From the NCBI RefSeq assembly GCF_036014215.1, contig NZ_CP107921.1, positions 7,933,501-7,997,500 of the forward strand: 64,000 nucleotides of DNA, in the 5' to 3' direction. Of the stretch, positions 1 through 64,000 are shown piece by piece. Within the stretch, counting starts at the first letter, position 1. Each line of letters begins with the position of its first letter. Position numbers and translations under genes: made by a program. A model generated the notes under the pieces. That model did no database searches, had not been told where the DNA came from, and saw nothing but the letters and a program-made list of their open reading frames with translations. The stretch comes from Streptomyces sp. NBC_00440 (GTDB lineage Bacteria; Actinomycetota; Actinomycetes; Streptomycetales; Streptomycetaceae).

Positions 1-327
1 GATCACGCCGGACGCGCCGGCCCGGTGCAGGCGCTGCACGACGTGGCAGGCGACTTCCGGGTCCACATACCCGTCGTCGATGTCGACGAGGAGGTGCCGG
101 CCCGGGAAGGCCAGCCGCAGCCGCTCCACGAACGCGACCATGTCCGGCCAGGCGATGTATCCGATGTCGGGAAGACCGTAGTGCGAAGCCGCAAAACCGA
201 ATCCCGAGACGAAGAACCCGTCGTAGTGTTCGGCGGCGACAGATGCCGAATACATGTCGTAGATACCGATGAGTGGTGTGGTGCCGGGCGCGGAGATCTC
301 CTCGCGCAGCGCTGGTCCATAACGCAT
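1..327 (-). CDS. Isocitrate lyase / PEP mutase superfamily protein (5' part only)
   Basis: The first 109 codons of a gene that runs off the left edge. Translation starts at an ATG at 325-327 preceded by a good GGAGG ribosome site. The reading frame gives MRYGPALREE, then GIYDMYSASVAA, and then LLVDIDDGY, which is the metal-binding aspartate strand typical of the PEP phosphomutase / 2-methylisocitrate lyase / phosphonopyruvate hydrolase fold. This superfamily makes or breaks C-C or C-P bonds on 2-oxo acids. Members cannot be separated without the C-terminal half and the loop that carries the catalytic cysteine, so a phosphonate role is possible but not shown. No phosphonate genes are seen next to it in this window. 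The family assignment is inferred from these motifs only. Confidence 0.75.
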   Translation of the reverse strand, partial: MRYGPALREEISAPGTTPLIGIYDMYSASVAAEHYDGFFVSGFGFAASHYGLPDIGYIAWPDMVAFVERLRLAFPGRHLLVDIDDGYVDPEVACHVVQRLHRAGASGVI

Positions 328-818
328 CGAACCTCCAAGGTTCCGATGTCGGAAGGGCGAGTTCGCCCTTCGCTTGACTCGGAATTTACAGACATTTGAA
401 GTTCTGCTGGTAGGTCTCAGGACGCTCTCCTCGGGTGGAAAGAGGTATGGGCTTCCCTTTGCGTATCTGGGCAGAATCGTTTCGACATGAGAGCCGTTCG
501 GATGACTCGGAAAGAATTCCGACCCGGGGGTGTCTGGGCGTGTTGGGTGCCGGACACGGGTGAAGCGCCGTGGAGAGCCTGAGGCTCGGAGTGGGGGATT
601 CGCCGGTTCCCATGCAGTCACGTTTTCGATGCCGGTGGCCGGGTCATCTCGCGCGCCGGAGCCTTGCCGGCCGGACGGCAGCGCTTCCGCCCACCGGCCG
701 GGCGCGGGGCTGTTGGTGACCGAGTGGTACATCCGTCACGATCCCCGCTCCGCGGGGGCGGCCGGACGGAACTGGCCTTCTGAGCACCGGGTTTGAACCA
801 CGGACATCGCGGCAGTCG
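328..818. other. Intergenic region, no convincing gene
   Basis: This 491-base stretch separates the start of the PEP mutase-fold gene from the end of the methyltransferase gene; both lie on the minus strand. It must hold the promoter of the former. Open frames such as 530-796 (plus) show neither a ribosome site nor a recognisable protein. I see no clear hairpin or repeat. Confidence 0.5.
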
Positions 819-1634
819 TCACACCGTCCGTGCCACCCGCAACTCAGTGAGATACCGCTTGGTGACCCGGCCTCCGTGCCGTCCGTCGATCAGTCCTTCG
901 ATGCACCTCAGCAACCCCTCGCGGGCCTCCGGTGGCAGCGCCCGGTGGCCGGAGTAGGTCCGCAGCACCTCCAGATACTCCGCCGTGGTGTACCCCAGGT
1001 CCCACTGATAGCGCCGACGGACGACAGGGCCGAACCGGCCGCTGCGAGCCACCTCGTCGACGTGGCCCGAGGTGTCGACGTCCTCCGCGGCGGGAGGGCG
1101 CAGCCCTGGAGGCGTGGCCGGATCGAAACGCTCGTAGCAGTCCTGGACCTCGGCGAAGAACTCCTCGCTACCGCCCGCCACATGCTGCGTGCCGACCACG
1201 GCGAGGGCGCCACCGGGGCGCAGCGCGTCGGCCGCCTTGACCATCCGCACCGCAGGGTCGATCCAGTGGTACGCCGTGGCCGAGACAACCGCGTCGAACG
1301 GTTCCTTCGGCAGGGGCCAGGTCTCGAAGTCCGCCGTCACGACTTCCACCGCCTCGAACCCGGCCAGGTTGCGCCGCGCGACGGCTGCCATGTGGGTGCC
1401 CAACTCCACTGCGGTGATCCGGCAACCCCGCCCGGCGAGCGGCACGGTCGCCTTGCCTGTGCCTGCCCCCACCTCCAGAACACGACAGCCGGGACCAGCG
1501 CCGGCGAGTGTGCCGAGGTCGTCGAACAGCTGTGGCGGATACCCGGGCCTGGCCCGGTCGTAGAGTTCCGCGTCCTCGTCGAAGGTCCGGCTCAGGCGGG
1601 CACGGCGCGTTGCGTCAGGAGGGTCGTCGTGCAT
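819..1634 (-). CDS. Class I SAM-dependent methyltransferase
   Basis: A 271-residue cytoplasmic protein. The S-adenosylmethionine motif I is plain near residue 55 (VLEVGAGTGKAT), followed by an acidic strand end (AVELG), the motif II-like DAVVSATAYHW and the post-motif LRPGGALAVVG. This layout is that of Rossmann-fold small-molecule methyltransferases of the UbiE/Methyltransf_11 type. An acceptor-loop DPAVRM follows. The substrate is unknown. The gene stands alone between the PEP mutase-fold gene and the subtilisin inhibitor, all on the same strand, but the gaps of 491 and 181 bases argue against one operon. The ATG at 1634 gives a full-length family-like N terminus beginning with a short basic stretch. 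Confidence 0.85.
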   Translation of the reverse strand: MHDDPPDATRRARLSRTFDEDAELYDRARPGYPPQLFDDLGTLAGAGPGCRVLEVGAGTGKATVPLAGRGCRITAVELGTHMAAVARRNLAGFEAVEVVTADFETWPLPKEPFDAVVSATAYHWIDPAVRMVKAADALRPGGALAVVGTQHVAGGSEEFFAEVQDCYERFDPATPPGLRPPAAEDVDTSGHVDEVARSGRFGPVVRRRYQWDLGYTTAEYLEVLRTYSGHRALPPEAREGLLRCIEGLIDGRHGGRVTKRYLTELRVARTV

Positions 1635-1773
1635 GGCTCCATGCTAAAGATCGCTTTCGGGTGTGATCAACAGCTCGCAGGGGGCGGTGCGTTGCCGGTC
1701 CTTCCCGCTTCTTGCGCCCCCGGGGCGGCGCCGGGCCTTCAGTGCAGAGCGGCCGTGCGCTGTGCGGCCGGGG

Positions 1774-1803
1774 CTGTGCAACCCCGGTCGCGGGGTTGCA
1801 CAG
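1774..1803 (-). terminator. Terminator of the subtilisin inhibitor gene
   Basis: A perfect 12-base-pair inverted repeat (1774-1785 with 1792-1803) closes a 6-base loop. It starts 12 bases after the stop codon of the inhibitor gene. There is no T tract, as is usual in Streptomyces. Confidence 0.75.
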
Positions 1804-1815
1804 GTGCGCGGCCGG

Positions 1816-2244
1816 TCAGAAGTTGAAGACCGAGCTCCCGGAGAGAGCCGCGTCCATCTGGCAGGCGTTGCCGTAGGTGGCCCGCCAGGCAACCCGTCGG
1901 CCCTGCCAGACGCCGTCGGCGGTCACCGTCACGGGAGCCCACAGGAACGAACACTCCCGGTCCGACGGGGTGGCGCCGAGGAGGCCCAAGTCGCCGTCCA
2001 CGGCCTTCAGTTCGGCGCACGCGGCCTTGCTCGCGGGGTGCGTTCCCTGCGGCTGGGGCGCACAGCTCAGGGTGACGGCACGCAGGACCGTCGATGCCAC
2101 CTCGTCTCCGTGGCCGATGGTGAGCACCAGCGCGGAGGGGGCGTAGACGCTCGTCGGCTCGGCGTGTGCCGTTCCGGCGATGCCCGTCACGCAGGCCGCC
2201 GCCGCGAGTGCCGCCGCGCCGAGAGTCTTGAGGCTGTGCCGCAT
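1816..2244 (-). CDS. Subtilisin inhibitor (SSI family, MEROPS I16), secreted
   Basis: A 142-residue precursor with a signal peptide ending AHA near residue 28. The mature part carries the family signature YAPSALVLT, the four conserved cysteines that form two disulfides (TLSCAP, AACAEL, ECSFLW, NACQM) and the C-terminal GSSVFNF. SSI proteins are dimeric extracellular inhibitors of subtilisin-like and, in some cases, trypsin-like proteases. By alignment with the classic CPMVYDP loop, the reactive loop here is CSFLWAP, placing Phe100 at P1 and Leu101 at P1'; a bulky hydrophobic P1 fits subtilisin/chymotrypsin-type targets. The start at 2244 is chosen because it follows AGGAG and gives a normal signal peptide; the open frame extends further upstream. 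A large subtilase is encoded at 19.4 kb, but a link is not shown. Confidence 0.95.
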   Translation of the reverse strand: MRHSLKTLGAAALAAAACVTGIAGTAHAEPTSVYAPSALVLTIGHGDEVASTVLRAVTLSCAPQPQGTHPASKAACAELKAVDGDLGLLGATPSDRECSFLWAPVTVTADGVWQGRRVAWRATYGNACQMDAALSGSSVFNF

Positions 2245-2794
2245 TTCGAATCTCCTGTCGAAGGGGGTGGTTGATTGCGGACAGGAGTCTGGCCGGTGCG
2301 GAGAGTTGCCGCACCTTGCTGATCGGTTTTCGGACGCAGATGTCCGCTCACGGTGACGGAAGGAGGGATACGGGCAGCTCATGGGGGACGGGAGGGGTGG
2401 TGTGGGCGTGTCCAACATATGGACAAAGTGAATTGGTCTCATCGTAAACTGCCTCCTGACCTGCGTTGATGGGATTCTGGTTTCTTTTTCAAGTGCGGGC
2501 TTTCGGCGGGAAACAGGTGCGATTCCCCGTCGGTGCGTGCCGTGCCGCGGGGTCTTCGGCCGCCCGTGCAGGTGTCAGGGGAGGCTTGGCCGTGACGTCG
2601 AGGAGGTCGTGTGAGCACCGAGCCGGGAGCATGTTCGTGAACCAGGAGGGTGGCGGTGAGCCGGACCGCGCCCAGGCCGGGGCACGGTCTAACCTCGGCA
2701 CCACCGTTGTGACAGGCGGTCTCAGGACCCCGTCCACCGGGCCGGACGCAACGGACAACGGCTCACGCTACGACTCCCAGGAGAGTGAAACAGG
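2245..2794. other. Divergent intergenic region
   Basis: This 550-base region lies between the minus-strand inhibitor gene and the plus-strand VOC gene and should hold both promoters. An open frame at 2466-2834 (plus) overlaps the VOC gene start in another frame and shows no protein family, so I do not call it. The AT-richer part around 2400-2480 is the most promoter-like stretch, but no consensus pair stands out. Confidence 0.4.
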
Positions 2795-3205
2795 ATGGCC
2801 GCCGCGGAACCGCAGAAGATCACCACGTTCCTGATGTTCGAAGGCTACGCAGAGGAAGCGATGACGTTCTACACCTCGCTGTTCGATGATGCCGAGGTCA
2901 TCGACATCACCCGTTACGGCGCCGGTGAATCGGGGGATGAGGGCACCGTTCATCGCGCCACGTTCTCGCTCGCCGGGCAGCAGTTCATGTGCATCGACAG
3001 CAATGTGGAGCACAACTTCGGGTTCACCCCGGCGATCTCGCTGTACGTGCGGTGCCAGGACGAGGCCGAACTCGACCGCCTGTTCACGGCCCTCTCCGGG
3101 CGGGGCACGGTGCTGATGCCATTGGGGGACTACGGGTTCAGCACCAAGTTCGGCTGGGTGGAGGACCGCTTCGGCGTCTCCTGGCAGCTCGACCTGCCCG
3201 CGTAG
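2795..3205 (+). CDS. VOC-superfamily protein, PhnB / 3-demethylubiquinone methyltransferase-like
   Basis: A 136-residue cytoplasmic protein with the PhnB-type single-domain vicinal-oxygen-chelate fold. The diagnostic opening is ITTFLMFEGYAEEAMTFY, followed by the strand FSLAGQQFMCID and the closing DRFGVSWQLD. Family members are annotated as 3-demethylubiquinone-9 3-methyltransferase-like, but most have no proven reaction, and the fold is shared with glyoxalases, dioxygenases and antibiotic-binding resistance proteins. The start is the ATG at 2795, 10 bases after GGAGAG. The gene is alone on its strand, ending 273 bases before the glycosidase start. The function is unknown beyond the fold. 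Confidence 0.85.
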   Translation: MAAAEPQKITTFLMFEGYAEEAMTFYTSLFDDAEVIDITRYGAGESGDEGTVHRATFSLAGQQFMCIDSNVEHNFGFTPAISLYVRCQDEAELDRLFTALSGRGTVLMPLGDYGFSTKFGWVEDRFGVSWQLDLPA

Positions 3206-3288
3206 GCCCGGCCCGCCGCTGCTCACTCGCCGGAGTGGCCGCAGCCGGCACGCCCTGGTCGCCCCACGCCGCGTGGCGCCGAGTCGTC

Positions 3289-3323
3289 CTCGGCGCACTC
3301 GGCGCACTCGGCGTGCTCGGCCG
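3289..3323. repeat. 9-base tandem repeat
   Basis: Four head-to-tail copies of a 9-base unit (CTCGGCGCA, CTCGGCGCA, CTCGGCGTG, then a shortened CTCGGCCG) lie between the VOC gene and the GH43 gene. It looks like a slippage product; no function is evident. Confidence 0.5.
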
Positions 3324-3371
3324 TCCCGGAGTCATCGGTCCCCGCAGTACGCATTCGGCTGACATGCCACC

Positions 3372-3400
3372 TTGACGCTGTATCAGCTCCGTTCTACGGT
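3372..3400 (+). promoter_or_regulatory. Candidate vegetative promoter for the GH43 gene
   Basis: TTGACG (3372-3377) and TACGGT (3395-3400) are separated by 17 bases, a good match to the HrdB-type consensus. The GH43 start lies 79 bases downstream. The AT-rich stretch 3408-3420 just after it would be a sensible place for a sugar-responsive operator; this is inference. Confidence 0.5.
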
Positions 3401-3478
3401 GACGCACCATCAATATTTACATCGATGCAAAGAGGTGCCACGGCTCATCGGAACAGGCACGCGAAGAAGGAGCCCCCC

Positions 3479-4981
3479 ATGGGTACGCAACTCCACGGAA
3501 CCGTAAATCCACTGCGCCTCCTACGCCTCCTGCGTCTGTTCGGCGTGCTGACCGCGCTCGGGCTGATGCTCACCGGAACGGGTACCGTGCGGCCCGCCAC
3601 CGCCGCAGCGGCGCCAGTCACCACTATGGCGGCTCAGCAGGCCACCACCGCGGGCACGTTCCGCAACCCCCTCAACACCGGCCCCGACCCGTTCATGACG
3701 TACTGGAACGGGAACTACTACCTGACTACCACTCAGGGCAACAGCATCCGAATGTGGCGCTCGCCGTCCCTGAGTACCCTGCTCACCGCCGATCCCATCA
3801 CCGTCTGGACCGACAGCGACAGCTCCCGGAACCGGGACATCTTCGCCCCCGAGTTCTACCGCTTCGGCGACCGCTGGTACCTCTACTACACCGCCGACGA
3901 CGGCGTCGACGACCACCACCGGATCTACGTCGCGGAGTCCGACGGCGACGACCCGGCGGGCTCCTACCACTTCAAGGCGGAGCTGGCGCCGCCCAACCAC
4001 GCCGCCGACTTCGCCATCGACCCCGGCATCCTCCAGCACAACGGCCGTCTCTACCTGGCCTACAGCGGCATCAACCAGTACCAGCACAACGGGCTGAACA
4101 TCGCTCCGCTGTCGAATCCGTACACCGTCTCGGGCGACGCGGTCCCCATCGACGCAGCCGGCGGCTGCCCCGAGGTCCGTGAGGGCCCTGAGTTCCTGTA
4201 CCGCAACGGACGCACATGGATGACCTACTCCACCTGCGACACCGGAAAACCGGACTACCAGATCTGGATGATGTCGCTCCCGTCCGACGCCGACCCGCTG
4301 GTACCCGGCAACTGGACGCAGCACCAGGGCCCGGTCTTCTCCCGCGCCGACGACCACGGGGTCTTCGGCCCCGGCCACCACGCCTTCTTCCGTTCCCCCG
4401 ACGGTACCGAGGACTGGATGGTCTACCACGCCAAGAGCACCTCGGCCGTCACCTACAGCAACCGCACCACACGCGCTCAGCGCATCGGCTGGAACGCCGA
4501 CGGAAGCCCCGACCTCGGCCGCCCGCTCGCGATGGGCGCCACCCAGGATCTCCCGTCCGGGGACCCGGGGCCGGGCGCGTACTGGATCAATGATGACGGC
4601 CGTTCCAGCGGCGACGGGACCGTCGCCTACACCGGTGACTGGAACTCGGGCACCGGCTGCGCCACCCAGTGCTTCTGGGGCGACGACCACTGGAGCGACG
4701 GCGCCGGAAACACCGCCACGTTCACCTTCACCGGCACCCGGATCGCTCTGCTGTCCGTCCGCGACACCGGCAACGGATATGCGGGCCTCAGCATCGACGG
4801 TGGCCCCGAACAGCGGTTGGACTACTACGGCGCGATCCGCACCGGGGAGACGCTCCAGTTCGTCAGCCCGCGCCTTCCCTACGGAAAGCACACGCTGCGG
4901 GTACGGGTGACGGGCGAGCACGACGGGCAGTCCCAGGCGTCCTACGTGAGTGTGGACCGGGCGGAGGTCTATGTGAACTGA
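3479..4981 (+). CDS. Secreted glycoside hydrolase family 43 (arabinan/arabinoxylan-type)
   Basis: A 500-residue secreted enzyme. A signal peptide with a leucine/arginine-rich start and an Ala-rich end near residue 45 precedes a five-bladed propeller domain. The three GH43 acidic residues can be placed: the base Asp70 (TGPDPFMTYWNG), the pKa-modulating Asp181 (AIDPGIL) and the acid Glu235 (VREGPEFLYRNG). From about residue 370 a beta-sandwich carbohydrate-binding-like domain follows (YWINDDGRSSGDG, ending VDRAEVYVN). GH43 enzymes release L-arabinose or xylose from plant polysaccharides. The start at 3479 follows AAGGAG; an upstream in-frame ATG at 3425 has no ribosome site. It converges on a GH54 arabinofuranosidase, so joint arabinose release is likely. 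The exact substrate is not resolved. Confidence 0.88.
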   Translation: MGTQLHGTVNPLRLLRLLRLFGVLTALGLMLTGTGTVRPATAAAAPVTTMAAQQATTAGTFRNPLNTGPDPFMTYWNGNYYLTTTQGNSIRMWRSPSLSTLLTADPITVWTDSDSSRNRDIFAPEFYRFGDRWYLYYTADDGVDDHHRIYVAESDGDDPAGSYHFKAELAPPNHAADFAIDPGILQHNGRLYLAYSGINQYQHNGLNIAPLSNPYTVSGDAVPIDAAGGCPEVREGPEFLYRNGRTWMTYSTCDTGKPDYQIWMMSLPSDADPLVPGNWTQHQGPVFSRADDHGVFGPGHHAFFRSPDGTEDWMVYHAKSTSAVTYSNRTTRAQRIGWNADGSPDLGRPLAMGATQDLPSGDPGPGAYWINDDGRSSGDGTVAYTGDWNSGTGCATQCFWGDDHWSDGAGNTATFTFTGTRIALLSVRDTGNGYAGLSIDGGPEQRLDYYGAIRTGETLQFVSPRLPYGKHTLRVRVTGEHDGQSQASYVSVDRAEVYVN

Positions 4982-5017
4982 CGCCGTCCGGGCCGGTCTC
5001 CGCTGCCGGAGCCGGAG

Positions 5018-5054
5018 GGAGGGGTACGGGAACAACTCGTTCCCGTACCCCTCC
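5018..5054. terminator. Bidirectional terminator between the two glycosidase genes
   Basis: A perfect 16-base-pair stem (5018-5033 with 5039-5054) with a 5-base loop sits between the convergent GH43 and GH54 stop codons. It can serve both directions. Confidence 0.9.
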
Positions 5055-5102
5055 TGTGTGTTTCTGCGCGAGCGGATCAGTGCCTCGCCGCCTCCGCGGT
5101 GC

Positions 5103-6623
5103 TCAGTGCAGGGTGAATTTCTGTGCCGCCGCTCCGTTGCAGTCCCAGATCCGCAGGTGGGTGCCGTTGGCGGTCGCGCCGTCGGGGGAGTCGAGGCAGC
5201 GGCCCGACTGGGGGTTGAACAGCGAACCGTCGGAGCGCTGCTGCCAGACCTGACCGCCGACACCGTTGCAGTCCCACAGTTCGACCTGGGTGCCATTGGC
5301 CGTGCCGTTGCCGTCGATGTCCAGGCATCTGCCGATCGTGCTCAGGGAGCCGTTGGTGTGGTGCTGCCAGTACTGGTCCTCGGCGTAGGACTGGCAGTTC
5401 CACAGCTGGACGGCCGTGCCGTTGGTGCCGGTGTCGTCAGCCGCGACGTCGACGCACTGACCGCCCGGACCTGTGATGGCGCCCTGCGGGCCGTTGGGTA
5501 CGTCCGTCTCACCCGAGTAGCCGACGGAGGCGACGTTTCCCTGTACGGCGTTCTCGGCGGCGTCGGTCGGGTAGCCGGCGACCATCACACCTTCGAAGAA
5601 GGTGCCCATGTTCCAGTTGCTGTTGTCCCCGCCCGTGCCGAGGATGATCCCGCCCTCCTGGTGCATCGGCATATAGCCGCCACGGGCCGGCAGTGAGCCG
5701 TTCCACCAGGTCGACAGGGATCCCGACTGTGCGTTGGCGCCCTTGAGTGCGTATGTCGTCTGCCCGTTGTTCTTCAGCATGGCCGTCACGAACGGACTCT
5801 TGTTGCCGGCGTTCGCGGTGTTGGAGCCGTTGTCCCCCTGGAACATGCCGTTCTCCATGTCCGCCTCGACCCAGGGGCCCGAGCCGGTGCACGGCGCGAA
5901 GTAGCAGGTGGTCGCGATGGACACCGCGTCCATGTGGCCGTTTCCGGTGTCGGCCGGTGTGCTCTCGGCGTTGCCGTAGTCGAAGCAGCAGGCAGAACCG
6001 ACATGGGTGCCGCTGGCCACCATGTAGGCGCCCTCGGCCTGACCGTTCACGGCGACACCCGAAGCCGCGCCGGTGGAGCGGTAACCGACCCCGGGTGAGA
6101 TCCAGATGCCGTACACCTTGTGGCCGCCGGCCGTGACGGCGATCTCACCGGCGTCGGCCCCGCGGTCGGCGCCCATGCCGGAGGTGCCGGCCGGTCCCGG
6201 GGTGAGGTCGTTGTGGCGCGAGGTCTGGTCGTAGACCTTGGTGACGCGGCAGGTGGTGTCCTGGCAGAAGGTGTCCTGCTGGGCGGCGTTGGCGTACCCG
6301 CCCTGAGCCAGCAGACCGATGTCGGACCGGGCGCCGTCCGAGGCGCGGGTGACCTGGTACAGGGGGCCGTTGTAGGAGGACAGCAGGGCGCGTGTCGTGC
6401 TGTGCGCCGCGACGCACGGGGTGCCGGCGGCGCTGTAGATGTCGCAGGGCAGTGAGCCGGCCGCCTGCGACAGGGAGGGAAGGCCGATCAGGGCACCGAG
6501 AACGAGCCCGAGGGCCGCCACGGCCGTCAGCAGCTGTCTCCGGAGACGGTGAGCCGGCGGCCCCGCGGGGGGACGCGCAACGGCTCGTGCAGCTACGGAT
6601 CTGTCGTCTCTGTCGTCGCGCAT
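5103..6623 (-). CDS. Alpha-L-arabinofuranosidase B, GH54 catalytic domain with CBM13, secreted
   Basis: A 506-residue secreted enzyme. After a long signal peptide ending near residue 55 (SQAAGSLPCDIY), the GH54 domain is unmistakable: TPCVAAHSTTRAL, SSYNGPLYQVTR, CCFDYGNAE and IILGTGGDNSN. By alignment with the Aspergillus enzyme, the nucleophile is Glu257 (ADMENGMF) and the acid/base Asp333 (GGDNSN), 76 residues apart as in that enzyme. Instead of the fungal CBM42, residues from about 375 to the end form a ricin-type beta-trefoil (CBM13) with repeated QVW/QxW and CLD motifs. It hydrolyses terminal arabinofuranosyl groups of arabinan and arabinoxylan outside the cell. The ATG at 6623 is chosen for its GGGAG site. 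Confidence 0.93.
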   Translation of the reverse strand: MRDDRDDRSVAARAVARPPAGPPAHRLRRQLLTAVAALGLVLGALIGLPSLSQAAGSLPCDIYSAAGTPCVAAHSTTRALLSSYNGPLYQVTRASDGARSDIGLLAQGGYANAAQQDTFCQDTTCRVTKVYDQTSRHNDLTPGPAGTSGMGADRGADAGEIAVTAGGHKVYGIWISPGVGYRSTGAASGVAVNGQAEGAYMVASGTHVGSACCFDYGNAESTPADTGNGHMDAVSIATTCYFAPCTGSGPWVEADMENGMFQGDNGSNTANAGNKSPFVTAMLKNNGQTTYALKGANAQSGSLSTWWNGSLPARGGYMPMHQEGGIILGTGGDNSNWNMGTFFEGVMVAGYPTDAAENAVQGNVASVGYSGETDVPNGPQGAITGPGGQCVDVAADDTGTNGTAVQLWNCQSYAEDQYWQHHTNGSLSTIGRCLDIDGNGTANGTQVELWDCNGVGGQVWQQRSDGSLFNPQSGRCLDSPDGATANGTHLRIWDCNGAAAQKFTLH

Positions 6624-7002
6624 GGTGTGCTCCCGGTGATGTGGTGGGGGAACGGAGCTCAACCTGCCGTTGCGGTACCGGAGTTCACACCGCTCGGCGC
6701 CTTCGCCGGGAAGGTACGCGCACGGGGTGTCCGCGTCAATATTTGTTTGCTTCGGTTTTCCTTCCGTACGTGGAAACGGTCAGAATCTGTTGACTTTCGT
6801 GCGGCTGAGCCCGGCAGCGGGGGCAGTCGGACATCCGCCACGGCCGGGCCCCGCTCGGTCCGGGGCGGGCTGCCTGACCGACGCCGTTGTCTGTGCCGAA
6901 TTGACCTCAACCGTGGTTCATGTCCGAGGCTGCTCATGCGGCGTCGGCCGCGACCAGGGATGTGCCCCCGGGACCGATCGTTCCGAACAAGGTGGTCCGG
7001 CA
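6624..7002. other. Divergent intergenic region of GH54 and the esterase-fold gene
   Basis: A 379-base gap. It holds the GH54 promoter described at 6711-6739. For the rightward gene only the ribosome site AAGGTGG before 7003 is clear. No hairpin or other gene was seen. Confidence 0.45.
6711..6739 (-). promoter_or_regulatory. Candidate promoter of the GH54 gene
   Basis: On the minus strand TTGACG (6739-6734) and TACCTT (6716-6711) are 17 bases apart. The start codon lies about 88 bases downstream. An AATATT run overlaps the upstream edge of the -35 box. Confidence 0.55.
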
Positions 7003-7956
7003 ATGACCGAGACGGTGACCCAGTGGATCAGGCAACATGCCCATCGCCTCACCGCCCTCGACCCCGAAGCCCCGTGGACCGATCTCCGGCCGATGGCCGA
7101 CATCGTGCGCGATGCCAAGGTCGTAGCGATCGGTGCCTCAACCCGTCAGGCCCATGAACTGTCCACCCTCTCGCACAGGCTCCTCCGGCTGCTGGTCGAG
7201 GAACTGGGATTCCGTTCACTCGCACTGGAGGGGGACGATGCGTCACGGCTCGGACTCGACGAGTACATCAGAACCGGAACGGGTGACCCGCGGGCGCTGC
7301 TGGCCGAGGCGCGGTCCTTCTGGCAGACCGAGGAAATCCTCGACGTCATCCGCTGGATGCGCTCCTACAACCGTCACCACCCCGATGACCCGGTTCGGTT
7401 CGCGGGGGACGTCCGCTCTCCCCGGGTACCGCCCGCCCGGCTCGACGGCCTGGCGGGTATCGAGCGGAGTCTGGCCGACGACACGATCCGATGGCACGAA
7501 CACACCGGGGACAGGATTGTCCACTGGGGTGGCATCGCGCACACCGCCAATGGTGATCCGCGGACCGTCTCGCCCTCCTCACCGCCGCTGACGCACCGTA
7601 ACGCGGGCAGTTACCTCCGAGAGCATTTCGGCGCCGGCTATGTATCCGTCGGCCTGACCTTCCATCACGGCATGGCTCCCTACCCCGTCCCGGCCCCGCC
7701 GGCGGAGTTCGCTGACGAGGTCCTGGGAGGAACCGGTCTGGACGCCTACCTTCTGAACCTGCGCGCCGATGGTCCTGCGGCTGTCCGCACCTGGCTCGAA
7801 ACGCCGACCAGGACGCGCCTGATCGGTCCTCACTACGCCCCCGAGCGCAACGCCGATTACCACCTTTCCGGCGGATCGCTCGCAGGCTGGTTCGACACCA
7901 TCCTCCACGTTCACAAGGTCACCCCGGTCCAGTTCCTCTCTCGCGCAAGGAGTTGA
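7003..7956 (+). CDS. Erythromycin-esterase-fold protein with altered active-site motif
   Basis: A 317-residue protein that aligns with the erythromycin esterase (EreA/EreB) family: VVAIGASTRQAHELSTLSHR, LEELGFRSLALEGDD-like strand, the FWQTEEILDVIRWMRSYN helix and IVHWGGIAHTA. Known Ere enzymes open the macrolactone ring using a catalytic His in a GESTH-type motif. Here that motif reads GASTR, so both the glutamate and the histidine are replaced. The family glutamate in ALEGDD is kept. The protein may therefore belong to a non-macrolide branch of the family, and resistance should not be assumed. The start at 7003 follows AAGGTGG and matches the usual N terminus; the open frame begins earlier at 6670. 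Confidence 0.7.
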   Translation: MTETVTQWIRQHAHRLTALDPEAPWTDLRPMADIVRDAKVVAIGASTRQAHELSTLSHRLLRLLVEELGFRSLALEGDDASRLGLDEYIRTGTGDPRALLAEARSFWQTEEILDVIRWMRSYNRHHPDDPVRFAGDVRSPRVPPARLDGLAGIERSLADDTIRWHEHTGDRIVHWGGIAHTANGDPRTVSPSSPPLTHRNAGSYLREHFGAGYVSVGLTFHHGMAPYPVPAPPAEFADEVLGGTGLDAYLLNLRADGPAAVRTWLETPTRTRLIGPHYAPERNADYHLSGGSLAGWFDTILHVHKVTPVQFLSRARS

Positions 7957-8005
7957 GTTACCGTGGTGATTAGTTTGATGCCTATCGTACAAGGAGGTGG
8001 GGGCC

Positions 8006-8956
8006 GTGCGCGTGATCGGCCTGACCGAGTTCGGCGGACCCGAGGTGCTGCGGGTGATCGAGCTGCCCGATCCGGTGCCCGGCAGTGGTGAGGTGCGCAT
8101 CCGGGTGCGCGCCGCCTCGGTCAACCCCACCGACACGCTGTTCCGTTCCGGTGCCCTGAGCGTGCGGTTGAACGGTCGCTCCGGGCCGTACGTCCCGGGT
8201 ATGGACGCGGCGGGCGTGGTCGACGCGATCGGGCCGGACACCGATACCCCACTCCGGGAGGGGGATGCGGTGATCGCGATCGTCCGCCCTTATGAGCCGC
8301 GCGGCGGTGCCTACGCCGAGTTGGTCGTGGTGCCCGCCGAGTCGGTGGTGCCGATTCCGTCCGGTGTGGACTTCCCGGCCGCCTCGACGCTGTTGATGAA
8401 CGCCCTCACCGCCCGAGTCGGGCTGGACCTGCTCGCCGTGCCGGCCGGTGGCACCGTCGCGGTGACCGGAGCGGCCGGGGCCTTCGGTGGATACGCGGTG
8501 CAGCTGGCCAAGAGCGATGGACTGCGCGTGCTGGCGGACGCCTCACCGGCCGACATGAAACTGGTGGCCGGCCTGGGCGCCGACGAGGTGGTGCCGCGCG
8601 GTGACGACGTCGCCGACCGGTTCCGCGCGCTCGCGCCCGACGGGGTGGACGGCGTACTCGACGGGGCGATGCTGCACGAGCTGGTCGTCCCGGCCGTCCG
8701 GGACGGTGGCGGGATCGCAGTCATCCGCGGCTGGGACGGCCCGGTCGACCGCGGTGTCAGGGTGCACCCGGTCTGGGTCAACGAGGCGGCCACCGACCAC
8801 GCCCGTCTGCTCCGGCTCCGGGACCAGGCCGATACGGGCGAGCTGACCCTGCGGGTGGCCGACGTACTGCCCGCCGCCCACGCGGCCCAGGCGCACCGGA
8901 GGCTGGCCGAAGGCGGGCTGCGGGGCCGTCTCGTGCTGGACTTCACCGCCGTGTAG
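8006..8956 (+). CDS. NADP-dependent medium-chain oxidoreductase, quinone oxidoreductase-like
   Basis: A 316-residue zinc-free MDR enzyme. The N-terminal GroES-like domain opens with RVIGLTEFGGPEVLRVIE and has the ASVNPTDTLFRSG segment; the nucleotide-binding domain carries TGAAGAFGGYAVQLAK near residue 155. No structural or catalytic zinc ligands are visible, which fits the zeta-crystallin/quinone reductase branch that reduces quinones or enones with NADPH. A GTG at 8006 is chosen because AAGGAGGTGG at 7991-8000 lies a proper distance before it; the GTG at 7997 overlaps the ribosome site. It follows the esterase-fold gene by 49 bases on the same strand and could be co-transcribed. The substrate is unknown. 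Confidence 0.85.
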   Translation: MRVIGLTEFGGPEVLRVIELPDPVPGSGEVRIRVRAASVNPTDTLFRSGALSVRLNGRSGPYVPGMDAAGVVDAIGPDTDTPLREGDAVIAIVRPYEPRGGAYAELVVVPAESVVPIPSGVDFPAASTLLMNALTARVGLDLLAVPAGGTVAVTGAAGAFGGYAVQLAKSDGLRVLADASPADMKLVAGLGADEVVPRGDDVADRFRALAPDGVDGVLDGAMLHELVVPAVRDGGGIAVIRGWDGPVDRGVRVHPVWVNEAATDHARLLRLRDQADTGELTLRVADVLPAAHAAQAHRRLAEGGLRGRLVLDFTAV

Positions 8957-9107
8957 CACTGCTCCCGGGGTCATTTCGAACGACTCACCGAAGAACTGGG
9001 ACAGGCTCCGTGATTTACGCCAATTTCCCGACACTGCACGTCAGTTGGGCTACTTTCGGATGCGAGGTGCTCCATGCCGGAGCATCAAGAAGCAGGGGGA
9101 AGAAAGT

Positions 9108-9461
9108 ATGCGCAAGATCGCGATGACCGCCGCAGGGCTGTCCCTGGCCGCCGGAGTGCTCGGCGCTGGACTCGCCGTAGCGCCCAGCGCCGATGCGGCG
9201 ACGGCCTGTCCGTCCGGAGCGTTCTGTATTCGTGAGACGAACGGCACCATCCTGAGCAAGAACATCTTCTACAGCTACGGCAACCACAACCTGTCGAACG
9301 TCACCGGCAAACGCGTCCTGATCAACAACCAGACCGGCGGCGCGGGATTCAAGCTCTGCTTCGGGTACAGCGGCACCCGCTGCTCCGCCGTGGACCGTGC
9401 CAAGGGCACCTTCTCGCCGTACGACATGACGCCGATCAACTCCGTTGTCCTCGTGAAGTAA
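9108..9461 (+). CDS. Small secreted protein, peptidase inhibitor I36-like
   Basis: A 117-residue precursor with a clear signal peptide ending ADAATA near residue 31. The mature part is about 86 residues with four cysteines in two close pairs: CPSGAFC and, further on, LCFGYSGTRC. The CPSGAFC opening and the NLSNV and INNQTG turns resemble the Streptomyces I36 metalloproteinase-inhibitor/crystallin-like family of small exported proteins. The usual tryptophan of that family is missing, so the inhibitor role is a guess from pattern. The start is the ATG at 9108 after a purine-rich GGGGGAAGA. It is monocistronic, ending at a hairpin. Confidence 0.65.
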   Translation: MRKIAMTAAGLSLAAGVLGAGLAVAPSADAATACPSGAFCIRETNGTILSKNIFYSYGNHNLSNVTGKRVLINNQTGGAGFKLCFGYSGTRCSAVDRAKGTFSPYDMTPINSVVLVK

Positions 9462-9491
9462 CCAACACCGAGAACACCAACACCGAGAACA
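9462..9491. repeat. 15-base tandem duplication after the secreted protein gene
   Basis: Two exact head-to-tail copies of CCAACACCGAGAACA (9462-9476 and 9477-9491) follow directly on the stop codon, before the terminator hairpin. Confidence 0.7.
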
Positions 9492-9502
9492 CCAGCGCCG
9501 TC

Positions 9503-9533
9503 CCGGTCGGCGCCCGCGCTGGGCGCCGATCGG
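9503..9533 (+). terminator. Terminator of the small secreted protein gene
   Basis: A 13-base-pair stem (9503-9515 with 9521-9533, one wobble) and a 5-base loop. Confidence 0.75.
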
Positions 9534-10029
9534 ACCTGGCAGCGGCGCTGCCCGTCAGCCGGACCCGTCGGACCGATCTGGCGGGCTTCCTGTCTGCCCG
9601 GTCAAAATCCGCCGAAGTTCGGCGGTTCCGGCGAGCCCGGCGGCGGCCTGGGCGCGGTGCGCCCCGCGTGTCACACCGATACGGACCTGCCCCACCCGGC
9701 GACTCTCTCCGTCGCCACCGTCGCGATGCGGGAGGCGATGGCGGCCGCCCTGGCCGGTGCTCTCACCGGTTCACCCGACGGAGCGACCCGGCCTGATGCA
9801 CCGGACGGAACGACCCGGCCGGCACCGCCTGTACCGCCGGCCTCCACGGCGGCCCCGAGCCGCTGAGAAGTGCCCTGTGAGGCAATGACGCCGCGTCCGA
9901 AACACAAACTTAACAAGAGTTTACCGGTGAGAAACGACACTCAGGCGGTCGTTGCTCCGGGTGGTGAAGCCGGCACAACAAGAGAGATGGTGGATACAAC
10001 TAATCCCCCCCACGGAGAGGTTGTCCCCT
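9534..10029. other. Intergenic region upstream of asnB
   Basis: A 496-base region. A GTG-started frame at 9657-9866 has moderately coding-like codon use and an Ala/Pro-rich product but no ribosome site and no family, so it is not called. The AT-richer segment 9900-9930 is the best place for the asnB promoter; I cannot name boxes with confidence. Confidence 0.4.
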
Positions 10030-11859
10030 GTGTGCGGCATAACTGGATGGGTGTCCTATCGACGCGACTTGACGGCCCATCGGGAGACCGTCGATGCCAT
10101 GACCGAAACGATGTCCTGCCGTGGCCCTGACGCTCAGGGGGCCTGGCTGACGCCGAGGGCCGCGCTCGGGCATCGCCGGCTCGCCGTCATCGACCTCCCC
10201 GGCGGAGCTCAGCCGATGGAGGCGCGGACCGAGAACGGCACCGTCGCGATGGTGTACTCCGGCGAGGCATACAACTACGTCGAGCTGCGCGAGGAACTGC
10301 GCCGCCACGGACACCGCTTCGAGACCGATTCCGACACCGAAGTCGTGCTGCGGGGCTACCTCCAGTGGGGCGAGGAAGTGGCCGGCAAGCTCAACGGTAT
10401 GTACGCGTTCGCGATCTGGGACCCGCGTACGGAGAAGCTGGTCATGATCCGGGACCGGATGGGCATCAAGCCTTTCTACTTCTACGAGACCGACGACGGC
10501 GTGCTGTTCGGCTCGGAACCCAAGGCCATTCTGGCCAACCCGCTGGCTCCGGCCGTCGTCGGCAGGGACGGGCTGCGGGAGATCTTCTCGTTCGCCAAGA
10601 CCCCCGGGTTCGCGGTGTGGGAGGGCATGCGGGAACTGAAGCCCGGTCATGTGGCGATTCTGGACCGCAACGGCCTGCGCGAGCACGCCTACTGGCAGCT
10701 GGAAGCCACCGAGCACACCGACAGCCGGCAGACCACCGTCACGCATGTGCGTGAACTGCTGGAGGACATCATCGCCCGTCAGCTCGTGGCGGACGTGCCC
10801 CGCTGCTCCCTGCTCTCCGGCGGGCTCGACTCCTCCGCGATGACGGCCCTGGCCGCCGAGCAGCTCGGCGAACACGGGGAGACCGTACGCAGTTTCGCCG
10901 TCGACTTCCCGGACCAGGCGAAGAACTTCCGCGCCATGGACATCAGTCCGACACAGGACACCCCCTTCGTGCACGCGGTCAAGGAACACATCAACTGCGA
11001 CCACAGCGACATCATGCTGGACGGTGCCGCTCTGTCCGACCCGGCGGTACGGCGGGCTGCCGTCGGCGCACGTGACCTGCCGGTGGGACTCGGCGACCGC
11101 GACAACTCCCTCTACCTGCTGTTCGCGGCGGTCCGCGAACACTCCACGGTCGCCCTGTCGGGAGAGTCCGCCGACGAGGTATTCGGCGGCTATCCGTGGT
11201 TCCATGACAAGCGGCGTGAGGCGCAGACCTTCCCCTGGCTGGCCGGAGACTCCCCGATCGACCTGACGGGCGCTCTGTCGGACGACCTCGCGCACACTCT
11301 GGAACTCGACTCCTATCTGCACGACAGCTACTCCACCGCCCTGGCGGAGGCCCCTCTCAAAGAAGGGGAAAGCGGGCTGGAGAAGCGGATGCGGCAGGTC
11401 TGCTACCTGCACTTGAGCCGCATGGTGCAGTCCCTCCTGGACCGGAAGGACAGGATGAGCATGGCGGTGGGGCTTGAGGTCCGGGTGCCGTTCTGCGACC
11501 ACAGGCTGGTGCAGTACGTCTTCAACACCCCGTGGTCCATGAAGACGTTCGACGGGCGGGAGAAGAGCATCCTGCGCGAGGCCACACGCGACCTGCTGCC
11601 GGACTCGGTGGTGCAGCGCAAGAAGAGCGGCTACCCCGGCAGCTTCGACCCCAACTACGTGGCGGCCATCCAGGCGCAGACCTCCGACCTGCTCGCATCG
11701 GGCCACCCCGCCCTGGACCTGTGCCAGCGCACGCGGCTCCAGGAGGCCGCCCGGGCCGACGGTGCGACGATCACCACTCGCCAGCGCTCCCACCTGGAAC
11801 GGGCGCTCGACCTGGCCACCTGGTTCGACCTCCACAAGCCGGTCATCAGCCTGAGCTGA
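10030..11859 (+). CDS. asnB: Glutamine-dependent asparagine synthetase
   Basis: A 609-residue two-domain enzyme that makes asparagine from aspartate, ATP and glutamine. The N-terminal class II glutaminase begins with the catalytic cysteine directly after the start (MCGITGWVSY), followed by RGPDAQG and LGHRRLAVIDL. The C-terminal synthetase domain has the PP-loop SGGLDSSAMTALAA and the later SGESADEVFGGYPWF. The start must be the GTG at 10030, since only this puts Cys at position 2; GGAGAGG lies about ten bases before it. The size is that of the common Streptomyces AsnB. It may be housekeeping or serve an amidation elsewhere; nothing nearby decides. It converges on the permease gene. Confidence 0.95.
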   Translation: MCGITGWVSYRRDLTAHRETVDAMTETMSCRGPDAQGAWLTPRAALGHRRLAVIDLPGGAQPMEARTENGTVAMVYSGEAYNYVELREELRRHGHRFETDSDTEVVLRGYLQWGEEVAGKLNGMYAFAIWDPRTEKLVMIRDRMGIKPFYFYETDDGVLFGSEPKAILANPLAPAVVGRDGLREIFSFAKTPGFAVWEGMRELKPGHVAILDRNGLREHAYWQLEATEHTDSRQTTVTHVRELLEDIIARQLVADVPRCSLLSGGLDSSAMTALAAEQLGEHGETVRSFAVDFPDQAKNFRAMDISPTQDTPFVHAVKEHINCDHSDIMLDGAALSDPAVRRAAVGARDLPVGLGDRDNSLYLLFAAVREHSTVALSGESADEVFGGYPWFHDKRREAQTFPWLAGDSPIDLTGALSDDLAHTLELDSYLHDSYSTALAEAPLKEGESGLEKRMRQVCYLHLSRMVQSLLDRKDRMSMAVGLEVRVPFCDHRLVQYVFNTPWSMKTFDGREKSILREATRDLLPDSVVQRKKSGYPGSFDPNYVAAIQAQTSDLLASGHPALDLCQRTRLQEAARADGATITTRQRSHLERALDLATWFDLHKPVISLS

Positions 11860-11927
11860 ATGGCCGGGACCGCCGCGTGACTGTCGTCGACACAGGCCGG
11901 GACAGTGCCCGCAGGGCCGTACGGAGG

Positions 11928-13367
11928 CTATGCGCGCACGGCCGTGCCGAGGCCGCCGAGTGAACGCATGAGGATCACATAGGCGGCCGACGCGACGACC
12001 ATGCCGACGGGCAGCGCCAGGTCAACTCCGCCCAGGGCGGCTGCTATCGGGCCGGTGTACAGCGTGTTCACACAGAGCGCGGACGCGACGACGCCCGCCA
12101 CGAGCGCGCCGGCGCCGGCCCAGTTGACGCCCCCGGTGTACCAGAAGGTGCTGCCGGGGGCCTCGTCCGTGAGCGCGAGGCCGTCGTAGCGGTTGCGGCG
12201 CAGCAGGATGTCGGTGGCGTAGATGGCCATGCTGGGGCCGAGTAGTACGACGGTCAGCTGGAGGACATTGCTGACGGTGTCCAGGAAGTTGGACACGAGC
12301 AGCGCGTACAGGGTCAGGGCGACGGCGGCGGTCCCGTCGAAGAGCACGCTGACGGAGCGGCGGATACGGATGCCGACGGCCTGGAGGGCCAGCCCGGCGC
12401 TGTAGGCGGTCAGAGCGTTGATGGAGATCGTGCCGAGCACCAGGGCGAGCAGGAAGACGGGGGTGAACCAGACCGGCAGGATCTTCGCCAGCGCGGCCTG
12501 CGGGTCGGTCATGTCGACCGTGGTCGCGGCGAACGCGCCGAGGGAACAGACGACCACACTCGGCAGGAAGCTGCCGAGCGCGGTCCAGCCCACGATCGCC
12601 CTCCGGGGCGTCGTGCTGGGCAGGTAGCGGGAGAAGTCGGCGCTGGTGGTGTAGGAGAGCGGGCCCGATGCGGTGAGCGTGACCCCGGCGATAAGGGTGG
12701 CCCACAGGTCCACACCGGTCAGCGGTTTCGTGGGTACGTACGAGAAGTCGGTGTGCCCGACCACGCTGACGGCCACGACGGCGAAGGCGACGGTGAGGAC
12801 CACCGTGATCGGAAGGTAGAGCTTCACGATCGTGGCGTGCCCATAGACGCTGATGGTCAGGGTGAGGGCGGCGATAACCACCACGACAACGCACTTGACG
12901 CCGGTGGTCGCCGGGATGCCGCACTTCTCGACGAGGGAGAAGGCGGCGACCGCGGCGGCGGACAGGTTGAGGGCGAAGTAACAGACGGAGATCATCCAGC
13001 CGACGACCGCGTTGTTGACCCGATTGCCGAGGATGCCGTACATGGTCCGCGTGATCACCTCGCTCGGGGCGCCGGCAGCCGGTCCGGAGACGGCGAGAAA
13101 CCCGGTGAGCACCCAGAAGAGGTTGCCCACGACGAGCACGGACAGGGCCTGCCACAGGCTCAGGCCCATGAGGATCAACGCGCCGCCGACCACCAGGTTG
13201 AGGTAGTTGACGTTGGCCGCCGCCCAGACGGAGAACAGCTCCCGCGCCCTGCCGTGCCGGTCCGCCTCCGGGATGTGGTCGATGCCGTGGGCCTCGATAC
13301 GGACCGCACGCTCCGATGGGACTGCGTCGGACGTGCCGGGGCGCGGGTCGGGAATCGTGGACGCCAT
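11928..13367 (-). CDS. NCS1-family permease (purine/cytosine permease type)
   Basis: A 479-residue membrane protein with about twelve hydrophobic segments. The hallmark of NCS1 carriers is present near the start: FSVWAAANVNYLNLVVGGAL, followed by GPAAGAPSEVITR and a later SADFSRYLP motif. This family imports nucleobases, hydantoins, allantoin or related compounds with protons or sodium. It is divergent from a TetR gene and close to a metal-dependent amidohydrolase, so it probably imports the compound that enzyme cleaves; the identity is not known. The ATG at 13367 follows a CGGAGG-like sequence. The C terminus ends LGGLGTAVRA. Confidence 0.9.
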   Translation of the reverse strand: MASTIPDPRPGTSDAVPSERAVRIEAHGIDHIPEADRHGRARELFSVWAAANVNYLNLVVGGALILMGLSLWQALSVLVVGNLFWVLTGFLAVSGPAAGAPSEVITRTMYGILGNRVNNAVVGWMISVCYFALNLSAAAVAAFSLVEKCGIPATTGVKCVVVVVIAALTLTISVYGHATIVKLYLPITVVLTVAFAVVAVSVVGHTDFSYVPTKPLTGVDLWATLIAGVTLTASGPLSYTTSADFSRYLPSTTPRRAIVGWTALGSFLPSVVVCSLGAFAATTVDMTDPQAALAKILPVWFTPVFLLALVLGTISINALTAYSAGLALQAVGIRIRRSVSVLFDGTAAVALTLYALLVSNFLDTVSNVLQLTVVLLGPSMAIYATDILLRRNRYDGLALTDEAPGSTFWYTGGVNWAGAGALVAGVVASALCVNTLYTGPIAAALGGVDLALPVGMVVASAAYVILMRSLGGLGTAVRA

Positions 13368-13403
13368 GAGGTCCTCCGAGGGTGGTCGTCACTCACTGTT
13401 TGC

Positions 13404-13425
13404 TTATTGGTCGCACACTCAATAG
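13404..13425. promoter_or_regulatory. Candidate TetR operator between permease and regulator genes
   Basis: In the 68-base divergent gap, TATTG (13405-13409) and CAATA (13420-13424) form inverted arms 10 bases apart. TetR-family regulators often bind such elements next to their own gene. The centre is not symmetric, so this is tentative. Confidence 0.45.
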
Positions 13426-13435
13426 CATCCGGGGT

Positions 13436-14155
13436 ATGTCGTCAAGCGTTCAGCGCAAGCGAGTTCGGAAGCCACCAGCCGCCCGACGTGCGGAAATCGT
13501 TGCCGCGGCCGCCGCCGTCGCCCTGACCGAGGGCCTGGAGTGCGTCACGCTCCGGCGGATCGGTGAAGAGCTCGACGTCCGGCCCGGACTGATCAGCCAC
13601 TACTTCCCCTCGGCGGAGGACCTCGTGGCTGAGGCGTTCGGCAGCGCCGCGAGCGGCGAACTCGACACCCTCCTGCCGGCCGAGCGGCCCGACGGGAGCC
13701 CCACGCAGCACCTGGCGCGGTTCTTCGCCGACACGACAGGTGAGGCGTACGACGACCTCAGCCGACTCTGGATCAACGCGCGGCACCTCAGCCGCTACCG
13801 GCCCGTGCTGCGCGACCGGGTCGCGGAGCAGGAGGCCTTGTGGCGCGGACGGCTGGGGGACCTTGTGCGGCAGGGCGTCGACAAGGCTGAATTCCGTACT
13901 GCTGACCCGTATGTGAGTGCCATTCAGATCCTGGTGGTACTCGACGGCCTCGGCGTCCACGCCAACACGGACATCAGCAGCCACCCGGAGGCCGTGAGGT
14001 ACATGGCCGTCATCACGGCGGAGCGCGAACTCGGGCTGGCCTGCGGCGCGCTCGGCCGGCCGGTCGACACATCCGCCGACGCATCCACCGGAACGTCCGC
14101 CGGTTCACCCGCCGGTTCGGCCGCTGATCCCGGCACGGAGTCGGCCGTCGATTAG
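13436..14155 (+). CDS. TetR-family transcriptional regulator
   Basis: A 239-residue DNA-binding regulator. The N-terminal helix-turn-helix is clear (EIVAAAAAVALTEGLECVTLRRIGEELDVRPGLISHYF), with a ligand domain of the BetI-like type behind it. After about residue 205 comes a low-complexity Ala/Ser/Thr/Gly tail (TSADAS, TGTSAGS) not usual in the family. The start at 13436 is the first ATG near the helix-turn-helix; the open frame reaches upstream into the operator region. It sits between the divergent permease gene and a downstream amidohydrolase and most likely represses both until their substrate appears. The ligand is unknown. Confidence 0.88.
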   Translation: MSSSVQRKRVRKPPAARRAEIVAAAAAVALTEGLECVTLRRIGEELDVRPGLISHYFPSAEDLVAEAFGSAASGELDTLLPAERPDGSPTQHLARFFADTTGEAYDDLSRLWINARHLSRYRPVLRDRVAEQEALWRGRLGDLVRQGVDKAEFRTADPYVSAIQILVVLDGLGVHANTDISSHPEAVRYMAVITAERELGLACGALGRPVDTSADASTGTSAGSPAGSAADPGTESAVD

Positions 14156-14174
14156 TACCGCCGGCCGGCCCCGC

Positions 14175-14224
14175 CGACCAGTGCCACGCCACCGACCAGT
14201 GCCACGCCACCGACCAGTGCCACG
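14175..14224. repeat. 18-base tandem repeat, nearly three copies
   Basis: The unit CGACCAGTGCCACGCCAC is repeated at 14175-14192 and 14193-14210, with a partial third copy to 14224. It lies between the TetR stop and the amidohydrolase start. The 18-base length is a whole number of codons, but the stretch is outside both genes. Confidence 0.8.
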
Positions 14225-14313
14225 GCGCCGGGCCGTGTCCGGTCGCGCGACCGCCCCAGGCACTGCCCGCCATCCCCGACCGACCCATTCCCATCACCCT
14301 TTGAGGAGCCGCT

Positions 14314-15936
14314 GTGCGCATCCCTCTCGTCCTGCTCTCCGCCCGTCTGCTCGACCCGGTCACCGGCGGGTTCCTGCCGGAAACCGCCCTGGCCGTGTCC
14401 GCAGGGCGGATCCGCGCCCTGGGCGACGACCGCGAGATGCGCGCGCTCGCCGACTCCGCCACCACGGTGATCGACCTCAAGGGGGCCGTGGTGACGCCCG
14501 GCCTGGTCGACGGACACCTCCACCCCGTCTCGGGCGCCGAGCTGACCCACGGGCTCGACCTGTCGCACTGCGCAGACCTGGACGCGGTGCGCGAGGCGCT
14601 GGCCCGCGAGGTCCGTAACCTCGCGCCCGGCGCGTATCTGCACGGCTGGGGCCTGGACCCGAACGTCTTCGGGGACCGGCCCGTCGAGACCGCCGCTCTC
14701 GCTCCCGTCCTCGACGGCGTACCGGCCCTCCTGCAGCTCTTCGACGCGCACTCCATGCTGGCCAGCCCGCGCGCGCTCGAACTCGCCGGCGTCGACGGTC
14801 CGCGCGCCTTCGCCCAGGCCGCCGAGGTCGTCTGCGACGACGCGGGCCGGCCCACCGGGCTGCTCCTGGAGGACGCCGCCTGTGAACTCGTCGAGCGCGC
14901 CGCACCACAGCCCACTCACGCCGAGCGCCGCGACCGCCTCGCCGCCACCCTGCGCGGCATGGCTGCTGCGGGGCTCACCGGCGGCCACGCCATGGACGCC
15001 AACGGCGACAGCCTCGCGCTGTACGCCGAGCTCGACGCGGCCGGTGACCTGCCGTTGCGGCTGCGGGTCGCCCCCTGGTGCCAGCCCGGCACCGACGCGG
15101 ACGCGCTGCGCGGACTCATCGAGCAGCAGGGCACCGGCGGCCGGCTCTGGCAGACCGCGGGCGTCAAGCTGTTCATGGACGGCACCATCGACAACGGCAC
15201 CGCCTGGCTGGAGCGCCCCGACTGCCACGGCGAGTCCACGCATGCCTTCTGGCCCGACCCGGACGCGTACACCCACATCGTCGGTGAACTCCACCGGGCC
15301 GGCGTGCCCACCGCCACTCACGCCATCGGTGACGCGGCGGTACGGCATGTGCTCGACGCTGTCGAGAAGGCCCAGGCCGGTCTGGACCGCGGGGTGCGGC
15401 ACCGGGTCGAGCACATCGAGACCGTGCCCGACGACACCCTGCGCCGCTTCGCCGAGCTCGACGTGATCGCGTCGATGCAGCCCACCCACTGCTGCGACTT
15501 CACCCGGGCCGACCACACCGACAACTGGTCGCGCCGTCTCGGCGAGGAGCGCGCCCTGCTCGCCTGGCGCTGCCGCGACCTGTGGGACTCCCGTGCCACC
15601 GTCGTCCTCGGCTCCGACTGGCCCATCGCTCCCTACCCGCCGCTGGGCACCATGGCGGGCGCCCGCCACCGCCGCCCCAGCCGTGATCTCACCCAGCCCC
15701 CGCACGGCCCCGACCAGGCGCTCACGGCGCTGGAGTGCCTCCAGGCCATGACCGTCAATGCCGCGCACGCGGCGGGCGAGGAGCACGAGGCCGGCCGCAT
15801 CGCCGTCGGCTACCGCGCCGACCTCACGGTCCTCGCCGACAACCCGCTCACCACCGCCGCCACCGAACTGCCGGACCTGCCCGTCCTGCTGACGGTCCTC
15901 GACGGCCGCCCCACCCACCGCGACACGACCCTGTGA
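14314..15936 (+). CDS. Amidohydrolase family protein, YtcJ type
   Basis: A 540-residue metal-dependent hydrolase of the amidohydrolase_3 group. The metal ligands can be placed: the HxH pair in VDGHLHP near residue 68, a lysine-region VKLFMDGTIDNGTAW in mid-protein, histidines in ATHAIGDAAV and HRVEHIE, and the late aspartate in GSDWPIAPYPP. Such enzymes hydrolyse amides, formyl groups or ring lactams; the physiological substrate of most is unknown. The GTG at 14314 follows TTGAGGAG at the right distance. Being next to a TetR gene and a divergent NCS1 permease suggests use of an imported nitrogen compound. There is no signal peptide, so the enzyme is cytoplasmic. Confidence 0.87.
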   Translation: MRIPLVLLSARLLDPVTGGFLPETALAVSAGRIRALGDDREMRALADSATTVIDLKGAVVTPGLVDGHLHPVSGAELTHGLDLSHCADLDAVREALAREVRNLAPGAYLHGWGLDPNVFGDRPVETAALAPVLDGVPALLQLFDAHSMLASPRALELAGVDGPRAFAQAAEVVCDDAGRPTGLLLEDAACELVERAAPQPTHAERRDRLAATLRGMAAAGLTGGHAMDANGDSLALYAELDAAGDLPLRLRVAPWCQPGTDADALRGLIEQQGTGGRLWQTAGVKLFMDGTIDNGTAWLERPDCHGESTHAFWPDPDAYTHIVGELHRAGVPTATHAIGDAAVRHVLDAVEKAQAGLDRGVRHRVEHIETVPDDTLRRFAELDVIASMQPTHCCDFTRADHTDNWSRRLGEERALLAWRCRDLWDSRATVVLGSDWPIAPYPPLGTMAGARHRRPSRDLTQPPHGPDQALTALECLQAMTVNAAHAAGEEHEAGRIAVGYRADLTVLADNPLTTAATELPDLPVLLTVLDGRPTHRDTTL

Positions 15937-15953
15937 CACGCCCCGCCGCACGG

Positions 15954-15979
15954 CCGGAAGGCAGCAGGCAGCCTTCCGG
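15954..15979 (+). terminator. Terminator after the amidohydrolase gene
   Basis: A 9-base-pair perfect stem (15954-15962 with 15971-15979) with an 8-base loop, 18 bases past the stop codon. Confidence 0.65.
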
Positions 15980-16207
15980 TCCCGCGAGGGGGCGCCGCAG
16001 CCGGTCCCGAGCCGGCGAATGAGCGTGGCCGAGGTCCGTGCCGTTCCCTGTCCAAGGGGCTGCGCCGACGGGTCGGCCAGGCCGGCCGATCATCTCCGCG
16101 GCGTGACGGTTGTCACCGTCCGGTCACAGCCGGCAGCCGGTTGAAACCCTTCACTTCGGACCGGTATCTCCCTGAGCGTCAGCCGATCTTCGTCGCAGAG
16201 GATGTTC

Positions 16208-16708
16208 ATGAACCACCGTTACGTCTCCGCCGCCGTCGTTCTCGCCTCGGCCGCCGCGCTCCTCGCCACCACGTGCGGGTCCTCAAGCGCCAGCCCGAGG
16301 GCAGCGGCGAGCACACCGGCCGTGTCCACCGCGGCCGGACAGCCGACTGCCGCCTCCGGAAGTGCGGGCACTCACTGGCAGCCGTGCCACCTGCCCGCGG
16401 GGTACAAGACCCTCTTCAAGCTGGACTCCGCCAAGAACCTCCACGGCAAGACCGTCGTACGCGTCACCCCCGAGACGTGCAAGGTGAACGCGAACAACGA
16501 CGAGGACGTCGTCTACACCCCGAAGGGAGCGGCCCGGTCGCTCGTCTTCGCCTCGGGCGCCTCCGTCAAGGTCCTCAAGGACACCACAACCGTGAAGGTC
16601 ACCCCGCAGTGGCTGGTGAACCACAAGCTCGCCAACAGCCCGTACTTCTACTACCGCGTGAACGGCCACAGCCAGGTCACCGCCATGCAGGAGATCTACC
16701 ACCCCTAG
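16208..16708 (+). CDS. Secreted protein of unknown function
   Basis: A 166-residue protein with an export signal (basic MNHRYV, hydrophobic core, then LLATTCGSSSAS). The cysteine there is a possible but non-ideal lipid attachment site, because the -1 residue is Thr rather than Gly or Ala. A Ser/Ala/Thr-rich linker to about residue 55 precedes a compact domain with two further cysteines (WQPCHLP and PETCKV). I do not recognise the family. The start at 16208 is preferred over 16202 because the GAGG ribosome site then has better spacing. It is transcribed alone and ends at a terminator shared with the convergent phosphatase gene. Confidence 0.7.
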   Translation: MNHRYVSAAVVLASAAALLATTCGSSSASPRAAASTPAVSTAAGQPTAASGSAGTHWQPCHLPAGYKTLFKLDSAKNLHGKTVVRVTPETCKVNANNDEDVVYTPKGAARSLVFASGASVKVLKDTTTVKVTPQWLVNHKLANSPYFYYRVNGHSQVTAMQEIYHP

Positions 16709-16786
16709 TGACCTGGCGCTGAGTCCGCGGGGCGGCACATGAGGCGCCGCCTGCTTCAGGGCTGAGGGGCACTCGGCCGCGAGGGG

Positions 16787-16831
16787 CCGGCCGTTCGCGT
16801 ACGCACCGTGTCGACGTGCGCGAACGGCCGG
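16787..16831. terminator. Terminator between the secreted protein and PP2C genes
   Basis: A 13-base-pair perfect stem (16787-16799 with 16819-16831) with a 19-base loop that can itself fold. It lies between two convergent genes. Confidence 0.7.
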
Positions 16832-16875
16832 AACAACACGGCGGTCGCCCTTGTGTGACCGGCGCCGAGGTGAGC

Positions 16876-17997
16876 TCAGCGGAACGGTGACCGTCGGACG
16901 GACAGGATGGCGACGTCGTCGTGCTGGCTGCCCTCGCCGGCGAAGGCGCGCGCGTCGTCGTAGAGGGCTTGCGGCAGCTCGGTGGGGGAGAGGGACACGC
17001 GCTCGGTGAGGCGTTCGGTGACGGGGTAGAACGTGCCGTCGGCGGCGCGGGCCTCGGTGAGCCCGTCGGTGGTCAGCAGCAGCGTGGCGCCGGGTGGGAA
17101 GGCGAACCAGTCGACGGTCGCGGGTTCGGCGGCGAGTTCGGCGAGACCGAGGGGGACGCCGGAGCCGAGGGCCGGTGTGATGACGGTGGCGTTGTCCATC
17201 AACTGCGGTGGAATGTGCCCGCAGTTGATGGCTTGCACCTCGTCGTGTGCGTCGACGTTCACGATGAGCGCTGTGACGAACCGCTCGTCGTCGCCGGTCT
17301 GCGCGGCGTAGGAGTTGTGCCGTACGACAGAGGCATCGAGGGCATCGACGAGCGCGGTCAGCGTGGGCTCCCGGTGTGCCGCCTCACGGAAGGTACCGAT
17401 GACGGCGAACGCGGCGCCGACCGCGGGCAGGCCCTTGCCCTGGACATCGCCGATCAGAACCCGGGTTCCCCACGGGGAGACGGCGACGTCATAGATGTCG
17501 CCGCCAACGAGCCGGTCCTCCTGTACGGGCTCGTACACGCCGTCGACCAGCACGTCGTCGGTGAGCTGAGGCAGCGGGCGCAGGATGTGGCGCTGTATTG
17601 CCGCAGCGGTGGAGCGCAGCCGCAGCATCTCGTGCTCGCGGAGGGTACGGCGGTGGCAGGCGTAGACGGAGGCCGCGCCCAGGGCGAGGGTGAGCAGCAT
17701 CATGAAGATCTGGTCGAGCCATGACCGCCCGTCACCGTGCCGGACCAGCACGGTGACGATGACCACGAGCGTGGTCCATGCGGCCACGAATGTCGTCTGG
17801 CGCACGGTGCACAGCGCGGACGCCGTACCCGGCAGGAACACGAGGAGCCCGAGAAGCCACACCGGGGACTCGGACAGGGCACCGAGGAGCACCACCAGGA
17901 AGGTCACCGACACCGCGCCGATCACTACTTCGGCGTTGCGCGGTGGTTCGATGGCCTCGAAAGGACGCGCGAATCTCTTCGGGAGCTGATGGGGCAC
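16876..17997 (-). CDS. Membrane-bound PP2C-family (SpoIIE-type) serine phosphatase
   Basis: A 373-residue protein. The first 120 residues hold about three or four membrane helices (VSVTFLVVLLGAL, LLGLLVFLPG, TTLVVIVTVLV, MMLLTLALGAA). A short coiled linker leads into a SpoIIE/RsbU-like PP2C domain with the metal aspartates in VGGDIYDV, LIGDVQGKG, LLLTTDGLTE and QHDDVAIL. Such phosphatases usually dephosphorylate anti-anti-sigma factors and so switch on alternative sigma factors. No sensor domain such as PAS or GAF is present, so the membrane part may sense. No anti-sigma partner is encoded next to it. It is divergent from the TrmB/LuxR-type regulator, 286 bases apart. Confidence 0.9.
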   Translation of the reverse strand: MPHQLPKRFARPFEAIEPPRNAEVVIGAVSVTFLVVLLGALSESPVWLLGLLVFLPGTASALCTVRQTTFVAAWTTLVVIVTVLVRHGDGRSWLDQIFMMLLTLALGAASVYACHRRTLREHEMLRLRSTAAAIQRHILRPLPQLTDDVLVDGVYEPVQEDRLVGGDIYDVAVSPWGTRVLIGDVQGKGLPAVGAAFAVIGTFREAAHREPTLTALVDALDASVVRHNSYAAQTGDDERFVTALIVNVDAHDEVQAINCGHIPPQLMDNATVITPALGSGVPLGLAELAAEPATVDWFAFPPGATLLLTTDGLTEARAADGTFYPVTERLTERVSLSPTELPQALYDDARAFAGEGSQHDDVAILSVRRSPFR

Positions 17998-18283
17998 GGG
18001 ACCTCCTGGACAGGTGGTGTACGCCCCGTACGTTAGGCAGGCCCGGCCGTGGGCGAGTTGCGCCCCGCCGGTCGACGTCCGCCGCGCGGTGACCAGTGCT
18101 GCGTGCGGGGTGCGCGGTCCGTGCCCTCCTCACGGCCCGGTTCGCAGGCAGCAGCCGATGGCGAGGTCCTGGCAGTGGGATGGCCTTCCGGCGGTTGGGA
18201 TAGTGTCCGGCCGAGAAGAATCTGCTCGGTCCACCCGAGCCGCGCCAAGGCCAGACACGGCGGCCGCCCGAGGGGGGAGCTGG

Positions 18284-19288
18284 ATGTTGCAGGCATTGGG
18301 ACTGGGCCCGGCCGAAGAGGCCATCTACACCGCGCTGCTGGCCCGTCCGACAGCCTCTGCGCAGGGCCTCGCCCGGCAGACCGGACTTGAGGAGGCCGAG
18401 ACCACCCGTATCCTGCTCGATCTGGTGACACGTGGCCTGGTGGCGGTCGCCACCGAGACCGGGAGCGAGGCACCCGACCCGGCCGGCCGCTACCGGCTCA
18501 CACCACCCTCAGTGGCCCTGGCCCCGCTCCTCGTCGAGCAGCGCAACGCGCTGCAGCGGGCCGAAACCGCGTTCTCGATGCTGACCGAGCAGTACCGCAG
18601 TACTGCCGCACATCCTGCGGGAAGCGTCGTGGAGGTGGTCGTCGGTGTGGAGCAGGTCGCACACCGGTTCCACCAGTTGCAGCGCGGCGCTCAGCGGGAG
18701 TTGCTTGTCTTTCTCGTCGGCGAGCCCATCGCGGTGCCCCGCGAGGAGGCCGACATGTCGGAGAGTTCCGCGCTGGACCGCGGGGTCGACTTCCGGGTCG
18801 TGGCCGCCAAGAACTATCTCGACGGTCCCGACGTGGCGAGTGACGTGAGGGCGAGTATCGCGGCGGGTCTTGAGCTTCGCGTGGCCGACTCACTGCCGCT
18901 GAAGATGATCGTGTCGGACCGGGAACGTGCCATGGTGCCGCTGGACAAGGCGGACTCCGGCGGCGAGCCGAGCGCCATCGTGGTGCACCGCAGCGGTCTG
19001 CTGACGGCCCTGGTCCATCTCTTCGAGAGGGAGTGGAGCCACGCCCGGCCCCTGTACTCCACCGCCACAGGCGTACGCGCGGAGCCGACAGCCGAACCGC
19101 ACCCGACCCAGGGGGAACTGGAGGTCCTGGCCCTGTTGCTGGCAGGGATCTCCGACCGGCGGGCGGCCTCCCAACTGGGCCTCTCCATACGCACCGTGGA
19201 GCGCCGGATGCGCCGTCTGATGGACCTCGCCGGAGCAGACTCGCGCCTGCAACTCGGCTGGTACGCCGCAAGGGCGGGCTGGCTCTGA
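18284..19288 (+). CDS. Transcriptional regulator with TrmB-like N terminus and LuxR C-terminal helix-turn-helix
   Basis: A 334-residue regulator. The first 80 residues look like a TrmB-type winged helix (LGLGPAEEAIYTALLARPTAS, then QTGLEEAETTRILLDLVTRGLV), the middle resembles the TrmB phospholipase-like sensor domain, and the last 65 residues are a LuxR/GerE helix-turn-helix (LLAGISDRRAASQLGLSIRTVERRMRRLM). This two-domain layout is common in Streptomyces. Its targets are unknown; the divergent PP2C phosphatase is one candidate. The ATG at 18284 is chosen because it follows AGGGGGGAG; the frame is open from 18014. No phosphoacceptor domain is present, so it is not a two-component response regulator. 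Confidence 0.87.
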   Translation: MLQALGLGPAEEAIYTALLARPTASAQGLARQTGLEEAETTRILLDLVTRGLVAVATETGSEAPDPAGRYRLTPPSVALAPLLVEQRNALQRAETAFSMLTEQYRSTAAHPAGSVVEVVVGVEQVAHRFHQLQRGAQRELLVFLVGEPIAVPREEADMSESSALDRGVDFRVVAAKNYLDGPDVASDVRASIAAGLELRVADSLPLKMIVSDRERAMVPLDKADSGGEPSAIVVHRSGLLTALVHLFEREWSHARPLYSTATGVRAEPTAEPHPTQGELEVLALLLAGISDRRAASQLGLSIRTVERRMRRLMDLAGADSRLQLGWYAARAGWL

Positions 19289-19318
19289 TCTCCTCGGTCT
19301 CTGCCGGACGCCCGCTGC

Positions 19319-19362
19319 CCGCGTGACGGAAAACCGACATGCGGGAAACCCGTCACACGCGG
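19319..19362 (+). terminator. Weak hairpin after the regulator gene
   Basis: Arms 19319-19329 and 19350-19362 pair over 11 bases with a 2-base bulge and a 20-base loop. It is a plausible but imperfect terminator. Confidence 0.4.
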
Positions 19363-19438
19363 CATCCCTATGAAATCCGCATGTCTGCCAGGCTGCTGCG
19401 GCAGCACGGCATGTTCACGGTATCTAGTGGGGAGATTC

Positions 19439-22400
19439 ATGCGCTCCATCATGCGTACAGCCTTGGGCTCGGTGACCGCCGCCGCCCTGGCCGTCACCGC
19501 CTTCGCGCCTTCCGGGGTGGCGAGTACGCCGCCTGACGGCGCCTCGGGGAAGAGACCCATCGTCGGCAGCGGGACGGCAGCAGCGGGCGGCAAGCAGGCG
19601 ACGGTCACGCTCGTCACCGGCGACAAGGTACTGGTGACCACGGACAAGTCGGGGCACAGCTCTGCGACTGTGCTGCCCCGCGAAAACGGCACGCAGCCGA
19701 TGGTCCAGACGTATCAGATGGGCAAGGACCTCTACGTCTACCCCGATGACGCCTCCCGGGCGATCGCCGAGGGCAAGGTCGACGAGCAACTGTTCAACGT
19801 CACCGGGCTCATCCGCCAGGGATACGACGACGCACACACCGACACACTGCCGCTCATCGCCACCTACCGGAACAGTGTGAACGTCGCCAAGAGCGTACCG
19901 GCGGCCCCTCGCGGTTCCGAGCGGGGCCTGAGCCTCCCGGCTGTGGACGGCGTCGCGCTCAAGGCAGGCAAGAAGACCGCCGCCACCTTCTGGCAGGACA
20001 TCACCGACACCCGCTCACGTTCTTCCTCCACGCTGAAGAAGCTGTGGCTGGACGGCAAGGCCAGGGCCACGCTGGCCCAGTCCACCGCTCAGGTGCACGC
20101 GCCGGAGGCCTGGGCGGCCGGCTACGACGGCAAGGGCACCAAGGTCGCCGTGCTGGACACGGGCGTGGACGCCGAGCACCCCGACCTGGTGGGTAAAGTC
20201 GCCGCCGCCAAGAACTTCACGGACTCGGAGACCACCGACGACCGGGTGGGTCACGGCACCCACACCGCCTCCACGGTCGGCGGGTCCGGAGCGGCCAGCG
20301 ACGGCCGGGAGAAGGGCGTCGCCCCCGGTACCTCCCTGCTCATCGGCAAGGTGCTCGACGACCAGGGCAGTGGCCAGGACTCCTGGATCATCGCGGGTAT
20401 GCAGTGGGCGGTCGACCAGCAGGCTGACGTCGTGTCCATGAGCCTGGGCAACCCGACGATCGGAGACTGCACCGACCCGGTGGCCCAGGCCACGGAGCAG
20501 CTCTCGCAGAACGCCCACACCCTGTTCGTCGTTGCCGCCGGCAACGCCGGCTCGAACACCGAGACGGTCTCCTCGCCCGGCTGTGTGCCCAGCGTGCTGA
20601 CCGTCGGTGCCGTCGACCACGACGACACCACCGCGGACTTCTCCAGCCGCGGCCCCGTGGCCGTCACCCACACCCTCAAGCCCGAGATCGCCGCCCCCGG
20701 CGTCGACATCCTGGCGGCCAAGGCCGGCGGCCGCGGCATCTACGCCTACCAGACGATGTCCGGCACCTCCATGGCCACCCCGCATGTCGCGGGCGCCGCG
20801 GCCATCGTCCGCCAGGCCCACCCGGACTGGACCGCCCAGCAGATCAAGGCTGCCCTGGTGTCGTCCGCCCGTACCGGTGGCAAGGTCGGCGGCGCCGACC
20901 AGACCGGCGGTGGGGTGCTCGACGTGCTCGGCGCGGTGAACGAGAAGGTGCTCTCCGCACCCGCTGTCCAGGCCGGCAGCTACAACTGGCCGCAGGACGC
21001 CTCGGATCGCACCACCGTGAAGGTGCCCTTCACCAACACCAGTGGCGGCGACCTCACCCTGAGCCTGAAGGTCAGCGGTGTGCACGGCAACGACGGCAGC
21101 GATGTCCACTCCGGCATCGTCAAGCTGGCCGAGGGCAAGGTGAAGGTCCCCGCGGGAGCCACCGCCCAGGTGCCCCTGGGGGTCGACCCCACCGCCCAGC
21201 TGAAGGACGGCCAGTACGGTGCGGTCACCGGCCGGATCCTGGCCACCGGTGGTGGTGTGCACGTCTCCGTGCCCGTCACGCTCTACGTCCAGCCGGAGAC
21301 GGTCACCCTCCGGGTCAAGGTCATCGACCGCAACGGCAAGCCCGCCGGCGGCAGTTCTTCCCTGGACCTGGTCAGCCTCGACACCAACAAGGGCGAACGC
21401 CGCACCAACGACGGCGCGACCGACCAGACGTACAGTGTGCGCCCGGGCGACTATTCCCTCAGCAGCTTCGTGGGGAGCTACGACGCGGCAAACGCGCCCG
21501 AGTCGGTCAGCTACCTCGCGAATCCGCAGCTGCGGATCACCCGTGACACCACCGTCGTCCTCGACGCCCGCAAGGCCCACCAGCTGAGCCTGCGCACCGA
21601 CCGCCCCTCGACGGTGGTCAACACGTCGTTCAGCTACGCCCGCACATGGGACAACACCTGGCAGATATCCGGATCGCTCGTGGCCGGCGCCACCGTCCAG
21701 AAGTTCTACGCGGACGTGGAAGGACGTGCCACGGACGGCACCTTCGAGTTCCGGCCCACCTGGCGCGCGACCGGCTCCGAAGGCGGCTCGCCGTACGTCT
21801 ACAACCTGTCGTTCCCGACCCGGGGCCCGCTCCATTCCGACCAGGTCTACAAGCCCAGGGACTCCAAGCTGGCCCAGGTCGCCGAAACGTGGAACGCGAT
21901 GGGCAAGGAAGGCGACTACTACGACGCGATGTTCATCCGCCCCTCCGGGGCCACCGGCGACTACCTCCCCGTGACCGCTGCCAGCCCGGTCCACGTGCCC
22001 GGTACCCGCACCGCGTACTACACGACCGGCAACGACGCCTGGTACCACGGCGCGATCACCAGTCTCCCGTTCGGCGCGTTCATGGGCGACCAGGAGCGCA
22101 CCTACCGGGCCGGACAGCGGCGCGCGGAGAAGTGGTACGGCGGTCCCGTGAGGCCGGCTGCGCCGCGCGACGCCGACGGCAAGCTGATGCTGGCCGCCGA
22201 GCGGCAGGGCAGCCAGATCGGCATCCAGACGGCGCTCTGGATCGACGGATCCGGCGATCACTGGTCCTACGGCGGGTCCTTCGGAGACCTCGGCAATCTG
22301 GTGCTGAAGCGCAACGGTGAGGAGATCGCCACCAGCGCCTATCCGGCCGACGTGTTCACCGTGCCGGACGAGGACTCCGCGTACGAACTGACCCAGAACC

Positions 22401-22828
22401 TGGACAAGATTCCTACCGCGGACCGGAACTGGCTGCGCTCCACCGCAGTCACCACCACCTGGCGCTTCCGCTCCCACCGGGAGCCGGATGTCTTCTCGCG
22501 CGGCCTGCCGCTCCTGTTCCCCGTGTACAACGCACCGGTGGACAACCTGAACACCCTGCCCGCGCAGAGCGGCACCAAGGTCGGCCTGTCGGTCGAGGGC
22601 CACGCCGGGTACACCCCGGGCGCGGTCACGGCGGCCGCACTGTCCTACTCCTACGACGGCGGCACCACCTGGACCAAGGCGCCGACCCAGCTGCGGAACG
22701 GCAAGTGGACAGCCGTCCTCGACCTCACCGGCGCCTCCGGCAAGCAGGTGACGACGAAGGCCGACTTCACCGACGCCAACGGCAACGCGGTCACCCAGAC
22801 CATCACCCGCGCGTACGACGTCCGGTAA
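19439..22828 (+). CDS. Large secreted subtilisin-like serine protease (S8 family)
   Basis: An 1129-residue exported protease. After a signal peptide (ends near residue 30, GVASTPP), there is a pro-region to about residue 200. The subtilase domain then shows the catalytic triad Asp240 (VAVLDTGVD), His272 (GHGTHTAS) and Ser444 (SGTSMATPHVAGAA), plus the oxyanion Asn in VAAGNAGS. About 650 residues of beta-rich C-terminal region follow and have no clear named domain, as in other Streptomyces subtilases of 1100-1200 residues. The ATG at 19439 follows GGGGAGA; an in-frame ATG at 19370 has no ribosome site. It likely degrades external protein for nutrition. It is monocistronic and closed by two strong hairpins. 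Confidence 0.93.
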   Translation: MRSIMRTALGSVTAAALAVTAFAPSGVASTPPDGASGKRPIVGSGTAAAGGKQATVTLVTGDKVLVTTDKSGHSSATVLPRENGTQPMVQTYQMGKDLYVYPDDASRAIAEGKVDEQLFNVTGLIRQGYDDAHTDTLPLIATYRNSVNVAKSVPAAPRGSERGLSLPAVDGVALKAGKKTAATFWQDITDTRSRSSSTLKKLWLDGKARATLAQSTAQVHAPEAWAAGYDGKGTKVAVLDTGVDAEHPDLVGKVAAAKNFTDSETTDDRVGHGTHTASTVGGSGAASDGREKGVAPGTSLLIGKVLDDQGSGQDSWIIAGMQWAVDQQADVVSMSLGNPTIGDCTDPVAQATEQLSQNAHTLFVVAAGNAGSNTETVSSPGCVPSVLTVGAVDHDDTTADFSSRGPVAVTHTLKPEIAAPGVDILAAKAGGRGIYAYQTMSGTSMATPHVAGAAAIVRQAHPDWTAQQIKAALVSSARTGGKVGGADQTGGGVLDVLGAVNEKVLSAPAVQAGSYNWPQDASDRTTVKVPFTNTSGGDLTLSLKVSGVHGNDGSDVHSGIVKLAEGKVKVPAGATAQVPLGVDPTAQLKDGQYGAVTGRILATGGGVHVSVPVTLYVQPETVTLRVKVIDRNGKPAGGSSSLDLVSLDTNKGERRTNDGATDQTYSVRPGDYSLSSFVGSYDAANAPESVSYLANPQLRITRDTTVVLDARKAHQLSLRTDRPSTVVNTSFSYARTWDNTWQISGSLVAGATVQKFYADVEGRATDGTFEFRPTWRATGSEGGSPYVYNLSFPTRGPLHSDQVYKPRDSKLAQVAETWNAMGKEGDYYDAMFIRPSGATGDYLPVTAASPVHVPGTRTAYYTTGNDAWYHGAITSLPFGAFMGDQERTYRAGQRRAEKWYGGPVRPAAPRDADGKLMLAAERQGSQIGIQTALWIDGSGDHWSYGGSFGDLGNLVLKRNGEEIATSAYPADVFTVPDEDSAYELTQNLDKIPTADRNWLRSTAVTTTWRFRSHREPDVFSRGLPLLFPVYNAPVDNLNTLPAQSGTKVGLSVEGHAGYTPGAVTAAALSYSYDGGTTWTKAPTQLRNGKWTAVLDLTGASGKQVTTKADFTDANGNAVTQTITRAYDVR

Positions 22829-22839
22829 CCACACAACCC

Positions 22840-22876
22840 GGCCGGGCGGTCTCCCACGATGGGAGGCCGCCCGGCC
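22840..22876 (+). terminator. Terminator of the subtilase gene
   Basis: A 17-base-pair stem (22840-22856 with 22860-22876, one wobble) with a 3-base loop, 11 bases past the stop codon. Confidence 0.88.
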
Positions 22877-22925
22877 ATCTGCTTTTCCCACCTGTGGTCA
22901 TCTGGTGTGTGGCGGGGAATGAGGA

Positions 22926-22969
22926 CGAGGGCTGGAACGGGTTCACTCATGAACCTGTTCCAGCCCTCG
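22926..22969. terminator. Second strong hairpin between subtilase and transglycosylase genes
   Basis: A 20-base-pair stem (22926-22945 with 22950-22969, one wobble) with a 4-base loop. It is 86 bases beyond the stop of the minus-strand transglycosylase and can end transcription from that side. Confidence 0.85.
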
Positions 22970-23054
22970 CCTGGACCTGAGTCCTGCCGTCCCCGCTGGG
23001 GGGTTGGCCGTCCCACGGACTCAGGTGGTCGTGGGGTGTGGGGGTTCCGCTTGG

Positions 23055-23672
23055 TCAGTAGGCGGAGTTGACGTTGTCCATCGAGCCGTATTTGTCGGCG
23101 GCGTAGTTGGCTGCGGCGACGATGTTGGCGACGGGGTCGGTGAGGCTGTTCTTGGTGCCCTTGACGTGGTAGGTGTCGAAGGTGGGCTGGATGACCTGGA
23201 GGAGTCCCTTGGAGGGGATGCCGTTCTGGGCGTTGACGTCCCAGTTGTTCTGGGCGTGGGGGTTGCCGCTGGACTCGCGCATGATGTTGCGGTGCAGGCC
23301 TTCGTAGCTGCCGGGTATGTGCTTGGCCTTCATGATGGCCAGCGATTCCTTGATCCAGCCGTCGAGGTTGTTGCTGTACTTCGTGCTCTTGACGATCGCG
23401 GAGACGGCGTCGACGTGCTTGGCCGTCGGGGCCTTCTTCGCCGCGGTGTGGTGGGCGGCCTGCTTGGCGTGGGCGGCCTTGGCTGCGTGGTCGGCCTGCT
23501 TGGTGATCTGGGCGGCGGTGACGGCGGAGGCCGCGGCGGGCGCGGTGGGGGTGTGCTCGGCGGCGTGGGCGTGCGGGGCCAGGGTCAGGGCGCAGGCGGC
23601 GGCTGCTGCGGTGGCGATGGCGGTGATGGTGGTCTTGCGGAGGTTCAGGGTGTGGCGGGTGGTGGCAGTCAT
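23055..23672 (-). CDS. Secreted lytic transglycosylase (SLT domain)
   Basis: A 205-residue exported protein. A signal peptide ends AHAAEH near residue 39; a His/Ala/Lys-rich spacer follows (residues 40-90). The C-terminal 110 residues are a lysozyme-like SLT domain with the catalytic Glu133 (NIMRESSGNPHAQNNWD) and the conserved KGLLQVIQPTFDTYH. Such enzymes cleave peptidoglycan and are used in growth, sporulation or germination. The ATG at 23672 follows GGAGAGGT; the frame is open further upstream without a start signal. It is a single gene preceded by a 472-base leader or promoter region. Confidence 0.93.
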   Translation of the reverse strand: MTATTRHTLNLRKTTITAIATAAAAACALTLAPHAHAAEHTPTAPAAASAVTAAQITKQADHAAKAAHAKQAAHHTAAKKAPTAKHVDAVSAIVKSTKYSNNLDGWIKESLAIMKAKHIPGSYEGLHRNIMRESSGNPHAQNNWDVNAQNGIPSKGLLQVIQPTFDTYHVKGTKNSLTDPVANIVAAANYAADKYGSMDNVNSAY

Positions 23673-24144
23673 GGGTGTACCTCTCCATTCGGGGACGTCG
23701 TTTGGGGAGGCCGACTGGGGGGTCGGCGACACGGGTGGGCCGGTGGGGGCCGTGGTGCGTGTCGTGGGGCCGGTGTCTGGATGGCGGGCGGTGTGTTCGC
23801 CCGGTCCGGCGCTCGGCTCCCCGGTACGTCCAACACCTTGCGAGACCGCCTTGGGCGTTGGCAATTGTGTGACCTACTACCCCAGATAGCGACAAACCGG
23901 ACAGGGGTGGGGTGGGGCCCGCAATGAGCGGGAAAGGTCCGCCGTGCATCTACTAGGTGTCGTCCTGTGTGACGCGGGCCCTATGCCCGGGCTCACACCT
24001 CACCGGTCCCGACACCCCGAATTACCACTCCGCGTCACCACCCGTACACAGCAAAACCCTGCGGTTGTGTCGACGATCCCGGGGTGCGCGATGCTCCACT
24101 GATGCAGCCGAACCAGCCGATCTTGTCGGATCAGCTGGACGCGA
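23673..24144. other. Long upstream region of the transglycosylase gene
   Basis: No gene was found in these 472 bases, which lie between two minus-strand genes. Streptomyces cell-wall hydrolase genes often have a c-di-AMP (ydaO) riboswitch in this position. I looked for its conserved blocks and did not find them. Two related 5-8 base elements (TGTGTGAC near 23866 and near 23967) may mark promoter or operator parts. Confidence 0.4.
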
Positions 24145-24720
24145 TCAGAAGCCGGGGCTGCTGTCGCCGTTGAGAGCCCACAAGGCCGCCGTGTACCAGA
24201 GCAGGGCGATGGCGCACGCCAGCACGCCGCCGACGAGGGGAAGTGTCCAGCCGGGCAGCCGCCGGCCCCGGACCACGAGGACCTTCGCGACGAACGCGCC
24301 GTAGAGCACACAGCCGGTGATGGAGTGCGTCGTCACGCGCGCGTCTGTGGTCTCCACGCCGTACGTGACAAGGCAGTGGTAGGCGATAGGGGCCGAGAGC
24401 AGGAACGCGAGCAGGCCGATGATCCGGTGGACGGTGCGCACGGGGCGGGGTGCGGCCCCGGCCAGGGGCAGGCGGCGGTACATCCACAGGGCCAGGAGCA
24501 CCTGGATGAGGGCCAGGCACAGCAGGGCGCTGCCGAGGCGGGCCTTGAGGTCGACGGCCTCCGTGTCGTGGGCGCCGAACAGTCCGCTCTCGGGATCGGG
24601 CGTGAGCGCGCGACCCGTCAGGTAGATCGCGAGCGCGACGGCGACGGGCAGTAGCAGGCAGGCAGCGATCATGGCCCGCCGCGCGGCCGGCCGCCGGGCG
24701 GGGGCTTCGGATCTGTTCAT
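24145..24720 (-). CDS. DUF6529-type membrane protein with cytochrome b561-like histidines
   Basis: A 191-residue integral membrane protein with five hydrophobic helices (ACLLLPVAVALAIYLTG, ALLCLALIQVLLALWMY, HRIIGLLAFLLSAPIAYHC, THSITGCVLYGAFVAKVLVV, LVGGVLACAIALLWYTA). Histidines at the ends of helices 3 and 4 (VHRIIG, AYHCLV, TTHSITG) are spaced as in b-type haem-binding b561 or ferric-reductase-like proteins, so haem binding is a reasonable inference. In other actinobacteria members of this family lie near Rieske or copper proteins; none is adjacent here. The ATG at 24720 is chosen over 24726 because GGGGAG then has a 7-base spacing. Confidence 0.75.
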   Translation of the reverse strand: MNRSEAPARRPAARRAMIAACLLLPVAVALAIYLTGRALTPDPESGLFGAHDTEAVDLKARLGSALLCLALIQVLLALWMYRRLPLAGAAPRPVRTVHRIIGLLAFLLSAPIAYHCLVTYGVETTDARVTTHSITGCVLYGAFVAKVLVVRGRRLPGWTLPLVGGVLACAIALLWYTAALWALNGDSSPGF

Positions 24721-25133
24721 GGACATGCTCCCCTGGGCGTCGATAACCCCGGTCGCGACCGGGAGGTGTGCTGCTGCTGGTCGAACGGCCCGCTTACGGG
24801 TACAGCACGGCCTTCACCCACCCAGATTCACGGCGCTGATGCTTCCTGCCCGATGACGGCGCTGGAACGGGGCATGGATTCACTCCCTCGGACGCTTGCG
24901 ACGCCGGAGCAAGGCGTCAGTCGCACGAGGAAGGACCCTCAGGACAGGATCGGGATCAGCCCGGGCGCGAAGACCACGAAGAAGCCGCCCGCGATGCCCG
25001 GCCGGCCGGGGGTGAGCCGATGGGCCCGCACCGTGGAGAGCTCCTGGTCCCCGCCGGTGCGCTCCGGCGGGGAGGGCTTGCGTCCCGGTCTCCAGGCGTC
25101 CAGCCACGAGGGGGGAAGCTTCACCGTGCGGCA
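24721..25133. other. Intergenic region upstream of the DUF6529 gene
   Basis: A 413-base region between two minus-strand genes. It holds the promoter of the membrane protein gene and a possible 61-codon open frame at 24939-25124, listed separately. Nothing else is clear. Confidence 0.4.
24939..25124 (-). CDS. Possible small membrane protein downstream of the aminopeptidase gene
   Basis: A 61-codon frame beginning with GTG nine bases after the aminopeptidase stop codon. Nearly every third codon position is G or C, as in real genes here. The product is basic and proline-rich at first, then has one hydrophobic stretch at the end (GIAGGFFVVFAPGLIPILS). There is no good ribosome site, so translation would depend on coupling to the gene before it. 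It may equally be chance or a remnant. I recognise no family. Confidence 0.3.
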   Translation of the reverse strand: MKLPPSWLDAWRPGRKPSPPERTGGDQELSTVRAHRLTPGRPGIAGGFFVVFAPGLIPILS

Positions 25134-26576
25134 TCAGCGGGTGGCGGTCACCCACGCCTCGACGTCGTCGGCGGCACGCGGAAGGTCCGACGACAGGCAG
25201 ACGGCGCCGTCTGCGGTGATGAGGAAGTCGTCCTCGATCCGCACGCCGATGCCGCGCAGGTGTGCGGGGATCGTCAGGTCGTCGGGCTGGAAGTACAGGC
25301 CGGGCTCGACGGTCAGGACGTGGCCCGGCTCCAGTACACCGTCCAGGTAGGCGCTGCTCCGGGCGTCGGCGCAGTCGTGGCAGTCCAGGCCCAGCATGTG
25401 CCCGGTGCCGCAGACGGTGTAACGGCCGTACAGGGACCGGTCGTGGGGGCCGGCGCCGCCCGGGCGCAGACCCCAGGCGTCCAGACCATCGGCGATGACG
25501 CGCGTCGCGGCGTCGTGGAAGTCGCCGAACCGCGCGCCGGGGCGCAGCGCGGCGATGCCCGCCGACTGGGCCGCGTACACCAGGTCGTACACCTGCCGCT
25601 GTGCGTCGGTGAAGCGCCCGCCGACCGGCAGGGTACGGGTCACGTCACCGGTGTAGCAGGTGTCGGTCTCCACGCCGGCGTCCAGGAGGAGGAGTTCGCC
25701 GTCGCGGACAGGGCCGTCGTTGCGCATCCAGTGCAGGACGCACGCGTGCGCGCCGGCCGCCGCGATCGTCTCGAAGCCGAGGCCGTAACCCTCCAGCCGG
25801 GCCCGCCGGTTGAACGTGCCCTCGATCCAGCGCTCGCCGCGTGGGAGCCGCATCGCGGTGGGCAGTTCACCCGCCACGTCGTGGAAGGCGGCCACGGTGT
25901 GCCCCACGGCCGCGCGCATCTGCTCGACCTCCCACTCGTCCTTGACCAGCCGCAACTCCGAGAGATACGCGAGGAGTTCGGACTCGGCCCCGGCGGCCGG
26001 CGGCGCCGCCGCGTCGACCACCGGGTCCTGGCCGCGCACCACCCGGGTCGGGACGTTCGCGGCGAGGGCGCGTGCGAGGTCGTCGCGGGGGAGAGCCGTA
26101 AGGCCCAGGGCGTCGGAGGTCTCCGCCAGGGTGCGGCGACGGCCGGTCCAGAACTCGCCGTAGCGGCGGTCGCGGTAGAACTCGGTGCCGTTCGGCCCGC
26201 CGTCGCGCGGGGAGCGAGGCCGGGCGAACACCGTGGCGTCGTGGCCGGTGCCTGTCGGCTCCAGGACGAGGACGCTGTCCGGGGCAGCGCCGGCGCCCTC
26301 GTCCGCGGTGAGGTGGAGAAACGCGGAGTGCGGCCGGAAGACGTAGTCGAAGTCGTTGCTCCGGACTTTCAGACCACCGGCCGGGACCACGATTCGCTCC
26401 CCCGGGAAGCGCGCGGACAGCAGCGCGCGACGTGTGGCCGCGTACGCAGCTCCGGGCAGTACCGGTACCGCCGGAGCCGTCTCGACCCACCCTTGCGTGA
26501 AGCACTCCGCCAGAGTGGGCGGCACCGCGCGGTCGTGGCTCGCGCCCTCGCGCGGCTGGATGTCGTCTCGCGCCAC
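25134..26576 (-). CDS. pepP: Xaa-Pro aminopeptidase (M24B, aminopeptidase P)
   Basis: A 480-residue cytoplasmic metalloprotease that removes the first residue from peptides with proline in second place. The N-terminal AMP_N domain contains VRSNDFDYVFRPHSAFLHL; the pita-bread domain carries the dinuclear metal ligands Asp (LLLDAGVETDT), Asp (GDVTRT), His (GTGHMLGLDCHD), Glu (TVEPGLY) and Glu (GVRIEDDF). The start is a GTG at 26576 with GGACGGAGC before it. It shares an 18-bp upstream motif (26611-26628) with the racemase/collagenase and hydroxyproline operons. This places it in the same pathway: trimming the Gly-Pro-Hyp-rich peptides released by collagenase. Confidence 0.92.
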   Translation of the reverse strand: MARDDIQPREGASHDRAVPPTLAECFTQGWVETAPAVPVLPGAAYAATRRALLSARFPGERIVVPAGGLKVRSNDFDYVFRPHSAFLHLTADEGAGAAPDSVLVLEPTGTGHDATVFARPRSPRDGGPNGTEFYRDRRYGEFWTGRRRTLAETSDALGLTALPRDDLARALAANVPTRVVRGQDPVVDAAAPPAAGAESELLAYLSELRLVKDEWEVEQMRAAVGHTVAAFHDVAGELPTAMRLPRGERWIEGTFNRRARLEGYGLGFETIAAAGAHACVLHWMRNDGPVRDGELLLLDAGVETDTCYTGDVTRTLPVGGRFTDAQRQVYDLVYAAQSAGIAALRPGARFGDFHDAATRVIADGLDAWGLRPGGAGPHDRSLYGRYTVCGTGHMLGLDCHDCADARSSAYLDGVLEPGHVLTVEPGLYFQPDDLTIPAHLRGIGVRIEDDFLITADGAVCLSSDLPRAADDVEAWVTATR

Positions 26577-26610
26577 CGTATGCTCCGTCCGTCGGGAACC
26601 CTTGCGGCGA

Positions 26611-26628
26611 CAGTACTATTTCACATGG
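26611..26628. promoter_or_regulatory. Copy C of the shared 18-bp motif, upstream of pepP
   Basis: CAGTACTATTTCACATGG agrees at 13 of 18 positions with the copy at 27888-27905. It lies 35-52 bases before the pepP start. It is the most divergent of the three copies. A role as a GntR operator is inferred. Confidence 0.5.
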
Positions 26629-26744
26629 CACGGAAACAGGGGGATGTCGCTCCGCACCCGTGCTCGTCACCGCTGTGCCGTGGACGGCCCGGGCGGCGGC
26701 GACCGGCCCCGGGGTGAAGTCCCGCTCCGCGGCGAGGAGTTCGG

Positions 26745-27794
26745 TCAGCGCAGCACGAACCCGGGCAGGAGCGCGTCGCGCGGATCGACGGTGAACCGGC
26801 AGGTGCCGACCTCGTGCGCGGTGCCCGTCACCGCTGTGACGACCGCCGGGATCCCGTGGACCGTGGTCTGCTCGGTGATCCGGGCGTGGAACACCGAGCC
26901 CACCACGGATTCGTGCCGCAACTCGTCGCCGGGGGACATCTGTCCGGCGCCGGCCAGGGCCGCGATCCTGGCCGACGTGCCGGAACCGCACGGGGACCGG
27001 TCGACCTGGCCGTCCGCGAACACCGTGATGTTGCGCTGCTGCAACAGCCGGCTGCCGTCGGCCCGCAGCTCGGTGGGCCCGGTCTCTTCGGTGAGGATCG
27101 TCCCGTAGATCCCGGACAGCCGCGGGTCGAGAGGGTGCTCGGCGGCGCCGGCGGCGTTCAGTGTGTCGCGGATCTCCCGCCCGACGGCGGTGAGTTCGGT
27201 GACGTCCTGCGGCCGGACGCGCAGCCCGACGGACGCGGCCGGCACCACCGCGTACATCGCGCCGCCGAACGCGATGTCGACGGTGACCTTCCCGCGGGAG
27301 GTCGGCACGTCGACGCCGTGCGCCTGGACGTAGGCGGGCACATTGGTGAACGTGGTGTCCTGGACCTGTCCTTTTCTGGTCCGCACGCTCGCCGTGACGC
27401 GTCCGGAGGGGACGTCGATCACGACGTGGGTCAGGCCGTCGGCAGGTGCCGGGACCCGGCCCGAGGCGACGGCCCAGGCGCCCAGGGCGATCGTTCCGTG
27501 CCCGCACGCCGTGGAGAAACCGTCGTTGTGCCAGAAGAGGACACCGAGGTGGGCGCCGGTGTCGTCGGGCGGAACCAGGAACCCGCCGTACATGCCCGCG
27601 TGGCCGCGCGGCTCGCCGCACAGCAGCGCCCGCACCCACTGCACGTCCGCACTTCGCGTCGCGACGACCCTGCGCTCGGCAACGGTCAGTCCCTCACCCG
27701 TCACCTCGGCCGGGCCGTCCACCACGATCCGGAACGGTTCGCCGCCGGTGTGCCAGTCGATCGTCTCGATGGGCTGAGTCCTCGTCATCCGCAT
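26745..27794 (-). CDS. Proline racemase family enzyme, trans-3-hydroxyproline dehydratase-like subgroup
   Basis: A 349-residue cytoplasmic enzyme. The opening IDWHTGGEPFRIV, EPRGHAGMYGG and LFWHNDGFSTACGHG are those of the trans-3-hydroxy-L-proline dehydratase group (as in human L3HYPDH), not of the 4-hydroxyproline epimerase at 32.6 kb. The first acid/base residue is Cys97. The second is Cys269 (DRSPCGSG), where the human dehydratase has Thr. A Cys/Cys pair normally means racemase or epimerase chemistry, so the reaction is uncertain: 3-hydroxyproline dehydration, or proline/hydroxyproline epimerisation. Collagen contains both 3- and 4-hydroxyproline. The start at 27794 follows GGAAGTGAG. It is divergent from the collagenase gene, with a shared operator-like motif between. 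Confidence 0.85.
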   Translation of the reverse strand: MRMTRTQPIETIDWHTGGEPFRIVVDGPAEVTGEGLTVAERRVVATRSADVQWVRALLCGEPRGHAGMYGGFLVPPDDTGAHLGVLFWHNDGFSTACGHGTIALGAWAVASGRVPAPADGLTHVVIDVPSGRVTASVRTRKGQVQDTTFTNVPAYVQAHGVDVPTSRGKVTVDIAFGGAMYAVVPAASVGLRVRPQDVTELTAVGREIRDTLNAAGAAEHPLDPRLSGIYGTILTEETGPTELRADGSRLLQQRNITVFADGQVDRSPCGSGTSARIAALAGAGQMSPGDELRHESVVGSVFHARITEQTTVHGIPAVVTAVTGTAHEVGTCRFTVDPRDALLPGFVLR

Positions 27795-27887
27795 CTCACT
27801 TCCAGGTAGGAGTCGACACCCATGCGCCGGTGTTATGGGGCAACTGGAAACAGTGCTGGGTCCCGGAGTATTGCCCACGACTTCACC

Positions 27888-27905
27888 CAGTGCAATGTTA
27901 CATAG
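27888..27905. promoter_or_regulatory. Copy A of the shared 18-bp motif, between racemase and collagenase genes
   Basis: CAGTGCAATGTTACATAG lies in the 164-base divergent region. On the minus strand it overlaps a TTGCAC / AATACT promoter-like pair (17-base gap); on the plus strand it overlaps the -10 of a TTGCCC / AATGTT pair. One bound regulator could thus block both the racemase and the collagenase genes. Binding is inferred from recurrence at 26611 and 31665. Confidence 0.65.
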
Positions 27906-27958
27906 CGCCGCCCGCCTCCTCGGGCGGCTTCCCCTTCGCTCCCCCCACTGGAGACGCG

Positions 27959-30277
27959 ATGCACTGTCGATCAATCCTGCCCAGAGTTCTGGCCGCCGGT
28001 CTGGCGGCCGGAGGGCTCGTCGCCGGCCTGATGAGCACTCAGGCGGCCGCGGCAACCACCCACACGAGGCATGCCTCACCACCGGCCGTGTCGGTACCCT
28101 CCAAGGCCGTGCGGGCTGCCCAACAGCACGGGAAATTCACGCCGACCGGAGCCGAGACCGGTCAGTCCCAAGCCGCCGCCACCAGCGCCAAGCCGTTGCC
28201 CGCGAAACTGCGCGGGGCGCCGACCGCCCTGGGTTCCGCCAAGCCGTCCAAGCCGCGCCTGTCAGCACACACGGCACGCAACGCGGCCGGTGCCGCCCGG
28301 CCTGCCGCCGTCACGTCGTGCACCACGTCGGACTTCTCCGGCCGGTCGGGCAGCGACCTGGTGTCGTACATCAAGACGGTGGACTGGAGCTCCTGCATCA
28401 ACCCGCTGTTCAGTCTGACGGGTTCGGACGCGCACGCCGTGTTCAACCAGTCCCAGATGGTCGCGGTGGCGAACGGCATCGCCGACGCGGCAGGCTCCTA
28501 CACCGGTGACGACTCCGGCGGCCTGTACGAGCTGATGTACTTCATGCGCGCCGGCTACTACGTCCAGTACGGCGACCCCCAGGACGTCGGCCCGTACGAC
28601 TCCTCGCTCCGCAGCGCCATCGAGAAGGGGTTCAACACGCTGTTCGCCGGCAGTCACGCGAACGACGTCAGCGCGGGCAACGGGGCTGTGCTGGAGCAGG
28701 CGTTCGTCCTCACCGACAGCGCGCAGGTGCAGGCCGACTACCTGGACGTCTACGGCCGTTACCTCAACGCCTACACCAGCAGTTCGTGGGACGCCGTCCC
28801 GGAGATGGACCGGGCGCTGAACGCGATCTACACCCCGCTGTGGCGCGGCCCGTCGATGTCGGACTTCGTCACCGCGATCACCGCGAAACCCGGTATCGCC
28901 GACACCCTCTCCACCTTCACCCTCAACCACCGCGACCTGCTCGGCGGGGACAACGACGTCCTCGACTCGAACGCAGGCAACGACCTGGCCAACTTGATCC
29001 AGATACCGGCCCTGCAGAGCAAGATCCGCCCGCTCATCAAGGGTCTGCTGGACGGCTCGTCCATCACCGGTGCGACGGACAACCTGTGGGTGCACGTCGC
29101 CTACCGGGCCACCGTCGGGGACCCGGACCAGTGCTCCTACTACGGCGTCTGCGACCTGACGAAGCAGCTCACCGCGGCCGCGCTGCCGATCAACAACGCC
29201 TGCAGCAACTTCACCATCATGGCGCAGGCGCTGACAGCGAAGGAGCAGTCCGACGTCTGCACGAGCCTGTCGAACGAGGTCGCGTTCTACCAGAAGCAAG
29301 TCAAGACCACCACACCGATCCCCGGTGAGTACTTCAACCTGAAGATGGTCATCTTCGGCAGCAGGGCCGACTACATGACCTACTCGTGGGCGATCTTCGG
29401 CAATGACACCGACAACGGCGGCGAGACGCTGACCGGAACGCCGACCGACCCCAACAACATCGCCTACTCCATCCTCTACCAGTGGCCGACCGACAACGGC
29501 TTCCCGGCCAACGCGTGGAACCTCAATCATGAGTTCGCGCACGTCCAGCAGTCCATCTACGACATGAAGGGCGACTTCGGCACCCAGATCACCGTCCCGG
29601 ACGTCTGGTGGATCGAGGGACAGGCGGAGTACGTCTCCTACTCCTACCGCAACCTCACCGACGACGGCGCGCTGACCGAGGCTGCCAAGCACACCTACAA
29701 GCTCAGCCAGCTCTTCCAGAACACCTACGCCATCGACGACGAGACCCGCACCTACCCGTGGGGTTACCTGGCCGTCCGGTACATGACCGAGAAGCACCCG
29801 GACCAGATCCAGGCCATGCTGGCCAAGATGCGGACCGGTGACTACCAGGGTGCCTACGCCGTCTACAACACCATCGGCACCAGCTACGACGCCGACTTCG
29901 ACGCCTGGCTCGACACCCTGGGCGGTGGCAGCGGCAGCGGATCGCCCACGGCCTGCACCGACACCAACACGCAGGTGATGGGCCAGAACTGCTTCCGGTC
30001 GGACCAGTCCCGGGTCGCCGGCGACACCGACTACCTGTGGGTGTGGCTGCCGGCCGGCACCACCACTCTGAAGGTCACCACCAGCGGCGGCAGCGGCAAT
30101 GCCGACCTCTACTACGACCCGACGACATGGGCCGGCCCGTCCACCTTCACCGAGAAGTCCACCAACTCCGACAATGCCGAGAGCATCACCGTCAACAACA
30201 CCGAGGCGGGCTACCGGTACATCAGCCTGTACGCGGTGACCGACTTCAGCGGAGTCACCGTCACCACGTCGTTCTGA
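27959..30277 (+). CDS. Secreted microbial collagenase (M9 family) with PPC domain
   Basis: A 772-residue exported zinc protease. The signal peptide ends near residue 33 (TQAAAATTH). A helical activator-like region spans about residues 120-400 (LYELMYFMRAGYYVQYG and similar). The peptidase part contains the zinc motif HEFAH at 524-528 in NHEFAHVQQ and a downstream glutamate near 557 (WWIEGQAEYVSYSYR), at the spacing seen in clostridial collagenase ColG. A short Gly/Ser linker leads to a C-terminal pre-peptidase (PPC) domain of about 105 residues that helps bind insoluble substrate. It cuts triple-helical collagen before glycine. The ATG at 27959 follows CTGGAGA. It ends at a strong terminator. 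It faces hydroxyproline catabolic genes on both sides. Confidence 0.93.
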   Translation: MHCRSILPRVLAAGLAAGGLVAGLMSTQAAAATTHTRHASPPAVSVPSKAVRAAQQHGKFTPTGAETGQSQAAATSAKPLPAKLRGAPTALGSAKPSKPRLSAHTARNAAGAARPAAVTSCTTSDFSGRSGSDLVSYIKTVDWSSCINPLFSLTGSDAHAVFNQSQMVAVANGIADAAGSYTGDDSGGLYELMYFMRAGYYVQYGDPQDVGPYDSSLRSAIEKGFNTLFAGSHANDVSAGNGAVLEQAFVLTDSAQVQADYLDVYGRYLNAYTSSSWDAVPEMDRALNAIYTPLWRGPSMSDFVTAITAKPGIADTLSTFTLNHRDLLGGDNDVLDSNAGNDLANLIQIPALQSKIRPLIKGLLDGSSITGATDNLWVHVAYRATVGDPDQCSYYGVCDLTKQLTAAALPINNACSNFTIMAQALTAKEQSDVCTSLSNEVAFYQKQVKTTTPIPGEYFNLKMVIFGSRADYMTYSWAIFGNDTDNGGETLTGTPTDPNNIAYSILYQWPTDNGFPANAWNLNHEFAHVQQSIYDMKGDFGTQITVPDVWWIEGQAEYVSYSYRNLTDDGALTEAAKHTYKLSQLFQNTYAIDDETRTYPWGYLAVRYMTEKHPDQIQAMLAKMRTGDYQGAYAVYNTIGTSYDADFDAWLDTLGGGSGSGSPTACTDTNTQVMGQNCFRSDQSRVAGDTDYLWVWLPAGTTTLKVTTSGGSGNADLYYDPTTWAGPSTFTEKSTNSDNAESITVNNTEAGYRYISLYAVTDFSGVTVTTSF

Positions 30278-30311
30278 GCCCCTCCTGAACGCCACCGGCT
30301 GACTGACTCCG

Positions 30312-30351
30312 GGCCGTGGCCCGGTCGACTCCGGTCGACCGGGCCACGGCC
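30312..30351. terminator. Bidirectional terminator between collagenase and LysR genes
   Basis: A perfect 17-base-pair stem (30312-30328 with 30335-30351) with a 6-base loop between convergent stop codons. Confidence 0.9.
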
Positions 30352-30385
30352 TCGGCATGTGCCGATGGCGTACGGTCCCGTACGC

Positions 30386-31345
30386 CTACCTCCGCGTGGG
30401 CCGGTAATGGCGGGCCGCCCACGCCCGGAAGTGGGGTGCCCGGGCGATGAGTTCCTCGTAGGCGGCCAGGGCCGCGCCGAAGAGCGTCTCCGTGACCTCG
30501 TCGGACACCCGCTCTCGGTGCCACACCAGCACATAGCGGCACCACAGCGGTGTGCCGGCCAGCGGCTTGACGACCACACCCGGGTTCGGCTTGCACGTCG
30601 CCTGGACGACGGAGATCCCCACCCCGTCGGCGATCATCCGTTGCAACTGGTCCCGGTCACCGAGGTACTCGTGCACGGTGGCGGGTCTGAAGCCGGCCGC
30701 CTGGAAGGCGTCGTAGCAGACACCGGGCCAGCCCGCACCGTCGTCGGGTGTCAGGAACCACGCGTCCCCGGCCAGATCGAGCAGCGGCACGTCCAGTTGC
30801 CCGCTCGCCGGGTGAGCGGCGGGCAGCGCCACGAAGCTGGGCTCTGTGACGATGCCGCGGCGCACCACGGCTTCCGAATGCCGTAGCTCCCGCCCGGGAT
30901 AGTCGACCGCGACGGCGATGTCCAGCTTGTCGTCCTCCAGCAGCCCGATGATCTCGGCTGAGGAGTACACGCTGCTCACCTGCGTGGTCAGCGACGGCAG
31001 GACGGTGCGCGCCCGCTGCAGGAGCCCCGGCAGGATGGGTGTGTTGGTCGCGGCTACCCGCAGTACCCGATCGGTCCCACGGCGGCCTGCGGTGGACCGG
31101 CGCCCGATCGTGCTCGCCAGCGCCACCACCTCCCGGGCCTGCACCACCACCTCGACCCCGAAGCGCGTCGGTGTCACCCCCGCACTGCCCCGGACGAAGA
31201 GGTCCTCGCCCATGAGCCGCTCGATGCGCTTCAGCTGACTGCTGACCGCGGGCTGCGAGCACCCCAGGACGGTGGCCGTCCGGCCAAGGCTCTGCGTGTC
31301 GGCGATCGTGCACAGAATCCGCAGGTGTCGGAGTTCGAGTTCCAT
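30386..31345 (-). CDS. LysR-family transcriptional regulator
   Basis: A 319-residue regulator. The winged helix at residues 1-65 is typical (ELRHLRILCTIADTQSLGRTATVLGCSQPAVSSQLKRIE), with a periplasmic-binding-protein-like effector domain behind it. The start at 31345 is set by the family N terminus; the frame is open to 31540. It lies between the collagenase and the hydroxyproline operon and is divergent from the latter across 373 bases, the classic placement for a LysR regulator that activates the divergent operon. A GntR regulator is encoded inside that operon, so control may be dual. The effector is unknown; a hydroxyproline intermediate is a guess. Confidence 0.9.
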   Translation of the reverse strand: MELELRHLRILCTIADTQSLGRTATVLGCSQPAVSSQLKRIERLMGEDLFVRGSAGVTPTRFGVEVVVQAREVVALASTIGRRSTAGRRGTDRVLRVAATNTPILPGLLQRARTVLPSLTTQVSSVYSSAEIIGLLEDDKLDIAVAVDYPGRELRHSEAVVRRGIVTEPSFVALPAAHPASGQLDVPLLDLAGDAWFLTPDDGAGWPGVCYDAFQAAGFRPATVHEYLGDRDQLQRMIADGVGISVVQATCKPNPGVVVKPLAGTPLWCRYVLVWHRERVSDEVTETLFGAALAAYEELIARAPHFRAWAARHYRPTRR

Positions 31346-31718
31346 CAGTACCCGCCCCAGGTCTCTCAGGAGTGGGCCAACTTTACGTCCGATCTTGGCA
31401 TTTTGGGGTTCTGGTACGGGCCGGAGCAGTCTGGAGAATTTTTCGGGATCGCCGAACTGCCCCCGTTTCGCGGGGTGGTGGAGCTGCCGGCCGAACGGGA
31501 CGGCTGCCGCCGCTGTACGAGCTGGACCGGCCCGCCGCAACGAAGTCCCGGTCGCCGCCGCCCGACTGCCCCGGCGACCCGCGGCCTTCGGGCCCGACTC
31601 CGGGCTGCAGCAAGGCCGTTACCCGATCCGCGGCATCGGCCATCACCTTGGTTCCAGGTCTATGACGTGTGACATTGCACTGGTACCTTCTTCCCACCAC
31701 CAGTCAAGGAGCTGCAGC
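31346..31718. other. Divergent control region of LysR gene and hydroxyproline operon
   Basis: A 373-base region. It carries copy B of the 18-bp motif at 31665-31682, and the AAGGAG ribosome site of the operon at 31706-31711. No other gene was found; an open frame across it on the plus strand is the upstream extension of the deaminase frame. A LysR T-N11-A site could not be fixed. Confidence 0.5.
31665..31682. promoter_or_regulatory. Copy B of the shared 18-bp motif, upstream of the hydroxyproline operon
   Basis: ACGTGTGACATTGCACTG; its 3' part, ACATTGCACTG, is identical to copy A read on the minus strand. It ends 36 bases before the start of the deaminase gene, where a repressor would block the promoter. 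It is the best-placed site for autoregulation by the GntR protein encoded third in the operon. Confidence 0.65.
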
Positions 31719-32624
31719 ATGACCAACTCAGCGAGGCCCTGGCACGGAGTCCACGTCGCCACGGCCCTGCCGTTCCACGAAGATCTGTCGGTCGACTACG
31801 ACGCCTTCGCCGAGCATGTCCGCTTCCTGGCCGCCGGCGGTTGTGACGGCGTGACGCCCAACGGCTCGCTGGGCGAGTACCAGACGCTGACCGCCGAGGA
31901 GCGCGCCCGCGTCGTCGAGACCGCTGTGCAGGCCGCCCCCGACGGCTTCGGCGTGATGCCGGGCGTGGCCGCGTACGGTGCCTTCGAGGCCCGCCGCTGG
32001 GCCGAGCAGGCCGCCGAGGCCGGCGCCACCTCGCTGCTGCTGCTGCCGCCCAACGCCTACCGGGCGGAGCGGGCGGCAGTGGTGGAGCACTACCGCGAGG
32101 TCGCCAAGGTCGGGCTGCCGGTCGTGGCCTACAACAACCCGATCGACACCAAGGTCGACCTCACCCCCGACCTGCTCGCCGAGCTCTTCCAGGAGGGCAC
32201 GATCGTCGGCGTCAAGGAGTTCACCGGCGACGTCCGCCGGGCCTACCAGATCAGCGAACTGGCGCCGGGCCTGGACCTCCTCGTCGGCGCCGACGACGTG
32301 CTGCTCGAACTCGGGATGGCGGGTGCCGTCGGCTGGATCGCCGGCTACCCGAACATGATCCCGCGCAGCACCGTCGAGCTGTACCGGCTGGCCACCTCCG
32401 GCGACCCGGCCGACCTGGCCCGCGCGCTGCCGGTCTACCGCGACCTGCACCCGCTGCTGCGCTGGGACTCCAAGACCGAGTTCGTGCAGTCCATCAAGCT
32501 GTCGATGGACATCGCCGGGCGCAGGGGCGGCGCCTGCCGGCCGCCGCGGCTGCCGCTGTCGCCCGAGCAGACCGCCCGGATCACCGCCGACACCGAGGCG
32601 GTCATCGCCAAGGGGTACAAGTGA
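31719..32624 (+). CDS. DHDPS-family protein, probable 1-pyrroline-4-hydroxy-2-carboxylate deaminase
   Basis: A 301-residue TIM-barrel lyase. The Schiff-base lysine is Lys166 (VGVKEFTGD) and the partner tyrosine Tyr138 (VVAYNNP); the pyruvate-binding loop is NGSLGEY near residue 50. In hydroxyproline catabolism a member of this family deaminates and dehydrates 1-pyrroline-4-hydroxy-2-carboxylate to 2-oxoglutarate semialdehyde. The genes that follow supply the preceding two steps, which is why this role is favoured over dihydrodipicolinate synthase or sugar-acid lyases. The ATG at 31719 has AAGGAG seven bases before it. It is first of six genes with overlapping or nearly overlapping ends, so a single transcript is very likely. 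Confidence 0.88.
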   Translation: MTNSARPWHGVHVATALPFHEDLSVDYDAFAEHVRFLAAGGCDGVTPNGSLGEYQTLTAEERARVVETAVQAAPDGFGVMPGVAAYGAFEARRWAEQAAEAGATSLLLLPPNAYRAERAAVVEHYREVAKVGLPVVAYNNPIDTKVDLTPDLLAELFQEGTIVGVKEFTGDVRRAYQISELAPGLDLLVGADDVLLELGMAGAVGWIAGYPNMIPRSTVELYRLATSGDPADLARALPVYRDLHPLLRWDSKTEFVQSIKLSMDIAGRRGGACRPPRLPLSPEQTARITADTEAVIAKGYK

Positions 32625-33622
32625 GGTCCCGCCGCACTTTCCACGCCGTCGACTCGCACACCGAGGGCATGCCGACCCGGGTCGTCGTCGGCGGCGTGGG
32701 CACCATCCCCGGCGCCACGATGGCCGAGCGCAGGCGCTGGTTCATGGAGAACAGCGACGACGTACGCACGCTGCTGATGTACGAGCCGCGCGGACACGGT
32801 GCGATGAGCGGCGCGATCCTGCAGCCGCCGACCCGCCCCGACGCGGACTTCGGCGTGCTGTTCATCGAGGTGTCCGGCTTGCTGCCGATGTGCGGCCACG
32901 GCACGATCGGCGTGGCCACCGTCCTGGTCGAGACCGGGATGGTGCCGGTCACGGAGCCGGTCACCATCATCCGGCTGGACACCCCCGCCGGACTCGTCGT
33001 CGCCTCGGTGGCGGTCGAGGACGGCGCGGCCACCTCCGTCACCCTCGCCAATGTGCCGTCCTACGCCCACGCGCTGGACGCCACCGTCGAGGTGCCCGGG
33101 TACGGCGAGGTGCGCTACGACCTCGCCTTCGGCGGCAACTTCTACGCGATCGTCGAACTCGCCGATCTGGGGCTGCCGTTCGACCGGTCCAGGTCCGGCG
33201 ACCTGCTGTCCGCTGGACTGGCGGTGATGGACGCGGTGAACGCCGCGGATCCGCCCGTCCACCCCGAGCGCGACGACATCGCCGGCTGCCACCACGTCTA
33301 CCTCAAGGCCCCCGGGTCGACCGCCCGGTTGTCGCGGCACGCCATGGCCATCCACCCGGGGTGGTTCGACCGCTCGCCGTGCGGCACCGGCACCAGCGCG
33401 AGGATGGCGCAGCTCCACGCCCGCGGTGAACTCGCCGTCGGGCAGGAGTTCGTGAACGAGTCCTTCATCGGCACCCGCTTCACCGGACGCCTTCTCGGCG
33501 AGACCACCATGGGGCCGCACGCCGCGGTGCTGCCCTCCATCACCGGCCGCGCCTGGGTCACCGGGACTTCGCAGTTCCAACTCGACCCGAGCGACCCCTT
33601 CCCCGCGGGGTTCCTGCTGTGA
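32621..33622 (+). CDS. 4-hydroxyproline 2-epimerase (proline racemase family)
   Basis: A 333-residue cytoplasmic enzyme. The family motifs FHAVDSHTEGMPTRVV, EPRGHGAMSGA and LLPMCGHGTIG are those of the 4-hydroxyproline epimerase/proline racemase branch. Both catalytic cysteines are present: Cys91 (MCGHG) and Cys254 (DRSPCGTG). It should convert trans-4-hydroxy-L-proline to cis-4-hydroxy-D-proline, the substrate of the dehydrogenase encoded downstream. The GTG start overlaps the stop codon of the deaminase gene by four bases (GTGA), which implies coupled translation. Plain proline racemase activity cannot be excluded from sequence; the operon context favours hydroxyproline. Confidence 0.92.
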   Translation: MRSRRTFHAVDSHTEGMPTRVVVGGVGTIPGATMAERRRWFMENSDDVRTLLMYEPRGHGAMSGAILQPPTRPDADFGVLFIEVSGLLPMCGHGTIGVATVLVETGMVPVTEPVTIIRLDTPAGLVVASVAVEDGAATSVTLANVPSYAHALDATVEVPGYGEVRYDLAFGGNFYAIVELADLGLPFDRSRSGDLLSAGLAVMDAVNAADPPVHPERDDIAGCHHVYLKAPGSTARLSRHAMAIHPGWFDRSPCGTGTSARMAQLHARGELAVGQEFVNESFIGTRFTGRLLGETTMGPHAAVLPSITGRAWVTGTSQFQLDPSDPFPAGFLL

Positions 33623-34299
33623 ACGTGCACTCCACCTCCCACGTACAGAGCCTGGGCCAGCGGGAGACGCTGCGCGAGCGCGTCCGGGACGCGCTGCGCG
33701 CAGCGGTCATCTCCGGCGAGCTGGAACCGGGCATGGTCTACTCCGCGCCCACCCTCGGCGCGAGGTTCGGCGTCTCGCCCACGCCCGTCAGGGAGGCCAT
33801 GCTCGACCTGGCCAAGGAGGGCCTGGTCGTCGCCCAGCCCAACAAGGGCTTCCGGATCACCGAGGTCTCGGAGCAGGACCTGGACAACCTCGCCGCGGTG
33901 CGCCTGCTCATCGAGCCGCCGACGGTGCGTGCCTGTGTGCCCGTCATCCCCGAGGAGGACTTCCCGACCCTGCGGGAACTGGCGCAGGCCATCGTGGACG
34001 CGGTCGAACGCGGCGACCTGGTCGGCTACGTACGGGCGGACCACGTCTTCCACCTGACGCTGCTCGGCTACAGCGGCAACCGGCAGCTGGTGGACGTCGT
34101 GTCCGACCTGCGCACCCAGACCCGGCTGCTGGGCCTGGCCCCGCTGCTGCACAGCGGCCGGCTGGGCCACTCGGCAGTCGAGCACCACGAGCTGATGGAC
34201 CTCATCGAGCGCCGTGACGCGCAGGCCGCCGAGGAACTGATGTGCCGTCATATCGGCCATGTGCGCGGCCTGTGGGCGAGCGGCCCGGGGGAGTCGTGA
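33619..34299 (+). CDS. GntR-family (FadR/FCD type) regulator of the hydroxyproline operon
   Basis: A 226-residue regulator. The winged helix is at residues 15-80 (LRERVRDALRAAVISGELEPG, then LGARFGVSPTPVREAMLDLAKEGLV). The C-terminal all-helical FCD domain has the metal/ligand histidine pattern DHVFHLTLL, HHELMDLI and HIGHVRG. The GTG start overlaps the stop codon of the epimerase gene by four bases. As part of the operon it most probably regulates it, with a pathway intermediate as effector. The 18-bp element seen before three transcription units of this island is its likely operator; this is inference from recurrence, not from known binding data. Confidence 0.9.
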   Translation: MNVHSTSHVQSLGQRETLRERVRDALRAAVISGELEPGMVYSAPTLGARFGVSPTPVREAMLDLAKEGLVVAQPNKGFRITEVSEQDLDNLAAVRLLIEPPTVRACVPVIPEEDFPTLRELAQAIVDAVERGDLVGYVRADHVFHLTLLGYSGNRQLVDVVSDLRTQTRLLGLAPLLHSGRLGHSAVEHHELMDLIERRDAQAAEELMCRHIGHVRGLWASGPGES

Positions 34300-35525
34300 G
34301 CACGGCACGGCGCGGCGCCGGCCCGGGGACTGCCGGCGGCGGGAGCGCGGACCTGGTCATCGTCGGCGCGGGCGTCGTCGGTGCGGCCGCCGCGTACTTC
34401 GCGGCGCTCGCCGGCCTGCGGGTGGTCGTCGTCGAGCGCGGCGCCATCGCCGGCGGCACGTCCAGCGCGGGGGAGGGCAACCTGCTGGTGTCCGACAAGG
34501 AGGCCGGCCCCGAACTCGACCTCGCGCTGTACTCGCAGGCCGTCTGGCGGGAGGACCTCGCCGAGCACGCCGACCGCTGGGAGTTCGAGTCCAAGGGCGG
34601 CCTCGTCGTCGCCGCGACCGCGCAAAGTCTTTGCACCCTGCGGGAGTTGAGCGTCCACCAGCGCGCGAGCGGCGTCGAGGTCCAGGACGTCGGGCAGGGC
34701 CGGCTGCACGACTACGAGCCGCACCTGGCGAAGGACCTGGCCGGGGCGGCGTTCTACCCGCAGGACGCGCAGGTGCAGCCGATGCTGGTGGTCGCCCACC
34801 TGCTGCGTCTCGCCCGCGACAGGGGCGCGCACGTGCACACCGGCACCGAGGTGACCGGCTTCCTGCGCAGCGGGGACCGGGTCACCGGGGTCCGTACCAG
34901 CGCGGGCGACATCCCCGCGGGCGCCGTGCTCAACGCGGCGGGCACCTGGGCCGGCGAGGTCGCGGCTCTGGCCCGGGTCGCCGTCCCGGTCCGCCCCCGG
35001 CGCGGCTTCGTGCTCGTCACCGAACCCATGCCGCCGCGCACCATCCGGCACAAGGTGTACGCGGCCGAGTACGTCGGCGACGTCGCCAGTTCCGACGCGG
35101 CCCTGCAGACCTCGCCGGTGGTGGAGGGCACCGACAGCGGAACCATCCTCATCGGCGCCTCCCGCGAGCGGGTCGGCTTCGACCGTACGGTGTCCGTGCC
35201 GGCGATCAGCATGCTCGCGGCCAAGGCCGTCGCGTTGTTCCCGATGCTGCGGCAGGTGCGGCTGATGCGCACCTACCACGGCTTCCGCCCGTACTGCCCC
35301 GACCATCTGCCCGTCATCGGCGCCGACCCGCGTGCCCCCGGCCTGTGGCACGCCTGCGGCCATGAGGGCGCCGGCATCGGACTGGCCGCCGGCACCGGCA
35401 AGTTGATCGCCCAGGCCATGACCGGCGAGCAGCCGGGCCTGGACCTGGCGCCGTTCGCCCCCGACCGCTTCCCCGACCGCTTTCCCGACCGGCCCGAGGA
35501 CGTTGCCGAGGGAGATTCCGCATGA
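34296..35525 (+). CDS. D-hydroxyproline dehydrogenase, FAD-dependent DAO-type subunit
   Basis: A 409-residue flavoprotein of the D-amino-acid oxidase/glycine oxidase fold. The dinucleotide motif is at residues 18-30 (LVIVGAGVVGAAAAYFAA) and the FAD-region ending is HEGAGIGLAAGTGKLIAQ. It corresponds to the beta (oxidase) subunit of bacterial heteromeric D-hydroxyproline or L-proline/opine dehydrogenases and should oxidise cis-4-hydroxy-D-proline to 1-pyrroline-4-hydroxy-2-carboxylate. The GTG at 34296 overlaps the stop of the GntR gene (GTGA). A proline/aspartate repeat (DRFPDRFPDRPED) ends the protein. Electrons would pass to the two small partners encoded next. Confidence 0.88.
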   Translation: MSTARRGAGPGTAGGGSADLVIVGAGVVGAAAAYFAALAGLRVVVVERGAIAGGTSSAGEGNLLVSDKEAGPELDLALYSQAVWREDLAEHADRWEFESKGGLVVAATAQSLCTLRELSVHQRASGVEVQDVGQGRLHDYEPHLAKDLAGAAFYPQDAQVQPMLVVAHLLRLARDRGAHVHTGTEVTGFLRSGDRVTGVRTSAGDIPAGAVLNAAGTWAGEVAALARVAVPVRPRRGFVLVTEPMPPRTIRHKVYAAEYVGDVASSDAALQTSPVVEGTDSGTILIGASRERVGFDRTVSVPAISMLAAKAVALFPMLRQVRLMRTYHGFRPYCPDHLPVIGADPRAPGLWHACGHEGAGIGLAAGTGKLIAQAMTGEQPGLDLAPFAPDRFPDRFPDRPEDVAEGDSA

Positions 35526-35932
35526 CCTACCGGATGACCTTCCGCGGCACCGGAGTCCCCGCCGAGCCCGGCCAGAGCGTCGCCGCGGCCCTGGTCGCCG
35601 CCGGGATCACCGACTGGCGCACCACCCGCAAGGAGGGCCGGCCGCGCGGCCTGTTCTGCGGCATCGGCGTCTGCTTCGACTGCCTGATCACCGTCGACGG
35701 CGCACGGGCCGAGCGCGCCTGCCTGGTCCCCGCGGCCGACGGCATGCGGCTGGGGGACGCGTTGGAGAGTGGGGCGGGGTCCGGGGGCGGGCTGGAGGGC
35801 GCCGGCGATGCGGAATCCGGGGGCGTGCTGGATGGTGAAGGCGATCCGGAGTCCGGCGACGCGCAGGACACCCGCGACGACAGCCGTGCCGCGCAGCACG
35901 CAGAGGAGGACGGCGATGGCGCATATTCATGA
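35522..35932 (+). CDS. D-hydroxyproline dehydrogenase, [2Fe-2S] subunit with acidic tail
   Basis: A 136-residue protein. Residues 1-75 are a plant-ferredoxin-like [2Fe-2S] domain with the cluster cysteines at 46, 51, 54 and 67 (LFCGIGVCFDC and ERACLVP). This is the gamma subunit of heteromeric amino-acid dehydrogenases. Residues 75-136 form an unusual Gly/Glu/Asp/Ser-rich low-complexity tail (GAGSGGGLEGAGD and onward) which the subunit normally lacks; known partners end soon after the last cysteine. The ATG overlaps the stop of the previous gene (ATGA), and the tail end overlaps the next gene start by 17 bases. Confidence 0.9.
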   Translation: MTYRMTFRGTGVPAEPGQSVAAALVAAGITDWRTTRKEGRPRGLFCGIGVCFDCLITVDGARAERACLVPAADGMRLGDALESGAGSGGGLEGAGDAESGGVLDGEGDPESGDAQDTRDDSRAAQHAEEDGDGAYS

Positions 35933-37487
35933 CGTAACCGTGGTCGGGGCCGGGCCGGCCGGACTCGCGGCCGCCGTCGAGGCGGCGGAGGCCGGGCTCG
36001 ACGCGGTCCTGGTGGATGCTGCCGGGCAGCCCGGCGGCCAGTTCTGGCGGCACTTCGACGAGAACCACGCCCGCCCGGAGGACCGCCGCGACCACCACGG
36101 CTGGCCCACTTTCACCGGCCTGCGCGACCGGCTGTACGCCTTGAGCGCCGCCGGACGCGTCCGCTACCTGCCCGGCCACCAGGTGTGGCTCGCCACCCGG
36201 GACGGAGACGGGACGTTCAGCCTGCGGGTGACGCCCACCGTGCCGGATCCGGACGCGGGCCCCGACGGGCCCATCGCCGATCCCGTCGAGGCCCGTGCGC
36301 TGATCCTGTGCCCCGGTGGATACGACCGCCAACTCCCCGTGCCCGGTTGGGAGTTGCCCGGCGTCATGACCGCCGGCGGCGTCCAGGCGCTGCTCAAGGG
36401 CCACCGCACGCTCGCCGGCCGGCGCACCGTCGTCGGCGGCACCGGACCCTTCCTGCTGCCGGTGGCCGCCGGGCTCGCGCGCGCCGGCGCGCAGGTCGCC
36501 GCGGTCGTCGAGGCCAACGCCACGCTCGGCTGGCTGCGCGACCCGGTCGGCACGGTCTCCGCGCCCGGCAAGGGGGCCGAGGCCGCGCAGTACGCCGCGG
36601 TGCTCGCCCGGCACCGCATCCCGTACCGGACCAGGACCGTCGTCCGCGCGATCCTCGGCGACGGCAAGGTCGAGGCCGTGCGGATCGCGAAGGTGGACCG
36701 CCAGGGCCGGCCGGCCGGACCCGAACGAGAGCTCGCCGCCGACCTGGTGGCCCTCGGCTGGGGGTTCACCCCCTCGCTGGAACTCCCGCTCATGCTCGGT
36801 GCCGCGACCCGGCAGGATCGCGACGGCGCGCTCGTCGTGGCGGTCGACGCGCTGCAGCGCAGCAGCGTCGACGGCGTGTACGTGGCCGGCGAGGCCACCG
36901 GCGTGGGCGGCTCGGCCCTGTCCGTCAGCGAGGGCCGGCTGAGCGCCCTCGCCCTGGCCGCCTCGCTCGGCCGCGGGCGGTCCGGTACGACGGCAGGTTC
37001 GGTTACGACCCCGGGCTCCGGCAACGCAGCACCTCCCGCGGCCGGGATCCGCCGCGTCCAGGGCCGCATCCGGCGGGCGCGGCGGTTCGCCGCCGCCATG
37101 CACCGCACCTACCCCGTGCCGGCCGCCTGGCCGGGGTGGCTGACGGACTCGACCGTGGTGTGCCGCTGCGAAGAAGTCACCTACGGGGATCTGCGCCACG
37201 CCCACGACGACCTCGGTGCGACCGACGCGCGCACCCTGAAGATGCTGGCACGGCCCGGCATGGGCTGGTGCCAGGGCAGGATCTGCGGATACGCGACCGC
37301 GGGCATCGCGGCCTGCCTCGGCGGCCGCACGGTCACCGCGGACGACCTGCGCCCGCTCTCGGGCCGCACCCCCGCGGCCCCGGTGCGACTCGGCGAACTC
37401 GCGGCCGTCGCCGAGGCCGTGACGGTCGGCCGGGCCGACGGGGAACCCCGGCCGGACGGAGAGACGACGAACCGGGACGGTGAGTGA
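35916..37487 (+). CDS. D-hydroxyproline dehydrogenase, FAD/NAD(P) subunit with BFD-like [2Fe-2S] domain
   Basis: A 523-residue flavoprotein. The FAD motif is at the start (VTVVGAGPAGLAAAVEAAEAGL), a second nucleotide-binding region starts near residue 165 (GRRTVVGGTGPFLLPVAAGLARAG), and the C-terminal part is a BFD-like iron-sulphur domain with CRCEEVTYGDL and GWCQGRICGYAT. It matches the alpha subunit of heteromeric D-hydroxyproline or opine dehydrogenases that transfers electrons on to the respiratory chain or another acceptor. The ATG at 35916 follows GAGGAGG and lies within the end of the preceding gene. It is the last gene of the operon; 2-oxoglutarate semialdehyde dehydrogenase is missing. 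Confidence 0.9.
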   Translation: MAHIHDVTVVGAGPAGLAAAVEAAEAGLDAVLVDAAGQPGGQFWRHFDENHARPEDRRDHHGWPTFTGLRDRLYALSAAGRVRYLPGHQVWLATRDGDGTFSLRVTPTVPDPDAGPDGPIADPVEARALILCPGGYDRQLPVPGWELPGVMTAGGVQALLKGHRTLAGRRTVVGGTGPFLLPVAAGLARAGAQVAAVVEANATLGWLRDPVGTVSAPGKGAEAAQYAAVLARHRIPYRTRTVVRAILGDGKVEAVRIAKVDRQGRPAGPERELAADLVALGWGFTPSLELPLMLGAATRQDRDGALVVAVDALQRSSVDGVYVAGEATGVGGSALSVSEGRLSALALAASLGRGRSGTTAGSVTTPGSGNAAPPAAGIRRVQGRIRRARRFAAAMHRTYPVPAAWPGWLTDSTVVCRCEEVTYGDLRHAHDDLGATDARTLKMLARPGMGWCQGRICGYATAGIAACLGGRTVTADDLRPLSGRTPAAPVRLGELAAVAEAVTVGRADGEPRPDGETTNRDGE

Positions 37488-37666
37488 CACGGTGACCGGG
37501 GTGCCGAGCATGGACCCGCGTACGGGCGAGTCCCGAGGACCGGTCGGGACGGGGGCCACGGCGGCCCACGGGGGCACCGCTGCGCGGGCCGCCCACGCGC
37601 CCCGTCACGCGATCGCCGTCCCGTCAGCCCCGGGCAGCACGTCGGTGCACAGCACCACCCTGATTC

Positions 37667-38227
37667 CTACGTGAGTTGTTCCCACTTGGTCCGGGTGAGT
37701 TCGTACTCGACTTCGCCGTGCTCGGAGCCTTCGATCGCGTCGGGCCAGTCCCCTGCGAAGTTACGGAGGAAGGACAGTCCCGCTTTGTCCATCACACGCC
37801 TGGATCCCGCGTTGACCGTCATGGTGTTCGCGATCACCCGCTCCACCCCGAGCTCCGAGAAACCCTCGCGGATCAGGGCCCGTGAACCCTCGGTGGCATA
37901 GCCGCTGCCCCAGGCGGCCTTGTTCAGCCGGTAGCCGAGTTCCACCACGGCGGGGCTGTGGTCGTCCAGGGGACGGAATTCGAACCAGCCCAGGAAGGCC
38001 CCGGTGTCCTTCTCTTCCGCGGCCCAATAGCCGCGGGTCCCGAAGCACGGGTAGTCGTGGAGCAGTCTGGGCAAGGTCTGTGCCCGGATCATCTCGCGGC
38101 TCGTGGGCCGGCCGCCGTTGATGAAGCGCATGACGTGGCGGTCGTTGTCCAGAGCGAGCAGGTGATCGACGTCGGCCTCGGTGAACGCGCGCAGCACCAG
38201 CCGATCGGTCTCCAGGAAGATGTTCAT
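37667..38227 (-). CDS. GNAT-family N-acetyltransferase
   Basis: A 186-residue RimJ/RimL-type acetyltransferase. It begins with the hallmark ETDRLVLRAFTEADVDHLL, has the acetyl-CoA loop region GYRLNKAAWGSGYATEGSRAL and ends with RVMDKAGLSF. Enzymes of this type acetylate protein N termini or small molecules; the target is unknown. The start at 38227 is the family-like MNIFLETDR; the frame stays open further upstream. It lies between the hydroxyproline operon (convergent) and the tandem-TetR gene (same strand, 146 bases), with no sign that it belongs to either unit. Confidence 0.88.
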   Translation of the reverse strand: MNIFLETDRLVLRAFTEADVDHLLALDNDRHVMRFINGGRPTSREMIRAQTLPRLLHDYPCFGTRGYWAAEEKDTGAFLGWFEFRPLDDHSPAVVELGYRLNKAAWGSGYATEGSRALIREGFSELGVERVIANTMTVNAGSRRVMDKAGLSFLRNFAGDWPDAIEGSEHGEVEYELTRTKWEQLT

Positions 38228-38373
38228 GCCGCGATCTTCACCACCGGCAGCAGGGCCCGCCACCGGATATTCGCAGCAGGCCGGTGAAGAGTGGTGTTCA
38301 TGCCACTCGGGGCTCTGGGCTCGGGACGTTCGACGAGGTGGCCTCGTCCGAAGCGGGCCCCGAGCCCCGGGTC

Positions 38374-39576
38374 CTACCCTTCTTCGCTGCCCAGCAGGAG
38401 GACAGTCGTCCCGATTTCCGCGAGCCGGTCGGCCAGGTCGGGACGGAGCGTGAGCCGTGCGGTCCTCACCGCGTCGTCGATCACCGTGAGCACCGCGCCG
38501 ACGAGGAGCTTCCCCTCGGCGGTGTCGAGCCCGGGCCTGGCGTCCCCGAGGAGCCGGCCCCACAGCGCGAGGTAGTCACGCTGGACCTGACGGCTGCTCC
38601 GGCGGTACTTCTCGGGCAGCTGGTCGAGTTCAGTGAGCAGCAGGCCGATGAGGCGACTGTTCTCCAGGGCGAAGTCGATGTACGAGCGGAGCAGGGACTC
38701 CAGCGCTTCCATGGGACTGGAGGCGCCGTCCAGGGCCTGGTCCGTGCCGACCTGCCGCCGTTCGCCGCCCCGGACCACGGCTGCCACGAGCAGGTCGGTC
38801 TTGCTGGGGAAGTGCTTGTAGATGCTGGGGCCGGTGCTGCCGACCGCCTCGCCGATGTCGTCGGTGCTGACCGACTGGAAGCCGCGTTCGTCGAAGAGCC
38901 TGATCGCTTCCGTCAGCAGCTGTTCGCGGCGGGAGGCGACCTGCGTCGCGGAGCCGGCCGATGCCTGCGCCCGCCGGTCCGGCCGAGTGGTGTCGGTGGG
39001 CGAGCCCAGACGGCAGTACGCCACACTCCGGGTGATCTCGCGCATGAGCTCCTCAAGCCTGCGCCGGGAAAGGGGGATCCGCTGCCGGGAGGCACTCGAC
39101 GTGATGGCGAGAAGGGCCCAGGCGAGCAACTCGCCGTCCTCCGGGGAGAGGCCCGTACGCGCCTCCCGGACCAGAGAGGCCAGCTGGGCGGCGATCCCGT
39201 TGAGCTGCTGGCGCAGTTCCTCGCGTCGCGCGTCCGTGAGGTGACGGGCCTCGCGCTGCCAGAGCGTGGCCAGGCCGCGTCGTTCCGCACCCACGGTCGC
39301 GAGCGTCGCCAGCAGCTCGTCCGGGTCCGCCGCCTCACGCACCGTGGCTTCCAGGAGGCCGAGGCCCTTGCCCACGACCTCGGAGAGCAGTTCCCGCTTG
39401 TTGCGGAAGTGGCGGTAGAGCGCGGGGGCGGTGATGTCCACGGCCGCCGCCACGTCGGCGACGGAGACGTTGTGGAAGCCGCGCTCGCGGAACAGGTCTC
39501 CGGCCGCGGCGAGGATGAGCTCCCTGCGGTCCGGGGGCCTCCGTGCCACCACCCGCTTGATCTCCCCTGTCCGCAC
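38374..39576 (-). CDS. Tandem-TetR regulator, Mce3R-like architecture
   Basis: A 400-residue protein made of two complete TetR modules. The first helix-turn-helix lies near residues 15-65 (LILAAAGDLFRERGFHNVSVADVAAAVDITAPALYRHF); the second near 210-265 (QLLTEAIRLFDERGFQSVSTDDIGEAVGSTGPSIYKHF), each followed by a helical ligand domain. Single-chain double TetR repressors are rare; Mycobacterium tuberculosis Mce3R has this layout and size and controls lipid-degradation genes (fadE17, fadE18, echA13 and the mel2 locus). The gene is divergent from an acyl-CoA dehydrogenase operon and heads a large acyl-CoA degradation cluster, so it is the best candidate to bind the repeated 16-bp motif. The GTG at 39576 follows a GGGGG run; a TTG further upstream is less likely. 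Confidence 0.92.
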   Translation of the reverse strand: MRTGEIKRVVARRPPDRRELILAAAGDLFRERGFHNVSVADVAAAVDITAPALYRHFRNKRELLSEVVGKGLGLLEATVREAADPDELLATLATVGAERRGLATLWQREARHLTDARREELRQQLNGIAAQLASLVREARTGLSPEDGELLAWALLAITSSASRQRIPLSRRRLEELMREITRSVAYCRLGSPTDTTRPDRRAQASAGSATQVASRREQLLTEAIRLFDERGFQSVSTDDIGEAVGSTGPSIYKHFPSKTDLLVAAVVRGGERRQVGTDQALDGASSPMEALESLLRSYIDFALENSRLIGLLLTELDQLPEKYRRSSRQVQRDYLALWGRLLGDARPGLDTAEGKLLVGAVLTVIDDAVRTARLTLRPDLADRLAEIGTTVLLLGSEEG

Positions 39577-39892
39577 CGGTCGGCCCCCTTTTTGTCGGCG
39601 GCCCGGATGACCGGGCCGCAAGTCAGGCTAGTACATGCACTGCGGGCCGGGACGCTGGGCGGGCGGGCGTTCGCGCCACCCGCGGGCACCGTGGTCCCGC
39701 CCGGTCGGCACGGCCGGAACGAGGTTATCCCGAACGCGGCGATTGAAGAAGCGCAGACTAACCGGCCCCACTGAAGATGCGGGATCAGCGGCGATGGATT
39801 GCGTGCGACGTCTAGACACGATGGTTAGCGCGAATTAACTTAGTGCTCGCCCCTGTGAGATTCCTCCAGGCAGACCGAGGGGAGCGCCAGAC
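39577..39892. other. Divergent control region of the tandem-TetR gene
   Basis: A 316-base region between the regulator and the first acyl-CoA dehydrogenase gene. It contains one copy of the 16-bp motif (39824-39839) and the GGGGAG ribosome site before 39893. Nothing else was recognised. Confidence 0.55.
39824..39839. promoter_or_regulatory. 16-bp motif, site 1 (tandem-TetR / acyl-CoA dehydrogenase)
   Basis: GTTAGCGCGAATTAAC. It matches the consensus GTTAKCRNNNNTTMAC completely. It lies 54 bases before the dehydrogenase start and could control both divergent units. Confidence 0.7.
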
Positions 39893-41050
39893 GTGCGCCG
39901 AACCGTGTTCACCGAAGATCACGAAGCCTTCCGCCAGACCATTCGCACTTTCATCGACAAGGAGGTGGCACCCGGCTACCAGGAGTGGGAGCGCGCCGGC
40001 CTGGTCCCACGGGACCTCTACTTCAAGCTGGGCGAGCTCGGCGTCTTCGGCATCGGAGTCCCCGAGGAGTACGGGGGCGCCGGCCAGCGGGGACTGAAAT
40101 ACCAGGCCGTGATCCAGGAGGAGCTCGCCCGGCAGGCGGTCAGCTTCGGAGGTTCGTCCGTGCACTCCGGACTGTGCCTGCCGTATCTCCTCGCCTACGG
40201 AACGCAGGAGCAGAAACAGCGGTGGCTCCCGGGCTTCGTCTCCGGCCGGATCATGACGGCCATCGCCATGACCGAGCCCGGCGCGGGCTCCGACCTCGCA
40301 GGCATCCGCACCAGCGCCAAGCTCTCCGATGACGGCACCCACTACACGCTGAACGGCGCCAAGACCTTCATCAGCGGCGGTGTCCTGGCCGACCTGGTCC
40401 TGGTCGTCTGCCGTACCTCGCCGACCCGTGAGGACGACCGCAGGGCGGGCCTGACGATCCTGTGTGTGGACACCACGAGCGAGGGCTACACCGTCGGTCG
40501 CAAGCTGGAGAAGATCGGGTTGCGCACCAGCGACACCGCCGAACTCTCCTTCAGCGACGTCGTGGTGCCCGTCGAGAACCGTCTCGGCACGGAGGGCGAG
40601 GCATTCTCCTACCTCACCCGCAACCTGGTGCCGGAGCGGCTGGGCTGTGCGACCGCAGGTTACGCGCAGGCCTCCGCCGCGCTCGGGTTCGCCCGCGACT
40701 ACGTGCGGGAGCGCCAGGTCTTCGGCAAGCCCGTGGCGTCGTTCCAGAACACCAAGTTCGTACTCGCTGAGTGCGCCACGGAGGTCGAGGCCCTCCAGGC
40801 GATGGTCGACCGGGGTCTTGAACTGTTCGAGACGGACGAGCTGTCGGTGGCCGACGCGGCCAGGCTGAAACTGTTCAGCACCGAGGTCGCCGGCCGCGTG
40901 ATCGACAAGTGCCTCCAACTGCACGGCGGTTACGGCTACATGCTGGAGTACCCGATCGCCCGCCTGTACGCCGACACCCGGGTCTCACGGATCTACGCCG
41001 GTTCCAGCGAGGTCATGAAGACCATCATCGCCAAGGACCTCGGCCTCTGA
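39893..41050 (+). CDS. Acyl-CoA dehydrogenase
   Basis: A 385-residue FAD enzyme that introduces the alpha-beta double bond into an acyl-CoA. Family motifs are clear: AIAMTEPGAGSDLAGI, LNGAKTFISGG, the RQVFGKPVASFQNTKF segment and the C-terminal LQLHGGYGYMLEYPIARLYADTRVSRIYAG. It is 60-70% alike by eye to the second dehydrogenase at 46.8 kb and belongs to the same branch (RIYxGxxEVMK ending). The GTG at 39893 follows GGGGAG. It leads an operon with a thioesterase and an acyl-CoA ligase, with motif site 1 upstream. The chain specificity cannot be read from sequence. Confidence 0.93.
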   Translation: MRRTVFTEDHEAFRQTIRTFIDKEVAPGYQEWERAGLVPRDLYFKLGELGVFGIGVPEEYGGAGQRGLKYQAVIQEELARQAVSFGGSSVHSGLCLPYLLAYGTQEQKQRWLPGFVSGRIMTAIAMTEPGAGSDLAGIRTSAKLSDDGTHYTLNGAKTFISGGVLADLVLVVCRTSPTREDDRRAGLTILCVDTTSEGYTVGRKLEKIGLRTSDTAELSFSDVVVPVENRLGTEGEAFSYLTRNLVPERLGCATAGYAQASAALGFARDYVRERQVFGKPVASFQNTKFVLAECATEVEALQAMVDRGLELFETDELSVADAARLKLFSTEVAGRVIDKCLQLHGGYGYMLEYPIARLYADTRVSRIYAGSSEVMKTIIAKDLGL

Positions 41051-41114
41051 CACCCCGGCGCCCTGACGTGATGGGCCACCGGGCGCCCGCACCCCCCATC
41101 CTCCGGAGCACGCC

Positions 41115-42068
41115 GTGCCACAGCATCCCCTTCCCGTCACGCCGGGTACCGGTACCCGGCCGGCCCTCGACACCGATGGACCGATCCCCCAGCAGGGTGG
41201 CTCCGGACCGGCCGCCGGCCTCGGCAGCGACCTCGTCGGCTTCCTGAGCCTCGATCAGCTGGACCGCGACCTGTTCCGCGGATGGTGCCACGCGGGCCTG
41301 CCGCTGCGCGCGTTCGGCGGACAGGTCGCCGCGCAGGCACTCACCGCGGCCGGCCGCACCACGGCGGACGGCCACCATGTGCACTCCCTGCACGGCTACT
41401 TCCTGCGTGCGGGGGACACCCGGCAGCCCATCCTCTACCACGTCGACCAGCTGCGGGACGGGCGCAGCTATCTCTCCCGGCGGGTCACCGCCGTCCAGGG
41501 AGGCGTGGCCATCTTCACGCTCTCCGCGTCCTTCAAGCTCCCCGAGCGGTACGGGGACCGCCACCCGCGCATTCCCGACGCACCATTGCCCGAGGAGCTG
41601 CCCGATCCGTACGAGCCGTGGGCCGCGGGCGACCCGGAAGGCTTCGAGATGTCCCAGTGGCGCCGGGTGATGGCCATGCGGTTCGTACCGGACGAGCGGC
41701 AGCCGCCACCGGGACTCAACCAGCAACTTGTGTGGCTGAAGTCCACCGAGAAGCTGCCGGACGACCCGCTGCTGCACGTCTGCGCCCTCGCCTACTGCTC
41801 CGATCTCACCCTCGCCCCCACCGCGGCCCTCGACAGCGAGAGGCCCCGGCCGCTTCGGGACGGGCCACCACGGTTCTTCATCACCTCGCTCGACCACGCC
41901 ATGTGGTTCCACCGCCCCTTCCGGGCCGACGAGTGGATGCTGTTCGCCCAGCGCAGCCCCTCGGCCGGTGACGGGCGAGGCCTGTCACTGGGGGAGTTCT
42001 GGACACGTGAAGGAACCCTCGTGGCCTCCGTCGTCCAGGAAGCGGTGCTCCGCCCCCACCGCTCGTAA
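41115..42068 (+). CDS. tesB: Acyl-CoA thioesterase II
   Basis: A 317-residue double hot-dog enzyme. The TesB features are present: FGGQVAAQALTAAGRT, HSLHGYFLRAGDTRQPILYHVDQLRDGRSYLSRRVTA and the catalytic-region aspartate in SLDHAMWFHRPF. It releases CoA from acyl-CoA, which can relieve CoA trapping during degradation of unusual acids. The GTG at 41115 follows CGGAG. It lies 64 bases after the dehydrogenase and 31 bases before the ligase gene in one likely operon. The first 35 residues are a disordered Pro/Thr/Gly-rich extension before the domain begins. Confidence 0.92.
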   Translation: MPQHPLPVTPGTGTRPALDTDGPIPQQGGSGPAAGLGSDLVGFLSLDQLDRDLFRGWCHAGLPLRAFGGQVAAQALTAAGRTTADGHHVHSLHGYFLRAGDTRQPILYHVDQLRDGRSYLSRRVTAVQGGVAIFTLSASFKLPERYGDRHPRIPDAPLPEELPDPYEPWAAGDPEGFEMSQWRRVMAMRFVPDERQPPPGLNQQLVWLKSTEKLPDDPLLHVCALAYCSDLTLAPTAALDSERPRPLRDGPPRFFITSLDHAMWFHRPFRADEWMLFAQRSPSAGDGRGLSLGEFWTREGTLVASVVQEAVLRPHRS

Positions 42069-42099
42069 TCGCATTCACCACTCATCAAGGGAGTTCTCC

Positions 42100-43800
42100 A
42101 TGTCCGGTGCCTGGCCGATGAACATGCCCCGTGGTCTCGACTATCCACCCGTGGGTGTGGACGCGGTCCTCGCAGGTGCCGCCCGCGCCTACCCCGAGCG
42201 GGTCGCCGTGCGTGACGGCGATGAGACGCTCACCTATCCCGAGCTGTGCGAGCAGGCCCTGCGGGTGGCGGGTGGTCTGCGCGGGCGCGGTATCCGGCCC
42301 GGTGATGTCGTGGCGCTGCACATGCCCAACTCCATGTGGTTCACGGTCGCCTACTACGGAGCGCTGTGTGCCGGTGCGGCGGTCGCCCCGATCAACCCGG
42401 CCCAGCCGGCTCTCGTACTGGGCGAACAGCTCGCGGAGGTCACGGCGAAAGCCGTGATCACCAGCCCGGCGGGTGCGGGCACGGCCGTGGAGGCCACCGC
42501 CGGGGCGGCGACCTCGGTTGAGCTCGTCGTGTGCGTGCCGCCCACCGCGGCAGCTCCCGCCCGGTCGGAGCCGCGGCAGGGGCTGGTCGAACTGGCCGAG
42601 CTGCTGTCCGCGGAGCCGCTGCGGGATTACCGGGTGGACGCCGAGATGGTCGCCCACCTGCAGCTGACGGGGGGCACCACCGGCCGCGCCAAGGCGGTGC
42701 GGGTGCTGCACCGCAACATCGTCGCCAACGTGGTGCAGATGCACGGCTGGCGCTCCGCGTGCCTGCCGCACCTGGACGACGAGGGCGGCCTGCGCTTCAC
42801 CCGGATCCCCGAGGCCGTCACCGCGCACTCGCTGACACCCGGTGACTGTGTCTGCGTCGCGGTGGCACCGCTCTTCCACGGGCTCGGTCTGGTCAGTCAG
42901 AGCCTCAACGTCGCAGCCGGCGCCACGGTGGTGATTGCGGGCCGCTTCGACCCCGATGCCCTCTTCGCCGACATCGAGAGGTACGGAGTGACCCATATGG
43001 GCGGCTCCCCGGCCATGTACTACGCGATGCTGCGCAGCCCCGCCCTCACCAAGCACGATCTGTCCTCGGTCCGCCTGGTCAACTCCGGTGCGGCTCCCAT
43101 CGACACCACCGCCCTGCACACGCTGAGCGAACACTTCCCCCGCGCCTTCGTCGCACAGGGCTACGGGCTGAGCGAGGCCACCATGGGCGTCACCGGTGCC
43201 CCGCTGGCATGTGACGTCGAGACCCCGCCGGACAGTGTGGGCGTCCCGGTGTTCGACACCGAGATCCAGATCCGCGGTGCTGACGGCACCGCAGTCCTGC
43301 CGGTGGGCGAGACCGGTGAAGTGTGGGTCCGCGGCCCGGCGGTTGCCGATGGCTACCACGGCCACCCCGAGCTGACCGCACTCCAGTTCCGCGACGGATG
43401 GCTGGTCACCGGCGACATGGGACGCCTCGACGAACACGGCCACCTCTTCCTCGTCGGCCGCTCCAAGGACCTGATCATCTACAAGGGCTACAACGTGTAT
43501 CCGCAGCCGCTGGAGGAGATCCTGTGCTCCCATCCGGCCATCGCCCAGGCGGCGGTCGTCGGCACACCCAGCGAATCCGCCGGCGAGGTGCCCGTCGGTT
43601 TCGTGGTGCTGCGTCCGGACGTGGCGGAAGAGGCCGGCCGTGGCGACGAGTTCGCCGAAGAGGTGATGGCCTACGTCGCCGAGCGCGTCGCGCCGTACCA
43701 GAAGGTCCGCGCCCTCCACATCGTCGGCGCCCTTCCCCTCAGCCCCACCGGTAAAATCCTCAAGACCGAACTGCGCGAGCGCGGGAACGCCGACGACTGA
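42100..43800 (+). CDS. AMP-dependent acyl-CoA synthetase
   Basis: A 566-residue ANL-superfamily ligase that activates a carboxylic acid to its CoA thioester through an acyl-AMP. The P-loop-like motif is LQLTGGTTGRAKAVRVLHRN near residue 190, with QGYGLSEATMGV (A5), TGDMGRLDEHGHLFLVGRSKDLIIYKGYNVYP (A7-A8) and a C-terminal GKILKTELR lysine (A10). The substrate is not evident; its neighbours suggest a fatty, branched or cyclic acid. The ATG at 42100 follows AAGGGAG. It is the last gene of the site 1 operon and ends at a 17-bp hairpin. Confidence 0.93.
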   Translation: MSGAWPMNMPRGLDYPPVGVDAVLAGAARAYPERVAVRDGDETLTYPELCEQALRVAGGLRGRGIRPGDVVALHMPNSMWFTVAYYGALCAGAAVAPINPAQPALVLGEQLAEVTAKAVITSPAGAGTAVEATAGAATSVELVVCVPPTAAAPARSEPRQGLVELAELLSAEPLRDYRVDAEMVAHLQLTGGTTGRAKAVRVLHRNIVANVVQMHGWRSACLPHLDDEGGLRFTRIPEAVTAHSLTPGDCVCVAVAPLFHGLGLVSQSLNVAAGATVVIAGRFDPDALFADIERYGVTHMGGSPAMYYAMLRSPALTKHDLSSVRLVNSGAAPIDTTALHTLSEHFPRAFVAQGYGLSEATMGVTGAPLACDVETPPDSVGVPVFDTEIQIRGADGTAVLPVGETGEVWVRGPAVADGYHGHPELTALQFRDGWLVTGDMGRLDEHGHLFLVGRSKDLIIYKGYNVYPQPLEEILCSHPAIAQAAVVGTPSESAGEVPVGFVVLRPDVAEEAGRGDEFAEEVMAYVAERVAPYQKVRALHIVGALPLSPTGKILKTELRERGNADD

Positions 43801-43833
43801 GCTTCCCCGAAGGCGAGTTCACAGAAATGAGGA

Positions 43834-43871
43834 ATGCGGTCAGCCCCGCCGGATGGCGGGGCTGACCGCAT
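43834..43871. terminator. Bidirectional terminator between two acyl-CoA ligase genes
   Basis: A perfect 17-base-pair stem (43834-43850 with 43855-43871) with a 4-base loop between convergent genes. Confidence 0.92.
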
Positions 43872-43903
43872 GTGCGTCGGACGCGGGAGTGCGCGGAAAG
43901 GCC

Positions 43904-45454
43904 TCAGCTCCGGTCGGCGGATTCGGCGGATTCTGACGACGTGTCGCGCAGCCGGCGCTTGAGGACCTTGCCGGCGGCCGACAGGGGCAGGGCGTCCGTG
44001 AACTCGACGGTTCCGGGGGCTTTGTAGCCGGCGATCAGCGTCTTGGCGTGCGTGCGGATCTCCCCGGCCGTCGCGCTCGCGCCGGGCTTGAGGACGATCA
44101 CGGCGTGCACCCGCTCGCCCCACCGAGGGTCCGGGACGCCTATGACGGCGCAGGAGGCGACGGCGGGGTGAGTGGCGAGTGCCTTCTCCACCTCGCCGGA
44201 GTAGACGTTCTCACCGCCCGTCACGATCACGTCCTTGAGCCGGTCGACGACGTAGACGTAACCGTCCTCGTCCATGCGGGCGGCATCGCCGGTGTGCAGC
44301 CAACCGCCGCGCAGCGCTTCCGCCGTTTCTTCGGGCTTGTTCCAGTACCCGAGCATCACGCTGTCACCGCGCATCAGGACCTCGCCGGTCTCGCCCCGGG
44401 GCAGTTCCTCGCCGTCGGGGCCGGCGATCCGGACCTCGCAGTGCGGTGTCGCGCGGCCCGCCGAGCGCAGCCGGGGGCCGCCGGCGGCATGTTCTTCCCT
44501 GCCCAGCACAGTGATCATGGCGCTCTCGGTCATCCCGTAGCCCTGCACGAAACCGCTGTGCGGGAAGGCCTTCATCGCCTGCTCCAGTACGGCCGTGGAG
44601 ATGGGCGAAGCTCCGTAGCCGACGGACCGGACGCTGTCCAGGTCGTACCGGCCGACGTCGGGGTGCTCGACCACCTGCTGGAGCATGGTGGGCACCAGGC
44701 CCATACTGGTCACCCGGTGCCGCTGCACGGCCTCCAGCACCGCGGCCGGTTCGAAGGCGGGCAGGAACACGAGGGTGCCGCCCAGGAGGTTCTGCGCGAG
44801 CCAGCCGGCGACGGCGGCGATATGGAACATCGGCGCCGAGACGAGGGTGACGCCGCCGGCTTGCGCGACGCGGTTGACCATCTGGGCACCGTAGGCGGAC
44901 GTCAGCAGCCCCCGCGCACCGATCATGACGCCTTTGGGGAACCCTGTGGTGCCGCCGGTGTACAGCAGTGCGGCCAGGCTGTCGCCGTCGGCGCGCAGAT
45001 CCGCTGCGGGGGCCGATGAGGCGATCAGGTCCTCGTAACAGTGCGTCGTGTCCGGAGCGGGTCCGTCGCCGCAGTGCACCACGGTGCGCAGTCGCGGGCA
45101 CAGCTCGCGCAGCTGGGGGACGAGCCGGGTGAAGGCGGCGTCGACGAGAAGGACCTCCGAACCGGAGTCGCGCAGCGAGTACGCGATCTCCCGCGGGCTC
45201 CAGCGGATGTTGACCGGATTGACCACGGCTCCCGCCCACCATGTGGCGAGAAACGTCTCGTGGTGGCGGTCGGAGTTCAGAGCGAGGATCGCGACCCGGT
45301 CGCCCTTGGCCACGCCGAGGCTCCGCAGCCCGCCTGCGAGCCTGGCCACGCGGTCGGCGACCTCGCGGACGGTACGGACACGACCTCCGCAGATCGTCAT
45401 GGGCAGGTCGGGGGTCTGTTGGAGCGCACGGTGCAGCGACTGCGTGAGGAACAC
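43904..45454 (-). CDS. AMP-dependent acyl-CoA synthetase (second)
   Basis: A 516-residue ANL-family ligase of the medium/long-chain type. It begins FLTQSLHRALQQTPD, has LLYTGGTTGFPKGVM near residue 165, QGYGMTESAMI and GDAARMDEDGYVYVVDRLKDVIVTGGENVYSGEVE, and ends near the A10 lysine (GKVLKRRLR). It is not closely similar to the ligase at 42.1 kb and probably takes a different acid or intermediate. The GTG at 45454 is chosen over an upstream TTG because GGTGG lies at proper distance and the family starts there. It follows the racemase gene by 73 bases on the same strand, and a degenerate motif copy lies in between. Confidence 0.92.
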   Translation of the reverse strand: MFLTQSLHRALQQTPDLPMTICGGRVRTVREVADRVARLAGGLRSLGVAKGDRVAILALNSDRHHETFLATWWAGAVVNPVNIRWSPREIAYSLRDSGSEVLLVDAAFTRLVPQLRELCPRLRTVVHCGDGPAPDTTHCYEDLIASSAPAADLRADGDSLAALLYTGGTTGFPKGVMIGARGLLTSAYGAQMVNRVAQAGGVTLVSAPMFHIAAVAGWLAQNLLGGTLVFLPAFEPAAVLEAVQRHRVTSMGLVPTMLQQVVEHPDVGRYDLDSVRSVGYGASPISTAVLEQAMKAFPHSGFVQGYGMTESAMITVLGREEHAAGGPRLRSAGRATPHCEVRIAGPDGEELPRGETGEVLMRGDSVMLGYWNKPEETAEALRGGWLHTGDAARMDEDGYVYVVDRLKDVIVTGGENVYSGEVEKALATHPAVASCAVIGVPDPRWGERVHAVIVLKPGASATAGEIRTHAKTLIAGYKAPGTVEFTDALPLSAAGKVLKRRLRDTSSESAESADRS

Positions 45455-45476
45455 GTGGACCACCAATCCGGAGCGT

Positions 45477-45492
45477 GTTGTCGATGATTCAG
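45477..45492. promoter_or_regulatory. Degenerate 16-bp motif copy before the second ligase gene
   Basis: GTTGTCGATGATTCAG differs from the consensus GTTAKCRNNNNTTMAC at two fixed positions. It lies in the 73-base gap between ligase and racemase genes, so it could give the ligase its own regulated promoter. It may be coincidence. Confidence 0.35.
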
Positions 45493-45527
45493 TTCAATGC
45501 GTTGTTCGGGGCCGGTCGCCCCGGGGC

Positions 45528-46700
45528 TCAGGCGATGACCCCGCGTTCGGCCAGCGCGTCCATCACCTGCTCGTCCAGGCCCGCAGCTCCCAGCACCTCA
45601 CGGGTACCGCTGCCGATGAGCGGTGCGGGCCGGGGGGCGGCGGCCGGGGTGCCCAGGAAGCGGGGTGCGGTGCCCGGCTGGACGGCGCCGTCGGCGCTGG
45701 TCGTGTAGGTACCGCGCTCGGCGTTGTGCGGGTGGGTGGCGGCTTCGGCGAGGCTGAGGACCGGGGTGACGCACGCGTCCTGTCCGGTGAAGGCGGCCGT
45801 CCACTCGTCCCGGCTGCGGGTCGCGAAGACCTCCGCCATCCGTTCGGCCATGCGCGGCCAGGCCGCTCTGTCCAGCTGCCCGGCGAACAGGGGATCTTCC
45901 GCCAGGCCGAGCACGCGCAGGGTCGTCGCGTAGAACCGCGATTCCACGCAGCCGACCGCCATGTGCCCTCCGTCCGATGTGCGGTAGGCGCGGTAGAAGG
46001 GCGCGCCGCCGTCGAAGAGGTTGGACTCGCGGCGGTCGGTCCAGCGGCCCGCGGCCATCAGCCCGTGGACCAGGGCGAGTTGGAGCGCGGTGCCGTCGGT
46101 CATGGCCGCGTCCACCACCTGTCCCTTGCCGGTGGTCCTGGCGCTGAGCAGTGCGGTGGTGATGCCCAGGGCGAGCAGCATGCCGCCGCCACCCATGTCG
46201 CCCACGAGGTTGAGCGGGACGACGGGGTCGCCGTCAGCGGGACCGATCGCGCCGAGGGCGCCGGCGACAGCGATGTAGTTGATGTCATGGCCCGGGGCCT
46301 GCGCGAGCGGTCCGTCCTGGCCCCATCCGGTCATCCTTCCGTAGACAAGTCCGGGGTTGCGCGCCAGGCAGGTCTCGGGGCCCAGGCCCAGGCGTTCGGC
46401 GACGCCGGGCCGGAAGCCCTCGATGAGAGCGTCGGCGGTGTCGGCCAGACGCAGCGCGACATCCGCTCCGTCCGGGGCCTTGAGGTCGACGGCGACCGAG
46501 ACACGGCCCCGGTGGAGCACTCTGTCCGACGCTGATCGCTGTGCTCCCGGCCGGTCGACGCGGATCACCTCGGCGCCGAGGTCCGCGAGGATCATGCCGC
46601 AGAACGGGCCCGGTCCGATGCCGCCCAGCTCGATGACGCGGATCCCGGCGAGTGGTCCGGCCGGGACGACGGGTGGGACGGCGGCAAGGTCAGTGCTCAT
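45528..46700 (-). CDS. Alpha-methylacyl-CoA racemase (class III CoA-transferase family)
   Basis: A 390-residue enzyme. The opening GPLAGIRVIELGGIGPGPFCGMILADLGAEVIRVDRPG is that of alpha-methylacyl-CoA racemases, and the catalytic pair of that enzyme can be placed: His in QAPGHDINYIAVAGAL and Asp in LVGDMGGGGMLLALGI. It inverts 2-methyl-branched acyl-CoAs so that the dehydrogenases can act. This is a strong hint that the cluster degrades methyl-branched chains such as isoprenoid or sterol side chains. The ATG at 46700 follows AAGGACG. It lies in a seven-gene minus-strand run led by the lipid-transfer-type thiolase. CoA transfer remains an alternative. Confidence 0.9.
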   Translation of the reverse strand: MSTDLAAVPPVVPAGPLAGIRVIELGGIGPGPFCGMILADLGAEVIRVDRPGAQRSASDRVLHRGRVSVAVDLKAPDGADVALRLADTADALIEGFRPGVAERLGLGPETCLARNPGLVYGRMTGWGQDGPLAQAPGHDINYIAVAGALGAIGPADGDPVVPLNLVGDMGGGGMLLALGITTALLSARTTGKGQVVDAAMTDGTALQLALVHGLMAAGRWTDRRESNLFDGGAPFYRAYRTSDGGHMAVGCVESRFYATTLRVLGLAEDPLFAGQLDRAAWPRMAERMAEVFATRSRDEWTAAFTGQDACVTPVLSLAEAATHPHNAERGTYTTSADGAVQPGTAPRFLGTPAAAPRPAPLIGSGTREVLGAAGLDEQVMDALAERGVIA

Positions 46701-46807
46701 GAACGTACGTCCTTCGGGGGTGAGGAATGCCCGGAAGCCGCCCCTCCGCTGAGTGGCCGGGGGAGGGGCGACCGGAGGAGCGGCTTCGTCGGGCGACGTC
46801 GGGCCGC

Positions 46808-47965
46808 TTACAGGCCGAGGTCCTTGGCGATGATGGTTTTCATGACCTCGTTGGTGCCGCCGTAGATCCGCGAGACCCGGGTGTCCGCGTACAGGCGGGC
46901 GATCGGGTACTCCACCATGTAGCCGTAACCGCCGTGCAGCTGGAGGCACTTGTCGATCACACGGCCCGCGACCTCGGTGCAGAACAGCTTGATACGGGCG
47001 GCGTCGGCCGCGGTCAGCTCACCGGTGTCGTCGAGCTCGATGCCCTTGTCGGCCATGGCCTGGGCGGCCTCCACCTCGGTGGAGCACTCGGCGAGCACGA
47101 ATTTGGTGTTCTGGAAGGAGGCCACGGGCTTGCCGAACACCTGTCGCTGCTGGACGTATTCCCTGGCGTAGTCGACCGCGGCCGCCGCGGAGGCGACGCC
47201 GCCGACCCCGATGGAGAGCCGCTCACGCGGCAGGTTCTGACCGAGGTAGGAGAAGCCCTTGTCCTGTTCGCCGAGCAGGTTCTCCACGGGAACCCTCACA
47301 TCGGTGAAGGACAGCTCGGAGACGTCGGCCGAGTGCTGGCCGATCTTCTCCAGCCGGCGCCCGTATGCGAAACCCTCGCTGTCGGTGGGGACGACCAGCA
47401 GACTCAGCCCGGTGCGGCGGTCCGATGGATCCGGGGCCGAGGTACGGGCGACGACGACGCACAGTTCGGAGTTGAGCGCGCCGGAGATGAAGGTCTTGGC
47501 GCCGTTGAGGACGTAGTGGCTGCCGTCATCGGAGAGCTTGGCGGTGGTGCGGATGCCTGCGAGATCGGAGCCGGTACCCGGCTCGGTCATGGCGATGCAC
47601 AGGGTGATGTCGCCAGTGGCGACGCCGGGCAGCCAGCGCTTCTTCTGCTCGTCGCTCGCAATACGCAGCAGGTACGGCAGGACGATGCTGGTGGATACCG
47701 AGTAGTGCCCGAGGTGGACACTCGCGCGTGCGGTCTCCTCGGAGATGATCGCCTGGTACTTGTAGCTGGTTTCGCCCGGGCCGCCGTGCTCCTCGGGAAT
47801 CCCGAAGCCCATCACGCCCAGGGCGCCGAGCTTGCGGAACAGTTCCCGCGGGGTGCGGCGGTCCGCCTCCCACTCCTCGAAGTGCGGGCTCACCTCCTTG
47901 GCGATGAAGCTCCGGATCATCGTCCGGAAGGCATCGTGTTCTTTGGTGTAGATGGTGCGTTTCAT
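46808..47965 (-). CDS. Acyl-CoA dehydrogenase (second of the same branch)
   Basis: A 385-residue FAD enzyme. Motifs: CIAMTEPGTGSDLAGI, LNGAKTFISGALNSELC, RQVFGKPVASFQNTKFVLAEC and LQLHGGYGYMVEYPIARLYADTRVSRIYGG. The length and most motifs are the same as in the dehydrogenase at 39.9 kb, so the two are probably paralogues with different chain preference or steps. The ATG at 47965 follows GGGGACAAGG. It stands between the SDR and racemase genes, 26 and 107 bases apart, within the operon that starts at the thiolase. Confidence 0.93.
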   Translation of the reverse strand: MKRTIYTKEHDAFRTMIRSFIAKEVSPHFEEWEADRRTPRELFRKLGALGVMGFGIPEEHGGPGETSYKYQAIISEETARASVHLGHYSVSTSIVLPYLLRIASDEQKKRWLPGVATGDITLCIAMTEPGTGSDLAGIRTTAKLSDDGSHYVLNGAKTFISGALNSELCVVVARTSAPDPSDRRTGLSLLVVPTDSEGFAYGRRLEKIGQHSADVSELSFTDVRVPVENLLGEQDKGFSYLGQNLPRERLSIGVGGVASAAAAVDYAREYVQQRQVFGKPVASFQNTKFVLAECSTEVEAAQAMADKGIELDDTGELTAADAARIKLFCTEVAGRVIDKCLQLHGGYGYMVEYPIARLYADTRVSRIYGGTNEVMKTIIAKDLGL

Positions 47966-47991
47966 GCCCTTGTCCCCTGGTTCCGAAGTGG

Positions 47992-48795
47992 TCAGTGCCG
48001 GGCTGCGTCGACGGTCAGGCACTGCCCGCTGACGTAGTTGGCTTCCTGTGTGCACAGCAGGTACACGGCGCCGGCTGCCTCGGCCGGGGTGCCGGGGCGG
48101 CCGAGCGGAATCATCCTGGCGGCGTTGGCGGCGTGCTGGGCGTTGATGCCGACCTTGATCCTCCGGCCCTCGATCTCGATGAAGGCGTCGTCGGCGGCGG
48201 TGGCCTCCGTCATACGGGTGAGGATGAAGCCGTAGGCGACGGCGTTGACGTTGACCTTGTAGCGGCCCCACTCCTTGGCCATGGTCTTGGTCAGGCCGAC
48301 GACTCCGGCCTTGGCGGAGGAGTAGTTGACCTGGCCCGGATTGCCGAACTGACCGGAAACAGAAGAGATGTTGACGACCTTGCGGTGGTAGTCGGTCGGG
48401 TTGGCCTTGATGAACGGCTGGGCGGCGCGCAGGATCCGGAAGGGCGCCTTGAGATGGACGTCGAGGATGGCGTCCCACTGCTCGTCGGTCATCTTCTGGA
48501 TGACGGTGTCCCAGGTGTAGCCGGCGTTGTTGACGATGATGTCGAGCCCGCCGAAGGCCTCGATCGCGGCATTCACGAAACAGTCCGCGAAGCCTTCCTC
48601 GACGACCGAGCCGGCGCAGGCGACGGCGTTCCCGCCTGCGGCCCGGATGGCCGTGACGGTCTCGTCCGCGGGTTCCTTGTCGAGGTCGTTGACCACGACG
48701 TTCGCGCCCTCGGCGGCGAACTTCAGCGCGATCTCACGGCCGATGCCACGGCCGGAGCCGGTGACAATGGCGGTCTTGCCGTCCAGGGTTCCCAT
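47992..48795 (-). CDS. Short-chain dehydrogenase/reductase, beta-hydroxyacyl-CoA dehydrogenase-like
   Basis: A 267-residue NAD(P)-dependent SDR. It has the cofactor motif VTGSGRGIGREIAL near residue 12, NNAGYTWDT, the catalytic Ser in ISSVSGQFGN and the YSSAKAG motif (Tyr and Lys). The acidic residue after strand 2 (VVVNDLD) points to NAD. Its place beside MaoC hydratase subunits and a thiolase suggests oxidation of a 3-hydroxyacyl-CoA. The mid-protein insert IEIEGRRIKVGI is longer than in FabG. The ATG at 48795 follows AAAGGACG. It is the fourth gene of the minus-strand operon. Confidence 0.9.
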   Translation of the reverse strand: MGTLDGKTAIVTGSGRGIGREIALKFAAEGANVVVNDLDKEPADETVTAIRAAGGNAVACAGSVVEEGFADCFVNAAIEAFGGLDIIVNNAGYTWDTVIQKMTDEQWDAILDVHLKAPFRILRAAQPFIKANPTDYHRKVVNISSVSGQFGNPGQVNYSSAKAGVVGLTKTMAKEWGRYKVNVNAVAYGFILTRMTEATAADDAFIEIEGRRIKVGINAQHAANAARMIPLGRPGTPAEAAGAVYLLCTQEANYVSGQCLTVDAARH

Positions 48796-48812
48796 GATGT
48801 GTACGTCCTTTG

Positions 48813-49193
48813 TCAGTCAGCGGTGACGATGGCGGAACCCCGGAGGGTCACGGTCCCGTCGGGGAGGGAGACGGTCAGGTCGAGGTGGGCGAGGCCGTCC
48901 TTCACCTCGGAGACGGTGCCGTGGCAGGTCGGCGACGAGTTCACCGGCGTGATCGCGGAGAACCGCACCTCGTACGAACGGATGCGCTCCTGCGGCACCC
49001 AGTTGGTGAGCAGCCGGCCGAGAAAGGCCATGGAGAGCATGCCGTGTGCGAAGACGTCCGGGATGCCGACCGCTTTGCAGGCGTCGATGTCGATGTGGAC
49101 CGGGTTGTGATCGCCCGACGCGCCGGCATAGAGCGCCAGCGTGGTGCGGGTGATCTTCGGGAGTTCAAGGGCGAGGCTGTCGCCGGTCTTCAT
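48813..49193 (-). CDS. MaoC-type hydratase, catalytic hot-dog subunit
   Basis: A 126-residue single hot-dog protein with the hydratase-2 motif YAGASGDHNPVHID, in which Asp and His are the catalytic pair. It should hydrate a 2-enoyl-CoA in the R direction. It is the usual length of the short catalytic partner in two-gene MaoC pairs. The ATG overlaps the stop codon of the preceding hot-dog gene by four bases (ATGA), so the two are translated together and very likely form a heterodimer, like HadAB or the ChsH1-ChsH2 type in actinobacterial lipid and sterol degradation. Confidence 0.92.
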   Translation of the reverse strand: MKTGDSLALELPKITRTTLALYAGASGDHNPVHIDIDACKAVGIPDVFAHGMLSMAFLGRLLTNWVPQERIRSYEVRFSAITPVNSSPTCHGTVSEVKDGLAHLDLTVSLPDGTVTLRGSAIVTAD

Positions 49194-49687
49194 GCGGTCG
49201 CCTCCTTGGCCGGCAGCTCGCGCACCACGATGGTGTTGCGTATCCGGGCGACGAGTTCCCCTTCGGGGCCTCCGGAGCCTGGACGGTGCCCGCGGTCGCG
49301 GGTCACCTCGGTGGTGCGGACGATGAACTGGAGGGCGCCACCCTTCTTCTCGTAGACGTCTGACACCTCGGTGGCGAAGGTCAGCCGGTCACCCGCATAG
49401 GCCAGGGCGTGGTACTCGAAGGACTGCTCCCCGTGCAGGATCGTGCGGATGTCGATGCCGAGCTCCCGGAGGAAGGAGGAACTGTCGGGCTTCTCCGCGT
49501 CCAGACAGACGAGGAAGGTGGGCGGCACGGGAAGGTCACGGTGTCCGGCCTGCTCGGCTGCCTCCGGGGCGCTGTACACGCGGCCGTTCTGGCCGGTCGC
49601 CTTGGCGAAGAAGCGCAGCCTTCCGCGCTCCACCTCCACCGAGTGTTCGGGGGACCGGCTGCCGATGATGCTGGGGTCGACGGGCAT
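49190..49687 (-). CDS. MaoC-type hydratase, N-terminal-like (FAS1/HadA type) partner subunit
   Basis: A 165-residue hot-dog protein of the MaoC N-terminal-domain type: HSVEVERGRLRFFAKATG, then PPTFLVCLDAE, LHGEQSFEYHALAYAGDRLTF. The catalytic DHN motif is absent, as expected for the structural partner that lengthens the substrate pocket for bulky acyl groups. It begins at an ATG one base downstream of the thiolase stop, and its own stop overlaps the next gene. The partner is the MaoC subunit at 48.8 kb. Confidence 0.9.
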   Translation of the reverse strand: MPVDPSIIGSRSPEHSVEVERGRLRFFAKATGQNGRVYSAPEAAEQAGHRDLPVPPTFLVCLDAEKPDSSSFLRELGIDIRTILHGEQSFEYHALAYAGDRLTFATEVSDVYEKKGGALQFIVRTTEVTRDRGHRPGSGGPEGELVARIRNTIVVRELPAKEATA

Positions 49688-49688
49688 C

Positions 49689-50876
49689 TCAGGAGACCCT
49701 CTCGAAGAGGGTGATGACGCCGGCGGTGCCGAGCCCGAGGTTGTGCTGCAGCCCCAGGGTCACGTCGTCGACCTGGCGGGCGCCGGCCTGGCCACGAATC
49801 TGCCAGGTGATCTCCGCGGCCTGGGCCAGGCCGGTGGCGCCCAGCGGGTGGCCCTTGGACAGCAGTCCGCCGGACGGGTTCGTGACGACGCGTCCGCCGT
49901 AGGTGTTGTCGCCGCCGAGGATGAACTCCTCCGCGCCGCCCTCGTCGCACAGGCCCAGGCCCTCGTAGCAGAGGACCTCATTGACGGTGAAGCAGTCGTG
50001 CAGTTCGACGACCTTAATGTCGCGCGGGTCGACGCCGGCCTGCTCGTAGATCTCGGTGGCGGCGGCTCGTGTGACATCGCTGCCGACCAGCGAGATGGCG
50101 CTCTCCTTCGCGAACAGGCCGGCGTCGTCCGAGACGAGGGTCTGGGCCTTGATGGCGACGTCGGTGCGCAGCCCGTGCCTGCGGGCGAAGTCCTCGCTGC
50201 ACACGACTGCCGCTGCCGCACCGCAGGTGGGCGGGCAGCACTGGAGCCGGGTCAGTGGGCCGGACATCTGGGGGGAGTCCAGCACCTCCTGCTCGGTGAT
50301 GGGCGAACGGAACACCGCGTAGGGGTTTCCGGCCGCGTGCCGGCGGGCCTTGACGGAGACCTTGGCGAAGGTCTCCGGCTTCATCCCGTACTTCTCCATG
50401 TACTCGACACCGGCGGCGCCGAAGTACTGAGGGGTCATCGGGGCCTTGGGATCGACCGCGAAGACCTTTTCCAGGGTCTTGCTGAAGTCGGTCAGCGGGG
50501 AGGGCCTGTCCTGCCAGCCCCCGCCCAGGGCTCCCGGCGGCATCTGCTCGAAGCCGAGAGCCAGCGCGCACTCCACGGCGCCGCTCTCGACGGCCTGCCG
50601 CGCAAGCCACAGAGCCGAGGAGCCGGACGCGCAGTTGTTGTTGACGTTGAGGACCGGAATGCCGGTCATCCCGATCTGGTAGACGACGCGCTGGCCACAG
50701 GTCGAGGCGCCGTAGACATACCCGGCGTAGACCTGCTGGATCTTTTCGTAGGGGAGACCGGCGTCGTCCAGAACGGCACGGACGGCCCCCGCACCCATCT
50801 CGTCGTACGTCTTGGCGGCGCTGGGCTTGGCGAAGGGGACCATGCCGACACCGGCCACCAGTACTCTGCGACTCAT
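49689..50876 (-). CDS. Lipid-transfer-protein-type thiolase (SCP2 thiolase family)
   Basis: A 395-residue thiolase-fold protein. The nucleophile cysteine is in NNNCASGSSALWLAR near residue 85, and the later motifs VVELHDCFTVNEV, NPSGGLLSKGHPLGATGLAQ are those of the SCP2/Ltp branch. Members cleave or retro-aldol bulky, often branched or steroid, acyl-CoAs rather than straight chains. The ATG at 50876 follows AGGAGG. It is the first gene of the minus-strand operon (thiolase, two MaoC proteins, SDR, dehydrogenase, racemase, ligase). Two copies of the 16-bp motif lie upstream at 50896 and 51076. Confidence 0.92.
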   Translation of the reverse strand: MSRRVLVAGVGMVPFAKPSAAKTYDEMGAGAVRAVLDDAGLPYEKIQQVYAGYVYGASTCGQRVVYQIGMTGIPVLNVNNNCASGSSALWLARQAVESGAVECALALGFEQMPPGALGGGWQDRPSPLTDFSKTLEKVFAVDPKAPMTPQYFGAAGVEYMEKYGMKPETFAKVSVKARRHAAGNPYAVFRSPITEQEVLDSPQMSGPLTRLQCCPPTCGAAAAVVCSEDFARRHGLRTDVAIKAQTLVSDDAGLFAKESAISLVGSDVTRAAATEIYEQAGVDPRDIKVVELHDCFTVNEVLCYEGLGLCDEGGAEEFILGGDNTYGGRVVTNPSGGLLSKGHPLGATGLAQAAEITWQIRGQAGARQVDDVTLGLQHNLGLGTAGVITLFERVS

Positions 50877-50895
50877 GCATCCTCCTGCATCACTG

Positions 50896-50911
50896 GTTAG
50901 CGTGTTTTCAC
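50896..50911. promoter_or_regulatory. 16-bp motif, site 2 (thiolase operon, proximal)
   Basis: GTTAGCGTGTTTTCAC, a full match to GTTAKCRNNNNTTMAC. It lies 20 bases before the thiolase start, where a bound repressor would block initiation. Confidence 0.7.
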
Positions 50912-51075
50912 TTTTAACATTGAAACGGCTGCTGTCAAGGGGTGTTGTGTGCTGGAGGCAGGTGTTCAAGCCTTCTCTTCGCTGTTCATTCCGCATGATG
51001 AGGTCCGCCCGGATCGCGGGGCGTGCCGCGTGTCGGGTCGTTTGGGCACCCCGGTGCACGGCCCGTAAGGATCCG

Positions 51076-51091
51076 GTTATCTATCCTTCAC
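51076..51091. promoter_or_regulatory. 16-bp motif, distal copy of the thiolase operon
   Basis: GTTATCTATCCTTCAC differs from the consensus at one position (T for R). It lies 200 bases before the thiolase start, just past the end of the transporter gene. Confidence 0.5.
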
Positions 51092-51139
51092 TTCTTGCGG
51101 GGGTCTGTTCGCCGCCATCGAGCCCGGCCGAGATGCGTG

Positions 51140-52489
51140 TTAACCGATCCCGGCATGACCTGCCAGTTTCGCCGCGTCCCGGTCGGGATTGGTCAGCAGG
51201 ACGACTGCCAACCCTCCGAGCACCATGGCGGCGCCCAGCATCATGAACCCGTGCCCGTAACCGTCGGCCGCCTTCTCGCTGGCGCCGACCAGTTTGCCGA
51301 TGACGATCGGGGCGACGATCGCGCCCAGGCTGTAGAAGGCCGTGACGATGCCGAAAACGGTGCTGCGCTGCTTGGCCGGTACGACGTCGGCCAGGCCGGC
51401 GAACGCGACACCATAGCTGGACGCGCTCAGGGAGGTGCTGAGAATGATCAGGGCCATCTCCACGCCCCGAGGCCCCACCAGGGGGAAGGCGATCGTCGCC
51501 AGCCCGCCGGCCAGTACGAGGCAACCGGGCAGTATGCCCCGGGCCGCCCGGTTGGAGGCGCCGCGCTTGCTCATCGCGCGGGAGGCGAAGCCCACGAGGA
51601 TGACGGACACCACCGTGCCCAGGAACGGCAGAGCGGTCAGCCGGCCGGTCGCGTTGGCTCCGTAGCCCAAACCGTCGCGCAGGTAGAGCGGCAGCCAGCT
51701 GATCATCACCGCGGTGCCGGCGTACGTGACGAGCAGCAGGAGCATCAGGCCGACGAGTGTGCCGGTGCTGAACAGCCGCCTCAGCGGGACGCGTTCGGGC
51801 AGTGTGCCAGCCGCCATGACCTCGCCGTCGCCGTCGCCGTCGCCGCCGTCGTCGTGGGCGAGGGGGCCGTCCCGGCCGACCGCCAGCCACAGTGCCGCCG
51901 CCACGACGCCGACCACGGCCAGCGCGCCGAACGCGGCGTGCCAGGAGTAGCTGGTGATCATCCAGGTGGCCAGCGGGGCGGCGACCACCGGCCCGATCCC
52001 CGCGCCGGCCACGACCAGTGAGCTGGGCACCGTCCGTTTGTGTGCGGGGAACCAGGAGTGCGTCGCCTGCATGGCCAGGGCGGTGGTGGGTCCCTCGGCG
52101 AAGCCGAGCAGGACACGGCAGGCGACGATGGCGGTGAAGCCGACCTGTCCCGCCATGGGGGCGAGGCTGACCGCCCACAACAGGGCGATGCCGCCGAGCA
52201 GCCAGCGGGCCTTCACCTTGCCGCCCAGCCATCCGCCGGTGATGCTGCCGACCGCGAAGAGCCAGAAGAAGCTGCTCTGGATGACCCCGAACCGGTCGGG
52301 GCTCAGTCTCACCTCCCGCATGATGTCCACGCCGGCGACCCCCACGACGACCTTGTCGGCGAAGTTGGCGAGCATCAAGAGGAGGAGCACCGTCAGGACG
52401 GCCCATGCCCTGCGGCTGACTGCGGGCCTGACCGCAGGGGTCCCACGGCGTGGGGCGGCCCCGGCAGCAGCGTGCTGATCAATCGTCAT
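51140..52489 (-). CDS. MFS transporter (anion:cation symporter-like)
   Basis: A 449-residue membrane protein with about twelve helices. The opening VLTVLLLLMLANFADKVVVGVAG and FFWLFAVGSITGGWLGGKV are those of the ACS/aromatic-acid type of the major facilitator superfamily; GFAEGPTTALAMQATHSWFP follows. These carriers import organic acids with protons. A cytoplasmic loop after helix 6 holds an Asp/Gly repeat (DGGDGDGDGE). The ATG at 52489 follows GGGAG. A full copy of the 16-bp motif lies 36 bases upstream, so it likely imports the acid degraded by the cluster. Confidence 0.9.
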   Translation of the reverse strand: MTIDQHAAAGAAPRRGTPAVRPAVSRRAWAVLTVLLLLMLANFADKVVVGVAGVDIMREVRLSPDRFGVIQSSFFWLFAVGSITGGWLGGKVKARWLLGGIALLWAVSLAPMAGQVGFTAIVACRVLLGFAEGPTTALAMQATHSWFPAHKRTVPSSLVVAGAGIGPVVAAPLATWMITSYSWHAAFGALAVVGVVAAALWLAVGRDGPLAHDDGGDGDGDGEVMAAGTLPERVPLRRLFSTGTLVGLMLLLLVTYAGTAVMISWLPLYLRDGLGYGANATGRLTALPFLGTVVSVILVGFASRAMSKRGASNRAARGILPGCLVLAGGLATIAFPLVGPRGVEMALIILSTSLSASSYGVAFAGLADVVPAKQRSTVFGIVTAFYSLGAIVAPIVIGKLVGASEKAADGYGHGFMMLGAAMVLGGLAVVLLTNPDRDAAKLAGHAGIG

Positions 52490-52524
52490 GGATTCTCCCG
52501 GATTCAACGCCTGATTGGCCGGAA

Positions 52525-52540
52525 GTGAACCATCGCTAAC
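52525..52540. promoter_or_regulatory. 16-bp motif, site 3 (transporter gene)
   Basis: Read on the minus strand it is GTTAGCGATGGTTCAC, a full match to the consensus. It is 36 bases before the transporter start. Confidence 0.7.
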
Positions 52541-52596
52541 ATGGCGTGGCAAGGGTTTGGGCAGTCCTGACGGCATCTCATGGCCGACGATCTTGG

Positions 52597-52612
52597 GTTA
52601 TCAGTGTTTCAC
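52597..52612. promoter_or_regulatory. 16-bp motif, site 4 (crotonase/SDR unit)
   Basis: GTTATCAGTGTTTCAC, a full match to the consensus. It is 57 bases from site 3, and both may be bound together. The crotonase start is 340 bases downstream. Confidence 0.65.
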
Positions 52613-52952
52613 TTAGTGCCCGCAGTCGAGCAACGTCTCGACGTTGACACCCGCTGAGGGGCTGTGGTTCTCTGCGAGCGATGGTGATCGGACGGTCATC
52701 AGGACCCGCGGACCATTCGATCCGCCACGTGTGAAGAGCAGGTGTCCTCACACGCACCCACAGACGCGCCGCTCTGCGGGCCGCCCCGGGACGTTCACGC
52801 CGCGCGACCGCGCCCTGGCCGGATCGAAAACGCCATGACCGGGCACGGCCGGCGTTCACCGGACGGTGCGATGAGCACCTGGAGCCGGGCAGCCGCAGCC
52901 GAAGACAGATGGCGTCCCGGACTGTCACGACGGTTGATTCAAGGAGAGCTCC

Positions 52953-53738
52953 ATGCAGCGCTTGAAGTTCCTCACGTACAACACCGACGGCCACGTCGCG
53001 GTCGTGAACCTCGCCCATCCGCCGGTCAACGCGGTGACGGAAACGATGTACCAGGAGATCCGGCATCTCTTCGGCAACACAGCCGAGTACCTTCCCGACG
53101 CCCGCGCCATCGTGCTCACCGGCGGTGAGAGCAAGCACTTCTGCGGTGGCAGCGACCTCAACGGATTCGCCGAACTCACCCCGGAGAACGCGCCCGAGCG
53201 GATGCGGACCGTCCGCGAGGCGTTCTGGGCGATCTACGACTGCCCCCTGCCGGTGATCGCCGCCGTGCACGGCGCGGCGCTCGGCACCGGTCTGGCCATC
53301 GCCGCCTCCTGCGACATGGTGATCGCTGCCGAAGGAGCGAAGATCGGACTGCCCGAGGTCGCAGTCGGTATGATGGGGGGCGCCAAGCACGCGTCCCGTC
53401 TGGTGCCGCCTGCCCTGGCCCGGCTGCTCCACTACACCGCTGATCCGCTGCCTGCCGAGGACTTCGTCGCTCACGGAGGCGTCCTCAAGGTCGTCCCGCG
53501 CGAGCGGTTGCTGGACGAGGCCACGGCGCTGGCTGCGCGGATGGCGCGCCACAGTCCGGTCGCGTTGGGCTTCGCCAAGCGCAGTCTGAACACGATCGAG
53601 TACATGGACCTCAAGTCGGGTTACGAGTTCGAGCAGGGACTCTCCGGCGAGCTGTCGGCCTACCCCGACGCCAAGGAAGCCGTTACTGCCTTCTTCGAGC
53701 GTCGCGAGCCGAAGTACACGGGGTGGGTGAACGATTGA
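52953..53738 (+). CDS. Enoyl-CoA hydratase/isomerase family protein
   Basis: A 261-residue crotonase-fold protein. The oxyanion-hole segments are KHFCGGSDLNGFAEL and HGAALGTGLAIAASCDM. The usual catalytic glutamates of enoyl-CoA hydratase are not clearly both present (PEVAVGMMGGAKHAS holds one), so isomerase, hydrolase or lyase chemistry on an acyl-CoA is possible. The ATG at 52953 follows AAGGAGAG. The stop codon overlaps the next start (TGATG), linking it to the SDR gene. Confidence 0.87.
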   Translation: MQRLKFLTYNTDGHVAVVNLAHPPVNAVTETMYQEIRHLFGNTAEYLPDARAIVLTGGESKHFCGGSDLNGFAELTPENAPERMRTVREAFWAIYDCPLPVIAAVHGAALGTGLAIAASCDMVIAAEGAKIGLPEVAVGMMGGAKHASRLVPPALARLLHYTADPLPAEDFVAHGGVLKVVPRERLLDEATALAARMARHSPVALGFAKRSLNTIEYMDLKSGYEFEQGLSGELSAYPDAKEAVTAFFERREPKYTGWVND

Positions 53739-54508
53739 TGACCGGTCCGGTCGACTACGCGCACGAGTTCCAGGGCAAGGCCGCCCTGATCACCGGCGGA
53801 GCCTCAGGTATCGGCCTGGCGACTGCCCGGCGTCTGGTCGCCGGTGGCGCGGCCGTCGCCCTCGCCGACTTCGACGAGGAAGGCGGCCGCAAAGCCGCTG
53901 CCGAGCTGACGGCAAGGGGAGGGCGCTCCCTGGCGATTCCGATGGACGTCGGCGACCCCGGGTCGGTACGCGTCGGAGTCGAGGAAGCCGCGGACTGCCT
54001 CGGCGGACTGCACCTGGTCGTCAACAGCGCGGGCATTACCGGGCGCAGGGAACTTCTCGGCGAGTACGCGCTGGACACATGGCACAGTGTGATCGCCACC
54101 AACCTGGACGGCGTCTTCCACTCGATGCGCTACACGCTGCCCGTCATCCTGGACTCCGGCGGCGGCGCCGTCGTCAATGTGTCCTCCATTCTGGGCATCA
54201 ACGGCCGTATCGCGTCGAGCGCGTACACCGCCGCCAAGCACGGCGTGATCGGTCTGACCAAGACCGCCGCCCTGGAATACGCGACACAGGGTGTGCGCTT
54301 CAACGCCGTGGGCCCCGGCTTCATCGAGACCCCGATGATGACCCGTGCGGGCGAGGCGGCCCGCGACCATGCGGCCGGTCTGGCACCGGTCCAGCGGGTG
54401 GGCACCGCCGATGAGGTGGCGGAGCTCATCGTCTTCCTGCTCTCCGACCGCGCGTCCTTCATCAACGGCAGCTACCACCTGGTCGACGGGGCGTACTCCG
54501 CGCGTTGA
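53738..54508 (+). CDS. Short-chain dehydrogenase/reductase
   Basis: A 256-residue SDR with cofactor motif ITGGASGIGLATAR near residue 15, NSAGITGRREL, catalytic Ser (VSSILGINGR) and YTAAKHG. The aspartate in ALADFDEEGG suggests NAD. The C terminus FINGSYHLVDGAYSAR is typical. It is translationally coupled to the crotonase gene by TGATG. Its likely role is oxidation of a hydroxyl on an acyl-CoA or ring intermediate. A decayed oxidoreductase fragment follows 40 bases later. Confidence 0.92.
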   Translation: MTGPVDYAHEFQGKAALITGGASGIGLATARRLVAGGAAVALADFDEEGGRKAAAELTARGGRSLAIPMDVGDPGSVRVGVEEAADCLGGLHLVVNSAGITGRRELLGEYALDTWHSVIATNLDGVFHSMRYTLPVILDSGGGAVVNVSSILGINGRIASSAYTAAKHGVIGLTKTAALEYATQGVRFNAVGPGFIETPMMTRAGEAARDHAAGLAPVQRVGTADEVAELIVFLLSDRASFINGSYHLVDGAYSAR

Positions 54509-54548
54509 CCGGCTGCCGGAGCGGAGGACGATCCAGACACGGAGGCCC

Positions 54549-54653
54549 ATGCAGATCAAAGCTGTCAGGTTTCACGCGTTCGGGAGTGCTCCCGAGGTGG
54601 TCACCGTGCCCGAACCCGAGCCGGGACCGGGCCAGGTCCTGCCGAACGCCTGA
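54549..54653 (+). pseudogene. Fragment of a medium-chain (MDR) oxidoreductase gene
   Basis: A 34-codon frame with a good ribosome site (CGGAGG) and an ATG at 54549. The product, MQIKAVRFHAFGSAPEVV and then EPEPGPGQV, is the exact N terminus of a zinc or quinone-type MDR oxidoreductase, which is normally more than 300 residues. A stop codon follows at once, and no later part of such a gene is seen before the next gene. The rest has evidently been deleted. The intact start suggests a recent event; the third gene of this operon was probably an oxidoreductase of the same pathway. Confidence 0.75.
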
Positions 54654-54662
54654 TCCGCGGGC

Positions 54663-54696
54663 GAAGCCCCCTGCCCGCACTGGGCCGGGGGGCTTC
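54663..54696. terminator. Terminator between the MDR fragment and the thiolase gene
   Basis: A 9-base-pair outer stem (54663-54671 with 54688-54696) encloses a 4-base-pair inner stem. It sits between convergent units. Confidence 0.7.
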
Positions 54697-54714
54697 CTGC
54701 ATCGTGAGGGGACG

Positions 54715-55884
54715 TCACAACAGCTCAAGAATGGTGGCGTTGGCCATACCGCCGCCTTCACACATGGACTGCAGGCCGTAGCGGATGCCGTTGTCGCGCA
54801 TGTGGTGGACCAGGGTGGTCATGATGCGGGCCCCGGAGCCGCCGATGGGGTGGCCGATCGCCATGGCACCTCCGTTGGGGTTCATGCGCGCGTAGTCGGC
54901 CCCGGTCTCACGCAGCCAGGCGAGGGTGACCGAGGCGAAGGCTTCGTTGATCTCGAAGACGCCGATGTCGTCGAGGACCAGGCCGGACTTCTTCAGGGCT
55001 TTCGCGGTGGCCGGGATGGGGCCCTTGAGCATGGTGACGGGGTCGGTGCCGGCGATCACAGCGGTGTGGATACGGGCCATCGGCGTCCAGCCCTGCTGCT
55101 CGGCGACCTCGCTGGTGGTGATGAGCAGGGCGCCGGTGCCGTCGGAGATCTGGGAAGCGTTGCCTGCGGTGATGCTCCCGCCCTCACGGAAGGCGGGGTT
55201 GAGGCCGCCCAGCGTCTCCAGTGTGGAGCCTCGTCGCACGCCCTCGTCCGTATCGAAGACGCTGGTGGTGCCCTCGGCGTTGGTGACGCGGATGGGGGCG
55301 ATCTGATCCGTGAAGCGGCCCTCGCCGATCGCTCGGAGTGCGCGGGCGTGCGAGTCCACGCCGTGCTGGTCCATCTCGGCACGGGAGATGCCGTACTCGT
55401 CAGCGATCAACTGGGCACCCGTACCCTGGTTGAAGCGGACGCCGTTGTAGCGCTCCCACACATCAGGCCCGAAGGGCTCGCCGAAGCGGCCCTCCATACG
55501 GGCGGTTCCCAGCGGAACCGCGCTCATGATCTCGACTCCGCCGGCCACGGCCACGTCGTATTGGCCTGATATGACGCCGGCCGCCGCCTGGTGCACGGCC
55601 TGCTGCGAGGAGCCGCACTGCCGGTCGACGGTCAGTCCGGGTACGGACTCGGGCCAGCCGGCGGCCAGCACCGCGGCGCGGCCTATGCAGCCGGACTGCA
55701 TACCGACGGCTCCGGCGCAGCCCCAGATGACGTCGTCGACCAACTCCGGGTCGAGACCGGCGCGTTCGACCAGGGCGTTGAGCACGTGGGCGGAGAGTGA
55801 GGCCGAGTGCATCGTCGACAGCGAGCCGTTGCGCTTGCCTACGGCGGTGCGTACGGCATCGACGATCACTGCGTCTCGTCGCAT
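54715..55884 (-). CDS. Acetyl-CoA acetyltransferase / 3-ketoacyl-CoA thiolase
   Basis: A 389-residue classical thiolase. The nucleophile Cys is in VDRQCGSSQQAVHQAA near residue 88; His is in AIGHPIGGSGARI and the second Cys in SMCEGGGMANATILE. It performs the last step of beta-oxidation, thiolytic release of acetyl- or propionyl-CoA. This is the second thiolase in the cluster and differs from the SCP2 type at 49.7 kb, consistent with separate rounds of chain shortening. The ATG at 55884 follows AAGGAG. It is divergent from the paired dehydrogenase operon; a motif copy lies 208 bases upstream. Confidence 0.93.
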   Translation of the reverse strand: MRRDAVIVDAVRTAVGKRNGSLSTMHSASLSAHVLNALVERAGLDPELVDDVIWGCAGAVGMQSGCIGRAAVLAAGWPESVPGLTVDRQCGSSQQAVHQAAAGVISGQYDVAVAGGVEIMSAVPLGTARMEGRFGEPFGPDVWERYNGVRFNQGTGAQLIADEYGISRAEMDQHGVDSHARALRAIGEGRFTDQIAPIRVTNAEGTTSVFDTDEGVRRGSTLETLGGLNPAFREGGSITAGNASQISDGTGALLITTSEVAEQQGWTPMARIHTAVIAGTDPVTMLKGPIPATAKALKKSGLVLDDIGVFEINEAFASVTLAWLRETGADYARMNPNGGAMAIGHPIGGSGARIMTTLVHHMRDNGIRYGLQSMCEGGGMANATILELL

Positions 55885-56091
55885 GGGGAATCTCCTTGCT
55901 GAGGGTGAGGGTGTGCTGAGGGTGTGCTGAGGGAAGGAAGGCGGACGGGGCGGGGGCGTGGCCCCCTTCTCGCATGTGCGGCAGGCCGTTCCGAACTCTC
56001 TGGGCTCGGCACTGACTGTGGACCAGTGATGGAGGGCCTCCGGGGGTGCGGAGTGCGAATCTCCGCTTCCGCCGACAATTTCCTGATGCGA

Positions 56092-56107
56092 GTTATCAAG
56101 TATTCAC
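56092..56107. promoter_or_regulatory. 16-bp motif, site 5 (thiolase gene side)
   Basis: GTTATCAAGTATTCAC, a full match to the consensus, in the divergent region 208 bases before the thiolase start. Confidence 0.7.
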
Positions 56108-56263
56108 TTTTGCGTTCAGGGGGTCTACTGTCAAGCGTGGGTCGGACGTGGATGGCAAGCGCCGACTCTGCGGTCAAGCGAGCCGTGCCACGTATGCCCG
56201 GGCTTGTGCCCGCGAGTGATCGGCGGCCCGGGAGCCCCTGAGGTGGTAGGCCTGGTTGGTCGA

Positions 56264-56279
56264 GTTATCAATAATTAAC
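56264..56279. promoter_or_regulatory. 16-bp motif, site 6 (paired dehydrogenase operon)
   Basis: GTTATCAATAATTAAC, a full match to the consensus and the most AT-rich copy. It lies 22 bases before the ATG at 56302, so the promoter must overlap it and the leader must be very short. Confidence 0.7.
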
Positions 56280-56301
56280 TTTTGACCGTGAGGTCCCTAC
56301 G

Positions 56302-57555
56302 ATGAGCCGGTACCCCGCCACGAATCAGGAGTCGCGTGACGTGACCGCGAGAGCCTGGCCCGCGGAATTCCGCAGCCATGTCAGGGAATTCATCCACACC
56401 GCGCTGCCCCCGGCCCTGGCCGGGGTGACCGGCTTCGCCGAGCGCGCTCGCGCCTACCGCGCAGCCCTGCACCGTGCGGGTCTGGCGGGCCTGGGCATCC
56501 CCGCCGAATTCGGCGGCCAGGGACTCGGCGAGGCCGAGGAACGCATCTTCGCTGAGGAGTCGGCAGGGAGCGTCCCCGGCGAGGACCGGGTATTCCAGGT
56601 GGGCGCACGCCTGGTGGTGCCCAGCCTCATCGGCCGAGGCGCCCACGACCTGGCCCGGGAGTTCGGACCGGGACTGCTGTCCGGCGAGATGATCTGCTGC
56701 CAGTTGTTCTCCGAGCCCGAGGCGGGCTCGGACCTTGCCGGAGTACGTACCCGCGCGGCGCGCACGAAGGACGGCGACTGGCTGGTCACCGGACAGAAGG
56801 TGTGGACCTCCTATGCCCAGTACGCGGGACTCGGCCTGCTCCTGGCGCGTACCGACGCCGAAGCGCCGAAACACCATGGCCTGTCGATGTTCCTCGTCGA
56901 CATGGACGCCCCTGGCGTGGAGGTGCGGCCGCTCCGGCAGATGTCCGGTGACTGCGAGTTCAACGAGGTCTTCTTCGACGAGGTGCGGGTGCCCGCCGAC
57001 CGGCTCGTCGGGCGTCCCGGGGAAGGCTGGCCGGCCGCCGTCGCGGTGCTCGGCCACGAGCGCGTGGGAGTCTCGCGCGGAGACGACAGCTCGCCACGCC
57101 GCCCCATCCCGTACGAAAGGCTGCTCGAACTCGCCCGGCACGGCGGGCGCGACAGCGATCCCGCGGTCCGCGAACGGCTGCTCGACGCCTTCCTCGGCCA
57201 GCGGACCGCAGCCCTGGTCAGTCGCCGGATCGCCGCACGTACCCTGGCAGGGGCCGAGCCAGGACCCGAGACATCGGTAGGAAAGCTGCTGCGCACCGCC
57301 AACGGCCTGCACGCTGCCCGTCTCGCCTCCGACGTCGCCCTCGGCGCGGGCGCGACCTGGGCGGGCGACGACACCCTGGCCGCGGACGCCGCCTTCTGGG
57401 TGCTGGACGCTCCCGGGATGGCGATGGGCGGCGGTACCGACGAGATCCAGCGCAACACCATCGGCGAGCGGGTGCTCGGTCTGCCGCGTGAGCATTCGGT
57501 CGAGCGGGGCGTCCCGTTCCGCGACCTCGTCCGTACCCGGGAGGGGCAGCAGTGA
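56302..57555 (+). CDS. Acyl-CoA dehydrogenase, first member of a heteromeric-type pair
   Basis: A 417-residue FAD enzyme of the FadE17/ChsE-like branch. Motifs: LFSEPEAGSDLAGVRTRA, VTGQKVWTSYAQYA, VRVPADRLVGRPGEGW and the C-terminal GGGTDEIQRNTIGERVLGLPRE. Such proteins pair with a second, shorter dehydrogenase to form alpha2-beta2 enzymes that take bulky substrates such as steroid side-chain CoA esters. The partner gene follows with a four-base overlap. The start at 56302 is the ATG after GTGAGG. The operon continues with a luciferase-like oxidoreductase and a crotonase. Confidence 0.92.
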   Translation: MSRYPATNQESRDVTARAWPAEFRSHVREFIHTALPPALAGVTGFAERARAYRAALHRAGLAGLGIPAEFGGQGLGEAEERIFAEESAGSVPGEDRVFQVGARLVVPSLIGRGAHDLAREFGPGLLSGEMICCQLFSEPEAGSDLAGVRTRAARTKDGDWLVTGQKVWTSYAQYAGLGLLLARTDAEAPKHHGLSMFLVDMDAPGVEVRPLRQMSGDCEFNEVFFDEVRVPADRLVGRPGEGWPAAVAVLGHERVGVSRGDDSSPRRPIPYERLLELARHGGRDSDPAVRERLLDAFLGQRTAALVSRRIAARTLAGAEPGPETSVGKLLRTANGLHAARLASDVALGAGATWAGDDTLAADAAFWVLDAPGMAMGGGTDEIQRNTIGERVLGLPREHSVERGVPFRDLVRTREGQQ

Positions 57556-58697
57556 TTCCGTATCCGCTGAGTGAACTGACAGACGAGCGCGCCGAGTTGG
57601 CCACAACTGTCCGTAAACTTTTCGAGCGTCACTGCGACGAGCGGCAGGTGCGCGCCCGGATGGAACGGCGTGAGGGCTTCGACCCGGCAACGCACCGCGA
57701 ACTCGCGGAGATGATCGGGGTGTTCGCGCTTCAGGTGCCCGAGGAGTACGGCGGAGCGGGCTTCGGGCCCGGTGATCTGCTGCCGGTCTTCGAGGAGGCC
57801 GGGCGAGCGCTGTACGGCGGCCCTCTGCTGTCCAGCACGACCGCCGCCGCGGCGCTGACGGCCATCGGGGACCCACAGGTCTGCGCCCGGCTCCTGCCGG
57901 ACATCGCAGCGGGCCGCACGGTGGCGACCCTCGCGGGGATGGACGGAGCTCCCTCCCCGATAGCCGCGGCCCGCGACGCTGCCGGCTCCTGGACGCTGAC
58001 GGGCGCCGCGGAGCCGGTGCTGGACGGAGCCGACGCGGACCTGCTGCTGGTCCCGGCCCGCACGGGGGACGAGGTCGGGCTGTTCGCCGTCGCCACCGAC
58101 GGCTTGGCGCGTACTCCGCTGCAAGGCCTGGACATGACCCGACGTCAGGCCGTGGTGATGCTCTCGGGCACCTCCGCCGAGCAGGTCGCAGCCGGCCCCG
58201 CCGCAGAGGCCGCATTGCGTGCGGCCCTCGACCACGCGGCCCTCGCAGTGGCCGCCGAGTGCCTGGGTGCGGCCCGTCGTTGTCTGGAGGATGCGGTGGC
58301 CTACGCCCTGACCCGGTACCAGTTCAGCCGGCCGATCGGCGGATTTCAGGCGGTCAAGCACCGGCTCGCCTCCCTGTGGGCCCGGACGGAGGCAGCGGGC
58401 GTGGTGCTCCGCTCCGCGGTCGCAGCGCTCGACACTGCCGGTCGTCCCGAACCCCTGGACAGCGCACACGCCTTCATCGCCTGCGTCGACGCCCTCGACG
58501 GGTGCGCCGAAGGCACGATTCGGGTGCATGGTGGCATCGGGTTCACCTGGGAGCACTCCGCGCACCTCTACTTCCGGCGGGCTCGCGCCGCGCAGACCCT
58601 GCTGGGTCCACTGTCCGCACATCGGGCCCGCGTCGCGCGGCTCGCCGGACTCGACGCCGCGTCCGCGGCTCACCCACAAGGAGAACCCGCACGATGA
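57552..58697 (+). CDS. Acyl-CoA dehydrogenase, second member of the pair
   Basis: A 381-residue protein. It has the FAD and fold signatures VPEEYGGAGFGPGDLLPVFEEAG, RYQFSRPIGGFQAVKH and the C-terminal VHGGIGFTWEHSAHLYFRRA. The ending is that of the non-classical FadE subunits found in heteromeric dehydrogenases; the middle is shortened and weakly conserved. The GTG start overlaps the stop codon of the first dehydrogenase (GTGA), and its own stop overlaps the next gene (ATGA). The pairing recalls fadE17-fadE18 of Mycobacterium tuberculosis. Confidence 0.9.
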   Translation: MIPYPLSELTDERAELATTVRKLFERHCDERQVRARMERREGFDPATHRELAEMIGVFALQVPEEYGGAGFGPGDLLPVFEEAGRALYGGPLLSSTTAAAALTAIGDPQVCARLLPDIAAGRTVATLAGMDGAPSPIAAARDAAGSWTLTGAAEPVLDGADADLLLVPARTGDEVGLFAVATDGLARTPLQGLDMTRRQAVVMLSGTSAEQVAAGPAAEAALRAALDHAALAVAAECLGAARRCLEDAVAYALTRYQFSRPIGGFQAVKHRLASLWARTEAAGVVLRSAVAALDTAGRPEPLDSAHAFIACVDALDGCAEGTIRVHGGIGFTWEHSAHLYFRRARAAQTLLGPLSAHRARVARLAGLDAASAAHPQGEPAR

Positions 58698-59749
58698 CCG
58701 TCACTCCGCACACCCCGGGACCGCTGAAGCTGGACACCACCGCGATCGGCGCTCCGTCAGAGGTGATCGAGGCAGCGGTGGCCGCCGAGCGGCGTGGGGT
58801 CGACCGGATCCTCATGTCGGAGACCGCCCACGAGCCGTTCCAGCCCCTCGCCGTCGCCGCCTCCCGCACCTCGGCCATCGAGGTCGGCACCGGCGTGGCC
58901 ATCGCCTTCGCCCGCACCCCGATGACTCTGGCCTCCAGCGCATGGACGCTGCAGCAGCTCTCCCGCGGCCGCGCCGTGATCGGCCTGGGCTCGCAGATCA
59001 AGGCGCACATCACGCGCCGCTTCGCGATGCCGTGGTCCAGCCCGGCGGCCCGCATGAAGGAGTTCGTCAGCGCGACCCGCACGATCTGGAACAGCTGGCA
59101 GACCGGCGAAAAGCTGCAGTTCCGCGGCGAGTTCTACACGCACACACTGATGAATCCGCTGTTCGACCCGGGCCCGCTGGAACAGGGCGAGCCGCTCGTA
59201 CTCATCGCGGCTGTCGGTCCACGGATGGCGGCCACGGCGGGTGCGGTCGGCGACGGTGTGATCTGCCACCCCTTCAGCACAGTGCCGTACATCACCGAGC
59301 AGCTCGCTCCCGGCGTGCTGGAGGCCCGTGCCGAGGCCGCGGCCGATGGAGCACCCTGGACCACGCGGCCCTTCGAGATCACCGGCAGCGTCCTCACCGT
59401 GACCGGCCGCACCGAGGAGGAGTACGGGCACTCCCTCGCGGGCATTCGCGAGCGCATCGCCTTCTACGGCTCCACGCCGGCGTACCGGCCCGTGCTGGAG
59501 CACCACGGCTGGGGCGCGCTTCAGGAAGAACTGCACACGCTGTCGTTGCAGGGCCGCTGGAAGGAGATGGGCCAGCTCATCGACGCCGACGTCCTGAACG
59601 CCTTCGCCGTGGTCGCCGAGACTCCGGCCGATGCAGGCCGGCTCGTCCGTGAGCGCTACACCGGTGTGTACCACCGGGTGTCGATTTCGCTCGGTGCCGA
59701 ATCCGACCCGGCACTCGCGCTGGACATCCTCGACGGAATCCGGCGCTGA
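58694..59749 (+). CDS. Luciferase-like (LLM) F420-dependent oxidoreductase, TIGR03617 type
   Basis: A 351-residue TIM-barrel oxidoreductase. Features: GVDRILMSETAHEPFQPLAVAA, the strand EVGTGVAIAFARTPMTLA, SRGRAVIGLGSQIKAHI and FRGEFYTHTLM. These match the luciferase-like F420-dependent subfamily TIGR03617, seen in actinobacterial lipid and sterol degradation loci. It may reduce or oxidise a CoA-bound ring or enone intermediate. In M. tuberculosis a luciferase-like monooxygenase (Rv1936) stands next to fadE17-fadE18 and echA13, the same set as here. The ATG overlaps the stop of the previous gene. Confidence 0.9.
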   Translation: MTVTPHTPGPLKLDTTAIGAPSEVIEAAVAAERRGVDRILMSETAHEPFQPLAVAASRTSAIEVGTGVAIAFARTPMTLASSAWTLQQLSRGRAVIGLGSQIKAHITRRFAMPWSSPAARMKEFVSATRTIWNSWQTGEKLQFRGEFYTHTLMNPLFDPGPLEQGEPLVLIAAVGPRMAATAGAVGDGVICHPFSTVPYITEQLAPGVLEARAEAAADGAPWTTRPFEITGSVLTVTGRTEEEYGHSLAGIRERIAFYGSTPAYRPVLEHHGWGALQEELHTLSLQGRWKEMGQLIDADVLNAFAVVAETPADAGRLVRERYTGVYHRVSISLGAESDPALALDILDGIRR

Positions 59750-59781
59750 CCGACCACCTCTCCCGGGAAGGGAAGTACGCC

Positions 59782-60576
59782 ATGGGCCCAACCGTGCTTT
59801 ACGAAGTCGAGGGCGCTGTCGCCACCGTCACGATCAACCGGCCGCAGCGCCGCAACGCGGTCAGCATGCGGGTCTTCGAGGAGCTGCGCGTCGCGTTGGA
59901 GCGTGCGGCGGGCGATGCGGCCGTGCGGGCACTGGTACTCACCGGTGCCGGCGACGACTTCTGTGTCGGCGCCGACCTGACCGGAGCTCCGGAGAGTCGG
60001 GTGCTGACGGGCGAGGGCCGGGAGGCGGACGAGCAGCGACTCGTACAGGTGGCGGGCGCGGTGCGCCTGCTGCGGGAGTGGGACAAGCCGTCCGTCGCCG
60101 TGATCCGCGGCGGCTGCGCCGGTGCCGGGATGTCGCTCGCCCTGGCCTGCGATCTGCGGTACGCGGCCGACGACGCGGTGTTCAACACCGCCTTCCTCAC
60201 GGTCGGGCTCACCGGTGACCTGGGCATCGGCTGGCTGCTCACCCAGGCCGTCGGCCCGGCCAGGGCCCGTGAACTGATGCTGCTCCCGGAAAAACTCACG
60301 TGCTCACAAGCGCTGTCCGTGGGTCTGGTGACCGCGGCCGTCGCAGCCGATGAGCTGGCCGGCGCAGCGGGCTCCGTGGCGGAGCGGCTGGCTGCGGCGG
60401 CCCCGCTCGCGGTCGCCGGTGTCCGGCGGAACCTGGACGACGCGCTGAGGCTCCCGTTGGACGGCTACCTGCCCCGCGAGGCACGGAGGATCGCTCACGC
60501 GGCGTACTCCGAGGACGCGAAGGAGGCCCGCGCCGCCTTCTTGGAGAAACGTGCTCCGGTGTTCACCGGCCAGTGA
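59782..60576 (+). CDS. Enoyl-CoA hydratase family protein (EchA type)
   Basis: A 264-residue crotonase. The opening VEGAVATVTINRPQRRNAVSM, oxyanion-hole segments DDFCVGADLTGAPE and RGGCAGAGMSLALACDL, and the ending FLEKRAPVFTGQ are typical. The segment AFLTVGLTGDLGIGW keeps no glutamate at one usual catalytic position (Asp instead), so isomerase activity is possible. The ATG at 59782 follows GGGAAGGGAAG. It is the last gene of the four-gene operon with two dehydrogenases and the luciferase-like enzyme; it converges with the DUF2332 gene. Confidence 0.9.
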   Translation: MGPTVLYEVEGAVATVTINRPQRRNAVSMRVFEELRVALERAAGDAAVRALVLTGAGDDFCVGADLTGAPESRVLTGEGREADEQRLVQVAGAVRLLREWDKPSVAVIRGGCAGAGMSLALACDLRYAADDAVFNTAFLTVGLTGDLGIGWLLTQAVGPARARELMLLPEKLTCSQALSVGLVTAAVAADELAGAAGSVAERLAAAAPLAVAGVRRNLDDALRLPLDGYLPREARRIAHAAYSEDAKEARAAFLEKRAPVFTGQ

Positions 60577-60630
60577 GCCCGGGGCCCCGCGCCCGGCGCA
60601 CCCGCATCGCACGGGACCGGCCGCCCCTGC

Positions 60631-61788
60631 TCAGTCCGGCGGCATCCATGGGAAGTCGTCCAAGGGATCCCGGGCCGGGGAGAACCAGCGTAGGTAGGGG
60701 TCGGCCAGGCCGAGCAACTGATCATGACGTTGACCGTCACCGCAGAGGCTGGCTCCGACCACGTACAGGGAGTTGCGCCGAGCGAGGGGGCCACGCAGAG
60801 CAGGGAGGTCGAGTGTGGTGGTCGCCAGCAAACCGGGTGCCTCCGTGAAGACCCATGCCACCGGGCGTCGGCGGGAGGCTTCCTGGAGCTGGGCGACGAA
60901 GAGGGATCGGGCCCGGGTGGTGAGGTAGCTGAGCAGCGACGCGGTGAACACGACCACCGGCTCATGGCCCGGCAGCTCGGCGAGTATCCGAGCGGTGTCC
61001 ATGGTCGCTTCGCCCGTCACCACCTTCGTAGCCGCGGTGGACGCCGCGAGGTCGATGGCGCCCCGCAGGGTGGCGAGTTCTTCGATCTGCTCGGGCCAGA
61101 TGAACGCTTCCAGCCAGGCTCGGGCATCGGGGTCGGACAGGTCGACCGGACGTTGGTCGATGCCGATGCGCCGGGTGATCTCCGGTGCCGTCCGGAGGAT
61201 GTAGGCGCCGGATGAGCCACGGACTTCGCAGGACACGACAACCGAGGACGCAGGGGGCGTGGCTGTCGCTTCGCCGTTGAGGCGGTAGTCGTAGTGGTCG
61301 AACAGCAGGTTGAGCCCGGCACTGGCGCCGACTTCGACAAGGGCGACGGGACCCGGCCAGTGGCCGTGTACGTGATCGACACCGAGGCGCAGGGCGACAC
61401 ATCGGCGGATCTCGTTGGTCTGGGTGGACCGCTGCGACAGAAGGCAGGCCAGCTCGTCGCGATGCCGGCCGCAGAAAGCAGCGAACGTCCACACCAGCTG
61501 GTCGTCGACCGCCCGGTGCCCACCATGAATGGGGTAGTAGGCAGCCAGCTCCGAGCCTCGGTGTGATGCGAGAAGCAGGTTCACCGCAGCGAACAGGAGA
61601 CTGGGGCGGCGCTGCTCTTCCGGCGTATCGAGAAGAAGAGCGAGAAGGCTGGGGTCACCCGCGACGCCTTCGCTGAGGGTCTCGTACACGGGGGAGCGGC
61701 CGGCACCCTGTGTCGCGCCGAAGAACCGGAACAGCCGCTGGAGCCGTTCGGCTTCCGCTGCCCCTGGAGGCTGCTCATCTCGTGTCAC
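60631..61788 (-). CDS. DUF2332 family protein
   Basis: A 385-residue cytoplasmic protein of the widespread but uncharacterised DUF2332 family. The signature VALVEVGASAGLNLLFDHYDY is present in mid-protein and resembles a nucleotide- or SAM-binding strand-loop-helix. It starts at 61788 with ATG, with no clear ribosome site beyond GAAAAG-like purines, and ends YLRWFSPARDPLDDFPWMPPD. No function is known. It marks the end of the acyl-CoA degradation cluster; it has no 16-bp motif upstream. Confidence 0.85.
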   Translation of the reverse strand: MTRDEQPPGAAEAERLQRLFRFFGATQGAGRSPVYETLSEGVAGDPSLLALLLDTPEEQRRPSLLFAAVNLLLASHRGSELAAYYPIHGGHRAVDDQLVWTFAAFCGRHRDELACLLSQRSTQTNEIRRCVALRLGVDHVHGHWPGPVALVEVGASAGLNLLFDHYDYRLNGEATATPPASSVVVSCEVRGSSGAYILRTAPEITRRIGIDQRPVDLSDPDARAWLEAFIWPEQIEELATLRGAIDLAASTAATKVVTGEATMDTARILAELPGHEPVVVFTASLLSYLTTRARSLFVAQLQEASRRRPVAWVFTEAPGLLATTTLDLPALRGPLARRNSLYVVGASLCGDGQRHDQLLGLADPYLRWFSPARDPLDDFPWMPPD

Positions 61789-61913
61789 AGGACTTTTCTA
61801 CCGTCCTGAAGCGCTCCCGACGCCCGAACGGAGCCACATACCTTGATCACGACTCCGGACAGGCCCTTCCGGGCGCCGTCCTGGGGGCACCGTGCGCGTA
61901 CTGCGGTTTCCCG

Positions 61914-62069
61914 TCAGTCCAGCTCCTGCCGAGCCGGTTGCTGGGCCGGGAGATCTTTGGCGGCTTCCAGCGACGCAGGGGACGGCCGGGAGATGAAGTT
62001 CTCGAAAGCGTCCATCCCGAGCATCAGCAGCATCATGAGGACGGGGAGGCATAGGGCTATGAACACCAT
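61914..62069 (-). CDS. Small single-span membrane protein, 51 residues
   Basis: A short frame with an ATG at 62069 preceded by GTGAGGG at proper distance. The product begins MVFIALCLPVLMMLLMLGMD, one membrane helix, then FENFISRPSPASLEAAKDL and an acidic/Gln end (QELD). Third codon positions are mostly G or C. Short proteins with this same pattern (an N-terminal helix followed by DAFEN) are common in Streptomyces genomes and are annotated as hypothetical. The role is unknown. It lies 125 bases upstream of the DUF2332 start on the same strand and may share its transcript. Confidence 0.65.
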   Translation of the reverse strand: MVFIALCLPVLMMLLMLGMDAFENFISRPSPASLEAAKDLPAQQPARQELD

Positions 62070-62725
62070 GGAACCCTCACGGAGGTAGTAGGGACCATCT
62101 GCTCTGCACTGTTCCTCAGTGTGCAGCCGAACGGACCAATACGCTCGTCGGGCCGGAGCCCGCCGGTCAGGAGGGGCCGGTCCACGCGGCAGGTTCGTTG
62201 CCGCTGAGGTGCAGGAGCCGCGTCCGTACGTCCCGCAGTGTTCACCCCGGTGCGGAGACCGCCATGAGGTACCGGGAGGCGGTCGACGATGCGGTGGCTG
62301 ATACGGAAGACGGAGGACCAGCGCATCCGGGAGAGGCGGGCAGGGCGCGGTGCCGGCCGTTCGGGTGGAGAGTCGGGCGGGTCCAGCGTCGACATCCGGT
62401 AGCGGCCCGTTCCGGGCAGCGGGATACGGACCAGCAGGTCATCGAGCCGTCGTCGGCCAGATGGCTGGACCGTACGCCGTACCCGTACGGCAGATCCCAG
62501 TCCAGATCAGCTGGCCGCGCAGCGGAACGGCGCTCCAGCCTGTGCCCAGGACCGGTCTCCCCGCCATCGTCGCCCCGGAGCACGCGGACTGTGAGCCGTG
62601 CACAGGACCTGAGCGGCCGCACCCCGGCCGTGCTCGGGCCTGCTCCGCTTGCGCGGCAGACGGCCCCTTGCCGACGCCCGTCACAGCGCGCCGCAGCCGG
62701 CCGGGCGTCGAGCCGGGCCGGGCCC
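62070..62725. other. Gap of 656 bases without a convincing gene
   Basis: The region between the small membrane protein start and the Mur ligase stop. Minus-strand frames at about 62057-62395 and 62242-62622 each carry a protein-like patch (for example LVRIPLPGTGRYRMSTLDP), but in different frames and with no start signals. This could be a decayed gene, yet I recognise no family. The promoter of the small gene must lie at its left end. Confidence 0.35.
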
Positions 62726-64000
62726 CTACCGCGTGGCGAGTTCCCGTACCGTCGCCATGTCGCTGAACGGGAGCAGCTCTTCGTTGACGATCTGGTAGGG
62801 CTCGCTGCCCTTGCCCGCGATCAGGACGATGTCGCCGTCCCTGGCGGCGGACAGGGCGAAGGAGATCGCGCGGCGGCGGTCGGCGAACCGCTCGAAGGTG
62901 GTGCCGCTCGCCATCAAACCCGGGACGATCTGGTCCATGATCACCCGGGGGTCTTCGTTCCTGGGGTTGTCCGAGGTCAGGACGCACAGATCGGAGTAGG
63001 TGCCGGCGATCTTCCCCATCGGGGCGCGTTTGGTGACGTCCCGGTCCCCGCCACAGCCGAAGACGGTGATGACCCGGCCCGAAACGTAGCCGCGGATGGT
63101 GGTCAGCACCTTCTCCAGCGAGTCCGGTGAGTGTGCGTAGTCCACAATGACGGATGTGCCGTCCGGGGTCTCGTAGCGTTCGAACCTTCCCGGGATCGGG
63201 GGCATCAGCTCAAGTGCGTCGACCAGTCCGGCCAGATCGTGCCCGATGAGGTGGCAGGCGGCGACAGTGGCCAGTGCGTTGGAGACGGAGAACCGTCCGG
63301 GATGGGGGATCGCGGCCGGATACTTGTGGCCGGCGTGGTGCAGGGTGAAGCGGGTGCCGACCGCGTCCATGGTGAGGTCGGTCGCCCGGTAGTCCGCCTC
63401 TGCGTCGATGCCGTACGTGACGACCGCGCCGGGCATCATCGCCCCGATGGCCGCTCCGAGCGGATCGTCGGCGTTGACCACCGCACGCCGGCACAGCCCC
63501 TGGAACAGACGGAGTTTGGCGTCCCGGTAGTTCTCCATGGTGCCGTGGTCGTCCAGGTGATCCTGCGTCAGGTTGGTGAACACCCCTACATCGATGAATG
63601 AGTGGTCCAGACGGTGCGTCAGCAGACCCATCGACGTGGCCTCCAGCACGACGGTGGCGACACCGCGGTCGCGCATGCACCCGAGCAGATACTGGAAGTC
63701 CGGCGACTCCGGGGTGGTCAGTACCGACCTGGGCATCGGAATCAGCTCGTCGCCGATCCGGCTGCCCGCCGTCCCGATGACCCCCACCCTGGCGCGCTCG
63801 GCGATCCTCAGCACCGACTCGACCATGTACGAGACCGACGTCTTCCCGTTGGTGCCGGTGACGGCCACCATGTCCATCTGCCGTCCGGGCTCGCCGTGGT
63901 ACCGGGAGGCGACGGCCGCAGCCGCCTTGCGCGTGTCCGGCACCGCCACGACGCACACGCCCGCGTCCGACGCCCAGGCCGGGGCCGGAAGCGGTGGTGC
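62726..64000 (-). CDS. MurE-like Mur ligase (3' part; gene runs off the right edge)
   Basis: At least 424 codons of a Mur-family ligase; the frame stays open to the edge and about 70-80 N-terminal residues are missing compared with MurE. Visible motifs are the ATP P-loop AVTGTNGKTSVSYMVE, TTPESPDFQYLL, FTNLTQDHLDDHG, DYAHSPDSLEKVL and the amino-acid-selecting DNPRNEDP. The last, with Arg, is the diaminopimelate-type motif. MurE adds the third residue to UDP-MurNAc-dipeptide. However, the conserved SSHAL segment of MurE reads TSMGL here, and no division-wall genes surround it, so it is probably a paralogue with another acceptor. Nothing follows it for 650 bases. Confidence 0.85.
   Translation of the reverse strand, partial: APPLPAPAWASDAGVCVVAVPDTRKAAAAVASRYHGEPGRQMDMVAVTGTNGKTSVSYMVESVLRIAERARVGVIGTAGSRIGDELIPMPRSVLTTPESPDFQYLLGCMRDRGVATVVLEATSMGLLTHRLDHSFIDVGVFTNLTQDHLDDHGTMENYRDAKLRLFQGLCRRAVVNADDPLGAAIGAMMPGAVVTYGIDAEADYRATDLTMDAVGTRFTLHHAGHKYPAAIPHPGRFSVSNALATVAACHLIGHDLAGLVDALELMPPIPGRFERYETPDGTSVIVDYAHSPDSLEKVLTTIRGYVSGRVITVFGCGGDRDVTKRAPMGKIAGTYSDLCVLTSDNPRNEDPRVIMDQIVPGLMASGTTFERFADRRRAISFALSAARDGDIVLIAGKGSEPYQIVNEELLPFSDMATVRELATR

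Follow-up and report, generated by a model that had tools for sequence, protein, structure and literature searches.

A repeated asymmetric motif in a Streptomyces acyl-CoA degradation cluster as the probable operator of an Mce3R-type double-TetR protein

Which protein, if any, reads the 16-bp motif that is repeated between the genes of an acyl-CoA degradation cluster in Streptomyces sp. NBC_00440? We analyzed the 64-kb stretch of DNA that contains this cluster (the window). Six full copies had been reported in an earlier note, and exact matches were indeed present at 39824, 50896, 52525 (minus strand), 52597, 56092 and 56264, compared with a chance expectation of 0.00 in 100 dinucleotide shuffles, none of which contained a copy. 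A recount also bore out the two near-copies, with one mismatch at 51076 and two at 45477. Loose copies of the 16-mer alone mean little, since 12 positions with no more than two mismatches were found in the window against a chance mean of 5.85. An additional one-mismatch copy at 53727 (minus strand), absent from the earlier note, was rejected as an operator because it lies inside a coding sequence and is absent from the best 16 matrix matches in the window. The description of all copies as intergenic holds if the transporter gene starts at 52489, but not if the longest-ORF start at 52576 is used. The features of the cluster, with operators as predicted here, are as follows.

38374..39621, minus strand: tetR2, predicted double-TetR (Mce3R-type) repressor of 415 aa; true start uncertain
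39813..39818, plus strand: putative -35 TAGACA of fadE1; class F; 17 bp to -10 TAACTT
39824..39841, plus strand: operator 1, GTTAGCGCGAATTAACTT, in the fadE1/tetR2 divergent region; exact copy; top matrix score in the window (35.0)
39836-39841, plus strand: putative -10 TAACTT of fadE1, within the right arm of operator 1
39893..43800, plus strand: fadE1 - tesB thioesterase - fadD1 ligase operon
43904..50876, minus strand: seven-gene operon, read from 50876 (SCP-x-type thiolase, MaoC pair, SDR, FadE2, alpha-methylacyl-CoA racemase, FadD2)
45477..45492, plus strand: doubtful two-mismatch copy upstream of fadD2
50896..50913, plus strand: operator 2; exact core; class R; reversed relative to the thiolase operon
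50910-50915: AAAAGT of the thiolase operon, overlapping the right arm of operator 2
50933..50938, minus strand: TTGACA, putative -35 of the thiolase operon; 17-bp spacing to AAAAGT
51076..51093, plus strand: one-mismatch copy upstream of the thiolase operon, probably its second operator; matrix score 18.5; no promoter class
51140..52489, minus strand: MFS transporter (PF07690)
52523..52540, minus strand: operator 3, upstream of the MFS gene; exact core; no promoter class
52597..52614, plus strand: operator 4, upstream of the crotonase/SDR unit; exact copy; matrix score 28.1; no promoter class
52953..54508, plus strand: crotonase (PF00378) - SDR unit; SDR from reading of the translation
54715..55884, minus strand: FadA-type thiolase (PF00108, PF02803)
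56092..56109, plus strand: operator 5, for the FadA-type thiolase; exact copy; class R
56129-56134, minus strand: putative -35 TTGACA of the FadA-type thiolase; 17 bp from AAAAGT (56106-56111)
56264..56281, plus strand: operator 6, immediately before the paired acyl-CoA dehydrogenases; exact copy; matrix score 30.8; no clear -35
56302..60576, plus strand: acyl-CoA dehydrogenase pair - F420-dependent LLM oxidoreductase - crotonase operon; last crotonase from reading of the translation

The racemase of the seven-gene operon matched 1x74 at 7.9e-112, and, together with the LCAD-like dehydrogenase, MaoC pair, SDR and SCP-x thiolase, its predicted function suggests degradation of 2-methyl-branched acyl-CoAs.

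The motif is longer than first described, and its extended form, GYTAKNNNNNWTTMACTT, is asymmetric, with a left arm GYTAK (GTTAG/T) and a right arm TTMACTT. A trailing TT was present at all seven strong window sites and a leading AA at none of them, and the right arm reads TTCAC in 5/7; these flanks and the lopsided consensus obtained by EM characterize the site as nonpalindromic. Its inverted ends had been interpreted as a dimeric TetR operator, a symmetry that we rejected because the arms and flanks are consistently unlike. A proposed rule of two variants (GCG with G, TCA with T) is true of the six window copies but is broken in relatives, where variants such as GTTATCG, GTTATTG, GTTAGGG and GTTATGG occur. 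When no pattern was supplied, EM recovered TtAGnnaggAtTCACTta from the regions preceding 12 clade-A tetR2 genes, with a log-likelihood of 94.4 versus 51.5 in one shuffled control, which consisted of one mononucleotide shuffle per group run with fewer seeds than the real data. Group B of this analysis was partly picked from earlier motif matches, and L051 was left out. In more distant groups of 7 and 26 loci, de novo EM gave other strings and did not recover the motif, and therefore the operator claim is not extended to these groups. A matrix trained on sites of other species placed all eight positions of the earlier note at the top of the window. It was built from 30 of the 31 sites of relatives (one L036 site whose core is identical to that of an L035 site was left out), which had been preselected by GYTA-N7-TTMAC and score, such that agreement at those positions is not independent evidence. 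The 45477 copy scored 15.1 in the window and 7.4 in the near-identical strain L030, where it has decayed, and its role as an operator is doubtful.

In the complete genome, the extended pattern had five exact matches, all in the cluster, and four matches with one mismatch, two of which lie outside it; at two mismatches or fewer the count was 93, below the control value of 122. A whole-genome covariance-model search was weak, with three matches, all in the cluster, and a best E value of 0.16 (150/613 candidates scored). The absence of the 16-mer outside the cluster holds within the window, but a seventh exact copy occurs at C1:2746260, next to an accR-type regulator gene, followed 28 bp beyond by a one-mismatch copy.

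This locus raises the alternative that the AccR-type single-domain TetR encoded at C1:2.746 Mb binds the sites, which would make the cluster part of the AccR regulon. The earlier note knew of no described regulon with such a motif, but related operators of AccR and BkaR are described. According to a review, the AccR motif is GTTAA-N6-TTAAC and echA genes are AccR targets; the BkaR operator is GTTA-N-T-N4-A-N-TAAC and is bound by a dimer. The symmetric AccR/BkaR operator is the nearest relative of our motif, and the resemblance to the published AccR motif lends this alternative some weight, as do the exact copy at the accR-type locus and a one-mismatch copy at C1:5902379, directly upstream of an apparent enoyl-CoA hydratase gene. 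In addition, the second half of the tetR2 product is 39% identical to the AccR-type TetR of the genome over 158 residues, and its best NCBIfam match, over the same half, is the SACE_7040 family, to which AccR, PccD and BkaR belong. It scored 207 bits, under the equivalog cut-off of 250 bits, compared with 273.7 bits for the genome's own AccR-type protein. The AccR/PccD/BkaR systems share with ours a 16-bp span, a GTTA outer arm and acyl-CoA gene targets. They differ in having a single-domain TetR and a symmetric GTTA-N8-TAAC operator, neither of which is seen in this cluster, where a fused pair accompanies a TTMACTT right arm and a GYTAK left arm. Moreover, 14 accR-like loci (one from this genome and L127-L139, accR identity being presumed) each had two GTTA-N8-TAAC sites, and among these 28 sites a TCAC arm never occurred and a trailing TT occurred once, in contrast to the strong window sites (TTCAC in 5/7, TT in 7/7). 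The search pattern demanded TA[AG]C, and a separate search for TCAC gave two matches elsewhere in those loci. The extended motif was also clustered only in genomes with a close tandem TetR, whereas accR-like matches were widespread. We consider AccR an improbable regulator of the cluster; it may nevertheless cross-bind at the TTAAC sites 39824 and 56264.

The regulator encoded in the cluster itself, tetR2, has two TetR_N stretches in one chain, with HTHs at about residues 45-72 (M1) and 244-271 (M2) of a 411-aa form. It is an Mce3R-type double TetR: phmmer aligned it full-length with Mce3R at 5.4e-53, and its AF2 model (pLDDT 89.3, pTM 0.86) had Mce3R (9b7y) as the best Foldseek match (TMq 0.81), the predicted structure fitting DNA-bound Mce3R along the entire chain. 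The DNA-contact residues Arg53 (M1) and Lys262 (M2) of Mce3R correspond, in an alignment made by eye, to R66 and K270; across 28 sequences, K270 does not vary and R66 almost never does. In PMC11667970, M1 and M2 of one chain of Mycobacterium tuberculosis Mce3R occupy a nonpalindromic operator, and the mapped region has two 25-bp sites 53 bp apart. Two TetR units per chain, a full-length match and key DNA-contact residues are shared, and so are a nonpalindromic operator and lipid-metabolism genes among the targets. The two proteins are 33% identical in the Foldseek alignment, and the systems differ in other respects. The divergent neighbor here is the acyl-CoA dehydrogenase operon (fadE1), whereas that of Mce3R is yrbE/mce, and the divergent yrbE/mce operon that would mark an Mce3R ortholog was not found at the tetR2 locus. 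Our operator is about 18 bp and occurs at many promoters, compared with the two 25-bp sites described for Mce3R, a comparison of operator length and number. The single-domain KstR2, a cholesterol metabolism regulator by its PDB title, is a weak relative of tetR2 in sequence and fold, a comparison made at the protein level.

We then consider the distribution of sites and regulator. Among 246 genomes, taken to be of the genus on the basis of L030-L033, the extended pattern occurred 3-5 times, clustered, in six (25 matches) and once in six others, while the reversed-pattern control occurred once each in 17 genomes and never twice. The six genomes with clusters were the only ones whose best tandem-TetR match was below E 1e-100, the next-best genome having 1.4e-68. 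The pattern was designed after sites in the window, L031-L036 and a Kitasatospora-type clade; four of the six genomes had informed it (G000, G185, G211 and G229), and G076 and G089 had not. G185, G211 and G229 were taken to be the same genomes as L031, L033 and L032 and counted once. Conservation upstream of orthologous genes, proposed earlier as a check, was also observed: sites precede orthologues in five congeneric genomes, each with 4-7 sites besides the seven in the window. The fadE1, fadE2-or-maoC and MFS promoters each carry a site in 5/5 of these genomes, and GTTAGGGGTGATTCACTT or a close variant precedes the MFS orthologue in all five. Altogether, 31 sites were found in 8 of the 11 relatives examined, including Streptacidiphilus and two Rhodococcus, and none in the three other loci; sites of related genomes are not independent events. 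No strong site was present in the sequence examined of L040 and L039 (a 6.1-kb contig), nor in the close relative L041, and L038 had one, about 3 kb from tetR2. In Rhodococcus L035 and L036, the sites nearest tetR2 had a weak left arm (ATGAGG).

Co-occurrence in 6/246 genomes, sites at orthologous promoters and the externally trained matrix agree with the earlier proposals of a TetR-type operator of a local regulon and of the tandem TetR as its likely binder. It is very probable, judging from these comparisons, that the cluster's own Mce3R-type double TetR uses the motif as its operator; the protein would cover -10 regions and repress an acyl-CoA degradation regulon. One chain would set two non-identical HTHs on two unlike arms (left GTTAG/T, right TTMACTT), and a single chain whose two HTHs differ is expected to bind a lopsided site, not a symmetric dimer operator. 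The bound repressor would cover the -10 region, shutting off the degradation operons and probably its own gene, until a pathway acyl-CoA or acid binds it and releases it from DNA. Binding, repression and the inducer are what we infer; the motif, its conservation and asymmetry, the co-occurring regulator, the fit to Mce3R and the fixed putative-promoter spacing at 25/36 sites are read from sequence.

The operator at those 25/36 sites lies across a putative core promoter, arranged in one of two geometries (classes F and R), with fixed spacing to TTGACA- or TGGACA-like hexamers and overlap with the putative -10. Base 14 (M) is A in 13/13 sites of one geometry versus C in 12/12 of the other. A class was assigned at 3/7 window sites, and neither class fits 11/36 sites overall and 4/7 in the window. 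The promoter claims rest on the fixed spacing, since no site reached the threshold of a generic promoter scan. This spacing and the -10 overlap would also be expected if the motif were a core-promoter element for a sigma factor and not an operator, which is very unlikely: the motif occurs in either orientation and the -35 may lie to its left or right, its left arm is conserved but superfluous for a promoter, and its occurrence tracks the TetR gene and its M1 helix. Barely credible is a third possibility, that the copies are repeated segments left by promoter duplication and without present function. Some controlled genes, among them multiple fadE and thiolase genes, are paralogous, and some letters downstream of 39824 recur downstream of 52597, but conservation across Streptomyces, Streptacidiphilus and Rhodococcus extends to the core positions and not to the flanks, and exact spacing is kept to differing putative promoters.

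If the operator of the double TetR is correctly identified, a regulator and target list would be assigned to an acyl-CoA degradation cluster common to Streptomyces and Rhodococcus. In the open-access literature consulted, experimental knowledge of double-TetR repressors comes from one protein, Mce3R, and one well-mapped promoter region, and no paper recognizable as treating the operator of a double TetR from Streptomyces or Rhodococcus was among the matches listed. A soil-bacterial regulon in which the two half-sites and the two HTHs vary naturally allows tests of asymmetric-site recognition by a fused repressor and of the signal that it senses. We tentatively propose, as a possibility somewhat short of even, a half-site code of double TetRs across actinomycetes, in which an M1 helix [AT]PA[LV]Y would read the right arm WTTMACTT and M2 the left arm, the half-sites would evolve separately, and the right arm would serve as the -10, with base 14 set by promoter direction. 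Assignment of the conserved right arm to M2 was reversed because the M1 helix is better conserved between clades (0.98 vs 0.61 for M2; 10 clade-A rows, without L037 and L039, and the 11 clade-B rows of the tree clade). In-frame stops excluded L037 and L051 from the tree. With the tree clade of 11 used and L051 left out, WTTMACTT was found upstream in 22/26 loci with the M1 helix [AT]PA[LV]Y and in 3/53 loci with other helices.

The motif GTTAKCRNNNNTTMAC is very probably a conserved candidate operator of a Mce3R-type regulon, judging from its sequence, distribution and neighbouring genes. The six exact copies reported in the earlier note were all present, with exactly 6 in the window and 0 in 100 dinucleotide shuffles, as were the copies with one and two mismatches at 51076 and 45477 (sites are named by window start coordinate). 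A scoring matrix trained on 30 of 31 sites from relatives placed these eight positions as the top eight matches in the 64-kb window (35.0, 30.8, 30.5, 28.6, 28.1, 23.4, 18.5 and 15.1; ninth match, 9.2). The weakest, 45477, was left out of the count because its counterpart in the near-identical strain L030 scored 7.4. Genome-wide (8.68 Mb), 7 exact copies were found, and instead of being scattered 6 of them lay in one 16.5-kb stretch, within the cluster. The statement that no copy occurs outside the cluster is therefore correct for the window and incorrect for the genome, which has a seventh exact copy elsewhere. No description of an operator grammar of this kind was found in the open-access literature searched.

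The cluster encodes a 415-aa tandem TetR (tetR2, 38374-39621, minus strand) with two TetR_N domains; among the genera with related proteins are Streptomyces, Kitasatospora, Rhodococcus and Nocardia. Its AlphaFold2 model (pLDDT 89.3, pTM 0.86) had as best solved-structure match the full chain of DNA-bound Mce3R (Foldseek E 2.1e-21, TMq 0.81, 33% identity; phmmer 5.4e-53). In PMC11667970, Arg53 and Lys262 of Mce3R are named as DNA contacts; by our reading of the alignment they correspond to R66 and K270 of the tandem TetR. The same paper describes a single chain of two TetR units, M1 and M2, that acts on an operator that is asymmetric; such chains also dimerise. It cites 204 double TetRs as predicted for actinomycetes, so this kind of protein is not new. 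Several double-TetR genes occur together in one neighbourhood or genome (two each on the relatives' loci L039 and L041, and four matches in genome G089), and one locus, L040 (Rhodococcus sp. IEGM 1409), is labelled Cyanobacteriota in the tree, probably a label mix-up.

Across 80 tandem-TetR loci (gene neighbourhoods, most with 10-kb flanks), the original pattern gave 6 exact matches and 40 at ≤1 mismatch, compared to 0 and 14 for its reversed control. An extended pattern, GYTAKNNNNNWTTMACTT, whose design used sites from the window and loci L031-L036, covering 4 of the six genomes named here, was run against 246 genomes of the genus and gave 3-5 clustered matches in each of six (25 in total: our own genome, G000, and G076, G089, G185, G211 and G229) and a single match in each of 6 others; its reversed control matched once in each of 17 genomes and twice in none. 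G076 and G089, which carry the clustered pattern, were unused in the design. With the same genomes and settings, a tandem-TetR protein search gave matches at E ≤ 1e-40 in 29 genomes, and below 1e-100 only in the six with clustered sites (2.9e-127 or better; next genome, 1.4e-68).

DNA sets from 11 relatives contained 31 sites in 8 (five congeneric genomes, Streptacidiphilus and two Rhodococcus), and none at this filter in L038, L040 and L041. Compared with longest-ORF calls, 28 of the 31 sites lay outside and 3 overlapped just an ORF 5' end. Conservation at orthologous genes, a check proposed in the earlier note, was observed in all five congeneric genomes for fadE1, for fadE2 or maoC, and for the MFS gene; a site preceded the fadE/thiolase pair in 3 of the 5. 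All five also had the operator upstream of an additional gene, identified in G185 as an aldehyde dehydrogenase, which has no counterpart in the window's cluster and whose closest homolog in our own genome (65%) is 5.9 Mb distant.

Operator ahead of the additional gene of 485-532 codons (gene entry L216:17242-18840)
G185, 928214
G089, 862990
G229, 130462
G076, 7676309
G211, 39761

In Streptomyces sp. NBC_01446, the double-TetR gene (L037:9950-11008) is split into two ORF pieces, and an operator-like site is kept just 5' of it, at 9800 (matrix score 31.3).

The inverted ends had been read as a dimeric TetR operator; the site is asymmetric instead. A trailing TT, which played no part in finding the copies, follows 7/7 strong window copies, and the mirror bases AA precede 0/7. 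Of 37 pooled sites (window plus 30 from relatives), 35 had G or T at position 5 and all 37 had A at its mirror position, but the mirror and outer letters of pooled sites were set by the site filter, so that the unbiased evidence comes from the flanks of the window copies and from EM motif discovery. Supplied with -300 to +60 of tetR2 starts and no pattern, EM returned TtAGnnaggAtTCACTta for 12 loci of clade A of the tandem-TetR tree (log-likelihood 94.4, shuffled 51.5) and GCTACCcnGGATTAACTT for 13 loci mainly of Kitasatospora type (200.1, shuffled 57.2); more distant groups (7 and 26 loci) yielded other strings, not this motif.

Promoter geometry was analyzed in 36 distinct sites, 7 of them in the window. 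An opposite-strand TTGACA (≤1 mismatch) was located 19 bp past ACTT in 12 (any other spacing, ≤2), and a near-side TTGACA-like hexamer started 11 bp ahead of the site in 10 (runner-up spacing, 2). Class F (13 sites, near side at ≤2 mismatches) has a TGGACA-like hexamer, N17 and TAACTT within the right arm; class R (12 sites) has TTGACA-N17-NNAAGT, reversed. Base 14, the M of the motif, was A in 13/13 class F and C in 12/12 class R sites (Fisher 1.9e-7, an overstated value since orthologous promoters recur, with ~5 independent promoters per class by our count). The other 11 sites fitted neither class and had C at this base in nine cases and A in two. A generic promoter scan reported no promoter.

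Promoter classes of the strong window sites
39824, class F, putative fadE1 promoter
50896 and 56092, class R, two putative thiolase promoters
51076, 52525, 52597 and 56264, neither class (4/7)

Between clades A and B, recognition-helix identity was 0.98 for M1 and 0.61 for M2; the right arm ATTMACTT is common to both, and the left arm reads GTTA in A and GCTA in B. Among 79 loci, WTTMACTT was present in the 300 bp before the gene in 22/26 with an [AT]PA[LV]Y M1 helix versus 3/53 others (reversed control, 6/26 and 3/53, with the same three exceptional loci), a test weakened by kinship among loci. These patterns tentatively suggest a half-site code, in which the M1 helix would set the right arm and M2 the left.

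The seventh exact genome copy has a one-mismatch partner 28 bp on and adjoins a single-domain TetR gene, which we designate AccR-type because its product passed the SACE_7040 cut-off (273.7 versus 250 bits). The AccR motif is given in a review as GTTAA-N6-TTAAC, and the published BkaR core motif is GTTA-N-T-N4-A-N-TAAC. At 14 accR-like loci (our own and 13 candidates, L127-L139), 28 sites, two per locus, all read GTTA-N8-TAAC under a search pattern that demanded TA[AG]C. When TCAC was searched for on its own, it matched only twice, elsewhere in these loci. In contrast to the window's strong copies, only 1/28 had the trailing TT. Another one-mismatch copy in the genome, 8 bp upstream of a gene reading as enoyl-CoA hydratase, fits AccR. 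The tandem operator looks like an AccR-type operator turned lopsided along with regulator fusion, and the two systems may cross-bind. A palindrome-like GTTATTGATGACTAAC at G000:C1:4883956 (L184), between another TetR-like and an MFS-like gene (translations read), is perhaps another TetR operator.

The seven-gene operon encodes an alpha-methylacyl-CoA racemase (1x74, 7.9e-112), an acyl-CoA dehydrogenase (best match 2pg0, 3.8e-97; next, mitochondrial LCAD 8w0t, 3.2e-91), a MaoC pair, an SDR and an SCP-x-type thiolase. This gene set resembles that of the peroxisomal breakdown of 2-methyl-branched acyl-CoAs, which we infer to be the pathway substrate. After the SDR gene, a 34-codon reading frame (54549-54653, MQIKAVRFHAFGSAPEVVTVPEPEPGPGQ..., read by eye) looks like the truncated start of a quinone/zinc oxidoreductase.
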